Shown here: piece by piece, positions 1-64,000 of the stretch
Layout of the letters: the number at the start of each line of letters is the position of its first letter
Numbering within the stretch: position 1 is the stretch's first letter
Source of the DNA: Streptomyces sp. P3
GTDB taxonomy: Bacteria > Actinomycetota > Actinomycetes > Streptomycetales > Streptomycetaceae
Direction of reading: 5' to 3'
Assembly (NCBI RefSeq): GCF_003032475.1
Contig: NZ_CP028369.1
Coordinates: 2,046,001 to 2,110,000, forward strand
Length of the DNA stretch: 64,000 bases
The notes under the pieces: generated by a model
Database searches by the model: none
The model's input: only the letters and a program-made list of their open reading frames with translations
What the model was told of the DNA's origin: nothing
Translations under genes and position numbers: made by a program

Positions 1-1596
1 CCGGACGAGCCGGTGCACCTGGTGGGGCACGACTGGGGCTCGGTGCAGGCCTGGGAGTTCGTCACCGTCCGGCGCACCGAGGGCCGTATCGCGTCCTTCA
101 CCTCCCTGTCCGGGCCGTCCCTCGACCACTTCGGCCACTGGATCGCCGCGCGCGTGAACAGGCCGACCCCGCGCCGGGTCGGCCAACTCCTCGGCCAGGG
201 AGCCAAGTCCTGGTACGTGTACCTGCTGCACACCCCCGCCCTGCCCGAACTCGCCTGGCGGGGGCCGCTCGGCAAGCGCTGGCCGGGCATCCTGCGACGG
301 ATGGAAAAGGTTCCCGCCGACGCCTATCCGACGCCGTCACTGCCGTCGGACGCGGCCAACGGCGCCTGGCTGTACCGGGACAACGTCAGGATCCGGCTGC
401 GCCGTCCGCGCGCCGACGCGCACGCGCACGTGCCCGTTCAGCTCATCACGCCTCTCGGCGACCGGTTCCTGTCGGAGCGGCTGTACGACGAACTGGAGCA
501 CTGGGTACCGCGGTTGACGCGGCGCACCCTTCCGGCCGGGCACTGGATCCCGCGCACCCGTCCCGACCGACTCGCGTCCTGGATCGACGACTTCGTGACG
601 TCGGTCGACACCGAGCGGAAGAGAAGCGGTACGGAAGGCGGATCCGGGACCGGGCACGACGAGGGCAGCGGGGTCGGCGCTGCGGTCGGGACGGTCGAGA
701 GGCTCGAGGTGGTCGGGAGGCGCCGGAAGAACGGCGGCACACCGGACGGCGGGCGTGCCGCCGAGCGGTATGCCGAGCGATTCGCCGGGCAGTTGGTGCT
801 CGTCACCGGCGCGGGCAGCGGCATCGGACGGGCCACGGCGCTCGCGTTCGCCGAAGCGGGCGCACGCGTCATCGCCGTCGACCGGGATGCGGACAGCGCG
901 GCCCGCACCGCCGAGCTGTCCCGCCGGGCCGGCTCACCGGACGCCTGGGCGGAGGCAGTCGACGTCTCCGACGAGCAGGCGATGGAGAAGCTCGCCTCGA
1001 AGGTGCACACCGACCACGGGGTGCTGGACGTGCTGGTGAACAACGCCGGCATCGGTCTGTCGGGCTCCTTCTTCGACACGACGTCCGACGACTGGCGCCG
1101 GGTGCTGGACGTCAACCTGTGGGGCGTCATTCATGGTTGCCGTCTTCTCGGCCGGCCGATGGCCGAACGCGGGCAGGGCGGCCACATCGTCAACATCGCG
1201 TCGGCGGCGGCTTTCCAGCCCTCCAGGGCGCTGCCGGCCTACAGCACCTCCAAGGCCGCGGTGCTGATGCTGAGCGAGTGCCTGCGCGCCGAACTGGCGG
1301 GCCGGGACATCGGGGTGACGGCGATCTGCCCCGGTCTGGTGAACACCGCCATCACCTCCACGGCGACCTTCGTGGGAGTCGACGCGGCGGAGGAACGACG
1401 TCGGCAGAAGCGTGCCGCGCGCCTGTACGGGATGCGCAACTACCCGCCGGAGAAGGTCGCGAAGGCGATCCTGCGCGCGGTCGTGGACGACGAGGCGATG
1501 GTCACGGTCACTCCGGAGGCGAAGACCGCGAACGCGCTGTCCCGCTTCTTCCCCAGGGCGTTGAGGGCGCTGGCGCGGATGGGTGCGCCACTGTGA
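1..1596 (+). CDS. alpha/beta-hydrolase - short-chain dehydrogenase fusion (5' truncated)
   Basis: The reading frame is open from base 1, so the gene starts upstream of the window; 531 residues are visible. The first part is the end of an alpha/beta-hydrolase domain: the nucleophile elbow GHDWGS lies right at the start, an Asp-nucleophile form typical of epoxide hydrolase/dehalogenase relatives. A polar linker (bases ~610-760) leads to a complete classical SDR domain with the NAD(P) glycine motif TGAGSGIG (~806-829), NNAG and the YxxxK active site (~1241-1255). The two activities may act on one lipophilic substrate, but none can be named. It is followed by a DnaA-box cluster and kptA. The family assignment is safe; the substrate is unknown. 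Confidence 0.9.
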   Translation, partial: PDEPVHLVGHDWGSVQAWEFVTVRRTEGRIASFTSLSGPSLDHFGHWIAARVNRPTPRRVGQLLGQGAKSWYVYLLHTPALPELAWRGPLGKRWPGILRRMEKVPADAYPTPSLPSDAANGAWLYRDNVRIRLRRPRADAHAHVPVQLITPLGDRFLSERLYDELEHWVPRLTRRTLPAGHWIPRTRPDRLASWIDDFVTSVDTERKRSGTEGGSGTGHDEGSGVGAAVGTVERLEVVGRRRKNGGTPDGGRAAERYAERFAGQLVLVTGAGSGIGRATALAFAEAGARVIAVDRDADSAARTAELSRRAGSPDAWAEAVDVSDEQAMEKLASKVHTDHGVLDVLVNNAGIGLSGSFFDTTSDDWRRVLDVNLWGVIHGCRLLGRPMAERGQGGHIVNIASAAAFQPSRALPAYSTSKAAVLMLSECLRAELAGRDIGVTAICPGLVNTAITSTATFVGVDAAEERRRQKRAARLYGMRNYPPEKVAKAILRAVVDDEAMVTVTPEAKTANALSRFFPRALRALARMGAPL

Positions 1597-1705
1597 CGTG
1601 CCCGCACGTCCGAACAGGCCGCGCCCACGGGAGCGATGCCCGGCGCTTCCCCAAGTGAAAGGGATTCGCCGGGTGGTTGGGGAAGTCCGGTGAGGAGGAG
1701 GCCGG

Positions 1706-1759
1706 TTGTCCACAGAACCGCCAAATAGCCTGTGGATAACCACAGTTGCTTGTGGATCA
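1706..1759. promoter_or_regulatory. cluster of three DnaA boxes
   Basis: TTGTCCACA (1706-1714) is the preferred Streptomyces DnaA box. Reverse-oriented TTATCCACA (1731-1739) is a perfect classical box. Reverse TGATCCACA (1751-1759) has one mismatch. All three lie in the 219-bp gap before kptA. This is not oriC: there are few boxes and no dnaA/dnaN nearby. A DnaA-responsive promoter or titration site is possible. Confidence 0.6.
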
Positions 1760-1815
1760 AACCTCGCCGTCAAAACAGAATGCGTGATGCGCGTCTCCCC
1801 CGTCATGCTGACCGG

Positions 1816-2394
1816 ATGAACGAAAAGGACGGACCCGACAACGACAGGGACGACAGACGCACCGTGAAGGTGTCGAAGTACCTCTCGAAGCACCTGCGCC
1901 ACCAGCCCGAGCGCATCGGTCTCACTCTCGACGAGGCCGGCTGGGTCGAGATCGACGAGCTCATCTCGGCGTGCGCCGCCCACGGCTTCCGCTTCACCCG
2001 TGAAGAGCTGGACCACGTCGTGGCGGCCAACGACAAGAAGCGCTTCGCGATCGACGGCACCAGGATTCGCGCCAGCCAGGGCCACAGCGTCGAGGTCGAC
2101 CTCGGGCTGGAGCCGGCCGTCCCGCCGTCGTACCTCTACCACGGGACCGTGGCCCGCTCACTGGACGCCATCCGGGCCGAGGGGCTGCGGCCGATGAACC
2201 GGCACGACGTACACCTCTCGGCCGACCGGGAGACCGCGACCAGGGTCGGCGCCCGCCGCGGCCGCCCCGTGGTGCTCTCCGTCGACGCGGGGGCCATGCA
2301 CCAGGACGGCCATGTCTTCCATCTCAGCGCCAACGGCGTGTGGCTGACGAAGGCCGTGCCCCCGCAGTACCTGCGGTTTCCCGAGCGCCACTGA
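1816..2394 (+). CDS. kptA: RNA 2'-phosphotransferase KptA/Tpt1
   Basis: A 192-residue protein of the Tpt1/KptA family, which transfers an internal RNA 2'-phosphate to NAD+, giving ADP-ribose 1'',2''-cyclic phosphate. The bacterial physiological substrate is not established. Visible hallmarks are SKYLSKHLRHQPE near the N-terminus (the His-Arg-His core), ASQGHS around residue 85, LYHGT about 20 residues later and HLSADRETA, which together form the NAD/RNA site. The start at MNEKDG was chosen because it matches the family's N-terminus. No strong ribosome site precedes it, and upstream in-frame ATGs at 1732 and 1786 give implausible extensions. DnaA boxes lie 60-110 bp upstream. Confidence 0.92.
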   Translation: MNEKDGPDNDRDDRRTVKVSKYLSKHLRHQPERIGLTLDEAGWVEIDELISACAAHGFRFTREELDHVVAANDKKRFAIDGTRIRASQGHSVEVDLGLEPAVPPSYLYHGTVARSLDAIRAEGLRPMNRHDVHLSADRETATRVGARRGRPVVLSVDAGAMHQDGHVFHLSANGVWLTKAVPPQYLRFPERH

Positions 2395-2430
2395 AGCGCG
2401 TTCCGGCCGCCGCGCCGGACGGTCCTTGGC

Positions 2431-2886
2431 ATGATGTCAGGTATGGACCACTTACCCACCACCGAAGCGGCAGTCACCGTCCTGCGTGCCCTGGCCGCCG
2501 AGTACGCGCTGGAGATCGAGGTCACGCATGACATCGGCGCCGACCAGACCTCCCGTCGCACTGCCGTCGGCGTGGGCGTCACCGCCGACCCCGACGGCTC
2601 GTTGCCGCACGAGGCCCACGTGGAACTGGGCGGCCGGCCGAGCGTGAGCGTGCGGCTCTACCCCGACGACGACGCCCTGATCACCGTGGACGGCGTCGAG
2701 TGCCCCGACGTCGACCGCGATGACGTCCCCGCCTTCCTCCGCGCCCTCTACGACGGTCACGCCTGGGTGAAGAGCCGGCGCTTTCCCCCGGCCCACTTCC
2801 TGATGGTGCCCCTGCCGCAGGACCGGGTGCACAAGGAGTTCATCCTGGTCGGGCTCAGCCCGTGGCTCGCCCGGCGCACACGCTGA
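2431..2886 (+). CDS. conserved hypothetical protein
   Basis: A 151-residue soluble, acidic protein with no signal peptide or membrane segment. I do not recognise a functional family. It starts 36 bp after kptA, so it could be co-transcribed. Three in-frame ATGs (2431, 2434, 2443) compete; the third gives MDHLPTTEAA, which looks the most natural N-terminus, but no clear ribosome site decides. The gene ends immediately before a pair of parS palindromes and converges with the RiPP operon. Confidence 0.7.
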   Translation: MMSGMDHLPTTEAAVTVLRALAAEYALEIEVTHDIGADQTSRRTAVGVGVTADPDGSLPHEAHVELGGRPSVSVRLYPDDDALITVDGVECPDVDRDDVPAFLRALYDGHAWVKSRRFPPAHFLMVPLPQDRVHKEFILVGLSPWLARRTR

Positions 2887-2888
2887 CG

Positions 2889-2902
2889 GTTTCACGTGAA
2901 AC
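2889..2902. other. parS site (ParB binding)
   Basis: Perfect copy of GTTTCACGTGAAAC, the Streptomyces ParB-binding palindrome, in the gap between two convergent genes. Confidence 0.9.
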
Positions 2903-2913
2903 CACCACGAATA

Positions 2914-2927
2914 GTTTCACGTGAAAC
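2914..2927. other. parS site (ParB binding)
   Basis: Second perfect GTTTCACGTGAAAC, 11 bp after the previous site. It ends just before the stop of the last RiPP-operon gene. Confidence 0.9.
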
Positions 2928-2933
2928 CGCGCG

Positions 2934-3176
2934 TCAGTGGTCGGCCAGACGCCAGCCCTGAAGCCCCGGCCGGGACAGGATGTCGGCGGCCATCCGAGTG
3001 GCTTCGGACGTGGTGGTTCCGGGCGGGGCCGTGATCCGGAGGCGGGCCAGGTCGCCCTGGAACTCGCCGACCTCGGCATGCCAGCCCTCCGGGAGGAGAG
3101 CCACAAACCGGATCACCGCGGTCTCTGGTGGTGCCCCGGACGGACCGGTGATCGACACCTGATGGGAGAAGCTCAT
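2934..3176 (-). CDS. small protein at the distal end of the RiPP operon
   Basis: An 80-residue soluble protein beginning MSFSHQVSITGPSG and ending GLQGWRLADH. No family is recognised. It has no signal peptide or membrane helix, and its alternating hydrophobic/polar pattern suggests a small alpha/beta fold. It lies 140 bp beyond the tiny membrane protein, in the same orientation, and is the last gene before the parS pair. A ribosome site is not obvious in the preceding bases. Position and co-orientation suggest an accessory or self-protection role in peptide production, but that is inference only. Confidence 0.6.
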   Translation of the reverse strand: MSFSHQVSITGPSGAPPETAVIRFVALLPEGWHAEVGEFQGDLARLRITAPPGTTTSEATRMAADILSRPGLQGWRLADH

Positions 3177-3209
3177 GGACGGCTCCGCATGACGAAGTGA
3201 AAGGAGGGT

Positions 3210-3235
3210 GGTGGGGCAGGCTGCCGTCCCCCACC
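3210..3235 (-). terminator. stem-loop between the two small operon-end genes
   Basis: GGTGGGG (3210-3216) pairs with CCCCACC (3229-3235), with an inner CAG/CTG pairing. It is a strong GC hairpin without a T-run, so it could attenuate rather than end transcription. Confidence 0.4.
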
Positions 3236-3316
3236 CCTCGGGGTCCGTGCGCCGACCGTGATCCGGGGGCGGCCACCTGGGCACGGCCGGCCCCGGACAA
3301 GGCCTCTGGGAATCGG

Positions 3317-3496
3317 TCAGTCGGACGAGCCGCCCTTGGCGAGCCGACCGACCAGCACGAGGATGCCGACGGCGAGCGCCGCGCCGACGCCGTAACGGAC
3401 GCTGTCGGAGGTGTCGCTGCTGATCAGCACCACCTCGACGCAGGCGAGCACGGCCAGAAGCGCGGCGAGGGTGGTACGGGAACGGGAGGCGGTCAT
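3317..3496 (-). CDS. 59-residue two-helix membrane protein
   Basis: An ATG-initiated frame preceded by a good ribosome site (GGAAGGAA, about 6 bases upstream). It encodes MTASRSRTTLAALLAVLAC followed by a second hydrophobic stretch GVGAALAVGILVLVGRL, then a short charged tail KGGSSD. Two transmembrane helices with a short connecting loop are predicted. Tiny two-helix proteins beside bacteriocin exporters are often immunity proteins. The gene lies between the ABC permease and the terminal 80-residue gene, so self-protection against the membrane-active peptide is a reasonable guess. No homology was recognised. Confidence 0.7.
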   Translation of the reverse strand: MTASRSRTTLAALLAVLACVEVVLISSDTSDSVRYGVGAALAVGILVLVGRLAKGGSSD

Positions 3497-3593
3497 CGGA
3501 GTTCCTTCCGGATGATGTGGATGGGGGTGTCTCGCTGTACGGGCGGATCTGAGCGGGTGATACGGGTGACGCGGTACTGCCGGCGATGCGGTG

Positions 3594-3745
3594 GTGCGGG
3601 TGGTGCTGTGGTGCGGGTGGTGCTGTGGTGTGGGTGACGCGATGGCGTGGGGGCACGGCGGCGTGGGTGGCGCGGTGGCGTGGGTGGCGCGGTGGCGTGG
3701 GTGGCGCGGTGGCGTGGGTGGCGAGGTGGCATGGGTGGCGCCAGG
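3594..3745. repeat. 17-bp tandem repeat array
   Basis: Nine consecutive units of about 17 bp. Copies at 3594-3610 and 3611-3627 read GTGCGGGTGGTGCTGTG. Copies at 3661-3677, 3678-3694 and 3695-3711 are identical to each other (GCGTGGGTGGCGCGGTG), and two diverged copies run to 3745. The period is not a multiple of 3, so the array is non-coding. The same unit family occurs between the precursor genes (11893-11953, 12766-12794). It fills the gap between the permease and the small membrane protein. Confidence 0.9.
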
Positions 3746-3783
3746 GCCTCGGCCACCCGACTCCCCGTCAGTCCGTCAGTCCG

Positions 3784-5046
3784 TCAGTCCGTCAGCTTCA
3801 TGGCCTGGCGGAACGAGAGCTTGCGGTCGGTCTGCAGGAGCGCCCGGCGGTACACCCGGCTGCTCGCCCCGACGATGAGCACCGCGGCGGCGATCGACAG
3901 GCCGAGCGCGGCGGCCGGCTCCCACCAGGCGGTCTCTCCCGCCAGGACGCGGGCCGGCATGGTGACGGTCGAGGTCAGCGGGATGAAGGAGAGGATCTCG
4001 CGCACATTGCCGGACACCGTCACGCCGACGATGAACACCAGCGCGGTGATCGCGTTCACCGGCGTGGTGGTGGACTGGATGTCCTCGCTGCGGGTGGCGA
4101 GCGCACCGGCCGCGGCGAACAGGCAGGCCAGGACGGCAATGCCCACGACGTAGAAGACGAGGAACCAGCCCAGTCCCGAGCTGATGTCGGCGAGGAAGTC
4201 CTGCTCGCCCGTGGCCACCAGGCCGCCGACGCCGACCAGGCAGAACAGTGCCATCTGGGCGAGCGCCAGCAGCGTGGAACCGACGATCTTGCCGACGAGC
4301 AGCGACCGAAGGGGCACGGAGCTGGCGATGAGCTCGACGATGCGGTTCTGCTTCTCCTCCACGACGCTGGTCGCCAGCGCCGCGCCGAGCAGGACAGCAG
4401 CCAGATAGAAGAGGAAGCCGAAGAAGTACGTCGTCATCTGGACCGCGCCCTCGGGCGTCTTGTCGGCCGACAGCAGGACGTGCTTGACCTCCGCCCCCTG
4501 GCTGAGGGCCGTCAGGCTGGTGCCGGCGGCCTTCGCGTTCTCCGCGAGGGCGTTCGACTGCACGGCGGCGCCGATCCAGGTGGCGGCGATGTCGTTCTGA
4601 CCGGTGTCGCCGAGCAGGACCCAGCGGCCGCCTTCGGACAGGAGCCCGGCCTCGGCGTCACCGGACCGCACGGCCTCACGGACCTGATCGGCGGACGACT
4701 CCTGCCGGACCGTGATCTCGACGTCCTGGTCCGCCCGGACGGCCAGTTGCTCGGCCTGGCCGGCGATCCGGCCGGCCTGCTGGTCGGCCACCGCGACCGT
4801 GATCTTGCCCATCGAGTCGGCCAGGTAGAGCTGCAGCCCGATCGCGCCCACGATCAGGGCGAGGGTGACCAGCGTCGACAGCAGGAAGCCGCGGTTGGTG
4901 AGCTTCACCGAGATCTCGCGGGCGGCGACGATCCGCCAGGCGGACGCGGTGGCCGCACGGGTCGGGGTACCGGAAGCCGCGGGCGTGCCCTGCGGATCGG
5001 GCGATGTCCCGGACCGGTGCGCGGGGTTCGAGGTCACGGTGCTCAT
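3784..5046 (-). CDS. ABC-2 type export permease (NatB-like)
   Basis: A 420-residue integral membrane protein. The N-terminal cytosolic stretch is followed by a first membrane helix (RGFLLSTLVTLALIVGAIG), a large extracytoplasmic domain of ~170 residues, then five or six helices in the C-terminal half, including VVEEKQNRIVELIASSVP. This is the NatB/ABC-2 efflux layout. Its start overlaps the stop of the ATPase gene by 4 bases (ATGA), so the two form one exporter. The stop codon sits in an 8-bp repeat (unit GTCAGTCC, ~3765-3795). Co-orientation and a short gap to the YcaO gene suggest it exports the modified peptide or confers immunity. It may instead be an older resident transporter that the cluster joined. 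Confidence 0.85.
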   Translation of the reverse strand: MSTVTSNPAHRSGTSPDPQGTPAASGTPTRAATASAWRIVAAREISVKLTNRGFLLSTLVTLALIVGAIGLQLYLADSMGKITVAVADQQAGRIAGQAEQLAVRADQDVEITVRQESSADQVREAVRSGDAEAGLLSEGGRWVLLGDTGQNDIAATWIGAAVQSNALAENAKAAGTSLTALSQGAEVKHVLLSADKTPEGAVQMTTYFFGFLFYLAAVLLGAALATSVVEEKQNRIVELIASSVPLRSLLVGKIVGSTLLALAQMALFCLVGVGGLVATGEQDFLADISSGLGWFLVFYVVGIAVLACLFAAAGALATRSEDIQSTTTPVNAITALVFIVGVTVSGNVREILSFIPLTSTVTMPARVLAGETAWWEPAAALGLSIAAAVLIVGASSRVYRRALLQTDRKLSFRQAMKLTD

Positions 5047-5927
5047 GCGGAAGTCATCTCCCGGTAGACGTCGGCGATGCTGGGAACGACAGGGGTGAAG
5101 GCGTGGACGGGTCCGCGGCGCAGGGCCTCCGTCAGGAGCGCGCCGGGATCGGCGTCGGCGGCGAGCCCGACACGCGCTCCGTCGGGCAGCTCCTCGACGT
5201 CGGTCACGCCGGGGACGTCGCCGGCCCAGCCGGCCGGCGCACCGGTGACCAGGTGGTACCGGAGCTTGTCGCGGTGCCGGAGCTCGTCCGCGGTGCCCTT
5301 GCCGACGACATGACCGGTGGCCATGATCACCAGGTCGTCGCAGAGCCGCTCGACCAGGTCGAGCTGGTGGGAGGAGAACAGTACGGGGATGCCCGCGGCG
5401 GCGTACTCGCGCAGCAGCTCGGCCATCGTGTCGACGGCGTGCGGGTCGAGCCCGGAGAAGGGTTCGTCGAGGACGAGCAGCTTGGGGGAGCCGAGCAGGG
5501 CGGCCGCGATCTGCACACGCTGCTGGTTACCCAGGGACAACGACTCCAGCCGTGCCTGGCTCTTCTCCGCGAGACCGAGGCGGTCGAGCAGTTCGAGGAT
5601 GTGCCTGCGGGCGTCGGCGGCACTCTGGCCGCGGAGCCGGGCCAGATAGACGAGCTGGCTGAGGACCGTCTGCTTCGGGTAGAGGCCCCGCTCCTCCGGC
5701 ATGTAGCCGAAGTCCCTGCGGTCGGCGGCCGTGACGGGGACGCCGTCCCAGCGGATCTCGCCGCCGTTCGCGGCCAGTACGCCCATGATCATGCGCATGG
5801 TGGTGGTCTTGCCCGCGCCGTTACCGCCGACGAATCCGGTCAACCGGCCTCTGGACACCCGGAAGGACACCCGGTCGACGGCACGGTGATCGCCGAAGTC
5901 TCGTACGAGTTCTTCCAGTTCCAACAT
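5043..5927 (-). CDS. ABC transporter ATPase (NatA-like)
   Basis: A 294-residue nucleotide-binding subunit. Walker A is GGNGAGKTTT (~residues 34-43), the signature is LSLGNQQR (~130), and Walker B is LLVLDEPFSGLD (~150), followed by the H-loop SSHQLD. The ~80-residue C-terminal extension is typical of ABC-2 exporters. It partners the overlapping permease downstream. It begins 73 bp after the YcaO stop on the same strand, so it is probably in the RiPP transcript. In lantibiotic systems such pairs act in export or self-immunity; which applies here cannot be read from sequence. Confidence 0.9.
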   Translation of the reverse strand: MLELEELVRDFGDHRAVDRVSFRVSRGRLTGFVGGNGAGKTTTMRMIMGVLAANGGEIRWDGVPVTAADRRDFGYMPEERGLYPKQTVLSQLVYLARLRGQSAADARRHILELLDRLGLAEKSQARLESLSLGNQQRVQIAAALLGSPKLLVLDEPFSGLDPHAVDTMAELLREYAAAGIPVLFSSHQLDLVERLCDDLVIMATGHVVGKGTADELRHRDKLRYHLVTGAPAGWAGDVPGVTDVEELPDGARVGLAADADPGALLTEALRRGPVHAFTPVVPSIADVYREMTSA

Positions 5928-6000
5928 CTGTGTCTTCTCTCAGCTCGGTTGAACGGTTGCTCTGGTGGGGGGAATCCAGCGGCGGCGGACCGCCGTCGGG

Positions 6001-7350
6001 TCAGGGCAGCGGGTGCGGCGCCGCTTCACGCGGGTCGTCCAGCCCGGCGGCGCAGCCGGTGCGCTCGGGCGCCGACGCCAGACGGGGCAGGTGCCAGCTC
6101 CACCGGTGCGTCTCGTCCATCCGCAGGCTCTGGTAGCCGGGCGCCAGCACCTTGACGACATGCCAGCCCATGGCGGCGACCGCCCGCGGGAGGCGCGACG
6201 TGAGGTCCACGGTCAGAAGACCCGCGCCGTCGGCGGTGAGGGCCCGCCGGATCTCCTCCGCCCCGAGGTCCCGCGCGGGCGAGGGAGCCGGCAGCGGGTC
6301 CGGCTCCCGGAAACCGGCGACCCAGTCGCGCACGCTCTCGTAAGCGGGGCGGGTCAGCATGTGGCTGAGCCGGTCGTGCTCCGTCACGATCGGGGCGACG
6401 CGCCCGGTCTCACCCCGGCCGCGCAGCGCCCGCAGCGCGGCCCGTACCTGCCACGCCTCCTGGAACGCCTTGGCGGCGGCCTCGGCCGGCCGGGGCGACG
6501 CCTTCATGCCGACGGCGGCCAGGGCGCCCGGACCCTCCGGATCGATCAGGAAGCCGGTCATGCACCAGAGCCCGGGCACGGCGGTGGGAATGCGGGCGAG
6601 CACGGGGGTCAGCCCCTCCGCGCGGGCCCGTGCCCACATCGCCCGGAGCGCGGTGTCCGCGGGCGACGGGACGTACGTCGGCAGACGCAGTCGGCGGCCC
6701 CAGGCGACGGTGAGGGCGTCCCGTTCCGTCACCTCGATCATCGCCGCGGCGAGAGCGGTCTCGTGGCTCGCGCCGGCCGCCGCCCCGGACGGGCTCGGAT
6801 CGAACAGGTCGGCCCGGCGCGCGGGCCAGTCGACGAGGTCCGCGGGGACCAGGACGGGCCCATCGGTGTCCAGGTCGCGGGCCTCGTACCAGGACAGGGC
6901 GGCCGTCTCGGCGTCCGGGTGCGACAGGGCGTGGTCCGGGTGGTGGGCGTACAGCGTCGTGGCGGCGGCTGCCAGGTCGGCGGCGGAGCCGAAGCGGGCG
7001 GGGTGGGCGGCCGAGGGGTGCAGGGCACGCCGCTCGACGGCCTCGCCCGCTCCGCGCAGCAGCGCGTCGACCCGGGACGCGCCGCTGGCCCCGGCGAACC
7101 GGGCGGACAGCGGGAGGTCGAGGACGTCGGCGCCCGGCCCGGCGGGGGCCGAGGCGGTGACACCCGCGCGAGCGGCCCCCGCACCCGCGGAGCCCGCACG
7201 AGCGGGGGAGCCGACGATTGCCTCGAACCCCTCCACCGGATGGAGTTCGACCGCGCTGCTCCACAGCGGATCGCCGTCGTGCGGCGGTGTGACCGCGTAC
7301 CGCAGGGCGATGCCCGACGCCGGGTCGAGGGTGGTCGGAATGTCGATCAC
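6001..7350 (-). CDS. YcaO-family ATP-dependent peptide backbone-modifying enzyme
   Basis: A 449-residue stand-alone YcaO protein. YcaO enzymes phosphorylate a peptide backbone amide to make azolines, thioamides or amidines. The ATP-site motifs are intact: SGASRVDALLRGAGEAVER (~90-107), SGAAAGASHETAL with MIEVTERDA (~188-212), and KAFQEAWQVR (~295-304). The protein ends in a Pro-rich PHPLP, the C-terminus style of active YcaO cyclodehydratases. Its start overlaps the LanKC stop by 4 bases, so translation is coupled. No ThiF/Ocin-type E1 partner and no TfuA protein is in the window, and no precursor has Cys, so thiazoles are excluded. Oxazoline/methyloxazoline from Ser/Thr, thioamide or amidine remain. 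YcaO is not part of the minimal daptide set as I know it. Confidence 0.88.
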   Translation of the reverse strand: MIDIPTTLDPASGIALRYAVTPPHDGDPLWSSAVELHPVEGFEAIVGSPARAGSAGAGAARAGVTASAPAGPGADVLDLPLSARFAGASGASRVDALLRGAGEAVERRALHPSAAHPARFGSAADLAAAATTLYAHHPDHALSHPDAETAALSWYEARDLDTDGPVLVPADLVDWPARRADLFDPSPSGAAAGASHETALAAAMIEVTERDALTVAWGRRLRLPTYVPSPADTALRAMWARARAEGLTPVLARIPTAVPGLWCMTGFLIDPEGPGALAAVGMKASPRPAEAAAKAFQEAWQVRAALRALRGRGETGRVAPIVTEHDRLSHMLTRPAYESVRDWVAGFREPDPLPAPSPARDLGAEEIRRALTADGAGLLTVDLTSRLPRAVAAMGWHVVKVLAPGYQSLRMDETHRWSWHLPRLASAPERTGCAAGLDDPREAAPHPLP

Positions 7351-9857
7351 CGTCGCACTCCGGCGGCCGCGGGGGCGAGGAAGGACAGGGCCGGAGCGCC
7401 GTCCCGCAGGGCGGCGAGGGCCAGCAGGACTCCGGCCGAACCCGTACCCAGGTCGGTGGAGAGGCGGTAGCCGTAGTTGCCGAGGAAGTCGACGCGGCCG
7501 GGCTCGGCGGCTATCGCCTCCCAGCCGAGGGCGTCCAGGTGGAAACGCAGGACGTCCCGCTCGACCTCGCTGCCGCCGTCCTCGAGGGCGAGGAGCTCAC
7601 CGCTCCGGCCGTGCAGGAGGCCGCACGAGGTGGCGAAGCCGCCACGCCGCAGGGTCCGCAGCCGGTCCACGGCGGCACGTATCCGTTCGTCGTCGGGGGT
7701 GTGCCGCAGTGCGGCGCGCAGGGCGATCAGGATGCCCGCCGAGCCTTCGAGTCCGGCGCTGAGGAAGCGGTCGTCGAAGTCGTCGCCCCCGATCCGCTCC
7801 AGTTCGGCGTGGAGTTCGGCCAGGGCCCGCTCCAACAGGTCGGTGCGGCCGGTGTGTTCGTACAGGCGCAGCAGCAGGAGAGCGCGGCCGCAGCGACCGT
7901 GCAGCAGTCCCACCCGCTGGGGCGCCGGGGTGTCGGGCAGCCGGTCGGCGAGTTCGAGCGCCTGGCGCAGACGCCGGTCGTCGCCGCGCCGGGCGGCCAG
8001 GTGCAGCGCGGTCAGGCCGAGGCCGGAGAGGCCGGTCGCCAGGGTGGACCCCACGTTGGCGTCGCAGCCGGCGAAGGCGCGGTCCATGACCGCGTCGGCG
8101 GCGTCGGGATGACCGAGCTCCTCCAGGGTGTACGCGACGCCTGCGAGGCCGGTGAGGAAGCCAGGGCCGTCGCCGGTGACCCGCTCGGCCTGGTCGAGGA
8201 ACCACCGGACGTGTTCGGCGGGCGCCTCGGCGCCGGCGCGGTGCAGCGCCCAGAGCACGCCCGCCGCCCCGTACGCGAAGGTCACGCCACCGTCGTCGAC
8301 CATGAACTGCGAGACGTCGCCCGGGTAGAGGCGGTCGGTCCGCTCGGGGGTGGCAGCCTCGACGATGGAGCCGGCGATGTCCGCGATCAGGTTCCCGGTC
8401 TTCTCCCCGGCGGCGGGCCAGGGCACGCCGTACTCCGTCCGCGCGCCCAGGACGTCGTCGCCGAGGCCGCGCTCGATCTGCCGGACGAAGGACTCGGGGA
8501 GGGGGAAGTCACGGGCGGCCACGTCGATCAGGGTGCGGATCTTCTCGGTGCCCCACGGCACGACGTGCGGCATGGGGACGAACATGGTCAGCCGGAGCAC
8601 GTCGAGCGCGAACAGGTCGACGTCGGGGCCCCGGAGGTGGTCGGGGGCCCGGAAGCCGAGGGAGCCCATGGCCTGCGCGCACATCTCCTCGGCGGGTGTG
8701 GCGGTCTCCATGTCGATGAAGGCGACGGTGTCGTCGGGGCGGACGAGGACGTTGCCCGGGTGCAGGTCGCCGAAGACGACCCCGCGCTCGTGCATGGCGG
8801 TCACGCCCTCGGCGACCTGGTCGAGGATGTGCAGCGTCCAGGCCGTGTACTCCGCCCGCGCCCGTGCCGTGTTGTCGGTGGTGCCGTAGGGGTGACGCAG
8901 GCGGACGAGCTCCGTCAGCGGAGTGCCGTCGACGTAGTCGCGCGCCAGGAAGAGGTGTTCGTTGCCCTTGCGCACGTCCCGCAGGGTGGGCACGGACGGG
9001 AGGCCGGAGAGCCGGGACAGCGCCCAGTGCTCGCGCTCGAGGCGGGTGACGGCGTCGTCGCCGGCCGCGTCGAGGCCGGCGAGCGGGCGGGCCTCCTTGA
9101 GCAGGACCTCGGTTCCGTCGCGCTTGTCGACGGCGCGGTAGACGCCGCCTCCGTTGGAGAAGTGGAGGGCCTTGTAGACACGGAAGGGGAAGTCGGTGAG
9201 GGTGCCGCGGCGCCGTTCGTCGGCCGCCTCCTGCAGGAAGGAGGGGAGGGTGACCCATGCCGGGGGACGGAAGCCGGGGCGCCGCTCGTCGGGGACGAGT
9301 TCGCCGTCCGGCGCGGTGATCGCGGGTGCCAGGGTGCCATCCTTGAGGCGGGTGGTCTTCAGCACGAAGCCACCGTAACGCACGTACAACGGCCCCTGCT
9401 TCCAACGGAGATCGCTCAGCACGGACGGTGCGGGCGTCCCTCCGACGAGGTCGTCGAGGCCGTCCAGGGCAGTGCGCAGAGCCGCCTCGTCGACGGGGTA
9501 GACGGTGATGAACTTCCCGCTGGCGGTGCGGTCCCCGTACTTGCTGCCGCGCCGGCCGAGCGTCTCCAGGTCGGAGATGTACTTGAACATCAGCCCGTGC
9601 TCGACGCAGTACGGGACGACGGCGTCGAGGAGTTCGGCGGCGTTGCCGGGGGAGGCCGCGACGTGGATCTTCCAGCCCTGGTCGGGGATCCGGGAGTCCG
9701 GCGGTACGCAGACGGTCCATTCCCGTCCTCGGGTGGCGGTCCAGCCCTCGGGCAGGGTCCGGCCCTCGTGGAAGTCCGCGCCGGTGGATTCGGCGGCGGG
9801 GGCGTCGTAGAAGAGCGAGTCCGCGCGGCAGAAGTTGATGAACCGGGTGTCGAGCAC
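7347..9857 (-). CDS. class III lanthionine synthetase (LanKC-type), probable Ser/Thr dehydratase
   Basis: An 836-residue three-domain protein: N-terminal phospho-Ser/Thr lyase domain (~1-200, with GRRGSKYGDRTASGKF at 101-116), Ser/Thr kinase domain (~225-480: catalytic Lys in VLLK at 254, loop GDLHPGN at 363-369, metal Asp in FIDME at ~380), and LanC-like cyclase domain (~510-836). The cyclase lacks the Cys/Cys-His zinc ligands of LanC and class IV enzymes; where CHG would be it reads GLLHGRCG (~650) and CGLLHG (~745). That makes it class III. It should phosphorylate and dehydrate Ser/Thr to Dha/Dhb. With no Cys in any precursor the cyclase has no thiol to add. GTG start with GGAGA upstream, 13 bp after the protease stop. 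Confidence 0.9.
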   Translation of the reverse strand: MLDTRFINFCRADSLFYDAPAAESTGADFHEGRTLPEGWTATRGREWTVCVPPDSRIPDQGWKIHVAASPGNAAELLDAVVPYCVEHGLMFKYISDLETLGRRGSKYGDRTASGKFITVYPVDEAALRTALDGLDDLVGGTPAPSVLSDLRWKQGPLYVRYGGFVLKTTRLKDGTLAPAITAPDGELVPDERRPGFRPPAWVTLPSFLQEAADERRRGTLTDFPFRVYKALHFSNGGGVYRAVDKRDGTEVLLKEARPLAGLDAAGDDAVTRLEREHWALSRLSGLPSVPTLRDVRKGNEHLFLARDYVDGTPLTELVRLRHPYGTTDNTARARAEYTAWTLHILDQVAEGVTAMHERGVVFGDLHPGNVLVRPDDTVAFIDMETATPAEEMCAQAMGSLGFRAPDHLRGPDVDLFALDVLRLTMFVPMPHVVPWGTEKIRTLIDVAARDFPLPESFVRQIERGLGDDVLGARTEYGVPWPAAGEKTGNLIADIAGSIVEAATPERTDRLYPGDVSQFMVDDGGVTFAYGAAGVLWALHRAGAEAPAEHVRWFLDQAERVTGDGPGFLTGLAGVAYTLEELGHPDAADAVMDRAFAGCDANVGSTLATGLSGLGLTALHLAARRGDDRRLRQALELADRLPDTPAPQRVGLLHGRCGRALLLLRLYEHTGRTDLLERALAELHAELERIGGDDFDDRFLSAGLEGSAGILIALRAALRHTPDDERIRAAVDRLRTLRRGGFATSCGLLHGRSGELLALEDGGSEVERDVLRFHLDALGWEAIAAEPGRVDFLGNYGYRLSTDLGTGSAGVLLALAALRDGAPALSFLAPAAAGVRR

Positions 9858-9870
9858 GGTGTCTCCAGAG

Positions 9871-11511
9871 TCAGAAGGGCAGGAACGGGAGCACGTAGGT
9901 GCGGTGGAGGGACTTCCACAGGGGCACGCTGCCCAGCTCGACCTCGGCGGTGCCGGTGGCCGGCGTCGGGGTGCGGTCGAGGTCCAGGGAGAAGGCCGTC
10001 GAGTCCATGCCCACGGCGCTTCCGAGGTCGACGGGGAAGTAGGTGGAGACCGGGACCTCGGTCTGCGCGGCCGGAGCGGATCCCACCCGGGCGGTCGCGA
10101 CGTCGTCCTGGAGCACCAGGCCGTTCGTCCTGAGCGTCACGCGCTGCCCGGCGTGGATCAGCTCGGCCGAGGAGCCCTGCGGCAGGACGAGCCGGGTGCC
10201 GGAGGCGTCGGTGACGTAGGCGGCGGCCACCGTCTGGTGGACGGGCAGGAAGAGCGTGGCGCAGCCGGCGGCGGCGAGCGCGGCGCAGACGGCCCCGACG
10301 CGTGCCCGGCGGACTCCGGCGGCCTTCACCTCGGCGGACAGCCGCAGGGCGCCGCGGACCAGCATCCACACGATGTACGAGAGCCCGGAGGCGGCCAGGA
10401 GGAGTCCGACCCAGCCGACCCGCTGGAGGGTGCCGAGCCAGGTCTGCAGGGCGGTGCTCAGGAAGTAGACGGGGAAGGCGAGGCAGGCGAAGCCGTACAC
10501 CACGGTCCACCGGGTGGGCAGTTCACGCCGGTACGTGCCGCCGAACAGGAAGCGGGCGAGGGCGCGGCGGGCGTCGGCCATGGCGCGGTCGCGCAGGTAC
10601 GGGACGTCCACGTGGCTCATCAGGGCGATGTAGCCGTCGAGTTTGATGAACGGCGTCAGGTTGAGCAGGGCCGTTCCGTAGCTGGTGACGGCGAAGAACA
10701 GCAGGCAGGTCTTGGCGGTGCCGTCCGTGAGGGGCCAGGCGGCGAGGGCCGAGGCGGCTGCCAGGGACGTCTGGACCGCGGGCCCGGCGAGGGCGGTGTG
10801 CACCCGCTGCCGGCGGTCGGGGAGCCGCCAGGCGTCCGAGACGTCGCAGAAGAACGCCGGCATCAGGTAGAAGAGCATGACGCCGATGCGCGAGGGCCGG
10901 CCCCCGTAGCGGATGAGGACGGCGGCATGGCCCAGCTCGTGGAGGGAGACGCCGAGCAGCAGCGCGACGAGCACTCCGGTGAACGAGACCGCGGAGAGCG
11001 GGCTGTTCAGGGTCACCGCGACCGCGTCCCGCTGGGCGATCAGGGCGCCGGCGCCGAGCAGGACGCAGAGCATCCCGGCCGCGACCACCCCCCGGGAGAA
11101 GAGGCGGGCGAACACGGGGCGCAGGGCCTGCATCGTGCGTCCCGGCCGCAACAGCGTGAGCTGGAGCGTCATCGGGGGGACGATCTGGAAGCGGGGGGCG
11201 ACGGCGGGCGCCTTGGTCTCGCCGTCGTCGAGCAGTCTGAGGGAGTCGAGCCGGGAGATCGCGCTGCCCACCCGCTCGGTGCTCCAGGCGCCGCCCAGCC
11301 GGGCGGCGAGGGTCTCGTGGTCGCGCTCCCCGTCCAGCTCCTGGACGAGATCCGCGACGTGTCCGGTGATCCGCACGTAGCGGGCGCCGTGCTGGAGAAC
11401 CCAGTCGCCCTGTCCGTCGGCGGGCGAGTGGACCTCGGCGCTCGGGGCGAGGCGGGGGCGCCTCGTGTGGGCCGGGACGGTGGGAGGCGGGGGGCTCGTG
11501 ACAGCGCTCAC
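9871..11511 (-). CDS. mpaP: M50-type intramembrane metalloprotease, daptide MpaP-like
   Basis: A 546-residue membrane protease with the zinc motif HELGH (191-195) inside a membrane helix, and the second conserved motif LTPFIKLDGY (~285-294) supplying the Asp ligand. About ten hydrophobic helices span 140-430, followed by a beta-rich extracytoplasmic C-terminal region. Residues ~33-97, before the membrane part, look like a small winged-helix domain of PqqD/RRE type (beta-strands WVLQHG and YVRITG, then helices), which could hold the leader peptide. Daptide clusters encode an M50 protease thought to remove the leader. The GTG start is preceded by AAAGGAAA at good spacing. A 12-13-bp stem-loop lies between it and the precursor array. 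Confidence 0.88.
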   Translation of the reverse strand: MSAVTSPPPPTVPAHTRRPRLAPSAEVHSPADGQGDWVLQHGARYVRITGHVADLVQELDGERDHETLAARLGGAWSTERVGSAISRLDSLRLLDDGETKAPAVAPRFQIVPPMTLQLTLLRPGRTMQALRPVFARLFSRGVVAAGMLCVLLGAGALIAQRDAVAVTLNSPLSAVSFTGVLVALLLGVSLHELGHAAVLIRYGGRPSRIGVMLFYLMPAFFCDVSDAWRLPDRRQRVHTALAGPAVQTSLAAASALAAWPLTDGTAKTCLLFFAVTSYGTALLNLTPFIKLDGYIALMSHVDVPYLRDRAMADARRALARFLFGGTYRRELPTRWTVVYGFACLAFPVYFLSTALQTWLGTLQRVGWVGLLLAASGLSYIVWMLVRGALRLSAEVKAAGVRRARVGAVCAALAAAGCATLFLPVHQTVAAAYVTDASGTRLVLPQGSSAELIHAGQRVTLRTNGLVLQDDVATARVGSAPAAQTEVPVSTYFPVDLGSAVGMDSTAFSLDLDRTPTPATGTAEVELGSVPLWKSLHRTYVLPFLPF

Positions 11512-11566
11512 TGGCGTTTCCTTTGCGGGACGGCGGCGGGGAGTGGGAGAGCGCGCGGCACCCTTT

Positions 11567-11602
11567 CGGTGGTCCGGCCGGCCGAAGCAGGCCGGACCAC
11601 CG
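11567..11602 (-). terminator. strong stem-loop directly after the precursor array
   Basis: GGTGGTCCGGCC (11568-11579) and GGCCGGACCACC (11590-11601) are perfect inverse copies, extended by one C-G pair (11567/11602), with a 10-nt loop. There is no T-run on the transcript side. It probably acts as an mRNA-stabilising hairpin or partial terminator, giving more precursor than protease/LanKC message. Confidence 0.75.
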
Positions 11603-11697
11603 CAGATCCTCGGTCTCACCCGGGTCGGGTTCCGAGGTGCGGAGGGAATCCGGTTACTCCGTCTCCCACCGCGTCAGTGCGCTCGCCGGTGTCGCTC

Positions 11698-11850
11698 TCA
11701 GGTGAGGGTGATCGAGGTGGCGACGGAGGCGCTGATGGCCGTGCCGATGGAGACGCCGGTCCAGAAGCCGGGGGCCTCGAGGGTCTCGAGCTCCTGCATC
11801 TCCAGCTCGACGAGCTCGGCGTTCTCGATGGCGCCCAGGTTCTCAGCCAT
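11698..11850 (-). CDS. daptide-type precursor peptide 1
   Basis: A 50-residue peptide; ribosome site GAGAGGA about 8 bases before the ATG. The leader starts MAENLGAIENAELVELEMQ and continues ELETLEAPG, acidic and Leu-rich like its three sisters. The core region after PG reads FWTGVSIGTAISASVATSI then TLT. It has nine Ser/Thr, no Cys, no charged residue and a C-terminal Thr, the residue the daptide enzymes convert to the dimethylated diamine. It is the most diverged copy in the leader N-terminus (no NPGTVENFDN segment) and the only one with Phe-Trp at the start of the core. Confidence 0.88.
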   Translation of the reverse strand: MAENLGAIENAELVELEMQELETLEAPGFWTGVSIGTAISASVATSITLT

Positions 11851-11892
11851 GATGGTGTCCTCTCAGTGGTGTTCTACGGGTTGGTGTGAGTG

Positions 11893-11953
11893 GTGCGGGT
11901 GGCGCCTTTGGTGCGGGTGGCGCCTTGGTACAGGTGGTGCGGGTGGTGCCCTT
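11893..11953. repeat. 17-bp repeat copies between precursor genes 1 and 2
   Basis: Three copies of the operon's 17-bp family: GTGCGGGTGGCGCCTTT (11893-11909), GTGCGGGTGGCGCCTTG (11911-11927) and GTGCGGGTGGTGCCCTT (11937-11953), followed by looser GGTGGTGCGG-type sequence to ~12005. Non-coding. Confidence 0.85.
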
Positions 11954-12007
11954 TGGACCCGGTGGTGCGGGGGGCACCGGTAGCGCCGGTAGCGCAGGTG
12001 GCGCGGC

Positions 12008-12166
12008 TCAGGTGAGGGTGACCGAGACGCCGACCGAGACGCCGACGGAGAAGGCGGTGCTGATGGTGCCCCAGCCCGGAGCCTCGAGCGCCTCCAGCTC
12101 CTGCATCTCCAGCTCGACCAGGTCGGCGTTGTCGAAGTTCTCGACGGTGCCCGGGTTCTCGTTCAT
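12008..12166 (-). CDS. daptide-type precursor peptide 2
   Basis: A 52-residue peptide; ribosome site GAGAGG with 8-base spacing. It starts MNENPGTVENFDNADLVELE, continues MQELEALEAPG, then core WGTISTAFSVGVSVGVSV ending TLT. No Cys; the C-terminal residue is Thr. It differs from precursor 3 at only five positions (2, 37, 38, 41, 49), and even the upstream GAGAGGCAAC context matches, so the two are a recent gene duplication. The core alternates small/aliphatic with Ser/Thr residues, as expected of a membrane-active helical peptide with many dehydration sites. Confidence 0.9.
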   Translation of the reverse strand: MNENPGTVENFDNADLVELEMQELEALEAPGWGTISTAFSVGVSVGVSVTLT

Positions 12167-12232
12167 GTCGGTTGCCTCTCTCGGCTGTCGCAGCGGGTGT
12201 CGGGTGGGTGGTGCCGTGTGGTGCGGAACGGA

Positions 12233-12391
12233 TCAGGTCAGCGTGATCGAGACACCGACCGAGACACCGGCGGAGAAGACGGCGCTGATGGTGCCCCAGC
12301 CCGGAGCCTCGAGCGCCTCCAGCTCCTGCATCTCCAGCTCGACCAGGTCGGCGTTGTCGAAGTTCTCGACGGTGCCCGGGTTCTCGCTCAT
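12233..12391 (-). CDS. daptide-type precursor peptide 3
   Basis: A 52-residue paralogue of precursor 2, starting MSENPGTVENFDNADLVELE with core WGTISAVFSAGVSVGVSI ending TLT. Ribosome site GAGAGGCAACTGAC just before the ATG. No Cys. It lies 66 bp upstream of precursor 2 in the transcript. The shared leader block ELVELEMQELE or DLVELEMQELE is the likely docking site for the recognition protein. It also resembles the Leu-rich leader helix of class III lanthipeptides, so one leader could serve both the LanKC and the daptide enzymes (inference). Confidence 0.9.
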   Translation of the reverse strand: MSENPGTVENFDNADLVELEMQELEALEAPGWGTISAVFSAGVSVGVSITLT

Positions 12392-12460
12392 GTCAGTTGC
12401 CTCTCTCGGCTGTTGCGGCGGATGTGCTGCGTGCTGACCCGGGGTTCCGGGGTTCCCCCG

Positions 12461-12528
12461 GCTGCCGCGCGGTCTACGGGGCCGTGCGGCAGCCGTCGGG
12501 GGGTGTCCGGCCGTGCTCGGGGCACGGC
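12461..12528 (-). terminator. two stem-loops between precursor genes 3 and 4
   Basis: GCTGCCGCGCGG (12461-12472) pairs with CCGTGCGGCAGC (12482-12493; one wobble/mismatch, 9-nt loop). GCCGTGC (12510-12516) pairs with GCACGGC (12522-12528; 5-nt loop). No T-run follows. They may protect or attenuate the mRNA between precursor 4 and the 1-3 group. Confidence 0.55.
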
Positions 12529-12559
12529 ACGGTGGATCGGACGGCCGGAGCCGGCTCGA

Positions 12560-12715
12560 TCAGGTGAGGCTCCAGGCGACGGAGACGATCGAGATGCCGA
12601 CGCTGACGCCGACGCTGGTGGCCCAGCCCGGGGCCTGCACGGCCTCGAGCTCCTGCATCTCCAGCTCGGTGCCGAGCTCCTGCAGCTCCTGCTCGACCAG
12701 CGTGTGCTTCGCCAT
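12560..12715 (-). CDS. daptide-type precursor peptide 4
   Basis: A 51-residue peptide with the strongest ribosome site of the set (GAGGAGAACGTC before ATG). It starts MAKHTLVEQELQELGTELEM, continues QELEAVQAPG, then core WATSVGVSVGISIVSVAWS ending LT. No Cys; C-terminal Thr. It is the first precursor after the enzyme genes mpaD-mpaM-mpaC-mpaB and the most diverged in both leader and core. Its core has two Trp and six Ser/Thr, fewer dehydration sites than precursor 1. A separate peptide product is likely, possibly part of a multi-component set. Confidence 0.88.
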   Translation of the reverse strand: MAKHTLVEQELQELGTELEMQELEAVQAPGWATSVGVSVGISIVSVAWSLT

Positions 12716-12739
12716 GACGTTCTCCTCGTGTTCGGTGCG

Positions 12740-12794
12740 CCCCGGCTTCTCCGGGGTGCTGTCCGGTGCGGGTGGTGCGTGGTGCGGGTGGTGC
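12740..12794. repeat. stem-loop and 17-bp repeat copies upstream of precursor 4
   Basis: GTGCGGGTGGTGC occurs at 12766-12778 and 12782-12794, the same unit as in the array at 3594-3745. Next to it CCCCGG (12740-12745) and CCGGGG (12751-12756) form a 6-bp hairpin with a 5-nt loop in the leader between mpaB and precursor 4. Confidence 0.7.
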
Positions 12795-12816
12795 GGGTGC
12801 TCCTCCCGGTCGGCGC

Positions 12817-14016
12817 TCAGGCCGCCGGGAGGGGTTCGGGGGAGCCGGCCGGGAAGGCGGTCGGCTCGGTGGCCTCGGCGAGGAGCGCGACGACGTCGTC
12901 GGCGCTCAACCCGGCGAGGGTGGGAAGTCCGGCGCCCCAGGCGCGCACGCTGCGCAGGGCGACGTGGTGGCGCAGGTGCGGGGCGAGGTGCACGGTGCGG
13001 TCGATCCGCCAGCGGCGCATCAGCTGCTCGAGGCCGTCGTCGGGCCGTGACGCGAGCCACGGGGCCCGCTGCCCCAGGCGCTCCCAGAGGCGTTGGACGC
13101 GGTCGGCGCTGCCGAAGCGGGTGTCCCCTCGCAGGGCCTGCCGCCACACGATGGGCCACAGGGCGGCGACCGCGCGCATCTTGGCCAGGCCCAGCGTGGT
13201 GGAGAGCTCGTTGGCGAGGGCCCAGCACTTCACCGCGTAGGGGCTGCGGCCGACGTTGATGGCTCCGCGCTGGCTCTCGGCGCTGAGCCGGGCGACCCGC
13301 AGCCGCTCCGGTGCGGGGGCCGGCAGGCCGGCGGCGAGGCGCCGGGCCAGGGCGTCGCCGGCCGTCAGCAGTTCGCCCGCCAACTCCTCTACGGCGGCGT
13401 CCTGTTCCGGAAGGTCGAGGGTGTCGCTGCTGTACGGGATGACGGTCCTGAAGATCGCTTCGAGGACGCCGTCCAGGACGAGCGGCCCCGGAAGGGTCTC
13501 GGTGGCCTCGGGCACCCGGAGCGCGGCGCGGGGGCGCAGGCACTCCCCCATGGCGATGCGTTTGCCGTCCTGGTGCGGGAAGCAGGCCACGGGCCCCGCC
13601 TCGCTGCCGGTGCCCAGGGTGGTGGGGACCGCGAGGACCTCGGCGTGCTCTCCCTCTGAGAGCGGGAGCGCCACGAGGCCGCTGCGCTGCGCGGAGGTCA
13701 GGTAGCGCAGGAGTCCGGGGCGACGGCCGACGGCGGCCGAGAGCTTCGCGAAGTCGAGGGTGCTGCCCCCGCCGACGCCGACGACCAGCTCACCGGGAGA
13801 GAACCGGGAGGCGTGCGCCTCCACGGCCCGCATCCCACCGTCCGCCGGGGTGACCGCCACGGTGGGCGTGAACCCGGCGCGGACGATCTCGGCGGTGACG
13901 TTCCGGGTGACGGTGTGGCCGGCCACGGCCGGGTCGGCCAGGACGGTCACGCCGGTGGGGCGAAGTTCCCGCAGCAGTCCGGGAATCCGGTCGTAGGCGT
14001 CGAGAGAGACGGGCAT
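12817..14016 (-). CDS. mpaB: iron-ADH-fold oxidoreductase, daptide MpaB-like oxidative decarboxylase
   Basis: A 399-residue member of the iron-containing alcohol dehydrogenase/dehydroquinate synthase fold, with NAD motif GVGGGSTLD (~80-88) and PTTLGTGSEA (~131-140). In daptide biosynthesis this enzyme oxidises the C-terminal Thr, with decarboxylation, to an aminoketone. By eye, the metal-ligand positions are not conserved: the DxxxH pair reads D182-GVL-E186, and the two later His positions read Asn (~269) and Lys (~279). It may therefore work without the usual divalent metal. It starts 4 bp after the mpaC stop with GAGGAG upstream. The precursor array follows about 100 bp downstream. Confidence 0.85.
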   Translation of the reverse strand: MPVSLDAYDRIPGLLRELRPTGVTVLADPAVAGHTVTRNVTAEIVRAGFTPTVAVTPADGGMRAVEAHASRFSPGELVVGVGGGSTLDFAKLSAAVGRRPGLLRYLTSAQRSGLVALPLSEGEHAEVLAVPTTLGTGSEAGPVACFPHQDGKRIAMGECLRPRAALRVPEATETLPGPLVLDGVLEAIFRTVIPYSSDTLDLPEQDAAVEELAGELLTAGDALARRLAAGLPAPAPERLRVARLSAESQRGAINVGRSPYAVKCWALANELSTTLGLAKMRAVAALWPIVWRQALRGDTRFGSADRVQRLWERLGQRAPWLASRPDDGLEQLMRRWRIDRTVHLAPHLRHHVALRSVRAWGAGLPTLAGLSADDVVALLAEATEPTAFPAGSPEPLPAA

Positions 14017-14020
14017 GGGG

Positions 14021-15286
14021 TCAGCTCCTCGCGGCCAGGGAGGTCGCCGGCAGCAGGCTGTCGAGGCCCTCTTCGACACAGGTCATGAGCTCGGCGACCT
14101 CGGCGCGGCGGTACGTCAGGGAGGGCACGAGCTGGATGCCGGAGGGACCGGGGTGCACCAGGGCGCCCGCGTGACGGATCCGGGTGATGAGGTCGGCGAC
14201 GTCCGTTCCGGCCAGGGCGCGGCCGTCGGGGTGGGTCAGATGCAGGGTGCGGAAGCAGCCGACGCCGGTGGCGTGCGTGGCGAGCGGGTGCCGTTCGACC
14301 AGTTCCGCCAGCCCCTGCTGGAGCCACGCGGCGACGTCGCGGCCCGCGTTCACCGCGTCGAGGCGCTCCATCTCGGCGATCGTGGCGCTGATCGCGGCGC
14401 AGGCGAGGGCGGTCGCGCCCTGGGTCTCGGCGTGGGCGAACACCGTGTCGTGCTCGACGAGGGCCCGGGTCACCCGGTGGGACATCACCAGGGCGGCGGC
14501 GGGGCAGGCTCCGTTGGTCAGGCCCTTGGAGGTGACGAGCACGTCGGGCAGGCCGGGCCAGCTCTCGGAGGCGAAGTAGCTTCCGGTTCGGCCGAAGCCG
14601 GTGGCGACCTCGTCGGCGACCAGGAGGAAGCCGTACTCGTCGCGCAGACGGCCCAGTTCGGCCACGAACGATTCGTCGAGCGGGACGGTCCCGGTGCCGA
14701 CGACGGGTTCCACCACGACGGCGGCGACCTGGCCGCCGAGGGCGGTCATCAGCCGGCCCAGCTCGGCCGTGTCGTTCGGGGTGACGTGGCGGATCAGCCG
14801 CTGGTCGACTCCGTAGACCCGTTGCCCCAGGTCCTCCCCGGTCAGGGCGAAGCCGCCGAAGGTCAGTCCGTGGAAGCTGCCCCGCAGGGCGACCACCAGG
14901 TTCCGTCCGGGCCGGCCCTGTACGGCGTGGTGGATCCGCGCCAGTTTCATGACCGCGTCGTTGGCGACGCCGCCGCCGGTGGAGAAGAGCACCCGGGCGT
15001 AGTGGTCGGGCCCGCAGACCCGCAGCAGGTCCTCGGCGGCGCGGCGGGCGTAACTGTTCTCGAAGCGGAAGGCCCCGAGGTAGGAGGCGTGCGCGGCGGC
15101 TTCGGCGACGGCCTCGGCGATCCTCGCGTTGCCGTAGCCGAGGTTCACGTTCCACAGCCCGCTGTCGGCGTCGAGGGCGGTGCTGCCGTCCGCGAAGGTG
15201 ACGCGGTGTCCGGCCGCGCCGACGGCGCAGAGGCTGTCGTCGCCGTGGCTGGAGGGCGGTATGAGGTAGGGCCAGAGCGCGGTCAT
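14021..15286 (-). CDS. mpaC: class III PLP aminotransferase, daptide MpaC-like
   Basis: A 421-residue fold-type I aminotransferase of the omega-transaminase group. Visible are FSTGGGVANDAVMK (~101-114), the PLP-contacting Asp in VADEVATGFGRTG (~223-235) and the Schiff-base Lys in VTSKGLTNG (K254). In the daptide pathway the homologue transaminates the C-terminal aminoketone left by MpaB, giving a 1,2-propanediamine. The start overlaps the methyltransferase stop by 4 bases (ATGA), and mpaB follows after 4 bases, so the three are translationally coupled, consistent with consecutive steps. Confidence 0.88.
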   Translation of the reverse strand: MTALWPYLIPPSSHGDDSLCAVGAAGHRVTFADGSTALDADSGLWNVNLGYGNARIAEAVAEAAAHASYLGAFRFENSYARRAAEDLLRVCGPDHYARVLFSTGGGVANDAVMKLARIHHAVQGRPGRNLVVALRGSFHGLTFGGFALTGEDLGQRVYGVDQRLIRHVTPNDTAELGRLMTALGGQVAAVVVEPVVGTGTVPLDESFVAELGRLRDEYGFLLVADEVATGFGRTGSYFASESWPGLPDVLVTSKGLTNGACPAAALVMSHRVTRALVEHDTVFAHAETQGATALACAAISATIAEMERLDAVNAGRDVAAWLQQGLAELVERHPLATHATGVGCFRTLHLTHPDGRALAGTDVADLITRIRHAGALVHPGPSGIQLVPSLTYRRAEVAELMTCVEEGLDSLLPATSLAARS

Positions 15287-16107
15287 CGGGAGGCTTCCGT
15301 GGTCAGGAGTGTCACGCGGTGACGCTCGTCGGGCGGCGAGAGGAGCCGGCGGGAGGTGACCGTCAGGCCGGACGCGGCGAGTTCCTCCTCCAGGCGGGGC
15401 AGGTCGAGGACGGCCACGCGGTCCGTGCAGACGGTGACGGGGCTGTCGTCCTGCGGCGGGTCGGCGGGGAAGAGGGTGACGGTGCGGCTGTCGGCGCCGG
15501 CGGGCCAGTGCTCGTACAGCTCGTAGACGGTGCCGCCGGATCCGGTGGCCCGGACGACCGTCTCGTCGGGGCCGTCGTCGTCGCCCCGTTCCAGGACGGT
15601 CAGCAGGAACCGGCCGCCGTCGGCCAGGTGTGCCAGGACGCTGCGGTACAGACCCGCGCGGCCGTCCTCGTCCAGGAGCGAGAGCGAGGTGGTGCCGAGC
15701 AGGATGTGCGGGAAGCTCCGGCCCAGGTCGAACCGGGACATGTCGCCCCGCACCACGGTGCAGCGGGCCCGCATCGACGCCGGGGCCCGGTCCAGTTGGG
15801 TCCTCAGCAGCGCCAGCATGTCGGTGGACAGGTCGAGGGCGGTGACCTCCCGGCCGGTGGCGAGCAGCGGCAGGGTGAACCGTCCCGAGCCGGCCGCGAG
15901 GTCGAGCAGGGGGCCGGGCGTCGTCCGCACGGCGGTCAGCAGGGCCCGGGTCTCCGGGTCGTCGTAGGTGGCGAGGTCGTGGTAGACCGGGGCGCCGAGG
16001 GCGTCGTACAGGCCGCAGACGCGAACTCTGTCGCCGAGCTCCGCCGTCCGGCGGGCGGCGAGGACGCCCCCTTCGGTCGTCATGAGGGGCATGGCCGGGG
16101 CGCTCAT
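15283..16107 (-). CDS. mpaM: SAM-dependent N-methyltransferase, daptide MpaM-like
   Basis: A 274-residue class I methyltransferase: motif I LLDLAAGSGRFTLPLL (~68-83), motif II VTALDLSTDML (~91), and motif IV RGDMSRFDLG (~120). In daptides the homologue dimethylates the new terminal amine, giving the positively charged (S)-N2,N2-dimethyl-1,2-propanediamine end. It overlaps both neighbours by 4 bases, so the order D-M-C-B reads as one translational unit. The assignment rests on this context as much as on sequence, since class I methyltransferases are diverse. Confidence 0.85.
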   Translation of the reverse strand: MSAPAMPLMTTEGGVLAARRTAELGDRVRVCGLYDALGAPVYHDLATYDDPETRALLTAVRTTPGPLLDLAAGSGRFTLPLLATGREVTALDLSTDMLALLRTQLDRAPASMRARCTVVRGDMSRFDLGRSFPHILLGTTSLSLLDEDGRAGLYRSVLAHLADGGRFLLTVLERGDDDGPDETVVRATGSGGTVYELYEHWPAGADSRTVTLFPADPPQDDSPVTVCTDRVAVLDLPRLEEELAASGLTVTSRRLLSPPDERHRVTLLTTEASR

Positions 16108-17138
16108 CGGGCGGCCGCCGGGACGCGCACCGCTACGGGCAGCTCCAGGCCGTGCGAGGCGAGCAGGTCGGCCAGCTGGTCCACGTGGCCGGCGGGGACG
16201 AGGTCGCCCACCGCTCCGGAGGTGGCGAGCAGGCACTCCAGGGTCCGGGCGGCCCGCCGGTCGACGGCGAACAACCTGCTGCCGGCCACGATGTAGGCGT
16301 CCTCGTCCCCGTACAGCACGATCGGCAGCGAGGGGTCCGCCAGGTCGTCGCCTGCCGCGGCGAGCCCGGGCGTCAGCCGGGAACCGAACCCGGAGACCTT
16401 CAGGCCGGTGGCTCCGCGTGCCATGAGGCTGCGCAGTGCGGCGACCGCCGCGAGATAGCGGGCCAGGAACGGGCGGCTGCGCAGCGCTTCGGCGCGAATC
16501 CGCGCCGGCAGTGCCGCGTCCAGCGCGGCGGCGCCGTTGCCGACCCGGGCGAAACGCCCGGCGAGGGCGTCGAGGCCGTCGTCGACCGTGCCGAGCACCG
16601 CTCCCGTGGGGCTGGTGGACACCCGCCCGTCCCGGTCGGCGTACAGGCGCAGGGCGGGTCCGTCCGCCGGGTCGTCAGCGCCGCTCAGGGCGGCCGGGTC
16701 GGCCAGCAGCACCGAGGAGGTGAGGAGGAACTCGGGGAAGACGCCCTCGGTGAGCGCACGGTCGGCGTCGGCGAGGAAGACCTCGAAGTCGTGTCGGTCG
16801 AAGACGCGGACGACGGTCGGCCCGAAGACGGTCATGAAAGGGCTGGCGGCGTAGGCGTGGGTCTGCAGGAAGAAGTCCTGGCCGTTGGAGAACTCGTCGC
16901 CGGGCTCCGTGAGGCTGCCCTGGTAGCCGACGGCGCAGGCGAGATCGCGGGTGCCGTCGCCGGGTGCCAGGAGGAGGGTGCGGGGGCCGACGAGTCCGGC
17001 GGCCGTGACGGCGGGAACGTGCGCCGCGTCGGCCAGGACGAGCGTGCCGACGCCTGCGCCGGGGGGCCCGGCCAGCGGGGAGGCGGTGGCCCAGGAGATG
17101 AGGTGCTGCTTCAGACGCCCACGATCAGTCATGTCCAT
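16104..17138 (-). CDS. mpaD: daptide RiPP-recognition protein, MpaD-like
   Basis: A 344-residue protein with no catalytic motif that I recognise. The C-terminal ~80 residues (SRLFAVDRRAARTLECLLA onward, to HVDQLADLLASHGLELP) look like a RiPP recognition element: beta-hairpin then winged helix. The N-terminal part contains a Rossmann-like stretch (GTLVLADAAHVPAV) that may be scaffold only. Daptide clusters encode such a protein next to the aminotransferase and methyltransferase. It probably presents the leader peptide to MpaB/C/M. AAAGGA lies 9 bases before the chosen ATG; a second ATG two codons later is possible. The stop overlaps the methyltransferase start. Confidence 0.75.
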   Translation of the reverse strand: MDMTDRGRLKQHLISWATASPLAGPPGAGVGTLVLADAAHVPAVTAAGLVGPRTLLLAPGDGTRDLACAVGYQGSLTEPGDEFSNGQDFFLQTHAYAASPFMTVFGPTVVRVFDRHDFEVFLADADRALTEGVFPEFLLTSSVLLADPAALSGADDPADGPALRLYADRDGRVSTSPTGAVLGTVDDGLDALAGRFARVGNGAAALDAALPARIRAEALRSRPFLARYLAAVAALRSLMARGATGLKVSGFGSRLTPGLAAAGDDLADPSLPIVLYGDEDAYIVAGSRLFAVDRRAARTLECLLATSGAVGDLVPAGHVDQLADLLASHGLELPVAVRVPAAAR

Positions 17139-17303
17139 GCCAGATGATCCTTTACTGGTCTGCTTCCCCTTCTGCCTCGGAGCAGCAGGGAATCGGGGTG
17201 CGGTGCGAGGGTGCCGGTCACGACACGACCGGGCGACGGCGGCAGCCGGCGACGAGCGCTTGCCGGCGGACGGCCGGCCGGGCAGCCGACGGCGAACGGT
17301 CGG

Positions 17304-18284
17304 TCAGTGCGGCGCCGAGACGGACCGCAGGATCGCCGACAGGTCCGCGAGCGACTCCTGGGCGCCGAAGAGCTTGCACACGGCGGTGGTGTTCAGGACG
17401 ATCTCGTCCACTCCCACGTCTTCGTAGACCCGGAGCGCCTTGACCACCTGCGGCAGGTCACCGCCCGCGAACGCACCGGTCTCCACGACACCGCGCGCCA
17501 CGTCCTCGAGCCGCCCGGAGCCCACGTCGACCCCCGCCCGGCCGAGCATGTCCAGGTAGTGCGGGGCCTGCATGTGCGCCGCGTTTCCGGCCAGCGCCAG
17601 CCGTGCGGGCCCGGCGCCCTCCCGCCCCTCCTTCTCCAGTCCCGTCGGGACCATGGCGACGATCCGGGGCAGTGACGTCCGCCCCGCGCGTTCGGCGCCC
17701 TCGGCCACCGCGGGCAGGATGACGTCCCGCAGGTATCCGGGCGGCGTCAGCCACGTGATCACCACGTCGGCCACCTCGCCCGCCAGCCGGGCCATCGCCG
17801 GCCGCAGCACTCCCAGACCCACGTCGACCCGGGGCGCCGCGACCGGGGCCAACTGGCCCCGGAAGGTCAGCTGCGGACCGTCCATGACGACCGTCTCGCC
17901 GTCGAGCAGACGGCGGACCGCCGTCACGTACTGCCGTGCCACCTGGAGCGGTTTCCCGTACGGGGCTCCGAGGATGTTCTCCTGGAAGGCCGTCGATCCC
18001 GGGCCGAAGCCCGCGATCACCGGTTCCCCGGTGGCCAGCGCCACGGACCGCGCCTGCAGGGCGGCCTCGTACGGGTGACGCAGAGGCATCAGCGTGACCC
18101 CGAAGCCGGTCGGGACCCGGAACCCGGCCCCGGCCAGACCGGTGAAGGTCTGATGAGGCTCCATCACCATGGCCTGTCCCTGCCAGAGGCGGGCCGCCCC
18201 GGTCCACCGGACGAGTCCGGCGAAGGGGAGAGCCTGCTCCAGACGGCGGGGGACACAGGGGAGGAGCACGGAGTAGTCGGTCAT
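17304..18284 (-). CDS. luciferase-like (probably F420-dependent) oxidoreductase
   Basis: A 326-residue TIM-barrel protein of the bacterial luciferase/F420 superfamily (e.g. the GFGPGSTAFQ segment ~95 and an internal LDGETV ~133). F420H2-dependent members in lanthipeptide clusters (LanJC/LexJ type) reduce dehydroalanine or dehydrobutyrine to D-Ala or D-Abu. Because the operon also has a LanKC dehydratase and Cys-free precursors, the same reduction is a good hypothesis here. It starts with ATG and GAGGAG 11 bases upstream. A 165-bp gap separates it from mpaD. Alternative: oxidation of another intermediate. The superfamily is certain; cofactor and substrate are not. Confidence 0.8.
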   Translation of the reverse strand: MTDYSVLLPCVPRRLEQALPFAGLVRWTGAARLWQGQAMVMEPHQTFTGLAGAGFRVPTGFGVTLMPLRHPYEAALQARSVALATGEPVIAGFGPGSTAFQENILGAPYGKPLQVARQYVTAVRRLLDGETVVMDGPQLTFRGQLAPVAAPRVDVGLGVLRPAMARLAGEVADVVITWLTPPGYLRDVILPAVAEGAERAGRTSLPRIVAMVPTGLEKEGREGAGPARLALAGNAAHMQAPHYLDMLGRAGVDVGSGRLEDVARGVVETGAFAGGDLPQVVKALRVYEDVGVDEIVLNTTAVCKLFGAQESLADLSAILRSVSAPH

Positions 18285-18337
18285 GGCTTCGGGTTCTCCT
18301 CGTCGTCGGGTCGGGTCTGGTCGGCCTCGGCCGCGGA

Positions 18338-18637
18338 CTACTGCCAGTCGTTGTTGTTCTTCGGCAGCGTCACGTCGGGCAGCAGACCGCCGAGGAGGTG
18401 GAGCAACCCGCCGAGGCCGGCGGCGGACGCCGCCCCGTTCCCGGTCCCGTGCGCCGTCTCGTTCCCGGTCCCGTGCGCCGCCACGGTCTCCGTCGCCGTC
18501 CGGCTCTGCGCCGGCTGCTCGGCGGCGGCGGCCGTTCCCTGGCCGGCCAGGGCGATCGTCACCGCGGTCAGCAGACCGGCGACGACGTGTCCACGACGAC
18601 GGGACGACAGCGCGCTGCGGGACGTGGAACGGTTCAC
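18338..18637 (-). CDS. small secreted protein, first gene of the RiPP operon
   Basis: A 99-residue protein starting with GTG; GAGGAG lies about 8 bases upstream. N-terminus MNRSTSRSALSSRRRGHVV is followed by a hydrophobic stretch AGLLTAVTIALAG ending GTAAAA, a clear Sec signal peptide with a probable cut after the Ala run. The mature part holds an imperfect internal repeat (AHGTGNE / AHGTGNG) and ends LLPDVTLPKNNNDWQ. No family is recognised. It lies 53 bp upstream of the luciferase-like gene, same strand, so it is likely in the operon. It could be a secreted accessory or protection factor, or unrelated. Confidence 0.7.
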   Translation of the reverse strand: MNRSTSRSALSSRRRGHVVAGLLTAVTIALAGQGTAAAAEQPAQSRTATETVAAHGTGNETAHGTGNGAASAAGLGGLLHLLGGLLPDVTLPKNNNDWQ

Positions 18638-18660
18638 AGGATGTCTCCTCGGATGCTCGA

Positions 18661-18702
18661 TGCGGTGTTCGTTCTGCGGTGTTCGTTCTGCGGTGTTCGT
18701 GC
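18661..18702. repeat. 14-bp tandem repeat, three copies
   Basis: TGCGGTGTTCGTTC at 18661-18674 and 18675-18688, then TGCGGTGTTCGTGC at 18689-18702. It lies in the leader/promoter region just upstream of the secreted-protein gene, a candidate regulator-binding array. Confidence 0.85.
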
Positions 18703-18758
18703 TTCCTTGCGAGAACGACTCTGCCGTCTGGCGGGGGCCGGAACGAGGCCATCTGCGC

Positions 18759-18792
18759 GCAGCTTGCTGCACCCTCGGATTCCTCAAGCTGC
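18759..18792. promoter_or_regulatory. inverted repeat in the divergent control region
   Basis: GCAGCTTG (18759-18766) and CAAGCTGC (18785-18792) are exact inverse copies 18 bp apart. They sit between the operon head and the divergent LuxR-type regulator gene, so they are a plausible binding site for that regulator. The 314-bp gap (18638-18951) contains no gene. Confidence 0.45.
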
Positions 18793-18879
18793 AGCGGCTC
18801 TCCCGCCGCGCCGGACCCGCCCCCGGGCCGAGCGCGCATCCGGTACGCAACCGGGGGGACGTATGACGTCAACCCTTCG

Positions 18880-18908
18880 TTGACAGTCGAGTACGGGCGT
18901 CTGAGGAT
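18880..18908 (+). promoter_or_regulatory. probable promoter of the LuxR-type regulator gene
   Basis: Perfect -35 TTGACA (18880-18885), 17-bp spacer, -10-like GAGGAT (18903-18908). This gives a leader of about 35-40 nt before the regulator's start codon. Confidence 0.5.
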
Positions 18909-18951
18909 TCCAGGGACCGCGGTGTGATCGATCATCAAACAGGGGGAAAAC

Positions 18952-19950
18952 ATGGGCAATCTGCTCGCGTTTCTAGGCGTGAACGACGAGGAGGAGCGGT
19001 TGTACCGCGCTCTGCTGCGCCGCGACTCGTCCGCATCCGGGTCCTGGGAGCCCGGTCGGGATGAGCCCACGTCGTCCGAGCAGTCCGCCCTGGACAGGCT
19101 GGTGGCGCTGGGGCTCGCCACCCGGAACACCCACGGTGCGATACGCCCGGTCCCGCCGCCCCGGGCCGTGGACGCCCTGATCGACGGGCGCCTGTGCCGT
19201 CTGCGGGAGGACCTGGAGAGCGAGGCCGCCCGGCACTCGGTCATCGAGTCCCTGTTCCGGGAGCGCTTGACCGCCGCTCCGTCACCCCGCGCGGACACCG
19301 ACGACCACAGCCGGATGATCACTCAGCTGCACGGGATCGAGGCGGTCCGGGAGGCCATCGACGAGCTGACCTTCTTCGCCCGGACCGAGGACCTGACCAC
19401 GGAGCCGACCGGCCGCCTCACCGAGGAGTCGATCGCCGTGTCACACCCGATCAACATGCGGTTGCTGCGCCGTGGCGTGCGCATGCGCATGATCATGGGG
19501 GCGGCGATCCTGCAGCACGACACCACGCTCACCTACATGCGTGACCTGGTCTCGCACGGAGCCGAGGTGCGGATCTCCCACCACCCGATCGAGCGTGTGA
19601 TCATCGTCGACCGGTCCGCCGCGCTGACTCCCATCGACCCGGCCCACACCTCGGTGGGGGCGCTGCTCGTGCGCGAGCCCGGCCTGGTGGCCACCCTGGT
19701 CACGCTCTTCGAGCGCATGTGGGCGGCCGCGGAGGAACTCCCCGGTGAGGACACGGACCTGCCGTCCGACATCGAACGCGAGATCCTCGTCATGCTCAGA
19801 GAAGCCGACAAGGACGAGACGGCGGCGCGCCGCCTCGGTGTGTCCGTGCGCACCTACCGCAAGCACCTGGCGGTCATCATGCGCCGTCTCGGCGCGGCCA
19901 ACCGAGTGGAGGCGGCGCTCGTCGCCCTCGAAAAGGGCTGGCTGAGCTGA
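18952..19950 (+). CDS. LuxR-type (TrmB-like N-terminus) transcriptional regulator of the RiPP operon
   Basis: A 332-residue regulator. The C-terminal ~60 residues (PSDIEREILVMLREADKDE, then a helix-turn-helix ARRLGVSVRTYRKHLAVIM and RRLGAANRVEAAL) form a LuxR/GerE-type DNA-binding domain. The N-terminus (LLAFLGVNDEEERLYRALL) resembles the winged-helix start of TrmB-like regulators. The middle (RRGVRMRMIMG to HHPIERVIIVDRSAALTPID) is PLD-like, as in other actinobacterial cluster regulators. It is transcribed away from the RiPP operon across a 314-bp shared region with an inverted repeat. Pathway-specific control is likely. A GGGGGAAAAC ribosome site precedes the ATG. Confidence 0.88.
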   Translation: MGNLLAFLGVNDEEERLYRALLRRDSSASGSWEPGRDEPTSSEQSALDRLVALGLATRNTHGAIRPVPPPRAVDALIDGRLCRLREDLESEAARHSVIESLFRERLTAAPSPRADTDDHSRMITQLHGIEAVREAIDELTFFARTEDLTTEPTGRLTEESIAVSHPINMRLLRRGVRMRMIMGAAILQHDTTLTYMRDLVSHGAEVRISHHPIERVIIVDRSAALTPIDPAHTSVGALLVREPGLVATLVTLFERMWAAAEELPGEDTDLPSDIEREILVMLREADKDETAARRLGVSVRTYRKHLAVIMRRLGAANRVEAALVALEKGWLS

Positions 19951-19993
19951 CTCGAGGTCCGGAGCGCGAGCGCGCCCGACTGCCGAGGCCCGT

Positions 19994-20019
19994 GGACCGG
20001 CACCCGAAGTCACCGGTCC
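19994..20019. terminator. stem-loop after the regulator gene
   Basis: GGACCGG (19994-20000) and CCGGTCC (20013-20019) with a 12-nt loop, followed by repeated CGGACCGCG motifs to ~20090. It lies between two converging genes. Confidence 0.5.
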
Positions 20020-20100
20020 GCGGGCCGCGGCCGGACCGCGAGCTCGGCCGGACCGCGGGCTTCGGCTAGTCGGCGAGCTCGACCGGACCGCGCCCGCCCC

Positions 20101-21003
20101 TCAGCCCAGCCGGGTGAGCGCCTCGGTCGCGATGTCCTCGAAGACGCCCTGGTCCGCGGCGAAGTCGGAGTCCGCGATCGGCCAGTGGACCACTATCTCG
20201 GTGAAGCCGAGCTCGCGGTGGCGCCCGGCGAAGTCGACGAAGGCCTCCACGGACTCCAGCGGCCGGCTCCGGTCCGGCGTGAACCCGGTCAGCAGGATCC
20301 TGTCCAGCTCCGCGCCGTCCCGTCCGGCGTCGGCGCACGCCTTGGCGAGCTTGTCGAGCTGGCCGCGCAGGGCCGCGTCCGACTGCTCCGCGGTCCCCGC
20401 CTCGTACAGCTTGGGGTCGCCGGTCGTCACCCACGCCTGCCCGTACCGGGCCGCCAGCTTCAGTCCGCGCGGCCCGGTCGCGGCCACCGCAAAGGGGAGC
20501 CGGGGCCGCTGGACGCAGCCGGGGATGTTACGGGCTTCCTCGGCGGAGTAGTGAGTGCCCCGGTGGCTCACCGCGTCCTCGGTGAGCAGACGGTCGAGCA
20601 GCGGAACGAACTCAGCGAAGCGGTCCGCGCGTTCCCGCGGCGTCCACGCCTCCCGGCCCAGCACCTCGGCGTCGAAGCCGTTGCCGCCCGCGCCGATGCC
20701 CAGCGTGACCCGGCCACCCGAGATGTCGTCGAGCGAGATCAGCTCCTTGGCGAGGGTCACCGGGTGGCGGAAGTTGGGTGACGTCACCAGCGTGCCGAGA
20801 CGCAGGCGGTCCGTGGCCGTGGCGGCAGCGGCCAGGGTGGGCAGGGCCCCGAACCAGGGACCGTCCCGGAAGGACCGCCAGGACAGGTGGTCGTAGGTGT
20901 ACGCGGCGTGGAAGCCGAGCTCCTCGGCGCGCCGCCACTTGGCCCGGCCTCCCTCGCGCCAGCGGTCGACGGGCAGGATCACGGTACTCAGCCGCAGGTT
21001 CAT
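20101..21003 (-). CDS. F420-dependent luciferase-like oxidoreductase
   Basis: A 300-residue LLM-class protein with the typical N-terminus (EELGFHAAYTYDHLSW), the segment LRLGTLVTSPNFRHPVTLAK (~75) and GRVTLGIGAGGNGFDAE (~104-120), the signature of F420-dependent members. It starts at ATG 21003. It converges on the RiPP regulator and is separated from the operon by it, so it is more likely a housekeeping or flanking gene than a cluster enzyme. Its sequence differs clearly from the cluster's own LLM protein. The substrate is unknown. Confidence 0.85.
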   Translation of the reverse strand: MNLRLSTVILPVDRWREGGRAKWRRAEELGFHAAYTYDHLSWRSFRDGPWFGALPTLAAAATATDRLRLGTLVTSPNFRHPVTLAKELISLDDISGGRVTLGIGAGGNGFDAEVLGREAWTPRERADRFAEFVPLLDRLLTEDAVSHRGTHYSAEEARNIPGCVQRPRLPFAVAATGPRGLKLAARYGQAWVTTGDPKLYEAGTAEQSDAALRGQLDKLAKACADAGRDGAELDRILLTGFTPDRSRPLESVEAFVDFAGRHRELGFTEIVVHWPIADSDFAADQGVFEDIATEALTRLG

Positions 21004-21039
21004 GCCCCCGAGCCTACGTCTGGTCCGGAAGTGTCTCCC

Positions 21040-21195
21040 CGCACCCCCGAAGCGCCTCGACCCCACCCCACTCCCGGCAGGGGCCCACTCGCTGGAGCGC
21101 CACGGCCACACACCCGCTCAGGAACCCTGGAGAGCCACGACCACACACCCGGCAGGGCCCACTCTGGAGCGCCACGACCCACCACCCGGCGGGCA
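21040..21195. repeat. imperfect tandem repeats in the divergent gap
   Basis: Related blocks containing CCCGGCAGGG, CCCACTC, CTGGAGCGCCACG and CCACACACC recur three times between 21040 and 21195, in the 299-bp gap between the LLM gene and the HAD gene. No gene or promoter motif is obvious in the gap. Confidence 0.55.
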
Positions 21196-21302
21196 CCGGA
21201 GCGATCGCGCCGGCCCCCGGCATCGGGCCGACCGTGCCGCGTCGCCCCCGCGGAAGGCGGACCCTCGCACGGTCGTGCGGGCAACTGCGGGAGAATGGCC
21301 CG

Positions 21303-22172
21303 GTGACCTCAGCGACCCGACAGCCCGAGACCCCGGCCACCGCCCTCCCGCCCCGACTCATCGCCACCGATCTCGACGGCACACTGCTGCGGGACGACCA
21401 GTCCGTGTCCCCGCGCACGGTGGCCGCCCTCGCCGCGGCCGAGGAGGCGGGCATCGAGGTCTTCTTCGTCACCGGCCGCCCGGCCCGCTGGATGGACGTC
21501 GTCAGCGACCACGTCCACGGGCACGGCCTGGCGATCTGCGGCAACGGCGCCGCCGTGGTCGACCTGCACGGCGGCCCCGGCGCCCACCGCTTCGTCAAGG
21601 TGCGCGACCTGGCACGGGAGAACGCGCTGGACGCGGTCCGGCTGCTGCGCGAGGCCGCGCCCGGGACCATGTACGCCGTCGAGCAGACGTACGGCTTCTA
21701 CCAGGAGCCGGAGTATCCCAAGATGCACATGGAGATCCCCGACCACCTCGCTCCGGCCGAGCAGCTGCTCGCCCCGGACGCGCCGGGGGCCGGTGAGCCG
21801 GTGCTGAAGATCCTCGCGTTCCACCCCACGCTCGACCCCGACGCCTTCCTCACCGTCGCCCGGCTGGCCATCGGCGACCGGGCCAACGTCACCCGCTCCA
21901 GCCCCAGCGCCCTGCTGGAGATCAGCGGCCCCGACGTCTCGAAGGCCAGCACGCTCGCCCTGTGCTGTGCGGAGCGCGGCATCTCCCACGAGGAGGTCGT
22001 CGCGTTCGGGGACATGCCGAACGACGTCGAGATGCTCACCTGGGCCGGCCGGTCGTACGCGATGGGCAACGCCCACCCGGACGTGCTCGCGGCCGCCTCG
22101 GGACACACCGTCGCCAACAACGAGGACGGGGTCGCGGTCGTCATCGAGCGGCTGCTCGCCGAGCGAGGCTAG
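21303..22172 (+). CDS. HAD-superfamily phosphatase, Cof type (IIB)
   Basis: A 289-residue HAD hydrolase: motif I DLDGTLLRDD (~21-30), motif II TGRPAR, motif III Lys around SKAST, motif IV GDMPNDVEML (~240), with the type IIB cap between (~85-190). These proteins dephosphorylate sugar phosphates, nucleotides or FMN; the substrate here is unknown. A GTG start (VTSATRQPE) was chosen because no ATG gives a plausible N-terminus. It converges on cydCD across a 183-bp gap that holds repeated CCGACGGC motifs. Confidence 0.88.
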   Translation: MTSATRQPETPATALPPRLIATDLDGTLLRDDQSVSPRTVAALAAAEEAGIEVFFVTGRPARWMDVVSDHVHGHGLAICGNGAAVVDLHGGPGAHRFVKVRDLARENALDAVRLLREAAPGTMYAVEQTYGFYQEPEYPKMHMEIPDHLAPAEQLLAPDAPGAGEPVLKILAFHPTLDPDAFLTVARLAIGDRANVTRSSPSALLEISGPDVSKASTLALCCAERGISHEEVVAFGDMPNDVEMLTWAGRSYAMGNAHPDVLAAASGHTVANNEDGVAVVIERLLAERG

Positions 22173-22355
22173 ACCGGCTCGTCCGCTCGCGGGCACGGCT
22201 CCCCTCCCGGGCAGCCCCGTGCGCCGCGGCCGGCCGTCCTGACGGCTGTCCCGACGGCGTGCCGATCGTCGTCCCGACGGCCATGGCCGATCGCCGTGCG
22301 GTATGCCGGTGCCGACGGCGGCTGTCCGCCGGGCCGCCCGGCCAGGGACGTCCGC

Positions 22356-25300
22356 TCACCGTGCCGCGGCCAGGAGTTCCGCGGCTTCCTCCCGCTCGGT
22401 CATACGGCGCAGCGGGCCGTCCACGGCAGTCAGCTCCGCGTACCGCCCGCGCTGCACCACCCGGCCCCCGTCCAGGACGACCACCTCGTCCACCGCATCG
22501 AGGCCGGCCAGCCGATGGGTGACGATCAGGGTCGTGCGGCCCTCGGTGGCCGCCAGCAGGTCGTGGGTGAGCGCGTCCGCGGTCGGCAGGTCCAGATGCT
22601 CGGCGGGCTCGTCGAGCAACAGGACGGGGAAGTCGGCGAGCAGTGCCCGGGCCAGCGCCAGACGCTGCCGTTGTCCTCCGGACAGCCGGGCCCCGTGCTC
22701 GCCCACCAGGGTGTCGAGCCCGTCGGGCAGACCGTCGGCCCACTCCAGCAGCCGGGCCCGCGCCAGCGCGTCCCTCAGCTCTGCCTCGCTCGCCTCCTTC
22801 CGCGCCAGCAGCAGGTTCTCGCGGACCGAGCTGTCGAAGAGGTGCGCGTCCTGGGCGCACAGTCCGACGAACCGGCGCACGTCGTCACCGTCCAGTGAGC
22901 GCGCGTCCACCCCGGCCAGCGTGTACGAGCCGGCGCCCGGGTCCAGGAACCGCAACAGCACCTGCGCGAGCGTGGTCTTGCCGGATCCGGAGACGCCCAC
23001 GACGGCGATCCTGCGCCCCCGTGTCAGCGTGAGGTCGACGCCGGTGAGCGCGTCGCGGTCCTGCCCGGCGTGGCGGGCCGCCAGCCCCTGGACCACGAGC
23101 GGGAACGGCGACGTCGGGGCCGTGCCGGGCCGCTCGGGTTCGCGCACCGGTTCTGGGGAGTCCAGCACCTCGAACACCCGCTCCGCGCTCCGGCGCACCC
23201 GCTGGCGGTACCGCACGGCCGCGGGCAGTGCGAGCACGGCCTCGAAGGCGGCCAGCGGGGTCAGGACCACCACCGCCATGATCACGCCGGTCAGCCGCCC
23301 GTCCGCGACCGCCCGGGCCCCCACGAGTGCCGCGGCGGTCACGGTCAGCCCGGACACCAGCGCGGTCAGTCCGTCGCCGAGCGCGGTGGCGGTCGCGGTG
23401 CGTGAGGCGATCCGGGTGAGCACGGAGTCCGCCTCGCGCACCCCGGCGGTACGGGAGGGCAGGGCGCCCGCCACGGTCAGCTCGGCCGTGCCCGTGAGTA
23501 GGTCGGCCGTGCGGGCGGCGAGCGCGCCGCGGGCGGGGGCCAGCCGACGCTCCGCCCGGCGCGCCACCGCACCCGTGATCAGCGGGACCCCCACCCCGGC
23601 CGCCAGCAGCCCGGCGGCGAGGACGCCCCCGGCCTCGGGCAGCAGCCACGCCGTGAAGGCGACGGACCCCGTCGAGACGACGACGGCGGCGCCGACGGGC
23701 AGCAGCCAGCGCAGCCAGTAGTCCTGCAGGGCGTCCACGTCGGCGACGAGTCGCGACAGCAGATCGCCGCGGCGCGTCGTGCGCAGCCCGGCGGGCGCCA
23801 GCCGCTCCAGCCGCCGGTAGACGGCGACGCGGGTGTCGGCCAGCATCCGCAGCACGGCGTCGTGCGACACGAGCCGCTCGGCGTACCGGAAGATTGCCCG
23901 TCCGATACCGAAGGCGCGGGTCGCCGTCACGGCCACCATCAGGTACAGCACGGGCGGTTGCTGCGAAGCCCGAGAGATGAGCCAGCCGGAGGTGGCCATG
24001 AGGCCCACCGCGCTGCCGAGAGCCAGGCTGCCCAGCAGCAGCGCGAGGGTGAGCCGCCCGCGCCTCGCCCCGGCCATGGCACGGACCCGGGCGAGAACGC
24101 CGTCGCCGCGCCTGCCGCCGCCAGGGCCATCGCTCTCGTCGCCGTTCCCGCCGCGGTGCGTCCCGAACGCACCCGGGACGGCCACGACCGCCGTCTCCGC
24201 CGAAGAGACGTGATCGTCCGCGGGGGCGGCCTCCAGGGGACCGCGCGCCACCTCCCCGGCTGCCGCGTCCGGCCCGGCTCCAGGGCCGGCCTCGGTCTCG
24301 GCTGTGGCGCCGCCGGTCCCGGTCACAGCCGGCTCCAGCCGCACCACGCGGTCCGCCACCGCGAGCAACGCGGGCCGGTGCACGACCAGCAGCACCGTCC
24401 GGTCGGCGGCCAGCCGCCGCACGGCCGCCACGACCTCCGCCTCGGTCTCCCCGTCGAGCGCCGCTGTCGGCTCGTCCAGCAACAGCACAGGACGGTCCGC
24501 GAGGAACGCCCGGGCCAGCGCGAGCCGCTGCCGCTGTCCGGCGGAAAGCCCGGTGCCGTCCTCACCGAGCACGGTGCCGGCCCCGGCGGGCAGGGCGTCG
24601 ACGAACTCCAGCGCCCCCGCGTCCGCCAGCGCCCGCTGCACGTCCGTGTCGTCGGCATCGGGACGCGCCAGCCGGACATTCTCGGCGATCGTCCCTGCGA
24701 AAAGGTGCGGACGCTGGGGCACCCAGGCGACCCGCGACCGCCACTGCTCCAGATCGGCCTCTGCCAGGTCGACTCCCCCGGCCAGCACCCGGCCCTCGGT
24801 CGGCCGCACAAAGCCCAGCAGCGTGTTCAGCAGGGTCGACTTGCCCGCGCCGCTCGGACCGACGAGCGCGACGGTCTCACCGGGCCGGACGGTGAAGGAC
24901 GCGTGCGAGACGGCGTCGGCGGTCCGCCCGGGGTAACGGACGGTCACCTCCTCGAAGGCCAGGCCGGCTCCGGTCACCGCGGCCGTGCCCCGCGGCGGCA
25001 CCGCCGTCTCCAGTACCTCGAAGATCTCCTCGGCGGCCGCGAGGCCCTCGGCCGCCGCGTGGTACTGCGCTCCGACCTGCCGCAGCGGAAGATACGCCTC
25101 GGGGGCGAGCACGAGGATCACCAGCCCGACGTACAGGTCCATCTCACCGTGCACGAGCCGCATGCCGATCGTCACGGCGACCAGGGCCACGGAGAGCGTC
25201 GACAGCAACTCCAGCGCGAACGACGAGATGAAGGCGATCCGCAGCGTCCGCATGGTCGCCTGCCGGTACTCACCGGTGATGCGGCGGATCGACTCGGCCT

Positions 25301-25964
25301 GCGCCTTGGCCCGCCCGAACACCTTCAGCGTGGGCAGACCGGCGACGACGTCCAGGAAATGTCCCGACAGTCGGGACAGCAGTCGCCACTGCCGGTCCAT
25401 CCGTGACTGCGTGGCCCAGCCGATCAACATCATGAAGACCGGGATCAGCGGCAGCGTCCCGAGGATGATCGCGGCGGAAACCCAGTCCTCGGTCACGATC
25501 CGCGCCAGCACCGCGACCGGCACGACCACCGCCAGACCCAACTGCGGCAGGTAGCGCGAGAAATAGTCGTCGAGAGCGTCCACGCCACGCGTGGCGAGGG
25601 CGACCAACGAACCCGTGCGCTGCCCGGTGAGCCAGCCGGGCCCCAAGGCGGTGGCCCGCTCCAGCAGCCGACCCCGCAGCTCGGACTTCACGGCGGCGCT
25701 GGCGCGGTGCGCGGCGAGTTCGGTGAGCCAGGCGACCAGCGCACGGCCTGTCGCCACCGCCACCAACAGCACCAGCGGGGTGCGCAGTTCGGCGACCGTC
25801 ATACCGTGCTGGAAGGCGCCGACCACCGCCTCGGCAATCAGCATGGCCTGCGCGATGACCAGCGCCGCTCCGACAGCGCCCAAGCCGACGACCGCCACCA
25901 GGAAGAGGCGGGTGGCCCGGGCGTATCGCAGGAGACGCGGGTCGATCGGTTTCACGTGAAACAC
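22356..25964 (-). CDS. cydCD: fused CydDC ABC exporter for cytochrome bd assembly
   Basis: A 1202-residue fusion of two half-transporters, the actinomycete form of CydD+CydC, which exports thiols needed to assemble cytochrome bd oxidase. Half 1 (~1-545): six helices, Walker A GPSGAGKST, signature LSAGQRQRLALARA, Walker B LLLDEPTAALD. A low-complexity linker (~550-640) contains EAGPGAGPDAAAG. Half 2 (~645-1202): six helices, Walker A GVSGSGKTT, signature LSGGQRQRLALARA, Walker B LLLDEPAEHLD. It lies 50 bp downstream of cydB. The GTG start at 25964 reads straight into a parS palindrome, giving MFHVKP. A GTG three codons later (25957) has better spacing to GAGGAG, so the true start is uncertain. 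Confidence 0.95.
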   Translation of the reverse strand: MFHVKPIDPRLLRYARATRLFLVAVVGLGAVGAALVIAQAMLIAEAVVGAFQHGMTVAELRTPLVLLVAVATGRALVAWLTELAAHRASAAVKSELRGRLLERATALGPGWLTGQRTGSLVALATRGVDALDDYFSRYLPQLGLAVVVPVAVLARIVTEDWVSAAIILGTLPLIPVFMMLIGWATQSRMDRQWRLLSRLSGHFLDVVAGLPTLKVFGRAKAQAESIRRITGEYRQATMRTLRIAFISSFALELLSTLSVALVAVTIGMRLVHGEMDLYVGLVILVLAPEAYLPLRQVGAQYHAAAEGLAAAEEIFEVLETAVPPRGTAAVTGAGLAFEEVTVRYPGRTADAVSHASFTVRPGETVALVGPSGAGKSTLLNTLLGFVRPTEGRVLAGGVDLAEADLEQWRSRVAWVPQRPHLFAGTIAENVRLARPDADDTDVQRALADAGALEFVDALPAGAGTVLGEDGTGLSAGQRQRLALARAFLADRPVLLLDEPTAALDGETEAEVVAAVRRLAADRTVLLVVHRPALLAVADRVVRLEPAVTGTGGATAETEAGPGAGPDAAAGEVARGPLEAAPADDHVSSAETAVVAVPGAFGTHRGGNGDESDGPGGGRRGDGVLARVRAMAGARRGRLTLALLLGSLALGSAVGLMATSGWLISRASQQPPVLYLMVAVTATRAFGIGRAIFRYAERLVSHDAVLRMLADTRVAVYRRLERLAPAGLRTTRRGDLLSRLVADVDALQDYWLRWLLPVGAAVVVSTGSVAFTAWLLPEAGGVLAAGLLAAGVGVPLITGAVARRAERRLAPARGALAARTADLLTGTAELTVAGALPSRTAGVREADSVLTRIASRTATATALGDGLTALVSGLTVTAAALVGARAVADGRLTGVIMAVVVLTPLAAFEAVLALPAAVRYRQRVRRSAERVFEVLDSPEPVREPERPGTAPTSPFPLVVQGLAARHAGQDRDALTGVDLTLTRGRRIAVVGVSGSGKTTLAQVLLRFLDPGAGSYTLAGVDARSLDGDDVRRFVGLCAQDAHLFDSSVRENLLLARKEASEAELRDALARARLLEWADGLPDGLDTLVGEHGARLSGGQRQRLALARALLADFPVLLLDEPAEHLDLPTADALTHDLLAATEGRTTLIVTHRLAGLDAVDEVVVLDGGRVVQRGRYAELTAVDGPLRRMTEREEAAELLAAAR
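25949..25962. other. parS site overlapping the cydCD start
   Basis: Perfect GTTTCACGTGAAAC; read on the minus strand it encodes Phe-His-Val-Lys of the CydCD N-terminus. Confidence 0.9.
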
Positions 25965-25982
25965 CCTCTCCTCGACGGGCGT

Positions 25983-25996
25983 GTTTCACGTGAAAC
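25983..25996. other. parS site between cydB and cydCD
   Basis: Perfect GTTTCACGTGAAAC, 20 bp from the site at the cydCD start, inside the 51-bp cydB-cydCD gap. Confidence 0.9.
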
Positions 25997-26015
25997 ACGC
26001 CCTCTGCCCTCGGGC

Positions 26016-27020
26016 TCAGTGCACCGGCTCGGCGAGGTGCTGCGTGCCGATCCGCTTGCGGAACACCCAGTACGTCCAGCCCTGGTAGAGCAGGACAAGC
26101 GGGGTGGCGACCCCCGCACACCAGGTCATGATCTTCAAGGTGTACGGACTCGACGAGGCGTTGGTCACCGTCAGGCTCCAGTTCTCGTTGAGCGAGGAGG
26201 GCATGACGTTCGGGAAGAGCGACAGGAAGAGCATCGCCACGGCGGCCACGATAGTCACGCCGGAGAGGGCGAACGACCAGCCCTCCCGCCCCGCCCGGTT
26301 CGCCACGAGGGCCGCGATCAGCGCGGCGACCGCCACGACGAGGGCCACCAGGCTCTTGGCGTCACCGCTGTCGACCTGTGTCCATGCCAGGAAGACCAGC
26401 GCGAGGACTGCGGTCACGACGCCGACCTTCGACGCCAGCTTCCGGGCCCGCTCCCGGATGTCGCCCACCGTCTTGAGGGCCGTGAACACCGCCCCGTGAA
26501 AGGTGAACAGCGTAAGCGTCACCAGTCCGCCGAGCAGCGCGTACGGGTTGAGCAGATCCCAGAAGCCGCCCACGTACTCGAAGTTCCGGTCGATCTTGAC
26601 GCCCCCCACGATGTTGCCGAAGGCGACGCCCCACAGGAACGCCGGGAGGAGCGAGGTCCAGAAGATCGCGGTCTCCCAGTTGCGCTGCCAGTTCTCCTCG
26701 GGCCGCTTCGCCCGGTACTCGAAGGCGACACCACGCACGATCAGGCAGACCAGGATGAGCAGCAGGGGCAGGTAGAAGCCGGAGAAGAGGGTGGCGTACC
26801 ACTCGGGGAAGGCCGCGAACGTCGCGCCGCCCGCCGTGAGCAGCCACACCTCGTTGCCGTCCCAGACCGGCCCGATGGTGTTGATGAGCACCCGCCGCTC
26901 GGGCCGGTCGCGGGCGAGCAGCCTGGTGAGGATCCCGACCCCGAAGTCGAAGCCCTCGAGGAAGAAGTAGCCGGTCCACAGGACGGCGATGAGGACGAAC
27001 CATACGTCGTGCAGTTCCAT
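26016..27020 (-). CDS. cydB: cytochrome bd oxidase subunit II
   Basis: A 334-residue membrane protein, subunit II of the bd-type quinol oxidase. It has the family N-terminus (MELHDVWFVLIAVLWTGYFF then LEGFDFGVG), GPVWDGNEVWLL (~50-61) and about eight to nine helices. It stabilises the haem-carrying CydA in the membrane. It starts 20 bp after the cydA stop and precedes cydCD, the usual actinomycete order cydA-cydB-cydCD. Expression should follow the Rex operator upstream of cydA. Confidence 0.97.
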   Translation of the reverse strand: MELHDVWFVLIAVLWTGYFFLEGFDFGVGILTRLLARDRPERRVLINTIGPVWDGNEVWLLTAGGATFAAFPEWYATLFSGFYLPLLLILVCLIVRGVAFEYRAKRPEENWQRNWETAIFWTSLLPAFLWGVAFGNIVGGVKIDRNFEYVGGFWDLLNPYALLGGLVTLTLFTFHGAVFTALKTVGDIRERARKLASKVGVVTAVLALVFLAWTQVDSGDAKSLVALVVAVAALIAALVANRAGREGWSFALSGVTIVAAVAMLFLSLFPNVMPSSLNENWSLTVTNASSSPYTLKIMTWCAGVATPLVLLYQGWTYWVFRKRIGTQHLAEPVH

Positions 27021-27040
27021 GACTGTGCAGCTCCCTCGGC

Positions 27041-28549
27041 CTAGTAGGAGAAGGCCATCGGCTTGTCGGCGTCCTGGTCGTCGCCGCCGATCTTCGTGGG
27101 CGGGTCGAGGTCGGCCTGGGTGAGCTCGGGCGGGCCGGCCTTCACGTACTTGGCCAGCAGCTTGACCTCGACCACGGCGAGGACTGCGTACAGCGCGGTG
27201 AAGACGGTCATCGAGAGGAGGACCTCGCCCTGGGAGACTCCGGGGGAGACCGCGTCCCGGGTCTGCAGGACGCCGTAGACGACCCAGGGCTGGCGGCCCA
27301 TCTCCGTGAAGATCCAGCCCCAGGAGTTGGCGATCAGCGGGAAGCCCAGGGTCCAGATCGCCACCAGCCAGTAGAGCCTGGTGAGCTTGGGGCCGAGCGC
27401 CTTCTTCCCGAACAGCACCACGTGCGGCACCTCGTCCTCGCCGACCCTCAGGTGCTGCGGCAGCAGGAACTTGCGGCGGGTGAGCCAGAGTCCGGCCAGC
27501 CCGATGGTGAAGGAGGCCATGCCGAACCCGATCATCCAGCGGAAGCCCCAGTAGGCGACGGGGATGTTGGGCCGGTAGTCGCCGGGCCCGAACTTCTCCT
27601 GTTCGGCCTTGTTCACGTCGTTGATGCCGGGGACGTACGAGCTGAAGTCGTCGTTCGCGAGGAAGGACAGCAGGCCCGGGATCTCGACGGCGACCGTGTT
27701 GTGGCCCTTCTCGACGTCGCCGTAGGCGAAGACGGAGAAGGGAGCGGGTGCCTCACCGTCCCACAGTGCCTCGGCTGCCGCCATCTTCATCGGCTGCTGC
27801 TTGAACATCACCTTGCCGAGGACGTCGCCGCTGACCGCCGTGAGCAGACCGGCGATGACCACGGTGACCAGGCCCAGCCGTAGCGAGGTCTTCATCACCG
27901 GGATGTGCTTCCTGCGGTACAGGTGGAAGGCGGCGATGCCGACCATGAAGGCGCCACCGGTGAGGAAGGCCGCGGCCAGGGTGTGGAAGACCTGGGCGAG
28001 CGCGGTGTTCTGGGTGAGCACGGCCCAGAAGTCGGTCAGCTCGGCCCGGCCCTTCTTCTCGTTGATCCGGTAGCCCACGGGGTGCTGCATCCACGAGTTG
28101 GCCGCGAGGATGAAGTAGGCCGACAGGATCGTGCCGATCGAGACCATCCAGATGCAGGCCAGGTGGATCTTCTTCGGCAGCTTGTCCCAGCCGAAGATCC
28201 ACAGACCGATGAAGGTGGACTCGAAGAAGAAGGCGATCAGGGCCTCGAAGGCGAGCGGTGCGCCGAAGACGTCGCCGACGAAGCGCGAGTAGTCGGACCA
28301 GTTCATGCCGAACTGGAACTCCTGCACGATGCCGGTGACGACGCCCATCGCGATGTTGATCAAGAAGAGCTTGCCCCAGAACTTCGTCGCCCTGAGGTAC
28401 TTCTCGTTCTCCGTGCGCACCCACGCGGTCTGCAGTCCGGCGGTCAGGGCCGCCAGGGAGATCGTCAGGGGGACGAAGAGGAAGTGGTAGACGGTGGTGA
28501 TGCCGAACTGCCAGCGCGCCAGGGTCTCCGGCGCCAAAGCCAGGTCCAC
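27041..28549 (-). CDS. cydA: cytochrome bd oxidase subunit I
   Basis: A 502-residue subunit I carrying haems b558, b595 and d; it oxidises quinol and reduces O2 with high affinity. Seen: N-terminal ARWQFGITTVYHFLFVP (His ligand), GxWIFGWDK-type segment, HPVGY, and a short Q-loop with the GWIFTEMGRQPW block (~415-426). The GTG start (MDLALAPETL) is chosen because AAGGAG stands 7 bases before it; the frame is open further upstream but runs into the Rex operator. It is the first gene of the cyd operon and should be induced under low oxygen/high NADH. Confidence 0.97.
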   Translation of the reverse strand: MDLALAPETLARWQFGITTVYHFLFVPLTISLAALTAGLQTAWVRTENEKYLRATKFWGKLFLINIAMGVVTGIVQEFQFGMNWSDYSRFVGDVFGAPLAFEALIAFFFESTFIGLWIFGWDKLPKKIHLACIWMVSIGTILSAYFILAANSWMQHPVGYRINEKKGRAELTDFWAVLTQNTALAQVFHTLAAAFLTGGAFMVGIAAFHLYRRKHIPVMKTSLRLGLVTVVIAGLLTAVSGDVLGKVMFKQQPMKMAAAEALWDGEAPAPFSVFAYGDVEKGHNTVAVEIPGLLSFLANDDFSSYVPGINDVNKAEQEKFGPGDYRPNIPVAYWGFRWMIGFGMASFTIGLAGLWLTRRKFLLPQHLRVGEDEVPHVVLFGKKALGPKLTRLYWLVAIWTLGFPLIANSWGWIFTEMGRQPWVVYGVLQTRDAVSPGVSQGEVLLSMTVFTALYAVLAVVEVKLLAKYVKAGPPELTQADLDPPTKIGGDDQDADKPMAFSY

Positions 28550-28570
28550 GTCGCCGCTCCTTACTCCACG

Positions 28571-28596
28571 CTTGTGAATGCGTTCACATTCACAAG
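28571..28596 (-). promoter_or_regulatory. Rex-type redox operator upstream of cydA
   Basis: TGTGAATGCGTTCACA (28573-28588) matches the Streptomyces Rex operator TGTGAACGCGTTCACA at 15 of 16 positions. A further TTCACA follows directly, so CTTGTGAATG (28571-28580) and CATTCACAAG (28587-28596) also form a perfect 10-bp inverted repeat. It lies 22-47 bp upstream of the cydA start codon. Rex control of the S. coelicolor cyd operon is established. Confidence 0.9.
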
Positions 28597-28719
28597 TAAT
28601 TATGCCGCACGGGCTTTCGACATGAGAAGGGGGGTCCCCGCCCTGTCGCGAGAACCCCCTACACCCCACCTGACCAGCTACGACGTACGCCGAACGGCAA
28701 GGAACACCCGTACCGGACG

Positions 28720-29799
28720 CTACAGCTCCTTGCGAAAGCCCTCTGCCGCCTTCAGGAAGATGTCGTTCGCCTCGGTCTCGCCGATCGTCACCCGCACTCC
28801 TTCACCCGGGAACGGCCGCACCACGACGCCGGCCTGCTCGCACGCCCCCGCGAAGGCCGCCGTCTGCTCGCCGAGCCGCAGCCACACGAAGTTGGCCTGC
28901 GTCTCGGGCACCGTCCAGCCCTGCGCGCGCAGGGCCTCGACCACCCGCAGACGCTCGCACACCAGGGAGCCGACCCGGCCGAGCAGCGCGTCCTCGGCGC
29001 GCAGCGAGGCGATCGCGGCCTCCTGCGCGAGCTGACTGACGCCGAACGGCACCGCCGTCTTGCGCAGTGCCTCCGCGACCGGCTCGTGGGCGATGGCGAA
29101 GCCCACCCGCAGACCGGCCAGACCGTACGCCTTGGAGAAGGTCCGCAGCACGCACACGTTGGGCCGCTCGCGGTACAGCTCGACGCCGTCCGGCACCTCG
29201 GGGTCGCGGATGAACTCGCGGTAGGCCTCGTCGAGCACGACCAGCACGTCCCTCGGCACCCGGTCCAGGAAACGTTCGAGCTCGGCCCGCCTGACGACGG
29301 TGCCCGTGGGGTTGTTGGGGTTGCAGACGAAGATCAGCCGCGTCCGCTCGGTGATCGCTTCGGCCATGGCGTCCAGGTCGTGGACGTCCCCCGGCGTCAG
29401 CGGCACCTGCACGGCGCGCGCGCCGCTGATCCGCGTGATGATCGGGTACGCCTCGAAGGACCGCCAGGCGTAGATCACCTCGTCGCCGGGGCCGGAGGTC
29501 GCCTGGACCAGCTGCTGGGCGACGCCGACCGAGCCGGTGCCGGTGGCCAGATGGGCGGCCGGGACACCGAAACGCTCGGAGATCTCGTTCACCAGCGCCG
29601 TGCAGGCCAGGTCCGGGTAACGGTTGAAGGCGGCGGCCGCGGCCGTCACGCTCTCCATCACCCCGGGCAGCGGCGGATAGGGGTTCTCGTTGGAGGACAG
29701 CTTGTAGGCCACGGGACCGCCCGCCGCAGCCGGCCTGCCCGGCTTGTAGGTGGGGATACCCTCCAGCTCGGCGCGCAGCTTGGGGCTCGTCTCGCTCAC
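28720..29799 (-). CDS. histidinol-phosphate / aromatic aminotransferase (HisC-like, Pat)
   Basis: A 359-residue fold-type I PLP aminotransferase: [13 protein letters not shown] (~28-40), [10 protein letters not shown] (~150), LDEAYREF (~185) and the Schiff-base Lys in [15 protein letters not shown] (~210). This is the Pat branch of HisC-like enzymes, which transaminates aromatic amino acids and phenylpyruvate. It stands alone, not in a his operon. The GTG start was chosen for the GAGGAGGA ribosome site 5 bases upstream. It is divergent from the LacI gene across a 448-bp gap. Confidence 0.9.
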
Positions 29800-30247
29800 C
29801 GCAGTCCTCCTCGTGACACCACCGGCTTCAATACTGCTCACCTTATGAGGATTCGGGCCCGGTGCGAACAGGTGGGGAGCCGGTGACGGAGGACGAGCGG
29901 GAGGGAGCGGCCCGGCCGTTCGTCTCGGGACGCGAGGACCTCCGCGACTTCTGAGGACGAAGACGGACGAAGGGGTGGGCACCCCGGGGGCGCGCCGTAC
30001 ATATATCTACGCGCCGGTGGCTCGCGCCGTGGCGCGCATCCCTCGTGCAGGTGAGTTGAGACCTCTTCGAAACATCGGGACGTTGGCAGGCTCATCCGTG
30101 CCGACACGTCACGTCCTGGGGTTGAAACCACCAACTGACTTTGTTTCTAGTGCACTTGACCCCCTACGGCCTTGCAGAAACGTGCCTGTCAATGCGTGCA
30201 TATGCGTCCGCCCTACCCCACCGAATGAGCCCTACTATCGGCTCGCC
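29800..30247. other. divergent intergenic region, no gene seen
   Basis: 448 bp between two divergent genes. It holds an AT-rich pocket (ACATATATCTACG near 29999-30011) and TTGAAA near 30122, but I cannot assign a convincing promoter or operator. Short open frames here have no protein-like character. Confidence 0.5.
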
Positions 30248-31360
30248 ATGACAGCAGCAGGGAAGCACCAGGTGAGCCGCGCGGAAACCTCACGCCGAGG
30301 CAGCCGGCCGGGCCGGGCGGGCATCAGGGACGTGGCCGCCGCCGCCGGAGTGTCCATCACGACCGTCTCGGACGCCCTCAACGGCAAGGGCAGGCTCCCC
30401 GACGCCACCCGACGCCATGTCCGCGAGGTCGCCGACCGACTGGGCTACCGCCCCTCCGCGGCAGCCCGAACCCTCCGAACCGGCAAGTCGGGCCTCATCG
30501 GCCTGACCGTGACCACGTACGGGGATGAACCTTTCACCTTCACCGAGTTCGCGTACTTCGCGGAGATGGCGCGGGCCGCCACGTCGGCCGCGCTGGCCCG
30601 CGGCTACGCGCTCGTCATCCTCCCCGCGACCTCGCGCCACGACGTGTGGTCGAACGTCGCCCTGGACGGCACGGTCGTCATCGACCCCTCCGACCAGGAT
30701 CCGGTGGTCAGCGAGCTGGTCCGGCAGGGTTTACCGGTCGTCTCCGACGGCCGCCCGGCCGGCACGCTCCCGGTCACCGCGTGGGTGGACAACGACCACG
30801 AGGCGGCCGTCCTCGACATCCTCGACCATCTGGCCGACGCCGGCGCCCGCCGCATCGGCCTGCTCACCGGCACCACGACCGACACCTACACGCACCTGTC
30901 GACCAGCGCTTACCTGCAGTGGTGCGAGCGGGTGGGCCAGGACCCCGTCTACGAGGCCTACCCCGCACACGACCCGTGCGCGGGCGCCGTGGCCGCCGAC
31001 CGGCTGCTGGCCCGCCCGGACCGTCCCGACGCCGTCTACGGCCTGTTCGACCCCAACGGCACCGACCTCCTCGCGGCCGCCCGCCGCTACGGACTGCGCG
31101 TCCCGGAGGAGCTGCTGATCGTCTGCTGCAGCGAGTCCATGGTGTACGCCAACACCGAGCCGCCCGTGACCACCCTCTCGCTCCAGCCGCGCCGCATCGG
31201 GACGGCGGCGGTGCAGCTCCTCATCGACGCGATCGAGGGCGTGGAGTCGGAACGGACGGTCGAGCAGGTGATACCGACCGAGCTGATGGTGCGAACGTCG
31301 TCCCAGCGCCGCCCGCCCCGCACGACGGTCAGCCCGCCCCGGGCACCGGAGAAGGGGTGA
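30248..31360 (+). CDS. LacI-family transcriptional regulator with a TTA codon
   Basis: A 370-residue LacI/GalR repressor. The N-terminal helix-turn-helix is IRDVAAAAGVSITTVSDAL (~25-43), followed by the hinge-helix region ADRLGYRPSAAARTLR, then a periplasmic-binding-protein-like sensor domain. Seen in frame: one TTA Leu codon at 30731-30733 (codon 162, in RQGLPVV), so translation should depend on the bldA tRNA and be limited to late growth. No sugar operon is adjacent; the IS110 element lies 266 bp downstream. Target and ligand unknown. Confidence 0.92.
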   Translation: MTAAGKHQVSRAETSRRGSRPGRAGIRDVAAAAGVSITTVSDALNGKGRLPDATRRHVREVADRLGYRPSAAARTLRTGKSGLIGLTVTTYGDEPFTFTEFAYFAEMARAATSAALARGYALVILPATSRHDVWSNVALDGTVVIDPSDQDPVVSELVRQGLPVVSDGRPAGTLPVTAWVDNDHEAAVLDILDHLADAGARRIGLLTGTTTDTYTHLSTSAYLQWCERVGQDPVYEAYPAHDPCAGAVAADRLLARPDRPDAVYGLFDPNGTDLLAAARRYGLRVPEELLIVCCSESMVYANTEPPVTTLSLQPRRIGTAAVQLLIDAIEGVESERTVEQVIPTELMVRTSSQRRPPRTTVSPPRAPEKG

Positions 31361-31599
31361 GCGGCACGACCCGTCGAGGGGTGAGCTCGCCAGGAGGGTG
31401 AACCCGCCGGGGGAAGCCGGCGAACCCGCCGGGAGCCGTCGGCGGGTCCGGGCAGAACTCCACGGCGGGGCCCCGGAGGGGCAAGGGCAGTGCGGCGGTC
31501 AGGAATTCAGGGAACGGGGGTACGGGGCCACGGGGACCCGGAGGCGCGGGTGTGTGTGGGGGGGTGCCTCTATGTCCTTCGTCAAGGCGCCCCTGTCGG

Positions 31600-32960
31600 T
31601 TTTGGGGTGATTCGGTCTTGCTGGGGTCATGCGGCGAGCTCGACGTCCGCGGGTGTGCGGGATTCGTAGAAGGTGCCGTCGCGGAGCATGGCGAACAGGA
31701 CGCTGATGCGTTGGCGGGCGAGGCGGAGGAGGGCCTGGGTGTGGGTCTTGCCGCGGTTGCGTTGCTTGTCGTAGTAGGTGCGGGAGGCGGGGTCGGCGTT
31801 CATGCAGGCGAAGGCGGACAGGAACATGGCGCGTTTGAGCTGGCGGTTGCCGCCTCGGGGTGCGTGTTCGCCGTGGATCGAGGTGCCGGACGACTTCGTT
31901 GTCGGGGCGAGGCCGGCGTAGGAGGCGAGGTGGGCGGCGGTGGGGAAGCTGGTGCCGTCGCCGACGGTGACCAGCAGGACGGCGGCGGTCCTGACGCCGA
32001 CGCCGGGCATCGACGTCAGGACCGGGGAAAGAGGGTGGGCCTCCAGCAGGGCGTTGATCTGGGCTTCCAGGGCCCGGCGCTGTTCGTGGACAGCGGCGAG
32101 CGAGCGGGCCAGGGAGGGCACGACGATGTCGAGGGTGCCGGTGCCCGGGACCACGACGGTCTGCTCGTCCAACGCTTCGAAGACATCGTCGATCAGCCGC
32201 TGGGCCATGCGTGGGGCCTTGGGCCGGATGAGCTCGACGAGCCTGCGGCGGCCGGCTTTGCGCAGTGCGGCCGGGGAGCCGTAGCGCTCCAGCAGCCAGG
32301 TGACGGCCTGGTGGTCGAGGCGGGGGCCCAGGACGCGCTCCAGCGACGGGTGGAACTGGGTGAGCAGGCCGCGTATGCGGTTGGAGGTGCGGGTGGCCTC
32401 GGCCGCGAGGTCCTGGTCGAAGCCGACGAGAACCGTGAGTTCGGCGGTGATCTCGTCGGTGAGCTCCAGCGAGCGCAGGGTGTGCGGCATGGTGCGGGCG
32501 GCGTCCGCGATCACGGCTGCGTCCTTCGCGTCGGTCTTGGCCTCGCCCGGATACAGGTCGGCGATCCGCCGCATCGCGAGTCCGGGCAGGTAGGCGACCT
32601 TGCAGCCGGTGTCCCGGGCGACCGTGAGCGGGAGGGCGCCGATGGAGGCGGGCTGGTCCACGATCACCAGGACGGTGCCGAACTTGGCCTTGAGTTTGTC
32701 GAAGACGGCCCGCAGTTTCGGCTCGCTGTTGGGCAGCTGCTTGTCGAGGACCTTCTTCCCGGCCGGGGTGAGCCCGTGGCCGTGGTGAGCACTCTTTCCG
32801 ACGTCCAGGCCGAGGAACACGCCCACGTCTTCGGTGTCGAACATCGCGCCCTTTCCAGGGTGTTGAGCGTGCCGGCCTCGGCAGTGGTGTCGTGCGCGCG
32901 CATCCACGTTATGCAGACCTGCCGCCCGCGAGCTGTCCGGCATTGCGCCGGACCGGGCGG
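31600..32960 (-). mobile_element. IS110-family insertion sequence (approximate ends)
   Basis: One intact IS110-type transposase gene with flanking non-coding ends, lying between a LacI gene and a phosphatase gene. IS110 elements lack clear terminal inverted repeats, so the ends are estimates. The stretch upstream of the transposase (minus-strand sense, ~32845-32960) contains a stem-loop, GTCCGGC (32935-32941) / GCCGGAC (32947-32953) with a 5-nt loop. It is the expected place for a bridge RNA in this family. Confidence 0.7.
31627..32844 (-). CDS. IS110-family DEDD transposase/recombinase
   Basis: A 405-residue protein with an N-terminal RuvC-like DEDD domain: FLGLDVGKSAHHGHGL (~9-24) carries the first Asp, VIVDQPASIG the Glu/Asp segment, and KTDAKDAAVIADAAR (~105-119) the last pair. 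The C-terminal Tnp domain contains LTSMPGVGVRTAAVLL (~283-298), the conserved Ser region and RGGNRQLKRAMF. Length and motifs are complete, so it is probably active. The ATG at 32844 (MFDTEDVGVFLG) is chosen as the usual family N-terminus. Recombination in this family is guided by a bridge RNA encoded next to the gene. Confidence 0.92.
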   Translation of the reverse strand: MFDTEDVGVFLGLDVGKSAHHGHGLTPAGKKVLDKQLPNSEPKLRAVFDKLKAKFGTVLVIVDQPASIGALPLTVARDTGCKVAYLPGLAMRRIADLYPGEAKTDAKDAAVIADAARTMPHTLRSLELTDEITAELTVLVGFDQDLAAEATRTSNRIRGLLTQFHPSLERVLGPRLDHQAVTWLLERYGSPAALRKAGRRRLVELIRPKAPRMAQRLIDDVFEALDEQTVVVPGTGTLDIVVPSLARSLAAVHEQRRALEAQINALLEAHPLSPVLTSMPGVGVRTAAVLLVTVGDGTSFPTAAHLASYAGLAPTTKSSGTSIHGEHAPRGGNRQLKRAMFLSAFACMNADPASRTYYDKQRNRGKTHTQALLRLARQRISVLFAMLRDGTFYESRTPADVELAA

Positions 32961-33656
32961 TGGCCGGACCTCTCATCAGCGTCTCCGACGGCACCTCCCG
33001 AGCCCGGTGACACCACCCCCCAGGTCATCCGTTCGACAGGGGGACACAGTCATGCCGGGCCCGGAGGCCAGCGGCCCTCTTGCAGGACCGCGAAGAACAT
33101 AACGGGGGCGGGAGGTGCGGTACCAGGAGCACGGGACTCGGTCCGGGGTGGACCGCGCGGCGTCAACGCCCGTGAGCGAGCAGCACGTATGGGCGTTTTC
33201 CGGCGGGCGGGCAACGGCTCGGCCGGCCGGAGTTCCGACGGTCCGTCAGGCACGGGCCATGGTCCCGGCCGGCCGTCGCGGCAGAACTCGGCGGTTGCTC
33301 CGCGCTTCCCGTTCGTCCGTGGTGGTCACCCATCCTCAGCAGTCACCGAAGTCACATGCACCCCAGCCGACGCAACGCCCCCACCGGTCCCCGGCCCCGC
33401 GCCCACCCGGCCGACCGGCGGGATCCCACCGGTGGTGCGGTGGTGCGGACACGGTGTGCGGGGGATGGGCGGGGACTGCCGAAGCCCGGGCCAATCGGGG
33501 CGAAAGCCGCGACGAACCGGAGCCCCGCCTCGATTCCCCACCCCTGGGTCATCACACGGCGCGATCCGCATTCCTATGATGGGCGCACGGCACCGCGGGC
33601 CGCTGCGACCAGGCAGCCCGAAGGGTGCAGATGCGGCGCGATGGTGGAGGGGTCTG
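32961..33656. other. non-coding stretch between the IS element and the phosphatase gene
   Basis: Nearly 700 bp with no convincing gene on either strand. Possible short frames lack ribosome sites and protein-like composition. It probably holds the phosphatase promoter and may include debris from the IS insertion. Confidence 0.5.
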
Positions 33657-34742
33657 ATGACTCAGGGGGCCGGTCAGGGACCCGAGGTGGAGCGGACGGC
33701 GACGTTGCGTGACTTCCGGGTGCCCGCGTACGTCCACGAGACCGGTCCGTACGACCACGACATCCATCCCGGGAACGCCGCGCCGCCCCTCGAGGAGCCG
33801 CTCGAGCACCCGGAGGGCTACACGCCGACCCAGCGCGACCTGCCCGTCATCAACCGTCGCGGCGACACGCTCCAGGTGACCGTGGACCCGGCGGCCGTCC
33901 AGGCGCCGGTGACCGCGACCGGTCCGGGTCCGCTGTTCGTCGTCGGCGACGTGCACGGCTACCTCGACGACCTGGTGGCCGCCCTGCGGGAGAAGGGTCT
34001 GGTCGACGCGGCCGGCAACTGGTGCGCGGGCACGGCCCGCCTCTGGTTCCTCGGCGACTTCACCGACCGCGGTCCGGACGGCATCGGCGTCATCGACCTC
34101 GTCATGCGGTTGTCCGCGGAAGCCGCCGCAGCCGGCGGATACTGCAAGGCCCTCATGGGCAACCACGAACTGCTGCTGCTCGGTGCCAAGCGCTTCGGCG
34201 ACACCCCGGTCAACTCCGGCGCGGGTACCGCCACCTTCCAGGCGGCCTGGCTGCTCAACGGCGGCCAGAAGCACGACATGGACCGGCTCCAGGACCACCA
34301 CCTGCAGTGGATGTCCCGTCTGGACGCCATGGAGGAGGTCGACGGCCATCTGCTCGTCCACTCCGACACCACCGCCTACCTCGACTACGGCGACTCGATC
34401 GAGGCGGTCAACGACACCGTCCGCGAAACGATCACGCGTAACGACGCGGACGAGGTGTGGGATCTGTTCCGCAAGTTCACGAAGCGTTTCTCCTTCCGCG
34501 ACGAGGGCGGCGCCGACGCCGTGCGCTCCCTCCTCGATACGTACGGCGGCACCCGCATCGTTCACGGCCACAGCCCGATTCCCTACCTGCTCGGCGAAGT
34601 CGGCTCCGAGGAGGGCGAGGACAACAGCGGGCCGCATGTCGAGGGACCGCACGTCTACGCCGACGGGCTGGCCATCGCGATGGACGGCGGCGTGACGATG
34701 GCCGGGAAACTCCTGGTGCAGCAATTGCCCCTGAGTATCTGA
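33657..34742 (+). CDS. PPP-family metallophosphoesterase (protein or ApaH-like phosphatase)
   Basis: A 361-residue phosphatase with all PPP metal-site motifs: GDVHGYLDD (~99-107), GDFTDRGPDG (~134-143), GNHELLLLG (~170), LLVHSD (~237) and VHGHSPIPYL (~306). An unusual ~90-residue N-terminal extension rich in Glu/Pro precedes the domain. Substrates could be phosphoproteins or dinucleoside polyphosphates; nothing in the sequence decides. The ribosome site GGAGGGG 5 bases before the ATG fixes the start. Confidence 0.9.
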   Translation: MTQGAGQGPEVERTATLRDFRVPAYVHETGPYDHDIHPGNAAPPLEEPLEHPEGYTPTQRDLPVINRRGDTLQVTVDPAAVQAPVTATGPGPLFVVGDVHGYLDDLVAALREKGLVDAAGNWCAGTARLWFLGDFTDRGPDGIGVIDLVMRLSAEAAAAGGYCKALMGNHELLLLGAKRFGDTPVNSGAGTATFQAAWLLNGGQKHDMDRLQDHHLQWMSRLDAMEEVDGHLLVHSDTTAYLDYGDSIEAVNDTVRETITRNDADEVWDLFRKFTKRFSFRDEGGADAVRSLLDTYGGTRIVHGHSPIPYLLGEVGSEEGEDNSGPHVEGPHVYADGLAIAMDGGVTMAGKLLVQQLPLSI

Positions 34743-34945
34743 GCGTTACCGACCGCTCGCGGTGCGTCACCCGTACCGCTGTCGACCCGTCGACGGCGTC
34801 GCAGGCCAGGGGCCAATTTCGGCGAACCCCCTGTCACGCCATGCCGTCGCCGCTCTACCATCGGTTCATCCGTAGCAGGCTCCCCTCCGTTTCTGCCCGA
34901 CGGCTCGTTGGCATGCGAGCCCCAAGCCCTACGGAGCATCGGGGG

Positions 34946-35839
34946 ATGCACATGAACAGCGTTCCGCAGCACCTGCACAGCGAGGACCGCCAGGAGTACG
35001 AGCGGATCCTCGACGAGGCGCTGCGCTCCGCCCCACACCACCCGGAACTGGCTGCTGTCGGACAGCGGCTCAACCCCGAACAACTGCGCACCATGGCCCT
35101 CAACGCCTCCGCGCTCATCACGGTGGCCGCGGCGGCCGAGTACCAGCACTACGTGAAGATCCGCGAGGAACTGCGCCATCCCGCGCCGACGGACCCGACG
35201 ATGACGTCGGGTCCCTCGGCCACCGCCGGGACCGGCCCCGCGGAGCCGGGCGCGACCGCCATGGGCATCGCCACCAGCATGGGGGAGGCGGCCCAGGCCG
35301 CCGAAGCCGCCGGGGCCGGCGCGGTCGCCGCCGTCCTCACCCCCGTCCTCGCCGGGACCGCCGCGGGGATATTCCTCCTCGTCGGCTACATCCTCAGAGT
35401 GCTCGACCCCCAACAGGCGTTCGCCCGGACGATGCTCACGGCAGGCTGGGCCTTCGGGGCCGTGGCCGCGGCCGCGATCCTCGTCGCCACCGTCGCGTTG
35501 CTGATCACGGCTCTGCGCAACCGGCCCTCCCTGGAAGCCGGACCGTACGGCGAACTGAGCGAAGAGGTGGACCAGGCCAGGGAAGCCTGGCGGGAAGCCC
35601 TGCTGGAGCGCGGCATCCTGCCGTTCCTCCGGGAGGCCCTCACCGCTCCCGGAGCGGTGGCCCCCGTGCACAGCGACCCGGTTCGGCCCGCGCCCGTCAG
35701 CCGCCTCCCGAAGATCGGCTACGACCGCCCGGGCTTCAGCAGCCCCGATGACGGCCGCTCGGCCGGCTCACGGCCCAGTTTCAGCAGCCCGGACTACTCC
35801 AGCCCGGACTTCGGCGGACCGGACCACCAGCCGGAATAG
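34946..35839 (+). CDS. membrane protein with two helices and a Ser/Pro/Asp-rich tail
   Basis: A 297-residue protein of unknown function. Residues 1-70 are a soluble helical segment (LHSEDRQEYERILDEAL...). Two long hydrophobic helices follow (~128-150 GAVAAVLTPVLAGTAAGIFL and ~160-190 GAVAAAAILVATVALLITAL), then a charged helix and a low-complexity tail with repeats of FSSPD/YSSPDF. Probably a membrane-anchored scaffold. ATG 34946 or 34952 could be the start. It lies 203 bp after the phosphatase gene, same strand. Confidence 0.8.
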   Translation: MHMNSVPQHLHSEDRQEYERILDEALRSAPHHPELAAVGQRLNPEQLRTMALNASALITVAAAAEYQHYVKIREELRHPAPTDPTMTSGPSATAGTGPAEPGATAMGIATSMGEAAQAAEAAGAGAVAAVLTPVLAGTAAGIFLLVGYILRVLDPQQAFARTMLTAGWAFGAVAAAAILVATVALLITALRNRPSLEAGPYGELSEEVDQAREAWREALLERGILPFLREALTAPGAVAPVHSDPVRPAPVSRLPKIGYDRPGFSSPDDGRSAGSRPSFSSPDYSSPDFGGPDHQPE

Positions 35840-36030
35840 GGCGTCCGGGCATCCGGGCGTCCGGTTTGCGCCCCCGGCGAACCCGGCCGCCGTGCCGGGA
35901 AGTCCGCTGCCCCGCGCCGGGAGCGCAGGCCGCGGACGCGGCGACGCCCGGGTGGCCGGCGGAGCCGGACCACGCCGGCCGCGCTGACGCCGGCTCAGGC
36001 AGTACCCGGGGGCCGGGTGTGCCATGGAGC

Positions 36031-36120
36031 CGACGCCGGGATGGGGTGAGGCCAGGGCGCCGACGCCCGGGTGGGGTGAGGCCAGGGCGCCGACGCCCGG
36101 GTGGGGTGAGGCAGGGTGCC
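36031..36120. repeat. 30-bp tandem repeat, three copies
   Basis: Units start at 36031, 36061 and 36091, each beginning CGACGCC and containing TGGGGTGAGGCCAGGGCGC (the third copy is slightly decayed). It lies in the 388-bp convergent gap 35840-36227, which otherwise shows nothing recognisable. Confidence 0.85.
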
Positions 36121-36227
36121 GAGGTTCTGATACCGCGGCCCGGGCCGAGGCTCGGCTGTCGCCTGCCCGGCCCCGGGCGGCGGACGGCGGTGAGAGGTCG
36201 GGGCGCGTCGAACGGCCGGAAAAGCGG

Positions 36228-37703
36228 TCAGAGGATGCCGGCCTGCCCCGCGGCCGTGATCCAGCTGGGGAACTCGGAGAGAAGCCGGTCGTACAGCTCC
36301 TGGTCCGGGACGTCGGCGATGTCGTCGACGGCGAAGAAGCCCACGTTGTCCACCCGACGCCCGGGCAGCGTGTCGAACCGCTCCAGGACGCCGTAGTTGG
36401 ACCGCCCGAGTCCCACGAACTGCCAGAAGATCGGCTCCTCGACCGCGGCCCGCAACTCCCGCTCGATAGCCGCGTCCCGGTAGACCCCTCCGTCGGAGAA
36501 GAACAGCACCAGCGTCGGAACCGGCGCCGGATTCTCCCGAACGTAGGACCTGACCTGCGCGATCGCCTTCTGCTCCTCGTTCTGGATGCCGACCGAGCGC
36601 ATGTCGACCTGCCCGGGCTCCATCCCCTTGCGGGGCTTCTTGCCGCGCCGGAACAGGCTCATCTCCCCTCCGCGCACATGCAGCCGCAGCCACTCGGGCA
36701 GTTCCCCCAGGCTCAGGTCGGGGAGGCGTGCGGCTTCGCTGGCGAACGTCCAGGCCTGCATCTCGCCGTCGTCGTCGAGTTGCGCCACCACCGCCGCCAT
36801 CCGCTCCACGACGTCCGCCACCACCCCTCGGGAGTACAGGAACGCCATGGAACCGGAGGCGTCGAGGACGAGCACGACCCGGGCGCTGATCCCGGCCGCC
36901 CCCCGCTTGCTCAGGCTGACGGCGACCTGCTCCTTGCGCAGCGACAGGCGCTTGCGCATGTCCACGGGAAGCCGCTCCTCCCCCATGGTCAGACGGGGGC
37001 CCGAGGGCCCGGTGACCCCCGCGCCCGTATCCGGCAGACCCGCGCGAACGGGTGTCCTCGAGACCGGCGGGACAGTCGGAGGCACGCCCGGGCTGCCGAC
37101 CCGCGACGCGTCCGGGCCGGCGACCCGCTGCGCGTCGGGGCGAACCCGAGGCGGCGCGCTCGACTGAGCGGGCGCCTCCTCAGACTCCTCGTCCACCGTG
37201 ATCCCGAAGTCGGTGGCCAGCCCCGCGAGCCCGGACGCGTACCCCTGCCCGACCGCCCGGAACTTCCAGCGGCCCTCACGCCGGTACAGCTCACCGCCGA
37301 TGAACGCCGTCTCGGTGTCGGCCTGCATCTCGAAGCGAGCCAGTTCGGATCGCCCGTCCGGGTCCAGCACCCGCAGTGTCAGACCGGTGACCTGCCCGAA
37401 GACGCCGCCGTCGGCCGACGCACACAGCACCACCCGCGTGATGACGCCCTCCAGCGCATCGAAGTCCACCTCCACCGTGTCGGTCGTGAAGCCGCCGTCG
37501 CGCTGCTTCCCGAGGTGCCGCACAGCGCCGGATGCGTGGCGGGGCTGGTTGTAGAAGACGAAGTCACCGTCGCCCCGCACCCGTCCGTCGGCGGTCAGCA
37601 ACAGCGCCGAGGCGTCCACGTCCGGCCCCGTGGCCCTCTCGGACCAGCTGAGTTCCACACGAACGGCGTGCGAGTCGACGGCCAGGTTCGCGCCCTTGCT
37701 CAT
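36228..37703 (-). CDS. TerD-domain / von Willebrand A-domain protein
   Basis: A 491-residue two-domain protein. The N-terminal TerD domain (~1-170) includes [18 protein letters not shown] (~45-62), a Ca2+-binding fold of tellurite-resistance/stress proteins. A Pro-rich linker (~175-250) leads to a vWA domain with [18 protein letters not shown] (~278-295; the MIDAS DxSxS), [10 protein letters not shown] and a late Asp. TerD-vWA proteins occur in bacterial chemical-stress complexes. No other ter gene is adjacent. Start taken at MSKGANLAV, the classic TerD N-terminus; upstream ATGs are open but lack a better ribosome site. Confidence 0.9.
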
Positions 37704-37835
37704 GGATCGCGCAGTCATGAGCACAGTGAAGCACCACGGCCCCGGTCCCCGGCCGGGTGAGCCTCCCCGACCGGGAACTTCCCTGAACCGAACCCGAGCC
37801 TCAGGACGGCACGGGTCGTCTGTCGGCCACCGCCG

Positions 37836-37922
37836 TCAGGTGGCCAGGGGCAGATACACCCGGTTCCCACCCTCCGCGAACTCCTTGGACTTCTGGGCCA
37901 TGCCCTCCTCGATCTCCGTCCT
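37836..37922 (-). pseudogene. decayed thiC 3' end
   Basis: Minus-strand translation reads EEGMAQKSKEFAEGGNRVY then LPLAT and a stop. It matches the ThiC C-terminus ([23 protein letters not shown]) of the intact gene 1.5 kb away, in the same orientation. Identity is clear at the protein level but the DNA has diverged, so this is not a fresh duplication. No further thiC sequence is seen upstream of it. It flanks the DUF4241-like gene on the side opposite the intact thiC. Confidence 0.75.
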
Positions 37923-37973
37923 GCTGCCTCCGTGAGGTGGCAGGCCGCGCAGGTTCGTCGCGGCCCGATCCAC

Positions 37974-39263
37974 TCAGAGCAACCGCAGGTCGGGCAGATA
38001 GCCGGTCAGGACCACGACGCACACCGGCTTTCCTGTGTTCGCACGTCCCAGCCACACGGGATACGTGCCGTCCCCGCCGGTGCAGAAGGAGACGAGGTCA
38101 CTGCCGGTCGCCTCGTCCGTGGTGCGGATGTACCCGTCGCTGATGCTCTCTCCTGCATCGTCCTCCTGCTCCACGAGATGGCGTCGGTACTTGTCCGCGA
38201 GCACTTCCCACCCCGAGGCATCGGCGAAGGACCCCGCAGCGCCGTCCGTGTCGAAGCCGAAGAACTCATCCTCGCGCAACAGCCTGACGTCGTCCTTCTC
38301 GGTGAGCGCCAGCTCCCACGACAACACCGGTTCTTCCCCGAGCAGCAGACGGACAGCGACTTCCTCCTCCACGGGGAAGCGCTCGTCCTCGTACTGGCTC
38401 TCATAGGCCACCACGGCAGCCTGAATGAGGTACTCGCCCGGAGGGATCCGCTCGGACAGCTCACGACCAGCGCCGTGGCCCTTGGTGAGGGGGTCCGCGA
38501 CGGCCAGCCTGCCGCTGGGCACACGCAGAGCCGCGATGTTCCGTATTGGGGTGACCGTCATCTCCGGCTCGAAGCTCGTCACTATGCGTGTGCCTGACTC
38601 GAACAACTCCTCGAGATGGGCTGGTCGGGCCGGACGCGGAGGCACCCAGGGAGAAGGCCGGCCATCGGCGAAGCGGTCTGCGCACCATGCCTCGGTCTCG
38701 CTCTGAGTGGCGTCCACGAAGTCCAGCTGCTCCCCTGGCGGCAACGTTTGTGACAGGAGCAGCTGCCTGACACCGCATACGCCGAACCCTGATCTGGCAT
38801 GCCATCGGTTCTCTTCGGGAATGTCCGCGGGCATGTGGCGTGACGGTCCCCGCGCCCCCTTCGGTTCGCTCACCCTGCGCCCTTTGCCGCCCGGAAAGAG
38901 GTCCACGTAGGTGCGCCCGGCTTCGAGGGCGAACTCGGTCTGCTCCTCGGTGTCATAGCGCCATCCCCCGAGGTGGCGCAGGAACAGGCGCCCGGGTTCG
39001 AGCAGGCGCCAGTCCGCCTCCCTGATTCGCCGTCCCCGATCGTCGTACGCCCATGCGCCCACGTGGGAATCACCCCAGGCCACCAGGTGCACTTCGACTG
39101 GTGAGGTTTGGCCCTCCCGCCAGTGCACCATCACATAGGGCTTTCCCACACGGTCCCGTGCCTCGGCCGCAGCAGGCGAGAGCGGGTGGAGCACCGTCCG
39201 GGAGACCAGGTCCCACCCCTCGGCGAAAGACACCTTCACCGTCTGCCCAGCATCCCGCACCAT
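37974..39263 (-). CDS. DUF4241-like protein
   Basis: A 429-residue protein. The C-terminal ~200 residues resemble DUF4241: FFGFDTDGAAGSFADASG, then the final TGGDGTYPVWLGRANTGKPV. The N-terminal half has a bare WxVHLVAWGDSHVGAW-type beta-rich segment. Function is unknown; DUF4241 proteins often occur in patchy, horizontally moved neighbourhoods. The gene sits exactly between intact thiC (139 bp upstream) and a fossil thiC 3' end (50 bp downstream). ATG 39263 stands only one base after GGAGG; GTG 39260 would have better spacing. Confidence 0.75.
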   Translation of the reverse strand: MVRDAGQTVKVSFAEGWDLVSRTVLHPLSPAAAEARDRVGKPYVMVHWREGQTSPVEVHLVAWGDSHVGAWAYDDRGRRIREADWRLLEPGRLFLRHLGGWRYDTEEQTEFALEAGRTYVDLFPGGKGRRVSEPKGARGPSRHMPADIPEENRWHARSGFGVCGVRQLLLSQTLPPGEQLDFVDATQSETEAWCADRFADGRPSPWVPPRPARPAHLEELFESGTRIVTSFEPEMTVTPIRNIAALRVPSGRLAVADPLTKGHGAGRELSERIPPGEYLIQAAVVAYESQYEDERFPVEEEVAVRLLLGEEPVLSWELALTEKDDVRLLREDEFFGFDTDGAAGSFADASGWEVLADKYRRHLVEQEDDAGESISDGYIRTTDEATGSDLVSFCTGGDGTYPVWLGRANTGKPVCVVVLTGYLPDLRLL

Positions 39264-39402
39264 GCCTCCCGAGCTGCACCGATCACGCTCCTGCTGTTTC
39301 GAGGAACCATAGGGGCGGCATACGACAACGGCCGGCGCTGCCGTGGAGAGCAGTGCGACAGGCGGTGCCCGGATCAGTCGACCGCAGGCACCGCCCGGAG
39401 CC

Positions 39403-41330
<1,928 letters not shown>

Positions 41331-41331
41331 C

Positions 41332-41345
41332 GTTTCACGTGAAAC
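41332..41345. other. parS site upstream of the thiC riboswitch
   Basis: Perfect GTTTCACGTGAAAC immediately 5' of the riboswitch in the thiC leader/promoter region. Confidence 0.9.
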
Positions 41346-41479
41346 ATCGCGAAGACGGAGGTCAGCGTCCTCTCAGCCCGGTGCTCCGAGCTCCCGCGTG
41401 TGCAAAAGGTGGCTCCACGCTAGCGGCTTATGTGGCGCGGTGAACAGTGGGCCTCTTTCGTTCTTGCGATGATCGGGCG

Positions 41480-43618
41480 GTGACGACACACCAGCCCCCG
41501 TACCCACCGCCTGAGCCGCCCCGCCGGCCTGCCGCCGGAAACGGTCCCGGCGGTGGCCCGGGCACCGGTGCCACCAGCGGCTTCGAACAAGGCCCCGCAC
41601 GCGGCCCCGGAGAAGACCGCGGTGTCGACGACGGCATGGACACCGGTGTCGGCAGCGGTCACTTTCACGAGCGCACCCACGGCTCCGGCCCAGATCATTC
41701 TCCGGGATACGCCGGCGGGTTGGGGGGGCTGAGCGGTCTGCGCCGCCAGGGCCGTCAGGGTCGTGGTGCGGCTCCGGGCGGCCAGGACCGGGTTCCCGGC
41801 GGCGCTTCTGCGCAGGGTCGCGGGGACGGACAGGCGAACCGGCCGGCACAGGCCGCGGCCGGGGCGGGTTCCGGGCAACCCACCGGCTCCCGCCCCACAA
41901 GCGGCTACGACCAGGACCGCGCACACGTGGCCGGGTACGGACACGCCCGACCCGAGCGGGGCAACCCGCAGGGACAGCCGTCCGGGTACGGGCGGGGGCA
42001 GAATCCAGGCGACGTACACGAACCGTTCCCCGACGCGGCTCGACCCAGCGGCTGGGGGAACAGCCCCGGCGAGCGCCATGACAGCGGCCACGGGCACCGC
42101 CACGACGACGCGCAAAGGGCCGGCAACGGCGACGTTCAAGGGTCCGGCAACGGTCACGGCCATGCCTCCCGTCACGGTCATCATGCCGACCACGGTCGTG
42201 ATTCCGGTGCCGGTCCCGGCGCCGGAGACGACGGCAGCGGCGGAAGCGGCGGACACGGGCCCGGGCATACACACGGCCACAGCCACAGCCACGGTCCCGC
42301 CGCCCCCGTCTCCCAGCACCTGCGCAAGGTCATCGCAGCCATCCTCATCCCGTTCGGGGCCGCGGTACTGGTCGGGCTCGTGGTGCTGTGGCCCGGCGGG
42401 GCTCCCGCGCACGAGCGCACCGGCGTCGGCTTCGACCGACAGACCCAGCAGGCCACGGTCACCAAGGTGCTCCGGGTGAGCTGCGCGTCGGTGAACGCCT
42501 CCGGCGACGCCCCCACCGGGGACACCTCCACGGCCGAAGGGTCCTCCGCCCAGCAGCAGGCGAGCGGCACCTGCAAGAAGGCCACGATCCGGGTGGACAC
42601 TGGCGACGACAAGGGCCGCACGTTCACCGAGATCGTCCAGCCGGACCAGTCAAGGCAGTTGGAGCAGGGCGAGAAGGTCGTGGTCGCCTACGAGCCCTCG
42701 GCGCCGAAGGACCTCCAGTACTCGGTCGCCGACGTGAACCGCCGTGTTCCGATGGCGTTGCTGGCCGTCATCTTCGCCGTCGCCGTCGTGGTCGTCGGGC
42801 GGCTCCGCGGCGTCATGGCGCTGATCGCGCTGGCCATCAGCTTCATGGTGCTGAACTTCTTCGTCCTCCCCGCGATCCTGCAGGGCTCCAACCCGCTGGT
42901 CGTGGCGGTGGTGGGGTCGAGCGCCATCATGCTGATCGCGTTGTATCTCTGTCACGGCCTGTCGGCCCGCACCTCCGTCGCGGTACTCGGCACACTCATC
43001 TCACTGCTGTTGATCGGCGTCCTCGGTTCGCTGTTCATCGACTGGGCCTTCCTGACCGGCAACACGGACGACAACACCGGCCTGATCCACGGCCTGTATC
43101 CCTCCATCGACATGAGCGGTCTGCTGCTCGCCGGCATCATCATCGGCTCGCTCGGCGTCCTCGACGACGTGACCGTCACCCAGACGTCTGCGGTCTGGGA
43201 GCTGCACGAGGCCAACCCGTCGATGGGCTGGCGCGCTCTCTACCGCGCCGGCATCCGGATCGGCCGGGACCACATCGCCTCCGTGGTGAACACGCTCGTC
43301 CTCGCCTACGCGGGCGCGGCGCTGCCCCTGTTGCTGCTCTTCTCGATCGCGCAGAGCAGCGTGGGGACGGTCGCCAACAGCGAGTTGGTCGCCGAGGAGA
43401 TCGTGCGGACGCTGGTGGGCTCGATCGGCCTGGTCGCTTCCGTGCCCGTCACGACGGCCCTGGCGGCCCTCGTGGTCGCCGCGGACCGCCCGTCATCGGC
43501 TGCGGTGCCCACAACGACCCAGAGTGCCTCTCCAGTGGCATCGACGGCTTCGGCGGGCGCGGTGCCCGCCGGTTCGTCCCAGGCCCGGGGCGGCCGGGGC
43601 AGACGGCGCAAGCGCTGA
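41480..43618 (+). CDS. YibE/F-family membrane protein with His/Gly-rich N-terminus
   Basis: A 712-residue protein. Residues 1-285 are disordered, Pro/Gly/His-rich, with His clusters such as HGHRHDD, HGHASRHGHHADHG and HTHGHSHSHG just before the first helix (VIAAILIPFGAAVLVGLVVL). After a ~110-residue extracytoplasmic domain come about seven more helices of the YibE/F family, including the DDVTVTQTSAVWEL block (~567-580). YibE/F function is not settled. The His clusters could bind metal, suggesting a metal-linked transport role, but this is inference. GTG start at 41480 (VTTHQPPYPP); an upstream start at 41447 is possible. Confidence 0.85.
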   Translation: MTTHQPPYPPPEPPRRPAAGNGPGGGPGTGATSGFEQGPARGPGEDRGVDDGMDTGVGSGHFHERTHGSGPDHSPGYAGGLGGLSGLRRQGRQGRGAAPGGQDRVPGGASAQGRGDGQANRPAQAAAGAGSGQPTGSRPTSGYDQDRAHVAGYGHARPERGNPQGQPSGYGRGQNPGDVHEPFPDAARPSGWGNSPGERHDSGHGHRHDDAQRAGNGDVQGSGNGHGHASRHGHHADHGRDSGAGPGAGDDGSGGSGGHGPGHTHGHSHSHGPAAPVSQHLRKVIAAILIPFGAAVLVGLVVLWPGGAPAHERTGVGFDRQTQQATVTKVLRVSCASVNASGDAPTGDTSTAEGSSAQQQASGTCKKATIRVDTGDDKGRTFTEIVQPDQSRQLEQGEKVVVAYEPSAPKDLQYSVADVNRRVPMALLAVIFAVAVVVVGRLRGVMALIALAISFMVLNFFVLPAILQGSNPLVVAVVGSSAIMLIALYLCHGLSARTSVAVLGTLISLLLIGVLGSLFIDWAFLTGNTDDNTGLIHGLYPSIDMSGLLLAGIIIGSLGVLDDVTVTQTSAVWELHEANPSMGWRALYRAGIRIGRDHIASVVNTLVLAYAGAALPLLLLFSIAQSSVGTVANSELVAEEIVRTLVGSIGLVASVPVTTALAALVVAADRPSSAAVPTTTQSASPVASTASAGAVPAGSSQARGGRGRRRKR

Positions 43619-44067
43619 TCGAGCCGCTGGTACGGGAAGCCCCTCGGGGGCCGACTGCGCCGATCCGTCCGGACGGCGGACGGGGGCAGCCGGACCGGGG
43701 GGCAGCCGAGACCGGAGGTAGCCGAGACCGGAGGCGGCCCGGTGGCTCGCCCAGCACGCGCGGCTCATGCAGTAGACGCAGCGCGGACAGCACGAGCAGC
43801 GCGGGCGGTGCCCTGTGGTGCGGCCGCACACGCGGCGAGGACTTCGCCCTGGAGATCGACGGTGTGGAACGGCTGTCGTGCACCACAGGGCTGGACGGTG
43901 CCGACGGCGCCCAGCAGGGGCGGTACGCCGCCAGGGGCCGGTACGGACCGCGTCGGAACCCGCGGCGCTCACAGCCCTGCCACGCACCGCCAGGAACCGA
44001 AGAACCGTTCCTGCACAAAGCCGTCCACAACGGGGCGCCCGATCCGGCGCCGCCCGCCACCGTCACC
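43619..44067. other. 449-bp convergent gap, no gene recognised
   Basis: It contains a short direct repeat (AGCCGAGACCGGAGG, twice near 43704-43736). The open frames on both strands have low-complexity Arg/Pro composition. No RNA gene or terminator is clear. Confidence 0.5.
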
Positions 44068-44514
44068 TCAGCCGGCGTTCTGCTCCTCCGCCAGAATGCG
44101 GTTCAGCGCCTCGTCCAGATGCGCGTCGAAGTCGGCGAGCGCACCCTCCTGGCCGAGCGGGACCACTTTGTCGGTGCGGTCGAGGAAAGCCACGAGCGGG
44201 GCTGCCGAGGAGCGGAACAGCGCCTGGTCGCCGCCGACCTGAAGCCGGATCAGAACCTCGCTCAGCACGTCGGGTTCCACGGGCGAAACCCGGACGTCTC
44301 CCTCTCCACACGGCCTGCCCACCCCGTCGATGAGCAGCTCGCGCCCGAAAGCCCAGGTCACCGGGGCGTCGCCGGGCAGATGGAAGGTGAGCCGCACGGC
44401 ATAGGGATCGCACGACTCGTACCCCAGTTCCACGGGGATGCGGAACGAGAGCTCCTCGGAGACGAGGAAGCTCATCATGACCTCTGCCTGTACTGCCTGC
44501 ACGGACTCGCGCAT
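44068..44514 (-). CDS. ssgA: sporulation activator SsgA
   Basis: A 148-residue SsgA-like protein. The N-terminus MRESVQAVQAEVMMSFLVSE and the blocks HLPGDAPVTWAFGRELL and PLVAFLDRTDKVVPLGQE identify SsgA itself rather than another SALP paralogue. SsgA activates sporulation-specific septation by positioning SsgB/FtsZ. Compared with the S. coelicolor protein as I remember it, there is a three-residue VQA duplication near the N-terminus. It lies 100 bp downstream of ssgR, its known activator, so it probably has its own SsgR-dependent promoter in that gap. Confidence 0.95.
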   Translation of the reverse strand: MRESVQAVQAEVMMSFLVSEELSFRIPVELGYESCDPYAVRLTFHLPGDAPVTWAFGRELLIDGVGRPCGEGDVRVSPVEPDVLSEVLIRLQVGGDQALFRSSAAPLVAFLDRTDKVVPLGQEGALADFDAHLDEALNRILAEEQNAG

Positions 44515-44614
44515 CGCCTTACCCCGTCATTTGCCTTCGACTGTCCGGGAATGGACCATCTGACACTGGACGCATCTTGCAGAAAGTACACAACAGATCA
44601 CAAGGAGTGAGTTT

Positions 44615-45478
44615 TCAGATACTGATAGAGATGGCGAGTGACCCCAACAGTCGCCCCACCTCGTTCTGCAGCTCCCGGGCCGCGGGCAGCAACCGGTCGG
44701 CGTGATGGGCGGGAAGGGAGATCGCCATGGTGGCGGCCGTGGTGCCCACAGTGATCGGAATTGCGGCGCAGACCGTGCCCAGCGCGTACTCCTGCCGCTC
44801 CAGGACGAGGTCCATGCGCCGCATGCGTTCCATGCGCCGCAGTAGAGCGTGGTTGTCCCGCACGGTGTATGGAGTGATCGGCCGCGCCGGGTAGCGGTCC
44901 AGATGATCGCGACGCGTGTCCTCGTCCAGCTGGGACAGAAGACACTGGCCGATGGCGTGCGCGTGTGCGGTCTCGCGGAAGTCGGCCCACTCCTCCACCG
45001 CCGGGTTTCCCGGGGTGTCCGAGACACACATGATCTCGATCTCGCCGTCGCGGTAGCGGGCGTAGTACACGGGCACACCGATCGAATCGCGCCACTGCGC
45101 GAGAGTGTCGGCGACCGTGCTGCGACGTTTCTGCGCCGCTCCGCTGCTGCCGAGCCGCTCGGCGGCCTCGCCGAGGAAGAACAGTCCCTTGTCCCGGCGC
45201 AGATAGCCCTCGTGCACCAGGGTGCGGAGCAGGTGGTAGGCCGTGGGCAGCGCCAGACCGGTCTCCCGGGCCAGTTGTTTGGCCGGAGCGCCGTATGCGT
45301 GCTCGGCGACGGATTCCAGCAGCCGCATGGCGCGCTGCACCGAGCTGATCAAGGTGGCCGCCGGGTGCGGCGGGCCGGGAAGCCCCGTGTTCGGGGGGCG
45401 TTGGAGGGGAGGCGCCGGGGATCGCGGCTGGTCGGGAGGCGCGTGCGGCTCTGCGGATGCGGTGTCAACCATGGCCAA
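44615..45478 (-). CDS. ssgR: IclR-family regulator SsgR
   Basis: A 287-residue IclR-type regulator. A ~40-residue Pro-rich N-terminal tail precedes the winged helix (SSVQRAMRLLESVAEHAYG, then QLARETGLALPTAYHLLRTL, ~46-92), followed by the IclR effector domain with CVSDTPGNPAVEEW and IGQCLLSQLDED. It lies directly upstream of ssgA in the same orientation, the arrangement in which SsgR activates ssgA. The Pro-rich tail may be untranslated if a later start is used, but no strong internal ribosome site is obvious. Confidence 0.93.
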   Translation of the reverse strand: MAMVDTASAEPHAPPDQPRSPAPPLQRPPNTGLPGPPHPAATLISSVQRAMRLLESVAEHAYGAPAKQLARETGLALPTAYHLLRTLVHEGYLRRDKGLFFLGEAAERLGSSGAAQKRRSTVADTLAQWRDSIGVPVYYARYRDGEIEIMCVSDTPGNPAVEEWADFRETAHAHAIGQCLLSQLDEDTRRDHLDRYPARPITPYTVRDNHALLRRMERMRRMDLVLERQEYALGTVCAAIPITVGTTAATMAISLPAHHADRLLPAARELQNEVGRLLGSLAISISI

Positions 45479-45674
45479 GGGTCACTCTCGAAGGGCGAGG
45501 GGCGGTCCGTGCGGGGAACACGGGTAGGGGTGTACGCCGCTCGCGGGGGTCGTCCCCGCGTCGAGTTCCGGACTTTAACCGGCTGCCACCGCGTGCAGAC
45601 GGGCTGTCAGGAAAACTTCCCCCGGGCGAGGGAACCGGCGAATCGTGTTACCGCTCACCGGTCTCCCGCACCGC

Positions 45675-45887
45675 TCACCAGTCGCTGCGCGAGGAGGAAC
45701 TCGACAGGAACTTCCGCACCACGTAGATCAGCCCGCCGACCAGCGCGACGAAGACCAACAGCTTGAAGAGCAGGCCGATCACGAACCCGACGACGCTGGC
45801 TATCAGCCCGCCGAACACGACCAGGGCGATGACCGGCACCGCAACCCACTTCACCCACCACGGCAGTCCCGAGAAAATCTCTTGCAT
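45675..45887 (-). CDS. small membrane protein (DUF5326-like)
   Basis: A 70-residue protein: MQEIFSGLPWWVKWVAVPVI, then a continuous hydrophobic region of two helices (ALVVFGGLIASVVGFVIGLL; FKLLVFVALVGGLIYVV) and a charged tail RKFLSSSSSRSDW. I recognise it as a Streptomyces-conserved DUF5326-type protein of unknown function. AGGGTAAGGGCG before the ATG is the ribosome site. It stands alone between ssgR and the cupin gene, same strand. Confidence 0.85.
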   Translation of the reverse strand: MQEIFSGLPWWVKWVAVPVIALVVFGGLIASVVGFVIGLLFKLLVFVALVGGLIYVVRKFLSSSSSRSDW

Positions 45888-46070
45888 CGCCCTTACCCTC
45901 ATCCTCTTCGGTCGAAGTCCGGCACCCCTGTCGGGCCGGATCATTTCGATGTCCTACCGTCGATGCTAGGGCCGAGGGGGGTGCCCGCGGGGGCCTCGCA
46001 CCCCTTGTCCTCCCCTGACCGATCCCCTAGGGAACCCCGAGGCCGGGTCTCGGCTGCGAGGCGGAGACGG

Positions 46071-46388
46071 TCAGCCCTCCGGCGGCGAGAAGACGACGAG
46101 GACCCGCAGGTCCTCGCTGATGTGATGGAACTTGTGGGCGACGCCCGCCGGGACGTACACCACACTGCCGCGCGCCACCTGCGTGGTCTCCAGGCCGACA
46201 GTGATCGACGCCCGTCCGCTGACGACGAAGTACACCTCGTCCTGGTTGTGCGGATTCTGTGGATCATGCGTGCCGGCGTCAAGTGCGTACAGTCCGACCG
46301 ACATGTTCCGTTCACGCAGAAACTGCAGGTAGGCCCCGTCGTTGGCGGCACGTTCCGCCTCGAGTTCATCCAACCGGAATGCCTTCAT
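46071..46388 (-). CDS. cupin-domain protein
   Basis: A 105-residue single-domain cupin. Motif 1 is GTHDPQNPHNQDEVYFVVSG (~59-78), with His-His-Glu metal ligands. Motif 2 is VPAGVAHKFHH (~84-94). Small metal-binding cupins include dioxygenases, isomerases and sensors; no substrate can be named. It is divergent from the phage-holin-like gene, with only 58 bp between the start codons. Confidence 0.88.
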   Translation of the reverse strand: MKAFRLDELEAERAANDGAYLQFLRERNMSVGLYALDAGTHDPQNPHNQDEVYFVVSGRASITVGLETTQVARGSVVYVPAGVAHKFHHISEDLRVLVVFSPPEG

Positions 46389-46446
46389 CGACCTAGTCCG
46401 CCCTCGTCCGGTGCTCGTTGCCGATCTCTCTGCCACGATCAGACAC

Positions 46447-46824
46447 ATGAAGAATTTCGTAGTCAAGACGATCGCCAACGCAGGCGCCCTGGCGGTCGCC
46501 GTCTGGCTGCTCGACAAGATCACCCTGACCGGTGACAGCACGGGCAAGAAGATCGGCACCCTCGTCCTTGTCGCCCTGCTCTTCGGCCTGGTGAACTCCC
46601 TGGTCAAGCCAATAGTGAAGGTGTTGACCTTCCCTCTGTTCATCCTCACGCTCGGTCTGATCACCCTGGTGGTCAACGCGCTGATGCTGCTGCTCACCTC
46701 ATGGCTGGCAGACACGTTCGACCTGAGTTTCCACGTCGAGGGTTTCTGGACCGCGGTCCTGGGCGGTCTGATCATCTCGGTCGTGTCCTGGGCGCTCAAC
46801 GTCGTCCTTCCGGACGGGGACTGA
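46447..46824 (+). CDS. phage holin family 4 / DUF360-type membrane protein
   Basis: A 125-residue protein with four predicted helices (for example LVLVALLFGLVNSLVKPIV and VLTFPLFILTLGLITLVVNA). The LVNSLVKPIVKVLTFPL block typifies the 'holin superfamily IV' proteins widespread in bacteria, most of which are not phage lysis proteins. It starts a three-gene run with the tyrosine phosphatase and the PLP lyase (gaps of 7 and -4 bases), so the three are probably co-transcribed. Confidence 0.9.
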   Translation: MKNFVVKTIANAGALAVAVWLLDKITLTGDSTGKKIGTLVLVALLFGLVNSLVKPIVKVLTFPLFILTLGLITLVVNALMLLLTSWLADTFDLSFHVEGFWTAVLGGLIISVVSWALNVVLPDGD

Positions 46825-46831
46825 CCAGGCG

Positions 46832-47371
46832 ATGACCTACCGTGTCTGTTTCGTCTGCACCGGCAACATCTGCCGCTCGCCGATGGCCGAGTCGGTCTTC
46901 CGCGCGCGCGTGGCGGATGCCGGCCTCGAGGCACTGGTCGAGGTCGACAGCGCCGGCACGGGTGGCTGGCACGAGGGCGAGAACGCCGACCCGCGCGCCC
47001 TCGCCGTCCTGGAGGGACACGGGTACGCCCTCGATCACACGGCCCGGCGCTTCGAACCGTCCTGGTTCGCCCGCCTCGACCTGGTGATCGCTCTGGACTC
47101 CGGCCACCTCAGGACACTGCGCGGGCTCGCCCCCACGCAGGAGGACGCGGCGAAGGTACGGCTGCTGCGGTCCTACGCCCGTCCGGAGGCCGGCCGGCCG
47201 CCACGGGCCGCGTCGCCCGCGTCCTCCGGCCCGGCCGACGCCGACCTCGACGTCCCCGACCCCTACTACGGGGGACGGGACGGCTTCGAGGAGTGTCTTG
47301 AGATGGTGGAGGAGGCGAGCGACGGCCTGCTCGCCGACGTACGGGACGACGTGGAAGGACAGGTGGCATGA
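46832..47371 (+). CDS. low-molecular-weight protein tyrosine phosphatase
   Basis: A 179-residue LMW-PTP. The P-loop CTGNICRSP at residues 9-17 has the catalytic Cys and Arg, and the general-acid Asp lies in DVPDPYYGG (~141-149). A ~15-residue Ala/Pro-rich insert (ASPASSGPADA) precedes the acid loop. It starts 7 bp after the holin-like gene, and its stop overlaps the next start (ATGA). Streptomyces LMW-PTPs such as PtpA affect secondary metabolism; whether this is that orthologue cannot be decided here. Confidence 0.93.
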   Translation: MTYRVCFVCTGNICRSPMAESVFRARVADAGLEALVEVDSAGTGGWHEGENADPRALAVLEGHGYALDHTARRFEPSWFARLDLVIALDSGHLRTLRGLAPTQEDAAKVRLLRSYARPEAGRPPRAASPASSGPADADLDVPDPYYGGRDGFEECLEMVEEASDGLLADVRDDVEGQVA

Positions 47372-48525
47372 ACGAGTCTGCTGCGAACGGGGGCCCTTCG
47401 GGAGGCGACGGAGAGGGCACCCGCGCGGTGCGGGCCGGGCTGCCCGAGCCCGTGAAGTGCGAGCCGACCCTCCCCGGTCCGGTGTTCGCGGCCCACTTCC
47501 ACCTGCCGGGCGAGCCGACGGGCCCCTATACCTACGGACGCGACGAGAACCCGACGTGGACCCTCCTGGAACACGCCATCGGCGAGCTCGAGGCGCCGGG
47601 GCAGGACGGCGTCGAGACGCTCGTCTTCGCCTCCGGCATGGCCGCGATCTCCTCGGTGCTCTTCTCCCAGCTGCGCGCCGGCGACGCCGTCGTGCTGCCC
47701 GATGACGGCTACCAGGCACTGCCCCTGGTACGCGCACAACTGGAGGCGTTCGGCATCGAGGTCCGTACCGCGCCGACGGCCGGCGACGCGCAACTCGCTC
47801 TCCTCGACGGTGCGAAGCTGCTGTGGATCGAGTCGCCGTCGAACCCCGGGCTCGACGTGTGCGACATCGGCCGACTGGTCGAGGCGGCACACGCGCGCGG
47901 CGCGCTGGTGGCCGTCGACAACACGCTCGCCACGCCGCTCGGCCAGCGTCCGCTGGCGCTGGGCGCCGACTTCTCGGTAGCCAGCGGCACCAAACAGCTC
48001 ACGGGACACGGCGACGTCCTCCTCGGCTACGTCACTGGGCACAGCGGCGAGTCGATGGCGGCCGTACGGCGCTGGCGCAAGATCGTCGGGGCGATTCCCG
48101 GGCCCATGGAGGCATGGCTCGCGCACCGGTCGATCGCCACCTTGCAGCTGCGCGTCGACCGGCAGAGCGCCGGTGCCCTGGCCGTGGCCGTGGCTCTGCG
48201 GGGGAGGCCCGAGGTGAGCGGGCTGCGATATCCGGGACTGCCGGACGACCCCTCGCACAAGGTCGCCTCGCAGCAGATGCGGCGCTATGGCTGCGTGGTC
48301 TCCTTCACGCTGCCCACGCGCACGCGTGCCGAGCGTTTCCTCGAGGCCCTGCGCCTGGTGGACGAGGCGACGAGCTTCGGCGGGGTCCGCTCCACCGCGG
48401 AGCGGCGTGGACGCTGGGGCGGCGACGCGGTACCGGAGGGGTTCATCCGATTGTCCGTGGGCGCCGAGGACACCGAGGACCTGGTGGCGGACGTGCTACG
48501 TGCGCTGGAGGAGTCGGCTCGATGA
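47368..48525 (+). CDS. cystathionine gamma-lyase-type PLP enzyme
   Basis: A 385-residue Cys/Met metabolism PLP enzyme: YTYGRDENPTWTLLE (~52-66), FASGMAAISSVLF (~89), ESPSNPGLDVCD (~153), VDNTLATPLG (~182), and the Schiff-base Lys in VASGTKQLTGHGD (~205). Actinomycete members cleave cystathionine to cysteine (reverse transsulfuration). Translationally coupled to the tyrosine phosphatase by a 4-base overlap; no metabolic reason for that pairing is known to me. Confidence 0.92.
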   Translation: MNESAANGGPSGGDGEGTRAVRAGLPEPVKCEPTLPGPVFAAHFHLPGEPTGPYTYGRDENPTWTLLEHAIGELEAPGQDGVETLVFASGMAAISSVLFSQLRAGDAVVLPDDGYQALPLVRAQLEAFGIEVRTAPTAGDAQLALLDGAKLLWIESPSNPGLDVCDIGRLVEAAHARGALVAVDNTLATPLGQRPLALGADFSVASGTKQLTGHGDVLLGYVTGHSGESMAAVRRWRKIVGAIPGPMEAWLAHRSIATLQLRVDRQSAGALAVAVALRGRPEVSGLRYPGLPDDPSHKVASQQMRRYGCVVSFTLPTRTRAERFLEALRLVDEATSFGGVRSTAERRGRWGGDAVPEGFIRLSVGAEDTEDLVADVLRALEESAR

Positions 48526-48752
48526 CCGGCTTACGAACCCCCTCCAGGCGTCCGCCGACCACGACGGACGGTCCGAGCCTCCCCCCTCGTGGCTCGGACC
48601 GCCCGCGGTTCTGCGCGCGAAGAACCGCGCCCACAAGGCTAGTTGACTCTGTGTCAGTGTCCAATCACTCTAGCGACAGGGGCCTATCGACTTATTTATA
48701 GTTGAGCCCTGCCTCAAAGCCGGGAGGGAGTCGGGAAAGAGGAGGAAGCGCC

Positions 48753-49658
48753 ATGGATCTGGCTTTGTTGCGCACGTTCGTGACCGTCCACCGGGCCGGA
48801 TCCTTCACCCGCGCCGCCGCTCTGCTGGGCCTGTCCCAGCCGGCCGTCACCTCTCAGATCCGCACTCTGGAGCGGCAGTTGGGCCGTCCTCTGTTCCTGC
48901 GTCAGGCTCGCGGCGTCACCCCGACCAGCATCGGCGACGAGCTCGCCCACAAGGCCGCTCCCCATCTCGACGCTCTCGCGGAGATCGCTCACACCGGCCT
49001 GGACGACGAGTCCGTCGAGCGCACGCTCCACCTCGCCGGACCTCCCGAATTCACCGCCGAGCGAGCCCTGCCCTCGCTCACCGGGCCGCCCCTCGACGAC
49101 GGACAGGGGTTCACCGTGCGCGCCTCCTTCGGTAACGCCGAGGAGGTCCTGGAGGGCCTGGCCGCCGGACACCATGACCTCGCCATCAGTACGGCCCGGC
49201 CACGCGGAGGGCTCCTCACGGCCACCCCGCTGTGCGACGAGGAGCACGTCCTGGTCGCCGCTCCCCAGTGGGACGAGCTGATCGACGCCGGAAAGCTGTG
49301 CCGCAAGGGCGCGTCGGCGCTGGAGAACCTGCCCGTCGTCGAGGTTCATGAGTCGCTTCCCCTGGTGTCCCGCTACTGGGCCACTGTCTTCGACTCCCGC
49401 CCGGCGGCCTCGGGATCCGTCATCGTTCCCGACCTCCGCGCGGTGCTCGCCTGCGCGATCGCCGGAGCGGGCCTGGCGGTGCTGCCCCGCTATCTGTGCG
49501 AGGCCGCTCTCGAGCGCGGCGAGGTCGTCGCGCTGCATGATCCGGTGGTGCCCCCGCTGCGCACCTACGTCCTGGTCGTGCGCGCCGGAACGCTGGCGAT
49601 GCCCCAGGTGGCAAGGGCCCACGAGCGCTTACTGACGGCCGCTGCCGAGTGGTGCTGA
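48753..49658 (+). CDS. LysR-family regulator with a TTA codon near its end
   Basis: A 301-residue LysR-type regulator: N-terminal helix-turn-helix FTRAAALLGLSQPAVTSQIR (~18-37), then the LysR substrate-binding domain. Seen in frame: a TTA Leu codon at 49629-49631, nine codons before the stop, so full-length protein should require bldA tRNA. A strong GAGGAGGAAG ribosome site precedes the ATG. It may control the flanking cystathionine lyase-type gene or Nudix gene, but these are not divergent, so the target is unclear. Confidence 0.93.
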   Translation: MDLALLRTFVTVHRAGSFTRAAALLGLSQPAVTSQIRTLERQLGRPLFLRQARGVTPTSIGDELAHKAAPHLDALAEIAHTGLDDESVERTLHLAGPPEFTAERALPSLTGPPLDDGQGFTVRASFGNAEEVLEGLAAGHHDLAISTARPRGGLLTATPLCDEEHVLVAAPQWDELIDAGKLCRKGASALENLPVVEVHESLPLVSRYWATVFDSRPAASGSVIVPDLRAVLACAIAGAGLAVLPRYLCEAALERGEVVALHDPVVPPLRTYVLVVRAGTLAMPQVARAHERLLTAAAEWC

Positions 49659-49711
49659 CGCCTTTTCCGTGCGATGTCACCGCCTGGACCCGTCCGGTCA
49701 CGCATCACGAT

Positions 49712-49725
49712 GTTTCACGTGGAAC
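49712..49725. other. parS-like site, one mismatch
   Basis: GTTTCACGTGGAAC differs from consensus at one base. It lies 22 bp before the Nudix gene start. Confidence 0.7.
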
Positions 49726-49746
49726 CAGCCGGGCCACATTTCTCCC

Positions 49747-50229
49747 ATGACCGTCCGACCCGTGGTCAAGCGCACCGCACGAGCCGTTCTGCTTGACGGC
49801 GACAACCTGATCCTGATCAAACGCACCAAGCCCGGCGTGGATCCCTACTGGGTCACGCCCGGTGGTGGGGTCGAGCCGGACGACGCGACCGTCGTGGACG
49901 CCCTGCACCGCGAGGTCCACGAGGAACTGGGTGCCAAGATCACTGATGTGGTCCCCTGCTTCGTGGACACCGTCGAACACATCGGCGACGACGGTGGTGC
50001 GACCGGTGTGAAGGTGCAGCACTTCTTCGTCTGCCGTCTGGAGTCCATGGACCCCGCGCAGCGGCACGGCCCCGAGATCGAGGAACCGGCCGGCGAGTAC
50101 GAGATCGTCCGCGTGCCGTTCACGCGCATCGGGATCGCCTCTGTCCACCTGGTTCCGCTGTCGCTGCGGCACTATCTCGACGGCAACATCGAGGGCGTCC
50201 GCGCCATGCACGCACCCGACCTCGGCTGA
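49747..50229 (+). CDS. Nudix hydrolase
   Basis: A 160-residue single-domain Nudix protein. The box GGGVEPDDATVVDALHREVH (~39-58) continuing EELGAKI fits Gx5Ex7REUxEExGU exactly. Such enzymes hydrolyse nucleoside diphosphate derivatives; substrate unknown. The C-terminal ~30 residues are basic/aromatic. It starts downstream of a parS-like site and lies in the same direction as the LysR gene and the GNAT gene but with its own gaps. Confidence 0.93.
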   Translation: MTVRPVVKRTARAVLLDGDNLILIKRTKPGVDPYWVTPGGGVEPDDATVVDALHREVHEELGAKITDVVPCFVDTVEHIGDDGGATGVKVQHFFVCRLESMDPAQRHGPEIEEPAGEYEIVRVPFTRIGIASVHLVPLSLRHYLDGNIEGVRAMHAPDLG

Positions 50230-50379
50230 CCGTCCGGATCCTGTAGCGCGACGCGAGGTAGAGGGGGTGCGGGGCCTGACGGCAGTGGCCCGTTCCGAGG
50301 AGTGTCGTAGTCGGCAGCGTCGCCGTGGCTGAGTTCACGTGGTTGCGTAATCCGTGGGAGACCTCGGGCGCCGTTCCAC

Positions 50380-50393
50380 GTTTCACGTGAAAC
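50380..50393. other. parS site
   Basis: Perfect GTTTCACGTGAAAC in the 267-bp gap between the Nudix and GNAT genes. Confidence 0.9.
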
Positions 50394-50496
50394 ACCTAGC
50401 CACTTCCAACTCGCGGACAGGGGTATGGCCAAAAGCACGTGCACATGAGAGCAAACGGGTGGACGCCGACAGTGCTGGTCGGACAGCCTGAGCGGC

Positions 50497-51363
50497 GTGC
50501 CGACTCCTTCCCTCTCTGATCTGCCCATCCGTCGTCTGACGCACCGCGATCTCGCCGCCTGCGCCGACTTGTCCGAGGATCGGGGGTGGCCGCGCGAGGA
50601 GCACAAGTGGGGCCTCCTCCTGTCAGCCGGAACGGGTTACGGCATCGACGATCCCGACGGCGGCCTTGTCAGTGCCTGCGTCGTCACCGAGTACGGCCCG
50701 TACGGCAGTCCCTCCTTCGGGGCCGTCGGCATGGTGCTGGTCGCCGAGCGGCACGCCCGGCGAGGCGTAGGCCGACGCCTGATGCGGCACATCGTCTCCC
50801 TGATGGGCACCACACCGCTGACTCTGCACGCGACACCGAACGGCCGTCCGCTCTACGAGGAACTGGGCTTCAAGACCACCGGCCGGGCGGAGATGCTGCG
50901 CGGGCGTTTCACGCCGGGCATCACGGCTCCGGGCGGCGCCACCCGCGCCGCCACGGCCGAGGACCTCCCTTCGATCCTCCGCCTCGACGAGGAGATCTTC
51001 GGTGCCGACCGCACGCACGTGATCACCCGCCTACCCGCCTTCGCCGACCAGTTGCGGGTCGCCGAGAAGGCCGGCCGGATCATCGGCTACGCGGCCGCCT
51101 GGCCCAACATGGACACACAGGTCGTCGGCCCGTTGATCGCCCTGGACACGAAGACCGCACAATCCCTTCTGGTCTCTCTCGCGGACCGCACCGACCGCCC
51201 GCTGCGCACGGACATCGACGTACGGCACGAGGAGTTGCTGGCCTGGACGAAGGCACAGGGACTGAAGTCGGTCGCCTTCAACTCCGTGATGACCTATGGC
51301 ATCCCGGAGTTGCCGGGGGACTGGCGTCGGCGCTTCGCACCTCTGACCGTGGCCGCCGGCTGA
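50497..51363 (+). CDS. two-domain GNAT acetyltransferase
   Basis: A 288-residue protein with an N-terminal GNAT domain: MVLVAERHARRGVGRRLMRH (~78-97) carries the acetyl-CoA R/QxxGxG/A loop, and NGRPLYEELGF (~119-129) follows. The C-terminal ~120 residues are a degenerate second GNAT-like half (IIGYAAAWPNMDTQVVGPL...), as in YitI-type acetyltransferases. Substrate unknown. A GTG start is used; no ATG is well placed. Confidence 0.85.
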   Translation: MPTPSLSDLPIRRLTHRDLAACADLSEDRGWPREEHKWGLLLSAGTGYGIDDPDGGLVSACVVTEYGPYGSPSFGAVGMVLVAERHARRGVGRRLMRHIVSLMGTTPLTLHATPNGRPLYEELGFKTTGRAEMLRGRFTPGITAPGGATRAATAEDLPSILRLDEEIFGADRTHVITRLPAFADQLRVAEKAGRIIGYAAAWPNMDTQVVGPLIALDTKTAQSLLVSLADRTDRPLRTDIDVRHEELLAWTKAQGLKSVAFNSVMTYGIPELPGDWRRRFAPLTVAAG

Positions 51364-51479
51364 CGCAGCGCAGACGCGGGCGCGCAGAGAGGCGGGCGTA
51401 CAGGACAGGGTGGCGGACAGCACCCTGCCGTCAGATCCGGCGCCGTCGGCGACCACGACGCCGGATCGGCCGGAGCCGC

Positions 51480-51840
51480 CGCCACGGCGCTCCAGTGCGG
51501 CGGAGACGACGGCAAGGACGAGAGCACCCGCGGCGGGCGCAGCCCCCACGCAGTTCGGTGCGGTGTATCCCAGACCGGCGATAATGACCGTGCCGCCGAG
51601 CCAGGCGGACAGCGCGTTGCCCAGGTTGAAGGCGCCGATGTTCACCGCCGACGCGAGTGTCGGCACGTCGTGCGTCTGATCCAGGACACGCTTCTGCAGG
51701 TCGCCGGCGACCTCGGGCAACAGACCCGTGATCACGAACTCGGTCGCTCCGACTCCGAAAGCCCCGATCGCGAGATGCACTACCCGGCCCGTCACCCGGC
51801 TCGATGACCTCGGGCCCCTCGAGCGCTTCCTCTGCCCCAC
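51480..51840 (-). pseudogene. internally deleted MFS efflux transporter
   Basis: The frame opens with an intact first MFS helix (HLAIGAFGVGATEFVITGLL then PEVAGDL) and jumps after a few residues to the last two helices of the same family (QTHDVPTLASAVNIGAFNLG; GLGYTAPNCVGAAPAAG). Roughly 270 residues, helices 2-10, are missing, apparently by an in-frame deletion. Beyond the last helix the frame runs on without the normal stop, opposite the GNAT gene. It cannot be a working transporter. The MarR fragment next to it is the remnant of its usual regulator. Confidence 0.8.
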
Positions 51841-51849
51841 CGACCCAAC

Positions 51850-52007
51850 GTCACCGAAGCCGGTCTGATGCTGCTTGCGGCAGCCCGTCCCGTCAACGAC
51901 ACCGCCCTGCGGGAAGCCCGCGCCGAAGCTGCCGAGACCCCAGAGCTGGCCCCCTGGTCCGGGTCGTGGAGTCGCTCAGGGCACCGCTGCCGCCGTATCA
52001 AACCTAG
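51850..52007 (+). pseudogene. C-terminal remnant of a MarR-type regulator, frameshifted
   Basis: Translation gives VTEAGLMLLAAARPVNDTAL then REARAEAAETPELAP. After a one-base slip near 51950 it continues LVRVVESLRAPLPPYQT and stops at 52005-52007. This looks like the dimerisation end of a MarR protein. The helix-turn-helix part is absent. It lies divergently next to the broken MFS gene, the usual MarR-MFS arrangement. Confidence 0.6.
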
Positions 52008-52016
52008 GGTGATGCC

Positions 52017-52469
52017 ATGGAAGATCTTGAAATACGAGCTGCCGCCCCTGAGGACGTTCCCGCGATCGTCGGCATGCTCGCGGACGACCCCCTGGGCGCG
52101 CAGCGCGAGTCGCCGAACGATCTGGGGCCCTATCTCGCTGCTCTGGACCGGTTGACCGCCGACCCTAACCAGCGGTTGGTCGTCGCTGTACGCGAGGGAC
52201 GCGTCGTCGGCACCCTGCAGCTGACGATCGTTCCGGGTCTGTCCAGGCGCGGTGCGACGAGGTCGATCATCGAAGGGGTGCGCGTGCACGCCGACGAGCG
52301 CGGCAGCGGTCTCGGGACACGGTTCATCGAGTGGGCGATCGAGGAGTCCCGTAAGGAGAACTGCCAACTCGTGCAGCTGACGTCGGACAGCACCCGCACC
52401 GACGCCCACCGGTTCTACGAACGACTCGGCTTCACGGCTTCACACGTCGGTTTCAAGCTGCACCTCTGA
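52017..52469 (+). CDS. GNAT-family N-acetyltransferase
   Basis: A 150-residue GNAT protein: VAVREGRVVGTLQLTIVPGL (~57-76), the CoA loop GVRVHADERGSGLGTRFIEW (~85-104) and the C-terminal TDAHRFYERLGF. Substrate unknown. It starts 9 bp after the MarR remnant's stop, so it may once have been co-transcribed with the regulator. It ends at a parS-containing stem-loop. Confidence 0.92.
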   Translation: MEDLEIRAAAPEDVPAIVGMLADDPLGAQRESPNDLGPYLAALDRLTADPNQRLVVAVREGRVVGTLQLTIVPGLSRRGATRSIIEGVRVHADERGSGLGTRFIEWAIEESRKENCQLVQLTSDSTRTDAHRFYERLGFTASHVGFKLHL

Positions 52470-52503
52470 GACCGGGGCTTCCGAAACGGAACACCAAGTC
52501 GGA

Positions 52504-52539
52504 GGAGGCGCCCTGTTTCACGTGAAACAGGGCGCCTCC
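52504..52539. terminator. bidirectional stem-loop with parS at its apex
   Basis: A perfect 18+18 base inverted repeat with no spacer: arms GGAGGCGCCCTGTTTCAC (52504-52521) and GTGAAACAGGGCGCCTCC (52522-52539). It lies between two converging genes, so it probably ends both transcripts. The centre is a complete parS. Confidence 0.8.
52515..52528. other. parS site inside a terminator hairpin
   Basis: Perfect GTTTCACGTGAAAC at the centre of the 36-base palindrome. Confidence 0.9.
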
Positions 52540-52583
52540 CCTTCGTCGGCCTCCGGTCACCCGCCCATTCCGCTCGCAGGACG

Positions 52584-53969
52584 TCAGGCGATCCCCCGCC
52601 ATCCCCCGGGGTCGACTCCACCGGGCACTGCGGCCCCCTCGTCGTACGGCTGGCGCGTGAACACGAACGACCCCAGGTCCAGGTGGTCCACGCTCCCATC
52701 AGGCCGCCGTACCGCCTTCAGAAGCTCTCCGGCGTAGTAGCCCTCCAGCCCGGTCCAGGTACCGTCCCCGTTCGGCCGGAACCGGGAACGTCGGCTGCCG
52801 CCGGCCAGCGGCCCCAGGGAGACGAGCCCGTCGGCCGTGACCCGAAGGGCGAAGGCGCTCGTACCCCAGTACCACGGCCCCGCCAACTCCAGCACGGCCG
52901 AGTCGACTTCCGACAACGGGCGCCACGGCTCGGGGATCCGCGGCTCGGCGTCGGCGACGATGCGCACAAGATCGGACGCCACCTGGGACACCATGAGGCC
53001 GGAGGTGCAGTTGGCGAGCACCACCGCGGCCACGTCGTCCGCCACCCCGATGGTGAGGGACGCAAGGAAGCCCGGCACCGACCCGGAGTGACCCACGAGC
53101 AGGCGGCCGTCACGTTGCTGGAGCTGCAACCCGAGACCGTACGTGACTCCGTCGGCCAGGTCCTCCGGCCCAGCGGGCGCGGACGGCGTCCGCATCTCGC
53201 GCAGGCTCTCCACGCCGAGCACCCGGTCGTCGCCGCGCGTCAGAAACGCGGCGAAGCGTGCGAGGTCACCGGTCGTGGACCAGAGCTGTCCCGCGGAGGC
53301 CATACGCCCGAAGTCCTCGACAGGCTCCGGCAGCATGACGTCGGCCCAGGGATGCACGGCCCAGGCGCCCGCGGCCGGCACCTGGGACCGGACGCCCGTG
53401 CGCTCCAGCCCCAGAGGCTCGATCACCTCACACCGCACTGCTTCTTCCCAGGGCACCCCGCGGAGCTTTTCCACGAGGGCGCCCAGGACGGTGTAGCCCA
53501 CGTTCGAGTAGTGATACCGCCGTCCGGCCGCGCAGGAAGCGCCCTGGTCGCCCAGGACGTCGGTGAGCGCGGGACGCAGCGAGCCCGGAGTGCGCTCCCA
53601 CCACGGGCTCGGCGACTCGGCGGACAACCCGGCGGTGTGGGACAGCAGTTCGGCCACGGTGGCCTCACCGGCGCCGGTGCCGGGCAGGTGCCTCTCCAGC
53701 GGGTCCTCGAGGCCGAGCACTCCCTCGTCACGCAGCCGCAGTACGAGGACGGCGGTGAAGGTCTTGGTGATCGAGCCGATCCGGTACTGCACGTTCTCGT
53801 CCGGTGCGTGTCCCTCGACCGAGGTCCGCGCCCCGTGCCACACGGCCCGCCCGTCCCGTACGACCGCGGCGACGAGCGACGGGGCCCGGCCTTCCGCCTG
53901 GGCCACGGCGATCCGGTGGAGCAGCGCCCGCCGGGTGCCGGTCAGCAGGCCTTCCTGAGGTGTCGTCAT
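52584..53969 (-). CDS. serine hydrolase of the beta-lactamase class C / D-aminopeptidase family
   Basis: A 461-residue protein: SxxK motif in RIGSITKTFTAVLVL (~68-82), YSN (~155), and HSGSVPGF (~303) as the third motif. A C-terminal ~110-residue lipocalin-like beta domain (LAGPWYWGTSAFALRVTADG onward) follows, as in DUF3471-type esterases. No signal peptide is seen, so it is likely cytoplasmic and a peptidase/esterase rather than a resistance beta-lactamase. Start at MTTPQEGLL. Confidence 0.9.
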   Translation of the reverse strand: MTTPQEGLLTGTRRALLHRIAVAQAEGRAPSLVAAVVRDGRAVWHGARTSVEGHAPDENVQYRIGSITKTFTAVLVLRLRDEGVLGLEDPLERHLPGTGAGEATVAELLSHTAGLSAESPSPWWERTPGSLRPALTDVLGDQGASCAAGRRYHYSNVGYTVLGALVEKLRGVPWEEAVRCEVIEPLGLERTGVRSQVPAAGAWAVHPWADVMLPEPVEDFGRMASAGQLWSTTGDLARFAAFLTRGDDRVLGVESLREMRTPSAPAGPEDLADGVTYGLGLQLQQRDGRLLVGHSGSVPGFLASLTIGVADDVAAVVLANCTSGLMVSQVASDLVRIVADAEPRIPEPWRPLSEVDSAVLELAGPWYWGTSAFALRVTADGLVSLGPLAGGSRRSRFRPNGDGTWTGLEGYYAGELLKAVRRPDGSVDHLDLGSFVFTRQPYDEGAAVPGGVDPGGWRGIA

Positions 53970-54261
53970 GGCCTCAGTCCACCCGTCGGAACCCTCGACG
54001 TCGAGTTCATTTCGTCCGGGGCTCAAGTACAGGGCTCGCCGATGGCATGTCGATCTTTTGGGACCCGCTGCTTTCCTGTCGTCTCACCGCGAGCTCACCC
54101 AGGACCGGTCGCAGAGCGATGCCCATACTCCGGCGGAACGATGAGTCTGCGGCTGAGGCACGGGGCACGAGGACTACATGCGCGCTCAGATCGCGCACCG
54201 ATGAGTCTCCCGCGCCGCGTCGGTCTGTACGCGGGAGACGGATTCGAGGAAGGCTGGCGCC

Positions 54262-54825
54262 ATGCGGAAACTGATCTACGGCATGAACCTGACCCTTGAC
54301 GGCTATATCGCCGCGCCCGGCGACGACATCGGCTGGAGCGTGCCGAGCGATGAGCTGTTCCAGTTCTGGTCCGACCAGTTGCAGGCGACCGACCTGTCGC
54401 TGTACGGGGGCAAGCTGTGGCAGACGATGAGCTCCTACTGGCCGACCGGCGACCAGCAGCCCGACGCCACCCCGGCGCAGATCGAGTTCGCGCACCGATG
54501 GCGGGACATGTCGAAGGTGGTGTTCTCCTCGACGATCGACAAGGTCGAATGGAACACCCGCCTGGTCACCGGCGACGCGGTCGCCGAGATCACCCGGCTC
54601 AAGGCCGAGGACGGCGGCCCGATGGACATCGGCGGCGCGACGCTCGCCGGGGCGGCCATGCGGGCCGGGCTGATCGACGAGTACGTGCTGGTCACTGCGC
54701 CGGTCCTGGTGGGCGGCGGCACGCCGTTCTTCACCGCACTGGACAGCTGGGTGAACCTGAACCTGTTGGAGACACGGACGCTTCCCTGCGGCGTGATCCT
54801 GACCAGGTACGAGACGAGGCGCTGA
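54262..54825 (+). CDS. RibD C-terminal / DHFR-like reductase
   Basis: A 187-residue dihydrofolate-reductase-fold protein: KLIYGMNLTLDGYIAAPGDD (~3-22), LYGGKLWQTM (~51) and GGATLAGAAMRAGLIDEYVL (~126-145). This group includes NADPH-dependent reductases of unknown substrate, separate from riboflavin RibD itself. It stands alone; the 292-bp gap upstream shows no clear promoter. Confidence 0.9.
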   Translation: MRKLIYGMNLTLDGYIAAPGDDIGWSVPSDELFQFWSDQLQATDLSLYGGKLWQTMSSYWPTGDQQPDATPAQIEFAHRWRDMSKVVFSSTIDKVEWNTRLVTGDAVAEITRLKAEDGGPMDIGGATLAGAAMRAGLIDEYVLVTAPVLVGGGTPFFTALDSWVNLNLLETRTLPCGVILTRYETRR

Positions 54826-54913
54826 GGCCGGCGACTCGACCGCCTGCCGGGGTCCACGCGAACGTGGACACCACCAACGCGAATCTGAGCCCCTGCCCAG
54901 GGCGGGCGCGGGC

Positions 54914-56392
54914 TCAGGTCTGGGCCATGTCCACGAACCGCGAGTAGTGGCCCTGGAAGGCGACCGTGATCGTGGCCGTAGGGCCGTTTCGGTGCTTGCC
55001 CACGATGATGTCGGCCTCACCCGCGCGCGGCGACTCCTTCTCGTACGCGTCCTCGCGGTGCAGCAGGATCACCATGTCGGCGTCCTGCTCGATGGAGCCG
55101 GACTCACGCAGGTCGGACACCATCGGCTTCTTGTCCGTACGCTGCTCGGGGCCACGGTTGAGCTGCGAGAGCGCGATCACCGGCACCTCCAACTCCTTGG
55201 CCAGCAGCTTGAGGTTACGGGACATGTCCGAGACCTCCTGCTGACGGCTCTCGGAGCGTTTGGAGCCACCGGCCTGCATCAGCTGCAGATAGTCGATGAT
55301 CACTAGCTTGATGTCGCTGCGCTGCTTCAGCCGGCGGCACTTGGCGCGGATCTCCATCATCGACAGGTTCGGGGAGTCGTCGATGTAGAGCGGTGCGGAG
55401 GAGACCTCGGGCATACGGCGGGCCAGCCGGGTCCAGTCGTCGTCGGTCATGGTGCCGGAGCGCATGTGGTGCAGGGCGACGCGGGCCTCGGCGGACAGCA
55501 GACGCATCGCGATCTCGTTGCGGCCCATTTCGAGGGAGAAGATGACGCTCGGCAGGTTGTGCTTGATCGACGCCGCGCGCGCGAAGTCCAGCGCGAGCGT
55601 GGACTTTCCCATGGCGGGACGGGCCGCGATGACGATCATCTGGCCCGGGTGCAGGCCGTTGGTGAGCGAGTCGAGGTCCGTGAATCCGGTGGGCACGCCT
55701 GTCATCTCACCGCTGCGCGAGCCGATCGCCTCGATCTCGTCGAGAGCGCCCTCCATGATGTCGCCGAGCGGCAGGTAGTCCTCGCTGGTGCGCTGCTCGG
55801 TGACGGCGTAGATCTCGGCCTGGGCCCGGTTGACGATCTCGTCGACGTCGTCGTCGGCCGCGTATCCCATCTGGGTGATACGGGTGCCGGCCTCGACCAG
55901 GCGGCGCAGTACCGCCCGCTCGTGGACGATCTCCGCGTAGTACTCGGCGTTGGCGGCCGTCGGTACCGTCTGGACGAGGGTGTGCAGATAGGAGGCCCCG
56001 CCGACCTTGTTGATCTCACCGCGCTTGGTGAGCTCTGCCGCGATGGTGATCGGGTCGGCCGGCTCACCCTTGGCGTAGACGTCGAGGATCGCCTGGTAGA
56101 TCGTCTCGTGGGCCGGCTTGTAGAAGTCGTGGCCCTTGAGGACCTCCACAACGTCCGCGATGGCGTCCTTCGACAGGAGCATGCCGCCGAGGACGGACTG
56201 CTCGGCGTCGAGATCCTGCGGCGGCACCCGCTCGAAAGGCGTCCCGCCGCCCTCCCAATCGCCGCTGTCCCGGCCCCGCTCGTGCTGCTCCTCGCGGCCA
56301 CGGCCACCGTCCCCTCGTCGGCGGGAGGCGGGCAGACGATCACTGGGACCGCTGTCGGCCCACGGGTCGTCCAAGGGCTCGGAAATGCTCAC
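54914..56392 (-). CDS. dnaB: replicative DNA helicase DnaB
   Basis: A 492-residue hexameric replicative helicase. A ~55-residue Arg/Asp/Glu-rich N-terminal tail precedes the primase-interacting N domain (VPPQDLDAEQSVLGGMLLSK, ~56-75). The RecA-like domain holds Walker A in ARPAMGKST (~268), Walker B VIIDYLQLM (~366) and SQLNRGPEQR. No intein is present. It is divergent from the MATE gene across a 457-bp gap rich in DnaA boxes. Confidence 0.98.
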   Translation of the reverse strand: MSISEPLDDPWADSGPSDRLPASRRRGDGGRGREEQHERGRDSGDWEGGGTPFERVPPQDLDAEQSVLGGMLLSKDAIADVVEVLKGHDFYKPAHETIYQAILDVYAKGEPADPITIAAELTKRGEINKVGGASYLHTLVQTVPTAANAEYYAEIVHERAVLRRLVEAGTRITQMGYAADDDVDEIVNRAQAEIYAVTEQRTSEDYLPLGDIMEGALDEIEAIGSRSGEMTGVPTGFTDLDSLTNGLHPGQMIVIAARPAMGKSTLALDFARAASIKHNLPSVIFSLEMGRNEIAMRLLSAEARVALHHMRSGTMTDDDWTRLARRMPEVSSAPLYIDDSPNLSMMEIRAKCRRLKQRSDIKLVIIDYLQLMQAGGSKRSESRQQEVSDMSRNLKLLAKELEVPVIALSQLNRGPEQRTDKKPMVSDLRESGSIEQDADMVILLHREDAYEKESPRAGEADIIVGKHRNGPTATITVAFQGHYSRFVDMAQT

Positions 56393-56572
56393 CGAGCCAC
56401 CTCCTCCCGTCCGCCGAGCGGACCTCGCCGTGCATCTGTTCTACGGCACGACACTGACAATTGAGAGGCCCAACTCCGGTTGTTGCGCGTCGGTTTTGTG
56501 AGCTTTTACCGGCCGACGGACGGAGCGGGCGCCGGACCACGGTAGGCCCGCGGGCACCGTCAGCCAATCTGG

Positions 56573-56661
56573 TTATCCACAGGGCATGTGGACGACGGCC
56601 CGGATGCTGTGGAGAACTCCGTCAAACCTGTGCACGAGCCGGTGGACAGGCCTGTGAACAA
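56573..56661. promoter_or_regulatory. DnaA-box cluster upstream of dnaB
   Basis: TTATCCACA at 56573-56581 is perfect. One-mismatch boxes in reverse orientation lie at 56587-56595 (TCGTCCACA), 56608-56616 (TTCTCCACA) and 56653-56661 (TTGTTCACA). A weaker box is at 56629-56637. Another TCGTCCACA is at 56827-56835 near the MATE start. DnaA could regulate dnaB or be titrated here. Confidence 0.6.
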
Positions 56662-56806
56662 GCCCTCTATTTTTCTTGACCAATGCCGCTGACCTGCACT
56701 TTCCCCGTCCACCGGCTGTGTAGAAGAAAAAGTTTCCCGGTCGGACCAAGATCCCTTCGAACGGCGGGCGAGAAGGAGCGGGACACATCATCGAGTAAGG
56801 GTCGTA

Positions 56807-56842
56807 ACACAATTGTGTCTCTTACCTGTGGACGATTAGATT
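56807..56842 (+). promoter_or_regulatory. MATE gene promoter with palindromic operator
   Basis: -35 TTGTGT (56813-56818), 18-bp spacer, -10 TAGATT (56837-56842), so transcription should begin at about the ATG (56850), a leaderless mRNA. The 12-bp palindrome ACACAATTGTGT (56807-56818) covers the -35 and is a candidate repressor site. Confidence 0.55.
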
Positions 56843-56849
56843 AGTGCTC

Positions 56850-58187
56850 ATGACACAGGCTCCCGCGCCCGCCAGGGCCCCACGGCGTCGACACGATCGT
56901 GAGATCCTCGCACTGGCCGTGCCGGCGTTCGGCGCACTCGTTGCCGAGCCGCTCTTCGTCATGGCCGACAGCGCGATCGTCGGCCATCTCGGCACCGCCC
57001 AACTGGCCGGACTCGGCATCGCCTCCGCCCTTCTCACGACCGCCGTCAGCGTCTTCGTCTTCCTCGCCTACGCCACCACCGCCGCCGTTGCCCGCCGCGT
57101 CGGCTCCGGCGACCTTCCGGCCGCCATCCGGCAGGGCATGGACGGCATCTGGCTGGCATTGCTGCTGGGCGCCGCGGTGATCACCGCCGTCCTTCCCGGG
57201 GCCCCGTCCCTCGTGGACCTCTTCGGCGCATCGGACACGGCCGCACCGTACGCCACGACCTATCTGCGTATCTCGGCCCTCGGCATCCCGGCCATGCTCG
57301 TCGTCCTGGCGGCGACGGGGGTTCTGCGCGGGCTTCAAGACACGAGGACACCTCTCTACGTCGCCGTCGGCGGATTCGTGGCCAACGGCGCACTTAACGC
57401 CGCTCTCGTCTACGGTGCGAATCTCGGCATCGCAGGATCTGCCTGGGGCACCGTCATCGCCCAGTGGGCCATGGCCGCGGCCTACCTCGCGGTGGTGGTC
57501 CGGGGAGCCCGCCGTCATGGTGCGTCACTGCGGCCCGACGCCGCCGGCATCAGGGCGTCGGCTCAGGCCGGAGCCCCCCTTCTGGTCCGCACGCTGTCCC
57601 TGCGAGCCATTCTGATGATTGCCACCGCCGTGGCCGCTCGCCTCGGGGACGACGACATCGCGGCCCATCAGATCGCTCTGGGCCTGTGGAGCCTGCTCGC
57701 TTTCGCCCTCGACGCCATCGCCATCGCCGGCCAAGCCATTATCGGGCGGTATCTGGGGGCCGATGACCCCCAAGGCGCACGGGACGTTTGCCGCCGTATG
57801 GTCGAGTGGGGCATCGCCGTGGGTGTGGCACTCGGCCTGCTGGTCGTCGCCGCCCGGCCGCTGTTCCTGCCGCTGTTCACCAGCGATCAGGCGGTGAAGG
57901 ACGCCGCGTTGCCCGCTCTGCTCGTGGTGGCGCTCTCCCAGCCCCTCTGCGGCATCGTCTTCGTACTGGACGGTGTGTTGATGGGTGCGGGAGACGGCCC
58001 TTATCTGGCTTGGGCGATGGTGGCCACGCTGGCCGTCTTCACTCCCGTGGCACTGCTGGTGCCGGTCCTCGGCGGTGGTCTGACCGCGCTATGGGGAGCG
58101 ATGACGTTGATGATGGCCGTGCGGATGGTCACCCTCTGGCTGCGGGCCCGCTCGGGGCGCTGGGTCATCACCGGTGCCGCCCGCTGA
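56850..58187 (+). CDS. MATE-family efflux transporter (DinF-like)
   Basis: A 445-residue protein with twelve predicted helices in two MATE halves. The first repeat begins REILALAVPAFGALVAEPLF, with the signature ADSAIVGHLGTAQLAGLG (~40-57). The second half contains the matching FALDAIAIAGQAIIGRYLG. These antiporters export cationic drugs or metabolites using H+ or Na+. ATG 56850 chosen; there is no ribosome site, consistent with a leaderless transcript. GTG 56844 is an alternative. Ends at a parS pair and a shared terminator. Confidence 0.93.
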   Translation: MTQAPAPARAPRRRHDREILALAVPAFGALVAEPLFVMADSAIVGHLGTAQLAGLGIASALLTTAVSVFVFLAYATTAAVARRVGSGDLPAAIRQGMDGIWLALLLGAAVITAVLPGAPSLVDLFGASDTAAPYATTYLRISALGIPAMLVVLAATGVLRGLQDTRTPLYVAVGGFVANGALNAALVYGANLGIAGSAWGTVIAQWAMAAAYLAVVVRGARRHGASLRPDAAGIRASAQAGAPLLVRTLSLRAILMIATAVAARLGDDDIAAHQIALGLWSLLAFALDAIAIAGQAIIGRYLGADDPQGARDVCRRMVEWGIAVGVALGLLVVAARPLFLPLFTSDQAVKDAALPALLVVALSQPLCGIVFVLDGVLMGAGDGPYLAWAMVATLAVFTPVALLVPVLGGGLTALWGAMTLMMAVRMVTLWLRARSGRWVITGAAR

Positions 58188-58189
58188 CC

Positions 58190-58203
58190 GTTTCACGTGA
58201 AAC
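58190..58203. other. parS site
   Basis: Perfect GTTTCACGTGAAAC, 2 bp after the MATE stop codon. Confidence 0.9.
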
Positions 58204-58222
58204 AGAGGGTCGCCCGGACCAC

Positions 58223-58236
58223 GTTTCACGTGAAAC
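58223..58236. other. parS site
   Basis: Second perfect GTTTCACGTGAAAC in the MATE-rplI gap, 19 bp after the first. Confidence 0.9.
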
Positions 58237-58247
58237 AGGTATGCGGA

Positions 58248-58274
58248 AGGGGCCGCACCATGGGTACGGCCCCT
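58248..58274. terminator. bidirectional terminator between MATE gene and rplI
   Basis: AGGGGCCG (58248-58255) pairs with CGGCCCCT (58267-58274) around an 11-nt loop, between convergent genes. Confidence 0.75.
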
Positions 58275-58325
58275 CCTCAGCTCTCAAGCCGATTCCCAGC
58301 TCTACGAACCGGGCAAGCGCAGCGA

Positions 58326-58772
58326 TCAGGCCGCGACGACCTCGATGTTGACCTTGGCGGCAACCTCGGGGTGCAGACGCACGGACGTCTCGTGAGCGCC
58401 CAGAGTCTTGATCGGCGAGCCGAGCTCGATGCGGCGCTTGTCGACCTCGGGGCCACCGGAAGCCTTGATCGCCGAGGCGACGTCGGCCGGGGTGACGGAA
58501 CCGAAGAGACGACCGGCGTCGCCGGAGCGGACGGCCAGACGAACCCTGACTCCCTCGAGCTGGGCCTTCACAGCGTTGGCCTGCTCGATGGTCTGGATCT
58601 CGTGGATCTTGCGAGCGCGACGGATCTGCTCGACGTCCTTCTCGCCACCCTTGGTCCAACGGATCGCAAAGTTCCGCGGGATCAGGTAGTTGCGAGCGTA
58701 GCCGTCCTTGACGTCGACGACGTCGCCCGCGGCGCCGAGGCCGGAGACCTCGTGAGTGAGGATGATCTTCAT
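58326..58772 (-). CDS. rplI: 50S ribosomal protein L9
   Basis: A 148-residue bL9: N-terminal domain [20 protein letters not shown] with the conserved [13 protein letters not shown] (~21-33), a long connecting helix and a C-terminal rRNA-binding domain. It is the last gene of the rpsF-ssb-rpsR-rplI operon, 18 bp after rpsR. Normal length. Confidence 0.98.
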
Positions 58773-58790
58773 TTGTCGGTCACCCTTCCC

Positions 58791-59027
58791 TTATCGCGCC
58801 TGGGCGGTGTAGGGCAGCAGCGCCATCTCACGGCTGTTCTTGACGGCCGTGGCGACGTCACGCTGGTGCTGCGTGCAGTTGCCGGTCACGCGGCGGGCAC
58901 GGATCTTGCCGCGGTCGGAAATGAACTTCCGCAGCATGTTCGTGTCCTTGTAGTCCACGTACGTGACCTTGTCCTTGCAAAAAGCGCAGACCTTTTTCTT
59001 AGGCTTGCGCACAGGCGGCTTCGCCAT
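58791..59027 (-). CDS. rpsR: 30S ribosomal protein S18 (zinc-ribbon form)
   Basis: A 78-residue bS18: [19 protein letters not shown] (~10-28) and later [19 protein letters not shown]. The CxxC plus Cys/His pair marks the zinc-binding (C+) version; streptomycetes also keep a zinc-free paralogue used under zinc starvation, outside this window. It lies 83 bp after ssb within the operon. Confidence 0.98.
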
Positions 59028-59110
59028 GGTGTTTCTCCTGTGTGATCAAGAAGTTGGGATACGACCCGCCTTCGACCCGATCGGGCCCGGACAAACCCGG
59101 GCCCGAAGGC

Positions 59111-59719
59111 CTAGAAGGGGGGTTCGTCCGAATAGCCGCTGCCGCTGGCGCCGCCGGAGTTGCCACCCCAGCCGCCGCCACCGCCACCGCTGCCGCCCTG
59201 GTTGCCACCGGCGGGAGCACCGGTCGCCCAGGGGTCGTCGGCCGGAGCGCCGCCGCCCTGCTGGCCGCCGCCGGAGTTGCCACCCCAGCCGCCGCCACCC
59301 TGGCCGCCACCGCCACCGCCGCCGTAACCACCCTGGCCGCCCTGGCCACTGCGGCCGGAGGCCTTGGTGACCTTGGCCGTGGCACTGCGCAGGCTGGCGC
59401 CGACTTCCTCGACGTCCAGCTCGTAGACCGTGCGCTTGACGCCCTCACGGTCCTCGTAGGACCGCTGCTTCAGCCGGCCCTGCACGATGACGCGCATGCC
59501 TCGCTGGAGCGACTCCGCGACGTTCTCCGCCGCCTGACGCCAGACCGAGCAGGTCAGGAACAGGCTCTCGCCGTCCTTCCACTCGTTCGTCTGGCGGTCG
59601 AAAGTGCGGGGAGTGGACGCGACACGGAACTTCGCGACCGCCGCACCGGAGGGGGTGAAGCGCAGCTCGGGGTCGTCGACAAGATTGCCGACGACCGTGA
59701 TGACGGTCTCGCCTGCCAT
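59111..59719 (-). CDS. ssb: single-stranded DNA-binding protein
   Basis: A 202-residue SSB: N-terminal OB fold ([40 protein letters not shown]), a Gly/Gln-rich disordered linker (~120-195) and the acidic tip YSDEPPF that recruits replication and repair partners. It lies between rpsF (76-bp gap) and rpsR. This is the essential, full-length SSB rather than a shorter paralogue. Confidence 0.98.
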
Positions 59720-59795
59720 GGGGGAACCTCTCGGCGGGTTTGCTGCTGGCTGCTGGTGCTGCTACTCGGAATCCCGAGATCAGCTGAGCGTGAGC

Positions 59796-60086
59796 TCAGT
59801 GGGTCTCGGGGCGGAGGACCTTGGTCCGGAGGACCGACTCGTTCAGGTTCATCTGGCGGTCGAGCTCCTTGACGACCGCAGGCTCGGCCTGCAGGTCGAT
59901 GACCGAGTAGATGCCCTCGGGCTTCTTCTTGATCTCGTACGAGAGACGACGACGGCCCCAGGTGTCGACCTTCTCGACCTTTCCGTTGCCCTCACGGACG
60001 ACGGAGAGGAAGTTCTCGATCAGCGGGGAGACAGCGCGCTCCTCGAGATCGGGGTCGAGGATGACCATCACCTCGTAGTGACGCAT
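59796..60086 (-). CDS. rpsF: 30S ribosomal protein S6
   Basis: A 96-residue bS6: [19 protein letters not shown] at the N-terminus, then [20 protein letters not shown] (~45-64). First gene of the operon; an AGGAGGTGG ribosome site (minus strand, ~60097-60106) precedes the ATG. The operon promoter lies in the 287-bp gap up to 60373, shared with the divergent small membrane-protein gene. Confidence 0.98.
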
Positions 60087-60373
60087 GTGGAACCCACCTC
60101 CTTTGGACTCAGCGGCCACGGTCGATCCGTGGCAGGAGGGTTGTGATGCGTACGCAACGGTATCGGCCGCCACTGACAATCGGGGGTCGGCTGGCGACAT
60201 CCTCGATCTGAGCTGGGCGGACTCCCTGGCATGGCCTGGGCAGACACCGGTGCAGAGGGTACAGAGTACCTGCACACGCGCTTCCGGTTGAAATCCGGCG
60301 TGGGTGACCGTCAATCTGTACACGTCGGGTGTGTATGGCGCTACGATGCGCCGCCTTCCGCAGGAGGTGCCGT

Positions 60374-60685
60374 ATGGCACAGGCATTGCGACCCAATACC
60401 GCCGGATCTCTCTTCGCCACCGACGACAGACCCCATCCACTCCAGGACGCACTGCTCGCGGTGACGCTGGTGCTCGGACTGACGGCCTTCATCACGTCGT
60501 TCTTCCACAGCCTGCATCTGCTCAGCTCCTGGACCGGCCTGGTCGGGATCCTGACGGGCGCGTACGGGCAGTGGGTCTCCGAGACCACCCGTGAACGCTT
60601 CGGCCTGATCCTGGGTCTCGGTGCCTCGGGCTTCGGCTTCTTCATCGGCATGGCGCACGGCGGCCTCTTCGGCGGACTCTGGTGA
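60374..60685 (+). CDS. small conserved membrane protein
   Basis: A 103-residue protein with three predicted helices: [39 protein letters not shown] and [20 protein letters not shown]. An N-terminal ~25 residues ([20 protein letters not shown]) are cytosolic. Function unknown. ATG 60374 is chosen because AGGAGGTG stands 6 bases before it. Divergent from rpsF. Confidence 0.85.
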
Positions 60686-60901
60686 CCCGGCCGGCGCCGC
60701 CGGTCGCGGCGCCCCGGGTCTCCCACGTCCCTTAGGACACCCGGAACACGCACGAACCCAGACGGAACGCCCCGGCCGCGCACGGGCCGGGGCGCAGGTT
60801 CCCCACGCCCAGTCAGGCCGCTCGAAAGGCGCAGTAGGCTTCGGCGCGAGAGCCGGAGCCCCTGAACCCATGGGGACACACCAGCCCGAGGAGCGCCCCG
60901 A

Positions 60902-62023
60902 ATGAGCCTGACCCTGAGGACGATCAGCCGCGAGCAGCATCTGGCGTACATCCAGAGCCTGCCGTCGGCGAGCCACATGCAGGTTCCGGCCTGGGCCGAC
61001 GTCAAGGCCGAGTGGCGTTCGGAGAGCCTCGGCTGGTTCGACGAGCGGAGCGGGGAACTCGTCGGCGCGGGTCTCGTCCTCTACCGCCAGCTGCCCAAGA
61101 TCAAGCGCTACCTCGCCTACCTGCCTGAGGGCCCGGTCATCAACTGGTATGCGCCGAATCTCACCGAGTGGCTGGAACCGATGCTGGCGCACCTCAAGCA
61201 ACAGGGCGCGTTCTCGGTGAAGATGGGTCCGCCGGTGATCATCCGCCGCTGGGAGGCCACCTCCATCAAGGCCGGCATCCAGAGCCCGGACGTGAAGCGG
61301 CTGCGCGACATCGAGGCCGATTTCATCGAGCCGCGCGCCTTCGAGGTGGCCGACAAACTGCGCCGCATGGGCTGGCAGCAGGGCGAGGACGGCGGCGCCG
61401 GTTTCGGCGACGTCCAGCCGCGCTACGTCTACCAGGTGCCACTGGCGAACCGTTCCCTTGAAGAGGTCCACAAGAACTTCAACCAGCTGTGGCGCCGCAA
61501 CATCAAGAAGGCCGAGAAGGCCGGCGTCGAGGTCGTCCAGGGCGGCTACCACGACCTCGAGGAATGGCAGCGGCTGTACGAGATCACGGCTCTGCGCGAC
61601 CACTTCCGGCCGCGCCCGCTGTCGTACTTCCAGCGCATGTGGACGGCCCTCAACTCCGAGGACCCCAACCGGATGCGGCTGTATTTCGCCCGCCACAACG
61701 GCGTGAACCTCTCGGCGGCCACCATGCTGATCGTCGGTGGACACGTCTGGTACTCCTACGGCGCCTCCGACAACATCGGCCGTGAGTTCCGTCCGTCGAA
61801 CGCCATGCAGTGGCGCATGCTGCGCGACGCGTACGCGCTCGGCGCCACCGTCTACGACCTGCGCGGCATCTCCGACTCGCTGGACGAGACCGACCACCTC
61901 TTCGGCCTGATCCAGTTCAAGGTCGGCACGGGCGGCCAGGCCGCCGAGTACCTCGGCGAGTGGGACTTCCCGCTGAACAAGCTGCTCCACAAGGCCCTCG
62001 ACATCTACATGTCGCGCCGCTGA
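60902..62023 (+). CDS. femX: FemX-like peptidoglycan bridge aminoacyltransferase
   Basis: A 373-residue FemABX-family protein with two GNAT-like folds. Seen: SHMQVPAWADVKAEW (~24-38), LPEGPVINW (~75), the basic block QLWRRNIKKAEKAGVEV (~196-212), ALRDHFRPRPLSYFQRM (~230) and SNAMQWRMLRDAYALGA (~300). FemX adds the first Gly of the streptomycete interpeptide bridge onto LL-Dap of lipid II, using Gly-tRNA. Location next to the rpsF operon fits the known femX locus as I recall it. The next gene, also PLP-related to the cell wall, follows after 89 bp. Confidence 0.88.
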   Translation: MSLTLRTISREQHLAYIQSLPSASHMQVPAWADVKAEWRSESLGWFDERSGELVGAGLVLYRQLPKIKRYLAYLPEGPVINWYAPNLTEWLEPMLAHLKQQGAFSVKMGPPVIIRRWEATSIKAGIQSPDVKRLRDIEADFIEPRAFEVADKLRRMGWQQGEDGGAGFGDVQPRYVYQVPLANRSLEEVHKNFNQLWRRNIKKAEKAGVEVVQGGYHDLEEWQRLYEITALRDHFRPRPLSYFQRMWTALNSEDPNRMRLYFARHNGVNLSAATMLIVGGHVWYSYGASDNIGREFRPSNAMQWRMLRDAYALGATVYDLRGISDSLDETDHLFGLIQFKVGTGGQAAEYLGEWDFPLNKLLHKALDIYMSRR

Positions 62024-62112
62024 CGTCAGTCACGTTCAGTGCTTGCATGACTCTGACACTCTGACGCACCTCCCCCACAACCGCAGCCACGAGAAAGGTC
62101 CCAGGTCCGGCC

Positions 62113-63144
62113 ATGGCGCTCACGCTCTACGTCGACACCGCGCGCTGGCGGGCGCATCACAAGCACGTGCAGGAGCAGTTCCCGGGGCTCGTACCGGTCT
62201 GCAAGGGCAACGGCTACGGCTTCGGGCACGACCGGCTGGCCGAGGAGGCCACCCGGCTGGGTGCGGACGTCCTCGCCGTCGGCACGACGTACGAGGCCGC
62301 GCGCATCAAGGACTTCTTCGGCGGCGACCTCCTGGTGCTGACGCCCTACCGGCGCGGCGAGGAGCCCGTGCCGCTGCCCGACCGGGTCGTGCGCTCGGTG
62401 TCGTCGGTCGACGGCGTGTACGGGCTCGTGGGTGCCCGTGTGGTCATCGAGGTGATGTCGTCGATGAAGCGGCACGGCATCAGCGAGCAGGACCTGGCGC
62501 AGTTGCACGCGGCCATCGAGAACGTCCGCCTGGAGGGCTTCGCCATCCACCTGCCGCTGGACCGGACCGACGGCTCCGACGCCGTCGAGGAGGTCATCGG
62601 CTGGATGGACCGGCTGCGGGCGGCCCGTCTGCCGCTGCACACGATGTTCGTCAGCCACCTCAAGGCGGACGAACTCGCCCGACTGCAGCAGCAGTTCCCG
62701 CAGACCCGTTTCCGCGCCCGGATCGGCACGCGGCTGTGGCTCGGAGACCACGACGCCACCGAGTACCGCGGTGCCGTCCTGGACGTCACCAAGGTCGCCA
62801 AGGGGGACCGCTTCGGCTACCGGCAGCAGAAGGCCGCCTCGGACGGCTTCCTGGTGGTCGTGGCGGGCGGTACGTCGCACGGGGTGGGCCTGGAGGCCCC
62901 CAAGGCCCTGCACGGCGTCATGCCCCGCGCCAAGGGCGTCGCACGCGCCGGTCTCGCCACCGTGAACCGGAACCTCTCGCCGTTCGTCTGGGGCGGCAAG
63001 CAGCGCTGGTTCGCCGAGCCGCCGCACATGCAGGTGTCCATCCTGTTCGTGCCCTCGGACGCGCCGGAGCCGCACGTCGGCGACGAGCTGGTGGCCCATC
63101 TGCGGCACACCACCACCCAGTTCGACCGGCTCGTGGACCGCTGA
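62113..63144 (+). CDS. alanine racemase N-terminal-domain protein
   Basis: A 343-residue PLP-barrel protein. The PLP Lys lies in LVPVCKGNGYGFGHDRLAEE (~25-44), the hallmark of alanine racemase N-terminal domains. Also seen: VIEVMSSMKRHGI (~113), corresponding to the substrate-side strand. The C-terminal domain is short and diverged, and the usual catalytic Tyr region is not obvious. It may therefore be a non-canonical racemase or a YggS-like PLP protein. Placement after femX suggests a cell-wall role (inference). Confidence 0.85.
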   Translation: MALTLYVDTARWRAHHKHVQEQFPGLVPVCKGNGYGFGHDRLAEEATRLGADVLAVGTTYEAARIKDFFGGDLLVLTPYRRGEEPVPLPDRVVRSVSSVDGVYGLVGARVVIEVMSSMKRHGISEQDLAQLHAAIENVRLEGFAIHLPLDRTDGSDAVEEVIGWMDRLRAARLPLHTMFVSHLKADELARLQQQFPQTRFRARIGTRLWLGDHDATEYRGAVLDVTKVAKGDRFGYRQQKAASDGFLVVVAGGTSHGVGLEAPKALHGVMPRAKGVARAGLATVNRNLSPFVWGGKQRWFAEPPHMQVSILFVPSDAPEPHVGDELVAHLRHTTTQFDRLVDR

Positions 63145-63161
63145 GCGGCTTACTGACGGCA

Positions 63162-63198
63162 CAGAGGCCGTACGCGGAACCTCCGTGTACGGCCTCTG
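63162..63198. terminator. bidirectional terminator
   Basis: CAGAGGCCGTAC (63162-63173) and GTACGGCCTCTG (63187-63198) are perfect inverse copies, with a further CGGA/TCCG pair in the 13-nt loop. It lies between convergent genes. Confidence 0.85.
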
Positions 63199-63224
63199 CC
63201 ACATCCGCGCGACGCTGTGTTCGC

Positions 63225-64000
63225 TCACGGCGAACTGTCGATGACATCCTGTTTGCCCCAGTCCACCTGAGGGCCGTCGAAGTGTGAGGCGTGCCGGGGC
63301 GGATGGGCGGCCGAACCCAGGACGAAGACGTCCTCCGCTCCGTCGAGCACCCCGCCCGAGGGATCGTCGTCGCCGCCCAGACGCACCACGTCCCGTTCCG
63401 GCATCAGGATGTCGCGCACGACAACGCCGCACAGGTAGAGCGTCCCCAGCAGGTGGACGGCGATGGCCCAGTGGTAGCCGTCGGTCGGCAAGCCCTTGTG
63501 GGCGTCGCCGCTGGTCGTGTACGCGAGGTACATCCAGATGCCCAGGAAGTAGACGACCTCGCACGCCTGCCAGATCAGGAAGTCCCGCCACTTCGGCCGG
63601 GCGAGCACCGCCAGCGGCACCAGCCACAGCACGTACTGCGGCGAGTAGACCTTGTTGGTCAGGATGAAGGCCGCGACGATCAGGAAGGCCAGCTGAGCGA
63701 AGCGGGGCCGGCGCGGCGCGGTCAGCGTGAGCGCCGCGATGCCCACGGCGCACAGGACGACCAGGAGCGTGGCGAGCGTGTTGACGCTGTCGGTGGTGAG
63801 CGGGTCGCTGGAGTTCTGGGCCAGGATCAGCCAGAAGGAGCCGAAGTCGACGCCCCGCTCCTGGCTGAACCGGTAGAACTTGGACCATCCTTCGAAGGCG
63901 AAGAGCATGACCGGCAGGTTCACCACGAGCCAGGCCACGACCGCACCTCCCAGCGCCTTGCCGAAGTCCCGCCACTTCCCGGCACGCCAGCACAGCACGA
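63225..64000 (-). CDS. integral membrane glycosyltransferase-like protein (N-terminus beyond window)
   Basis: The C-terminal ~258 residues of a polytopic membrane protein whose start lies past base 64000. At least six helices are visible (for example ALGGAVVAWLVVNLPVMLFA and TLATLLVVLCAVGIAALTLT), with the conserved FILTNKVYSPQYVLWLVPL segment (~residues 112-130 of the visible part), typical of GT87/DUF2029 polyprenyl-phosphate-mannose-type glycosyltransferases. The C-terminal cytosolic tail is charged. Probable cell-envelope function. Confidence 0.8.
   Translation of the reverse strand, partial: VLCWRAGKWRDFGKALGGAVVAWLVVNLPVMLFAFEGWSKFYRFSQERGVDFGSFWLILAQNSSDPLTTDSVNTLATLLVVLCAVGIAALTLTAPRRPRFAQLAFLIVAAFILTNKVYSPQYVLWLVPLAVLARPKWRDFLIWQACEVVYFLGIWMYLAYTTSGDAHKGLPTDGYHWAIAVHLLGTLYLCGVVVRDILMPERDVVRLGGDDDPSGGVLDGAEDVFVLGSAAHPPRHASHFDGPQVDWGKQDVIDSSP

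Follow-up and report, generated by a model that had tools for sequence, protein, structure and literature searches.

The question raised by this locus is whether a daptide-type gene run that also carries a LanKC, a YcaO protein, a luciferase-like oxidoreductase, an exporter and small proteins specifies a new, multiply modified daptide-like class, as a preliminary description of this DNA had proposed, or a pathway of a known type. The run occupies positions 2934-18637 on the minus strand of the window, i.e. the whole stretch of 64,000 nucleotides that was analysed. Its sequence indicates that the genome, which is Streptomyces-like, very probably carries here an operon for daptide biosynthesis resembling tfDap of Thermobifida fusca.

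Composition and family assignment of the gene run

The features are listed below in the order of transcription of the run, preceded by the divergent regulator.

18952-19950, plus strand: Reg, divergent transcription regulator with a C-terminal GerE (LuxR) HTH (PF00196, 27.5 bits, cut-off 23.5)
18759-18770, no strand: palindrome GCAGC-TT-GCTGC, candidate operator of Reg by position and conservation
18338-18637, minus strand: Sec, 99 aa, signal-peptide-like N-terminus and C-terminal NNNDWQ, heading the run (start from ribosome-site inspection)
17304-18284, minus strand: DapJ/LanJ, luciferase-like oxidoreductase, predicted Dha reductase (PF00296, 75.3 bits, cut-off 27.9; start chosen)
16104-17138, minus strand: DapB (MpaB), partner protein of the oxidative decarboxylase, with an RRE (NF041823, 353.5 bits, cut-off 150)
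15283-16107, minus strand: DapM (MpaM), N-methyltransferase (NF041820, 316.5 bits, cut-off 175; start at 16107 or 16092)
14021-15286, minus strand: DapD (MpaD), class III aminotransferase (NF041821, 622.3 bits, cut-off 450)
12817-14016, minus strand: DapC (MpaC), alcohol-dehydrogenase-fold oxidative decarboxylase (NF041822, 471.9 bits, cut-off 300; start chosen)
12560-12712, minus strand: DapA1 precursor, predicted core after ELExxxxx GWATSVGVSVGISIVSVAWSLT (NF041808, 31.3 bits, cut-off 25)
12233-12391, minus strand: DapA2 precursor, predicted core GWGTISAVFSAGVSVGVSITLT (NF041808, 32.2 bits, cut-off 25)
12008-12166, minus strand: DapA3 precursor, predicted core GWGTISTAFSVGVSVGVSVTLT (NF041808, 35.9 bits, cut-off 25)
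11698-11850, minus strand: DapA4 precursor, predicted core GFWTGVSIGTAISASVATSITLT (NF041808, 34.7 bits, cut-off 25)
9871-11511, minus strand: DapP (MpaP), intramembrane metalloprotease (NF041824, 481.3 bits, cut-off 300; start chosen)
7347-9857, minus strand: DapKC, class III LanKC with lyase, kinase and cyclase-like domains (NF038151, 845.7 bits, cut-off 575)
6001-7350, minus strand: DapY, YcaO protein with C-terminal PHPLP (PF02624, 131.8 bits, cut-off 25.7)
5043-5927, minus strand: DapT1, ABC exporter ATPase (PF00005, 103.6 bits)
3784-5046, minus strand: DapT2, ABC-2 permease (PF12698, 139.6 bits)
3317-3496, minus strand: hydrophobic ORF of 59 aa, which may encode a small membrane protein
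2934-3176, minus strand: Small, 80 aa, predicted ferredoxin-like fold, occurring with Reg (profile matches; AlphaFold2 pLDDT 89.6)

The daptide assignment is carried by the precursors and the Mpa-type enzymes. All four precursors combine an ELE-type leader with a C-terminal Thr and exceed the NF041808 cut-off; they are Cys-free, as had been noted, and each ends in Leu-Thr (LT). DapB, DapC and DapD, responsible for oxidative decarboxylation and amination (NF041823, NF041822, NF041821), together with the DapM methyltransferase (NF041820) and the DapP protease (NF041824), all exceed the NCBIfam daptide cut-offs, in agreement with the earlier naming of these genes. The NF041823 match is more than chance: the genome has one above the cut-off, versus zero in 14 control genomes.

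The single orientation, with every named gene of the run on the minus strand, and the presence of LanKC, YcaO, oxidoreductase, exporter and small proteins in one run with the daptide genes were likewise confirmed, the latter by family matches. The description of the genes as mostly overlapping is right only in part: overlaps of 4 bases join DapB/DapM, DapM/DapD, LanKC/YcaO and T1/T2, but the remaining gaps are 4-287 bases, a range that takes in the 59-aa membrane-protein ORF. This ORF is kept 3' of the permease in four genomes (G939, G361, G253 and G210; 78-42% identity) and has no Pfam family above cut-off; an exporter accessory or an immunity protein are guesses at its role. Plus-strand ORFs of the region were rejected as genes, being high-GC shadow frames.

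Accessory enzymes and predicted product

The lyase, kinase and cyclase-like domains of DapKC place it above the class III LanKC family cut-off. Its lyase and kinase motifs are present, and nine positions assigned to them (K63, H65, K92, K115, R160, E255, D364, N369 and D382) do not vary among the 56 LanKCs of the non-redundant DapD loci. In the same set, kinase position K254 is Lys in 46 and Arg in 10, and D96 is not conserved (Asp in 6/56). An LLM-class oxidoreductase (PF00296) lies near LanKC, as a LanJC would, and a LanJ match is found in 56 of 57 LanKC-positive loci, the exception (G392a) being a contig that ends close to the place of LanJ. The oxidoreductase of the window scores 109.2 bits against the F420 family TIGR03564, below the cut-off of 234.25, and by family resemblance it is predicted to be F420-type. 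DapY combines a YcaO domain with a PxPxP C-terminus within a daptide operon and is 46% identical to the YcaO protein of genome G1338 over 452 aligned positions; judged by family, motif and context, it is probably an orthologue of the characterised enzymes.

The gene identities and intact motifs are read directly; from them and from published enzymes we infer the chemistry and regulation of the cluster. The C-terminal Thr would be oxidatively decarboxylated by DapBC, and the decarboxylated C-terminus would be aminated by DapD and then methylated by DapM. DapY would close the mono-methyl amine onto the carbonyl of the penultimate Leu to give a dimethylimidazoline; alternatively, a second methylation would outcompete the YcaO enzyme and give Dmp. 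Within the core, Ser and perhaps some Thr would be dehydrated by LanKC, and the dehydro residues reduced to D-Ala (D-Abu) by the luciferase-like reductase. DapP would cut the leader after ELExxxxx, the ABC pair DapT1/DapT2 would export the peptide, and expression would probably be under Reg control from one divergent promoter. The most likely products are predicted to be Cys-free peptides in which Ser is converted to D-Ala and the end is a dimethylimidazoline or Dmp. D-residue formation, suggested earlier as a possibility, stands as such: in the sca cluster, LanKC/LanJC convert L-Ser to D-Ala in a daptide that also carries Dmp (PMC10036551).

It is also conceivable, if unlikely, that the accessory genes are intact yet DapM outruns DapY, so that most of the product is Dmp-ended. 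Among the published azuritides, one of four ended in Dmp, and another yielded also some Mmp and Dmp (PMC12338566). Against a Dmp-dominant product, all four cores end in LT, and penultimate Ala is scarce where YcaO is present: 6/64 cores in LanKC-positive and 0/8 in LanKC-negative loci with YcaO, versus 52/81 and 2/10, respectively, in loci without it, a trend that is not separable from ancestry. We rejected the idea that the penultimate residue is strictly set by YcaO, because two cores of the YcaO-carrying G1087 end in Ala-Thr and independent tree pairs fall short of significance. The trend gives a starting point for tests of how DapM and DapY share the branch point, which PMC12338566 calls unresolved.

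In its boldest form the earlier proposal is a new RiPP class in which the daptide end would occur together with lanthionine rings, or with YcaO-derived azoles or thioamides in the core, and the cyclase-like domain kept in LanKC and the PxPxP end typical of azoline formers point in that direction. However, we consider it very improbable. No lanthionine or other thioether is expected because the cores contain no Cys; the cyclase positions drift among daptide-locus LanKCs, the only ones compared (H653 is His in 26/56 and H749 in 20/56); and the published DapY required an aminated C-terminus (PMC12338566).

Equally hard to credit is that LanKC and YcaO act on another precursor while the daptide genes work alone: the 186-base gap between DapA4 and DapP makes an internal promoter possible, but LanKC starts 13 bases past DapP and overlaps YcaO by 4 bases, 57 of 79 non-redundant DapD loci hold LanKC, and core Ser content tracks its presence. 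The mean core Ser fraction is 0.161 with LanKC (56 clusters) versus 0.039 without (10 clusters), an association that may reflect ancestry, with 3 LanKC state changes on the tree and 1 well-supported independent pair. Visual inspection of the 15 ORFs of at least 25 aa that lie mostly outside genes revealed no Cys-containing LanA of a class III system; those on the minus strand are either the 59-aa membrane protein or shadow frames rich in arginine or proline, one of which contains Small.

A candidate signalling module

Reg, Sec and Small may form a peptide-signalling unit. In addition to the GerE domain of Reg, its relative L257 scores for a TrmB-like N-terminus (26.8 bits, cut-off 25.6). The palindrome GCAGCTTGCTGC, located in the gap at 18638-18951 between Sec and Reg, is a candidate Reg operator by its position and conservation: a site of this type occurs in 16 of 19 Reg-LanJ gaps, at 1.34 per kb versus 0.023 per kb elsewhere. 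No second site of the pattern is present within the window, and with 2 mismatches allowed the window holds 2, versus 1.51 expected from shuffles, i.e. no enrichment.

Sec is a candidate secreted signal precursor, secretion of proteins of its type being called by a crude signal-peptide rule. Candidate signal forms at the C-terminus are NNNDWQ in Sec and tandem NHDWG- and AGWQ-type repeats elsewhere. Small has profile matches in 18 non-redundant clusters. A similar three-part unit also occurs outside daptide clusters, where related regulators often have two neighbours, one a small secreted protein that carries a Trp close to the C-terminus, the other a partner whose predicted fold is similar; a predicted secreted precursor adjoining a regulator in a recurrent unit is the arrangement of a peptide pheromone. 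For a sequence relationship between Small and the EH-motif proteins near other regulators, the signs are no more than suggestive: both profiles match L266 (E 0.0026 and 1.7e-21), the profile-profile comparison gives a probability of 15.8% over 19 columns, and the models share a b-a-b-b-a order, with weak PDB fold matches (best E 8.9e-3 and 1.2e-3).

We tentatively propose, as a reading with a chance of perhaps one in three, that an actinomycete signalling module not described before controls the operon. It would consist of a TrmB/LuxR-type regulator, the ferredoxin-fold Small and a Sec-exported small protein whose Trp-containing C-terminal peptide would be the extracellular signal. The module looks undescribed and more novel than the chemistry of the cluster; a literature search of titles and abstract openings recognised no description of it. 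If this is true, a synthetic peptide or Reg overexpression could serve as a switch for silent clusters in Streptomyces and relatives.

Comparison with known systems

The combination of LanKC, YcaO and daptide genes is recurrent in our sample, with LanKC and YcaO together in 22 of 79 non-redundant DapD loci. The chemistry of the cluster is not new because the extra enzymes are already known from a published cluster of the same gene content. The T. fusca tfDap set comprises A, B, C, D, M, P, T1T2, KC, J and Y (PMC12338566; published version PMC12670281), and the cluster shares with ours B, C, D, M, P, KC, J, Y, an exporter and several A genes. In both T. fusca and S. azureus, DapY builds an imidazoline at the C-terminus (PMC12338566). 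Given the published tfDap/saDap and sca chemistry, including D-Ala formation, the proposal of a new class was dropped.

The 3.6-Mb genome G1338 holds the same gene set split across two contigs, and its broken cluster, five precursors, 26-aa leader and 21-aa core with Trp3 fit T. fusca. Its gene order agrees with that of the window cluster except for the exporter, and the biosynthetic proteins are 44-73% identical. The exporter of the window is of a different type and adjoins the 3' side of YcaO, whereas the ATPase of G1338, 37% identical, is located elsewhere; DapT2 has no match in the G1338 stretches searched, and Reg, Sec and Small have no tblastn match in those examined.

The sca cluster of Streptomyces capuensis shares LanKC/LanJC and the daptide genes and yields a product with D-Ala and Dmp, but the accessible text of PMC10036551 mentions no YcaO, unlike the window cluster. 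Conversely, saDap of Streptomyces azureus shares the daptide genes and YcaO, with Diz ends demonstrated, but is without LanKC and the reductase (PMC12338566). The close relatives in S. kronopolitis, S. omiyaensis, S. spiroverticillatus and S. abyssomicinicus (L033, L037, L036 and L034) share LanKC, LanJ, YcaO and the exporter type, and differ slightly in precursor number and sequence. The cluster may itself figure among the 1,034 clusters of a published list. It adds one more tfDap-type pathway with all its genes in one cluster, and gives another source for the enzymes DapY, DapKC and DapJ.

Gene run and related loci

The preliminary description placed the daptide genes, LanKC, YcaO, LanJ and an exporter in a single orientation, which holds: all lie on the minus strand and score over their family cut-offs, within an operon running from 18637 (start of Sec) to 2934 (end of Small).

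Genes of the operon, in order of transcription, and the divergent regulator
18637-18338, minus: Sec, 99-aa signal-peptide protein, first gene
18284-17304, minus: LanJ, luciferase-like oxidoreductase (over Pfam cut-off)
17138-16104, minus: DapB (over NCBIfam cut-off)
16107-15283, minus: DapM (over NCBIfam cut-off)
15286-14021, minus: DapD (over NCBIfam cut-off)
14016-12817, minus: DapC (over NCBIfam cut-off)
12712-12560, minus: DapA1 (over precursor-family cut-off)
12391-12233, minus: DapA2 (over precursor-family cut-off)
12166-12008, minus: DapA3 (over precursor-family cut-off)
11850-11698, minus: DapA4 (over precursor-family cut-off)
11511-9871, minus: DapP (over NCBIfam cut-off)
9857-7347, minus: LanKC (over NCBIfam cut-off)
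7350-6001, minus: YcaO (over Pfam cut-off)
5927-5043, minus: ABC ATPase (over Pfam cut-off)
5046-3784, minus: ABC permease (over Pfam cut-off)
3496-3317, minus: putative membrane protein of 59 aa, located between the exporter and Small
3176-2934, minus: Small, 80 aa, last gene
18952-19950, plus: Reg, divergent regulator

The NF041823 profile finds a single place in the 9.85-Mb source genome and has zero matches across 14 control genomes. The 59-aa protein is kept 3' of the permease in related clusters (genomes G939, G361, G253 and G210). The exporter lies 3' of YcaO, with a permease type found in 10 of 79 related loci, and many other clusters have an ATPase, about 37% identical, between the precursors and DapP. 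Outside the run, a KptA/Tpt1 RNA 2'-phosphotransferase is encoded at 1732-2394 (+; PF01885, 170.9 bits), and a second F420-type luciferase-like oxidoreductase, probably unrelated, flanks the cluster at 20101-21111 (-).

The related loci comprise 52 from one scan of genome contigs and those from mutually overlapping genome draws searched with the DapB family (E 0.001), which matched in 3/41, 23/392, 22/394, 1/200, 4/396 (3 over cut-off) and 6/197 (4 over) genomes, in 7/150 (5 over) of a draw around Nocardiopsis, and in 4/4 chosen by handle; some weak matches were left out. Loci were kept when their DapD scored at least 300 bits to that of the window, and filtering at 97% DapD identity retained 79 and dropped 7. 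Since a DapB match is absent in 8 of the 79, some of the loci are only presumptive daptide clusters.

LanKC, YcaO and the precursor cores

LanKC is present in 57 of the 79 loci, 56 by tblastn and one, G1338, on a second contig. The neighbourhood check went against the hybrid being peculiar to this cluster, because LanKC and YcaO occur jointly in 22 loci (20 directly, L045, where the contig end cuts YcaO, and G1338), and YcaO without LanKC in nine. In L043 and G929 the contig stops so soon after LanKC that YcaO may lie beyond its end; both were counted as YcaO-negative in the residue comparison and left out of the pair test. Four Amycolatopsis/Lentzea loci (L047, L048, L052, L059) have YcaO, no LanKC match and one Cys-containing precursor each, with GGNCGGNVDP- and NCAGVDQKTCD-type cores.

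Precursors were counted in 66 loci, with four distinct G1338 cores entered by hand. The filter gave none in 13 (G162b, L044, L047, L048, L050, L052, L053, L054, L057, L059, L060, L082, G1221), although in L044, L047, L048, L052 and L059 they do appear under a looser one. The mean core Ser fraction is 0.161 in LanKC-positive clusters (n=56; minimum 0.077) versus 0.039 in LanKC-negative ones (n=10; maximum 0.111), with overlapping ranges (Mann-Whitney p 1.6e-6). The association cannot be called independent, because the LanKC state changes just 3 times on the DapD tree.

Ten LanKC positions were presumed to be the weight-carrying lyase and kinase residues. Nine are invariant in 56/56 sequences; the tenth, the kinase Lys, is retained in 46 and replaced by Arg in 10. 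A further position, D96, shows no conservation in the same set. The cyclase positions are variable, with H653 kept in 26/56 and H749 in 20/56. Because a thioether cyclase would serve no purpose on a Cys-free peptide, we read LanKC as probably acting as a dehydratase here, and LanJ as a putative reductase.

For YcaO, the precedent is formation of a C-terminal imidazoline. Its C-terminus reads P-[HN]-PLP in 20 sequences from LanKC-positive clusters and PHPLI in nine from LanKC-negative ones. All four window cores (11698-12712) have Leu directly ahead of the C-terminal Thr. Penultimate Ala occurs in 6/64 (LanKC-positive) and 0/8 (LanKC-negative) cores of YcaO-positive clusters, versus 52/81 and 2/10 in YcaO-negative ones (cluster means 0.08 vs 0.59). 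The YcaO state changes just 6 times on the tree, leaving only 2 well-supported independent pairs, on which a sign test gives no significance. A strict rule that YcaO precludes penultimate Ala is contradicted by G1087. According to excerpts of PMC12338566, no obvious sequence trend decides which precursors become imidazolines; the penultimate residue is a lead to such an explanation. In G210, L038, L039 and L045 one extra precursor, ending in VVVAT, is encoded at a distance from the LT-ending ones, which offers a natural test of the YcaO branch point inside single clusters.

The regulator and its companions

Reg adjoins LanJ in 19 non-redundant clusters, and the palindrome GCAGC-NN-RYTGC occurs once in each of 16 of these gaps (not in G1065, G929 or G879), at 1.34 per kb versus 0.023 per kb elsewhere in the 2.83 Mb. 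The motif was derived from six aligned gaps and widened after viewing others; of the 13 remaining gaps it is found in ten, and several of those ten belong to close kin (G311/G124/G1005; G099b/G293/G272). The window has one site, GCAGCTTGCTGC at 18759-18770, in the divergent promoter.

Sec, which ends in NNNDWQ, recurs together with the TrmB/LuxR-type Reg and with Small, a protein of predicted ferredoxin-like fold. As read from the ORF lists, a small protein with a signal peptide and [DEN]W at or near its C-terminus is encoded in 14 of the 19 gaps, the motif being tandemly repeated in G210 and L036. The gaps of G311, G124 and G1005 span only 225-292 bases and lack such an ORF (reverse-strand ORFs in G311 and G1005 were set aside), that of G986 has none by the filter, and that of G099b gives only a weak profile match. 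Small matches 18 non-redundant clusters, each with a Reg match or a contig end where Reg would be (G253, G392a); it is present in 15 of the 19 Reg-adjacent clusters, and the DNA of the other four (L034, L036, L038, L039) covers up to the exporter.

Similar units are found outside daptide clusters, in many of loci L232-L299. Reg matched in 55 of 61 genomes (E 1e-8), and the 30 loci returned were the window's own, that of G013 and 28 others (L232-L259), which were examined first; the genomes of these 28 that the DapB search covered (all but G1651, L259) gave no DapB match. A criterion fixed after viewing the 28 (an ORF of 40-130 aa that passes a crude signal-peptide rule and has Trp at position -2) selected 13/28 of them, 9/40 loci (L260-L299) first viewed in that run, and 12/384 control 5-kb chunks (new loci versus controls, Fisher p 3e-5; 8/40, p 1.7e-4 without the doubtful L264). 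The new loci were hand-picked from the match list, favouring full-length matches, and come from fewer than 40 genomes, hence are not fully independent; the controls are DNA of the daptide regions, excluding Bacillota and further distant loci, rather than surroundings of other regulators. At L236:1-528, next to a Reg homolog, a further small ORF with a signal peptide, ending in ACWVNGWQEKPGT, is missed by the strict criterion.

By profile, 39 of the 68 Reg loci encode a small EH-motif protein of roughly 80-110 aa, which has no match among the daptide-region ORFs of the same search; in the closest Reg relatives (L232-L234) the daptide-type Small replaces it (E 2e-13 to 2e-15). It is present in 19 of 21 loci bearing the Trp protein, and a looser, post hoc look found ten more secreted Trp-type ORFs in the 20 EH loci without one. 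AlphaFold2 models of Small and an EH protein (pLDDT 89.6 and 90.0) have a common strand/helix order. Neither has a Pfam or NCBIfam match, and Sec has sub-threshold ones only. Both for Small and for an EH protein (one from Catenulispora acidiphila), every named protein recovered is annotated as hypothetical. We infer that the Trp peptide would be the signal sensed by Reg; alternatively, the Trp-type secreted protein may be an accessory, immunity or surface protein. The Reg/Sec/Small module is the part of the cluster that deserves follow-up.

Comparison with described daptide clusters

The proposal of a new daptide-like class gives way to precedent, since excerpts of PMC12338566 and PMC10036551 already contain the gene set and chemistry. 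The former describes T. fusca tfDap with five precursors, BCDMP, T1T2, the lanthipeptide dehydratase DapKC, the luciferase-like DapJ and the YcaO protein DapY, which was shown to convert a mono-methylated amine intermediate to a C-terminal 3,4-dimethylimidazoline. The latter includes LanKC/LanJC pairs and YcaO proteins among the secondary genes of daptide clusters, and reports a sca product with five Ser converted to Ala, D-Ala by Marfey analysis, beside the dimethyldiamine (Dmp) C-terminus.

In our sample, G1338 (3.6 Mb; from the family search around Nocardiopsis) has the window's gene set split across two contigs, and five precursors. One of them, whose leader has 26 residues and whose core has 21 with Trp at position 3, fits the published description of TfDapA1. 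Because precursor number, leader and core fit, G1338 is presumably T. fusca. The window cluster is a well-formed daptide cluster of an already published type.
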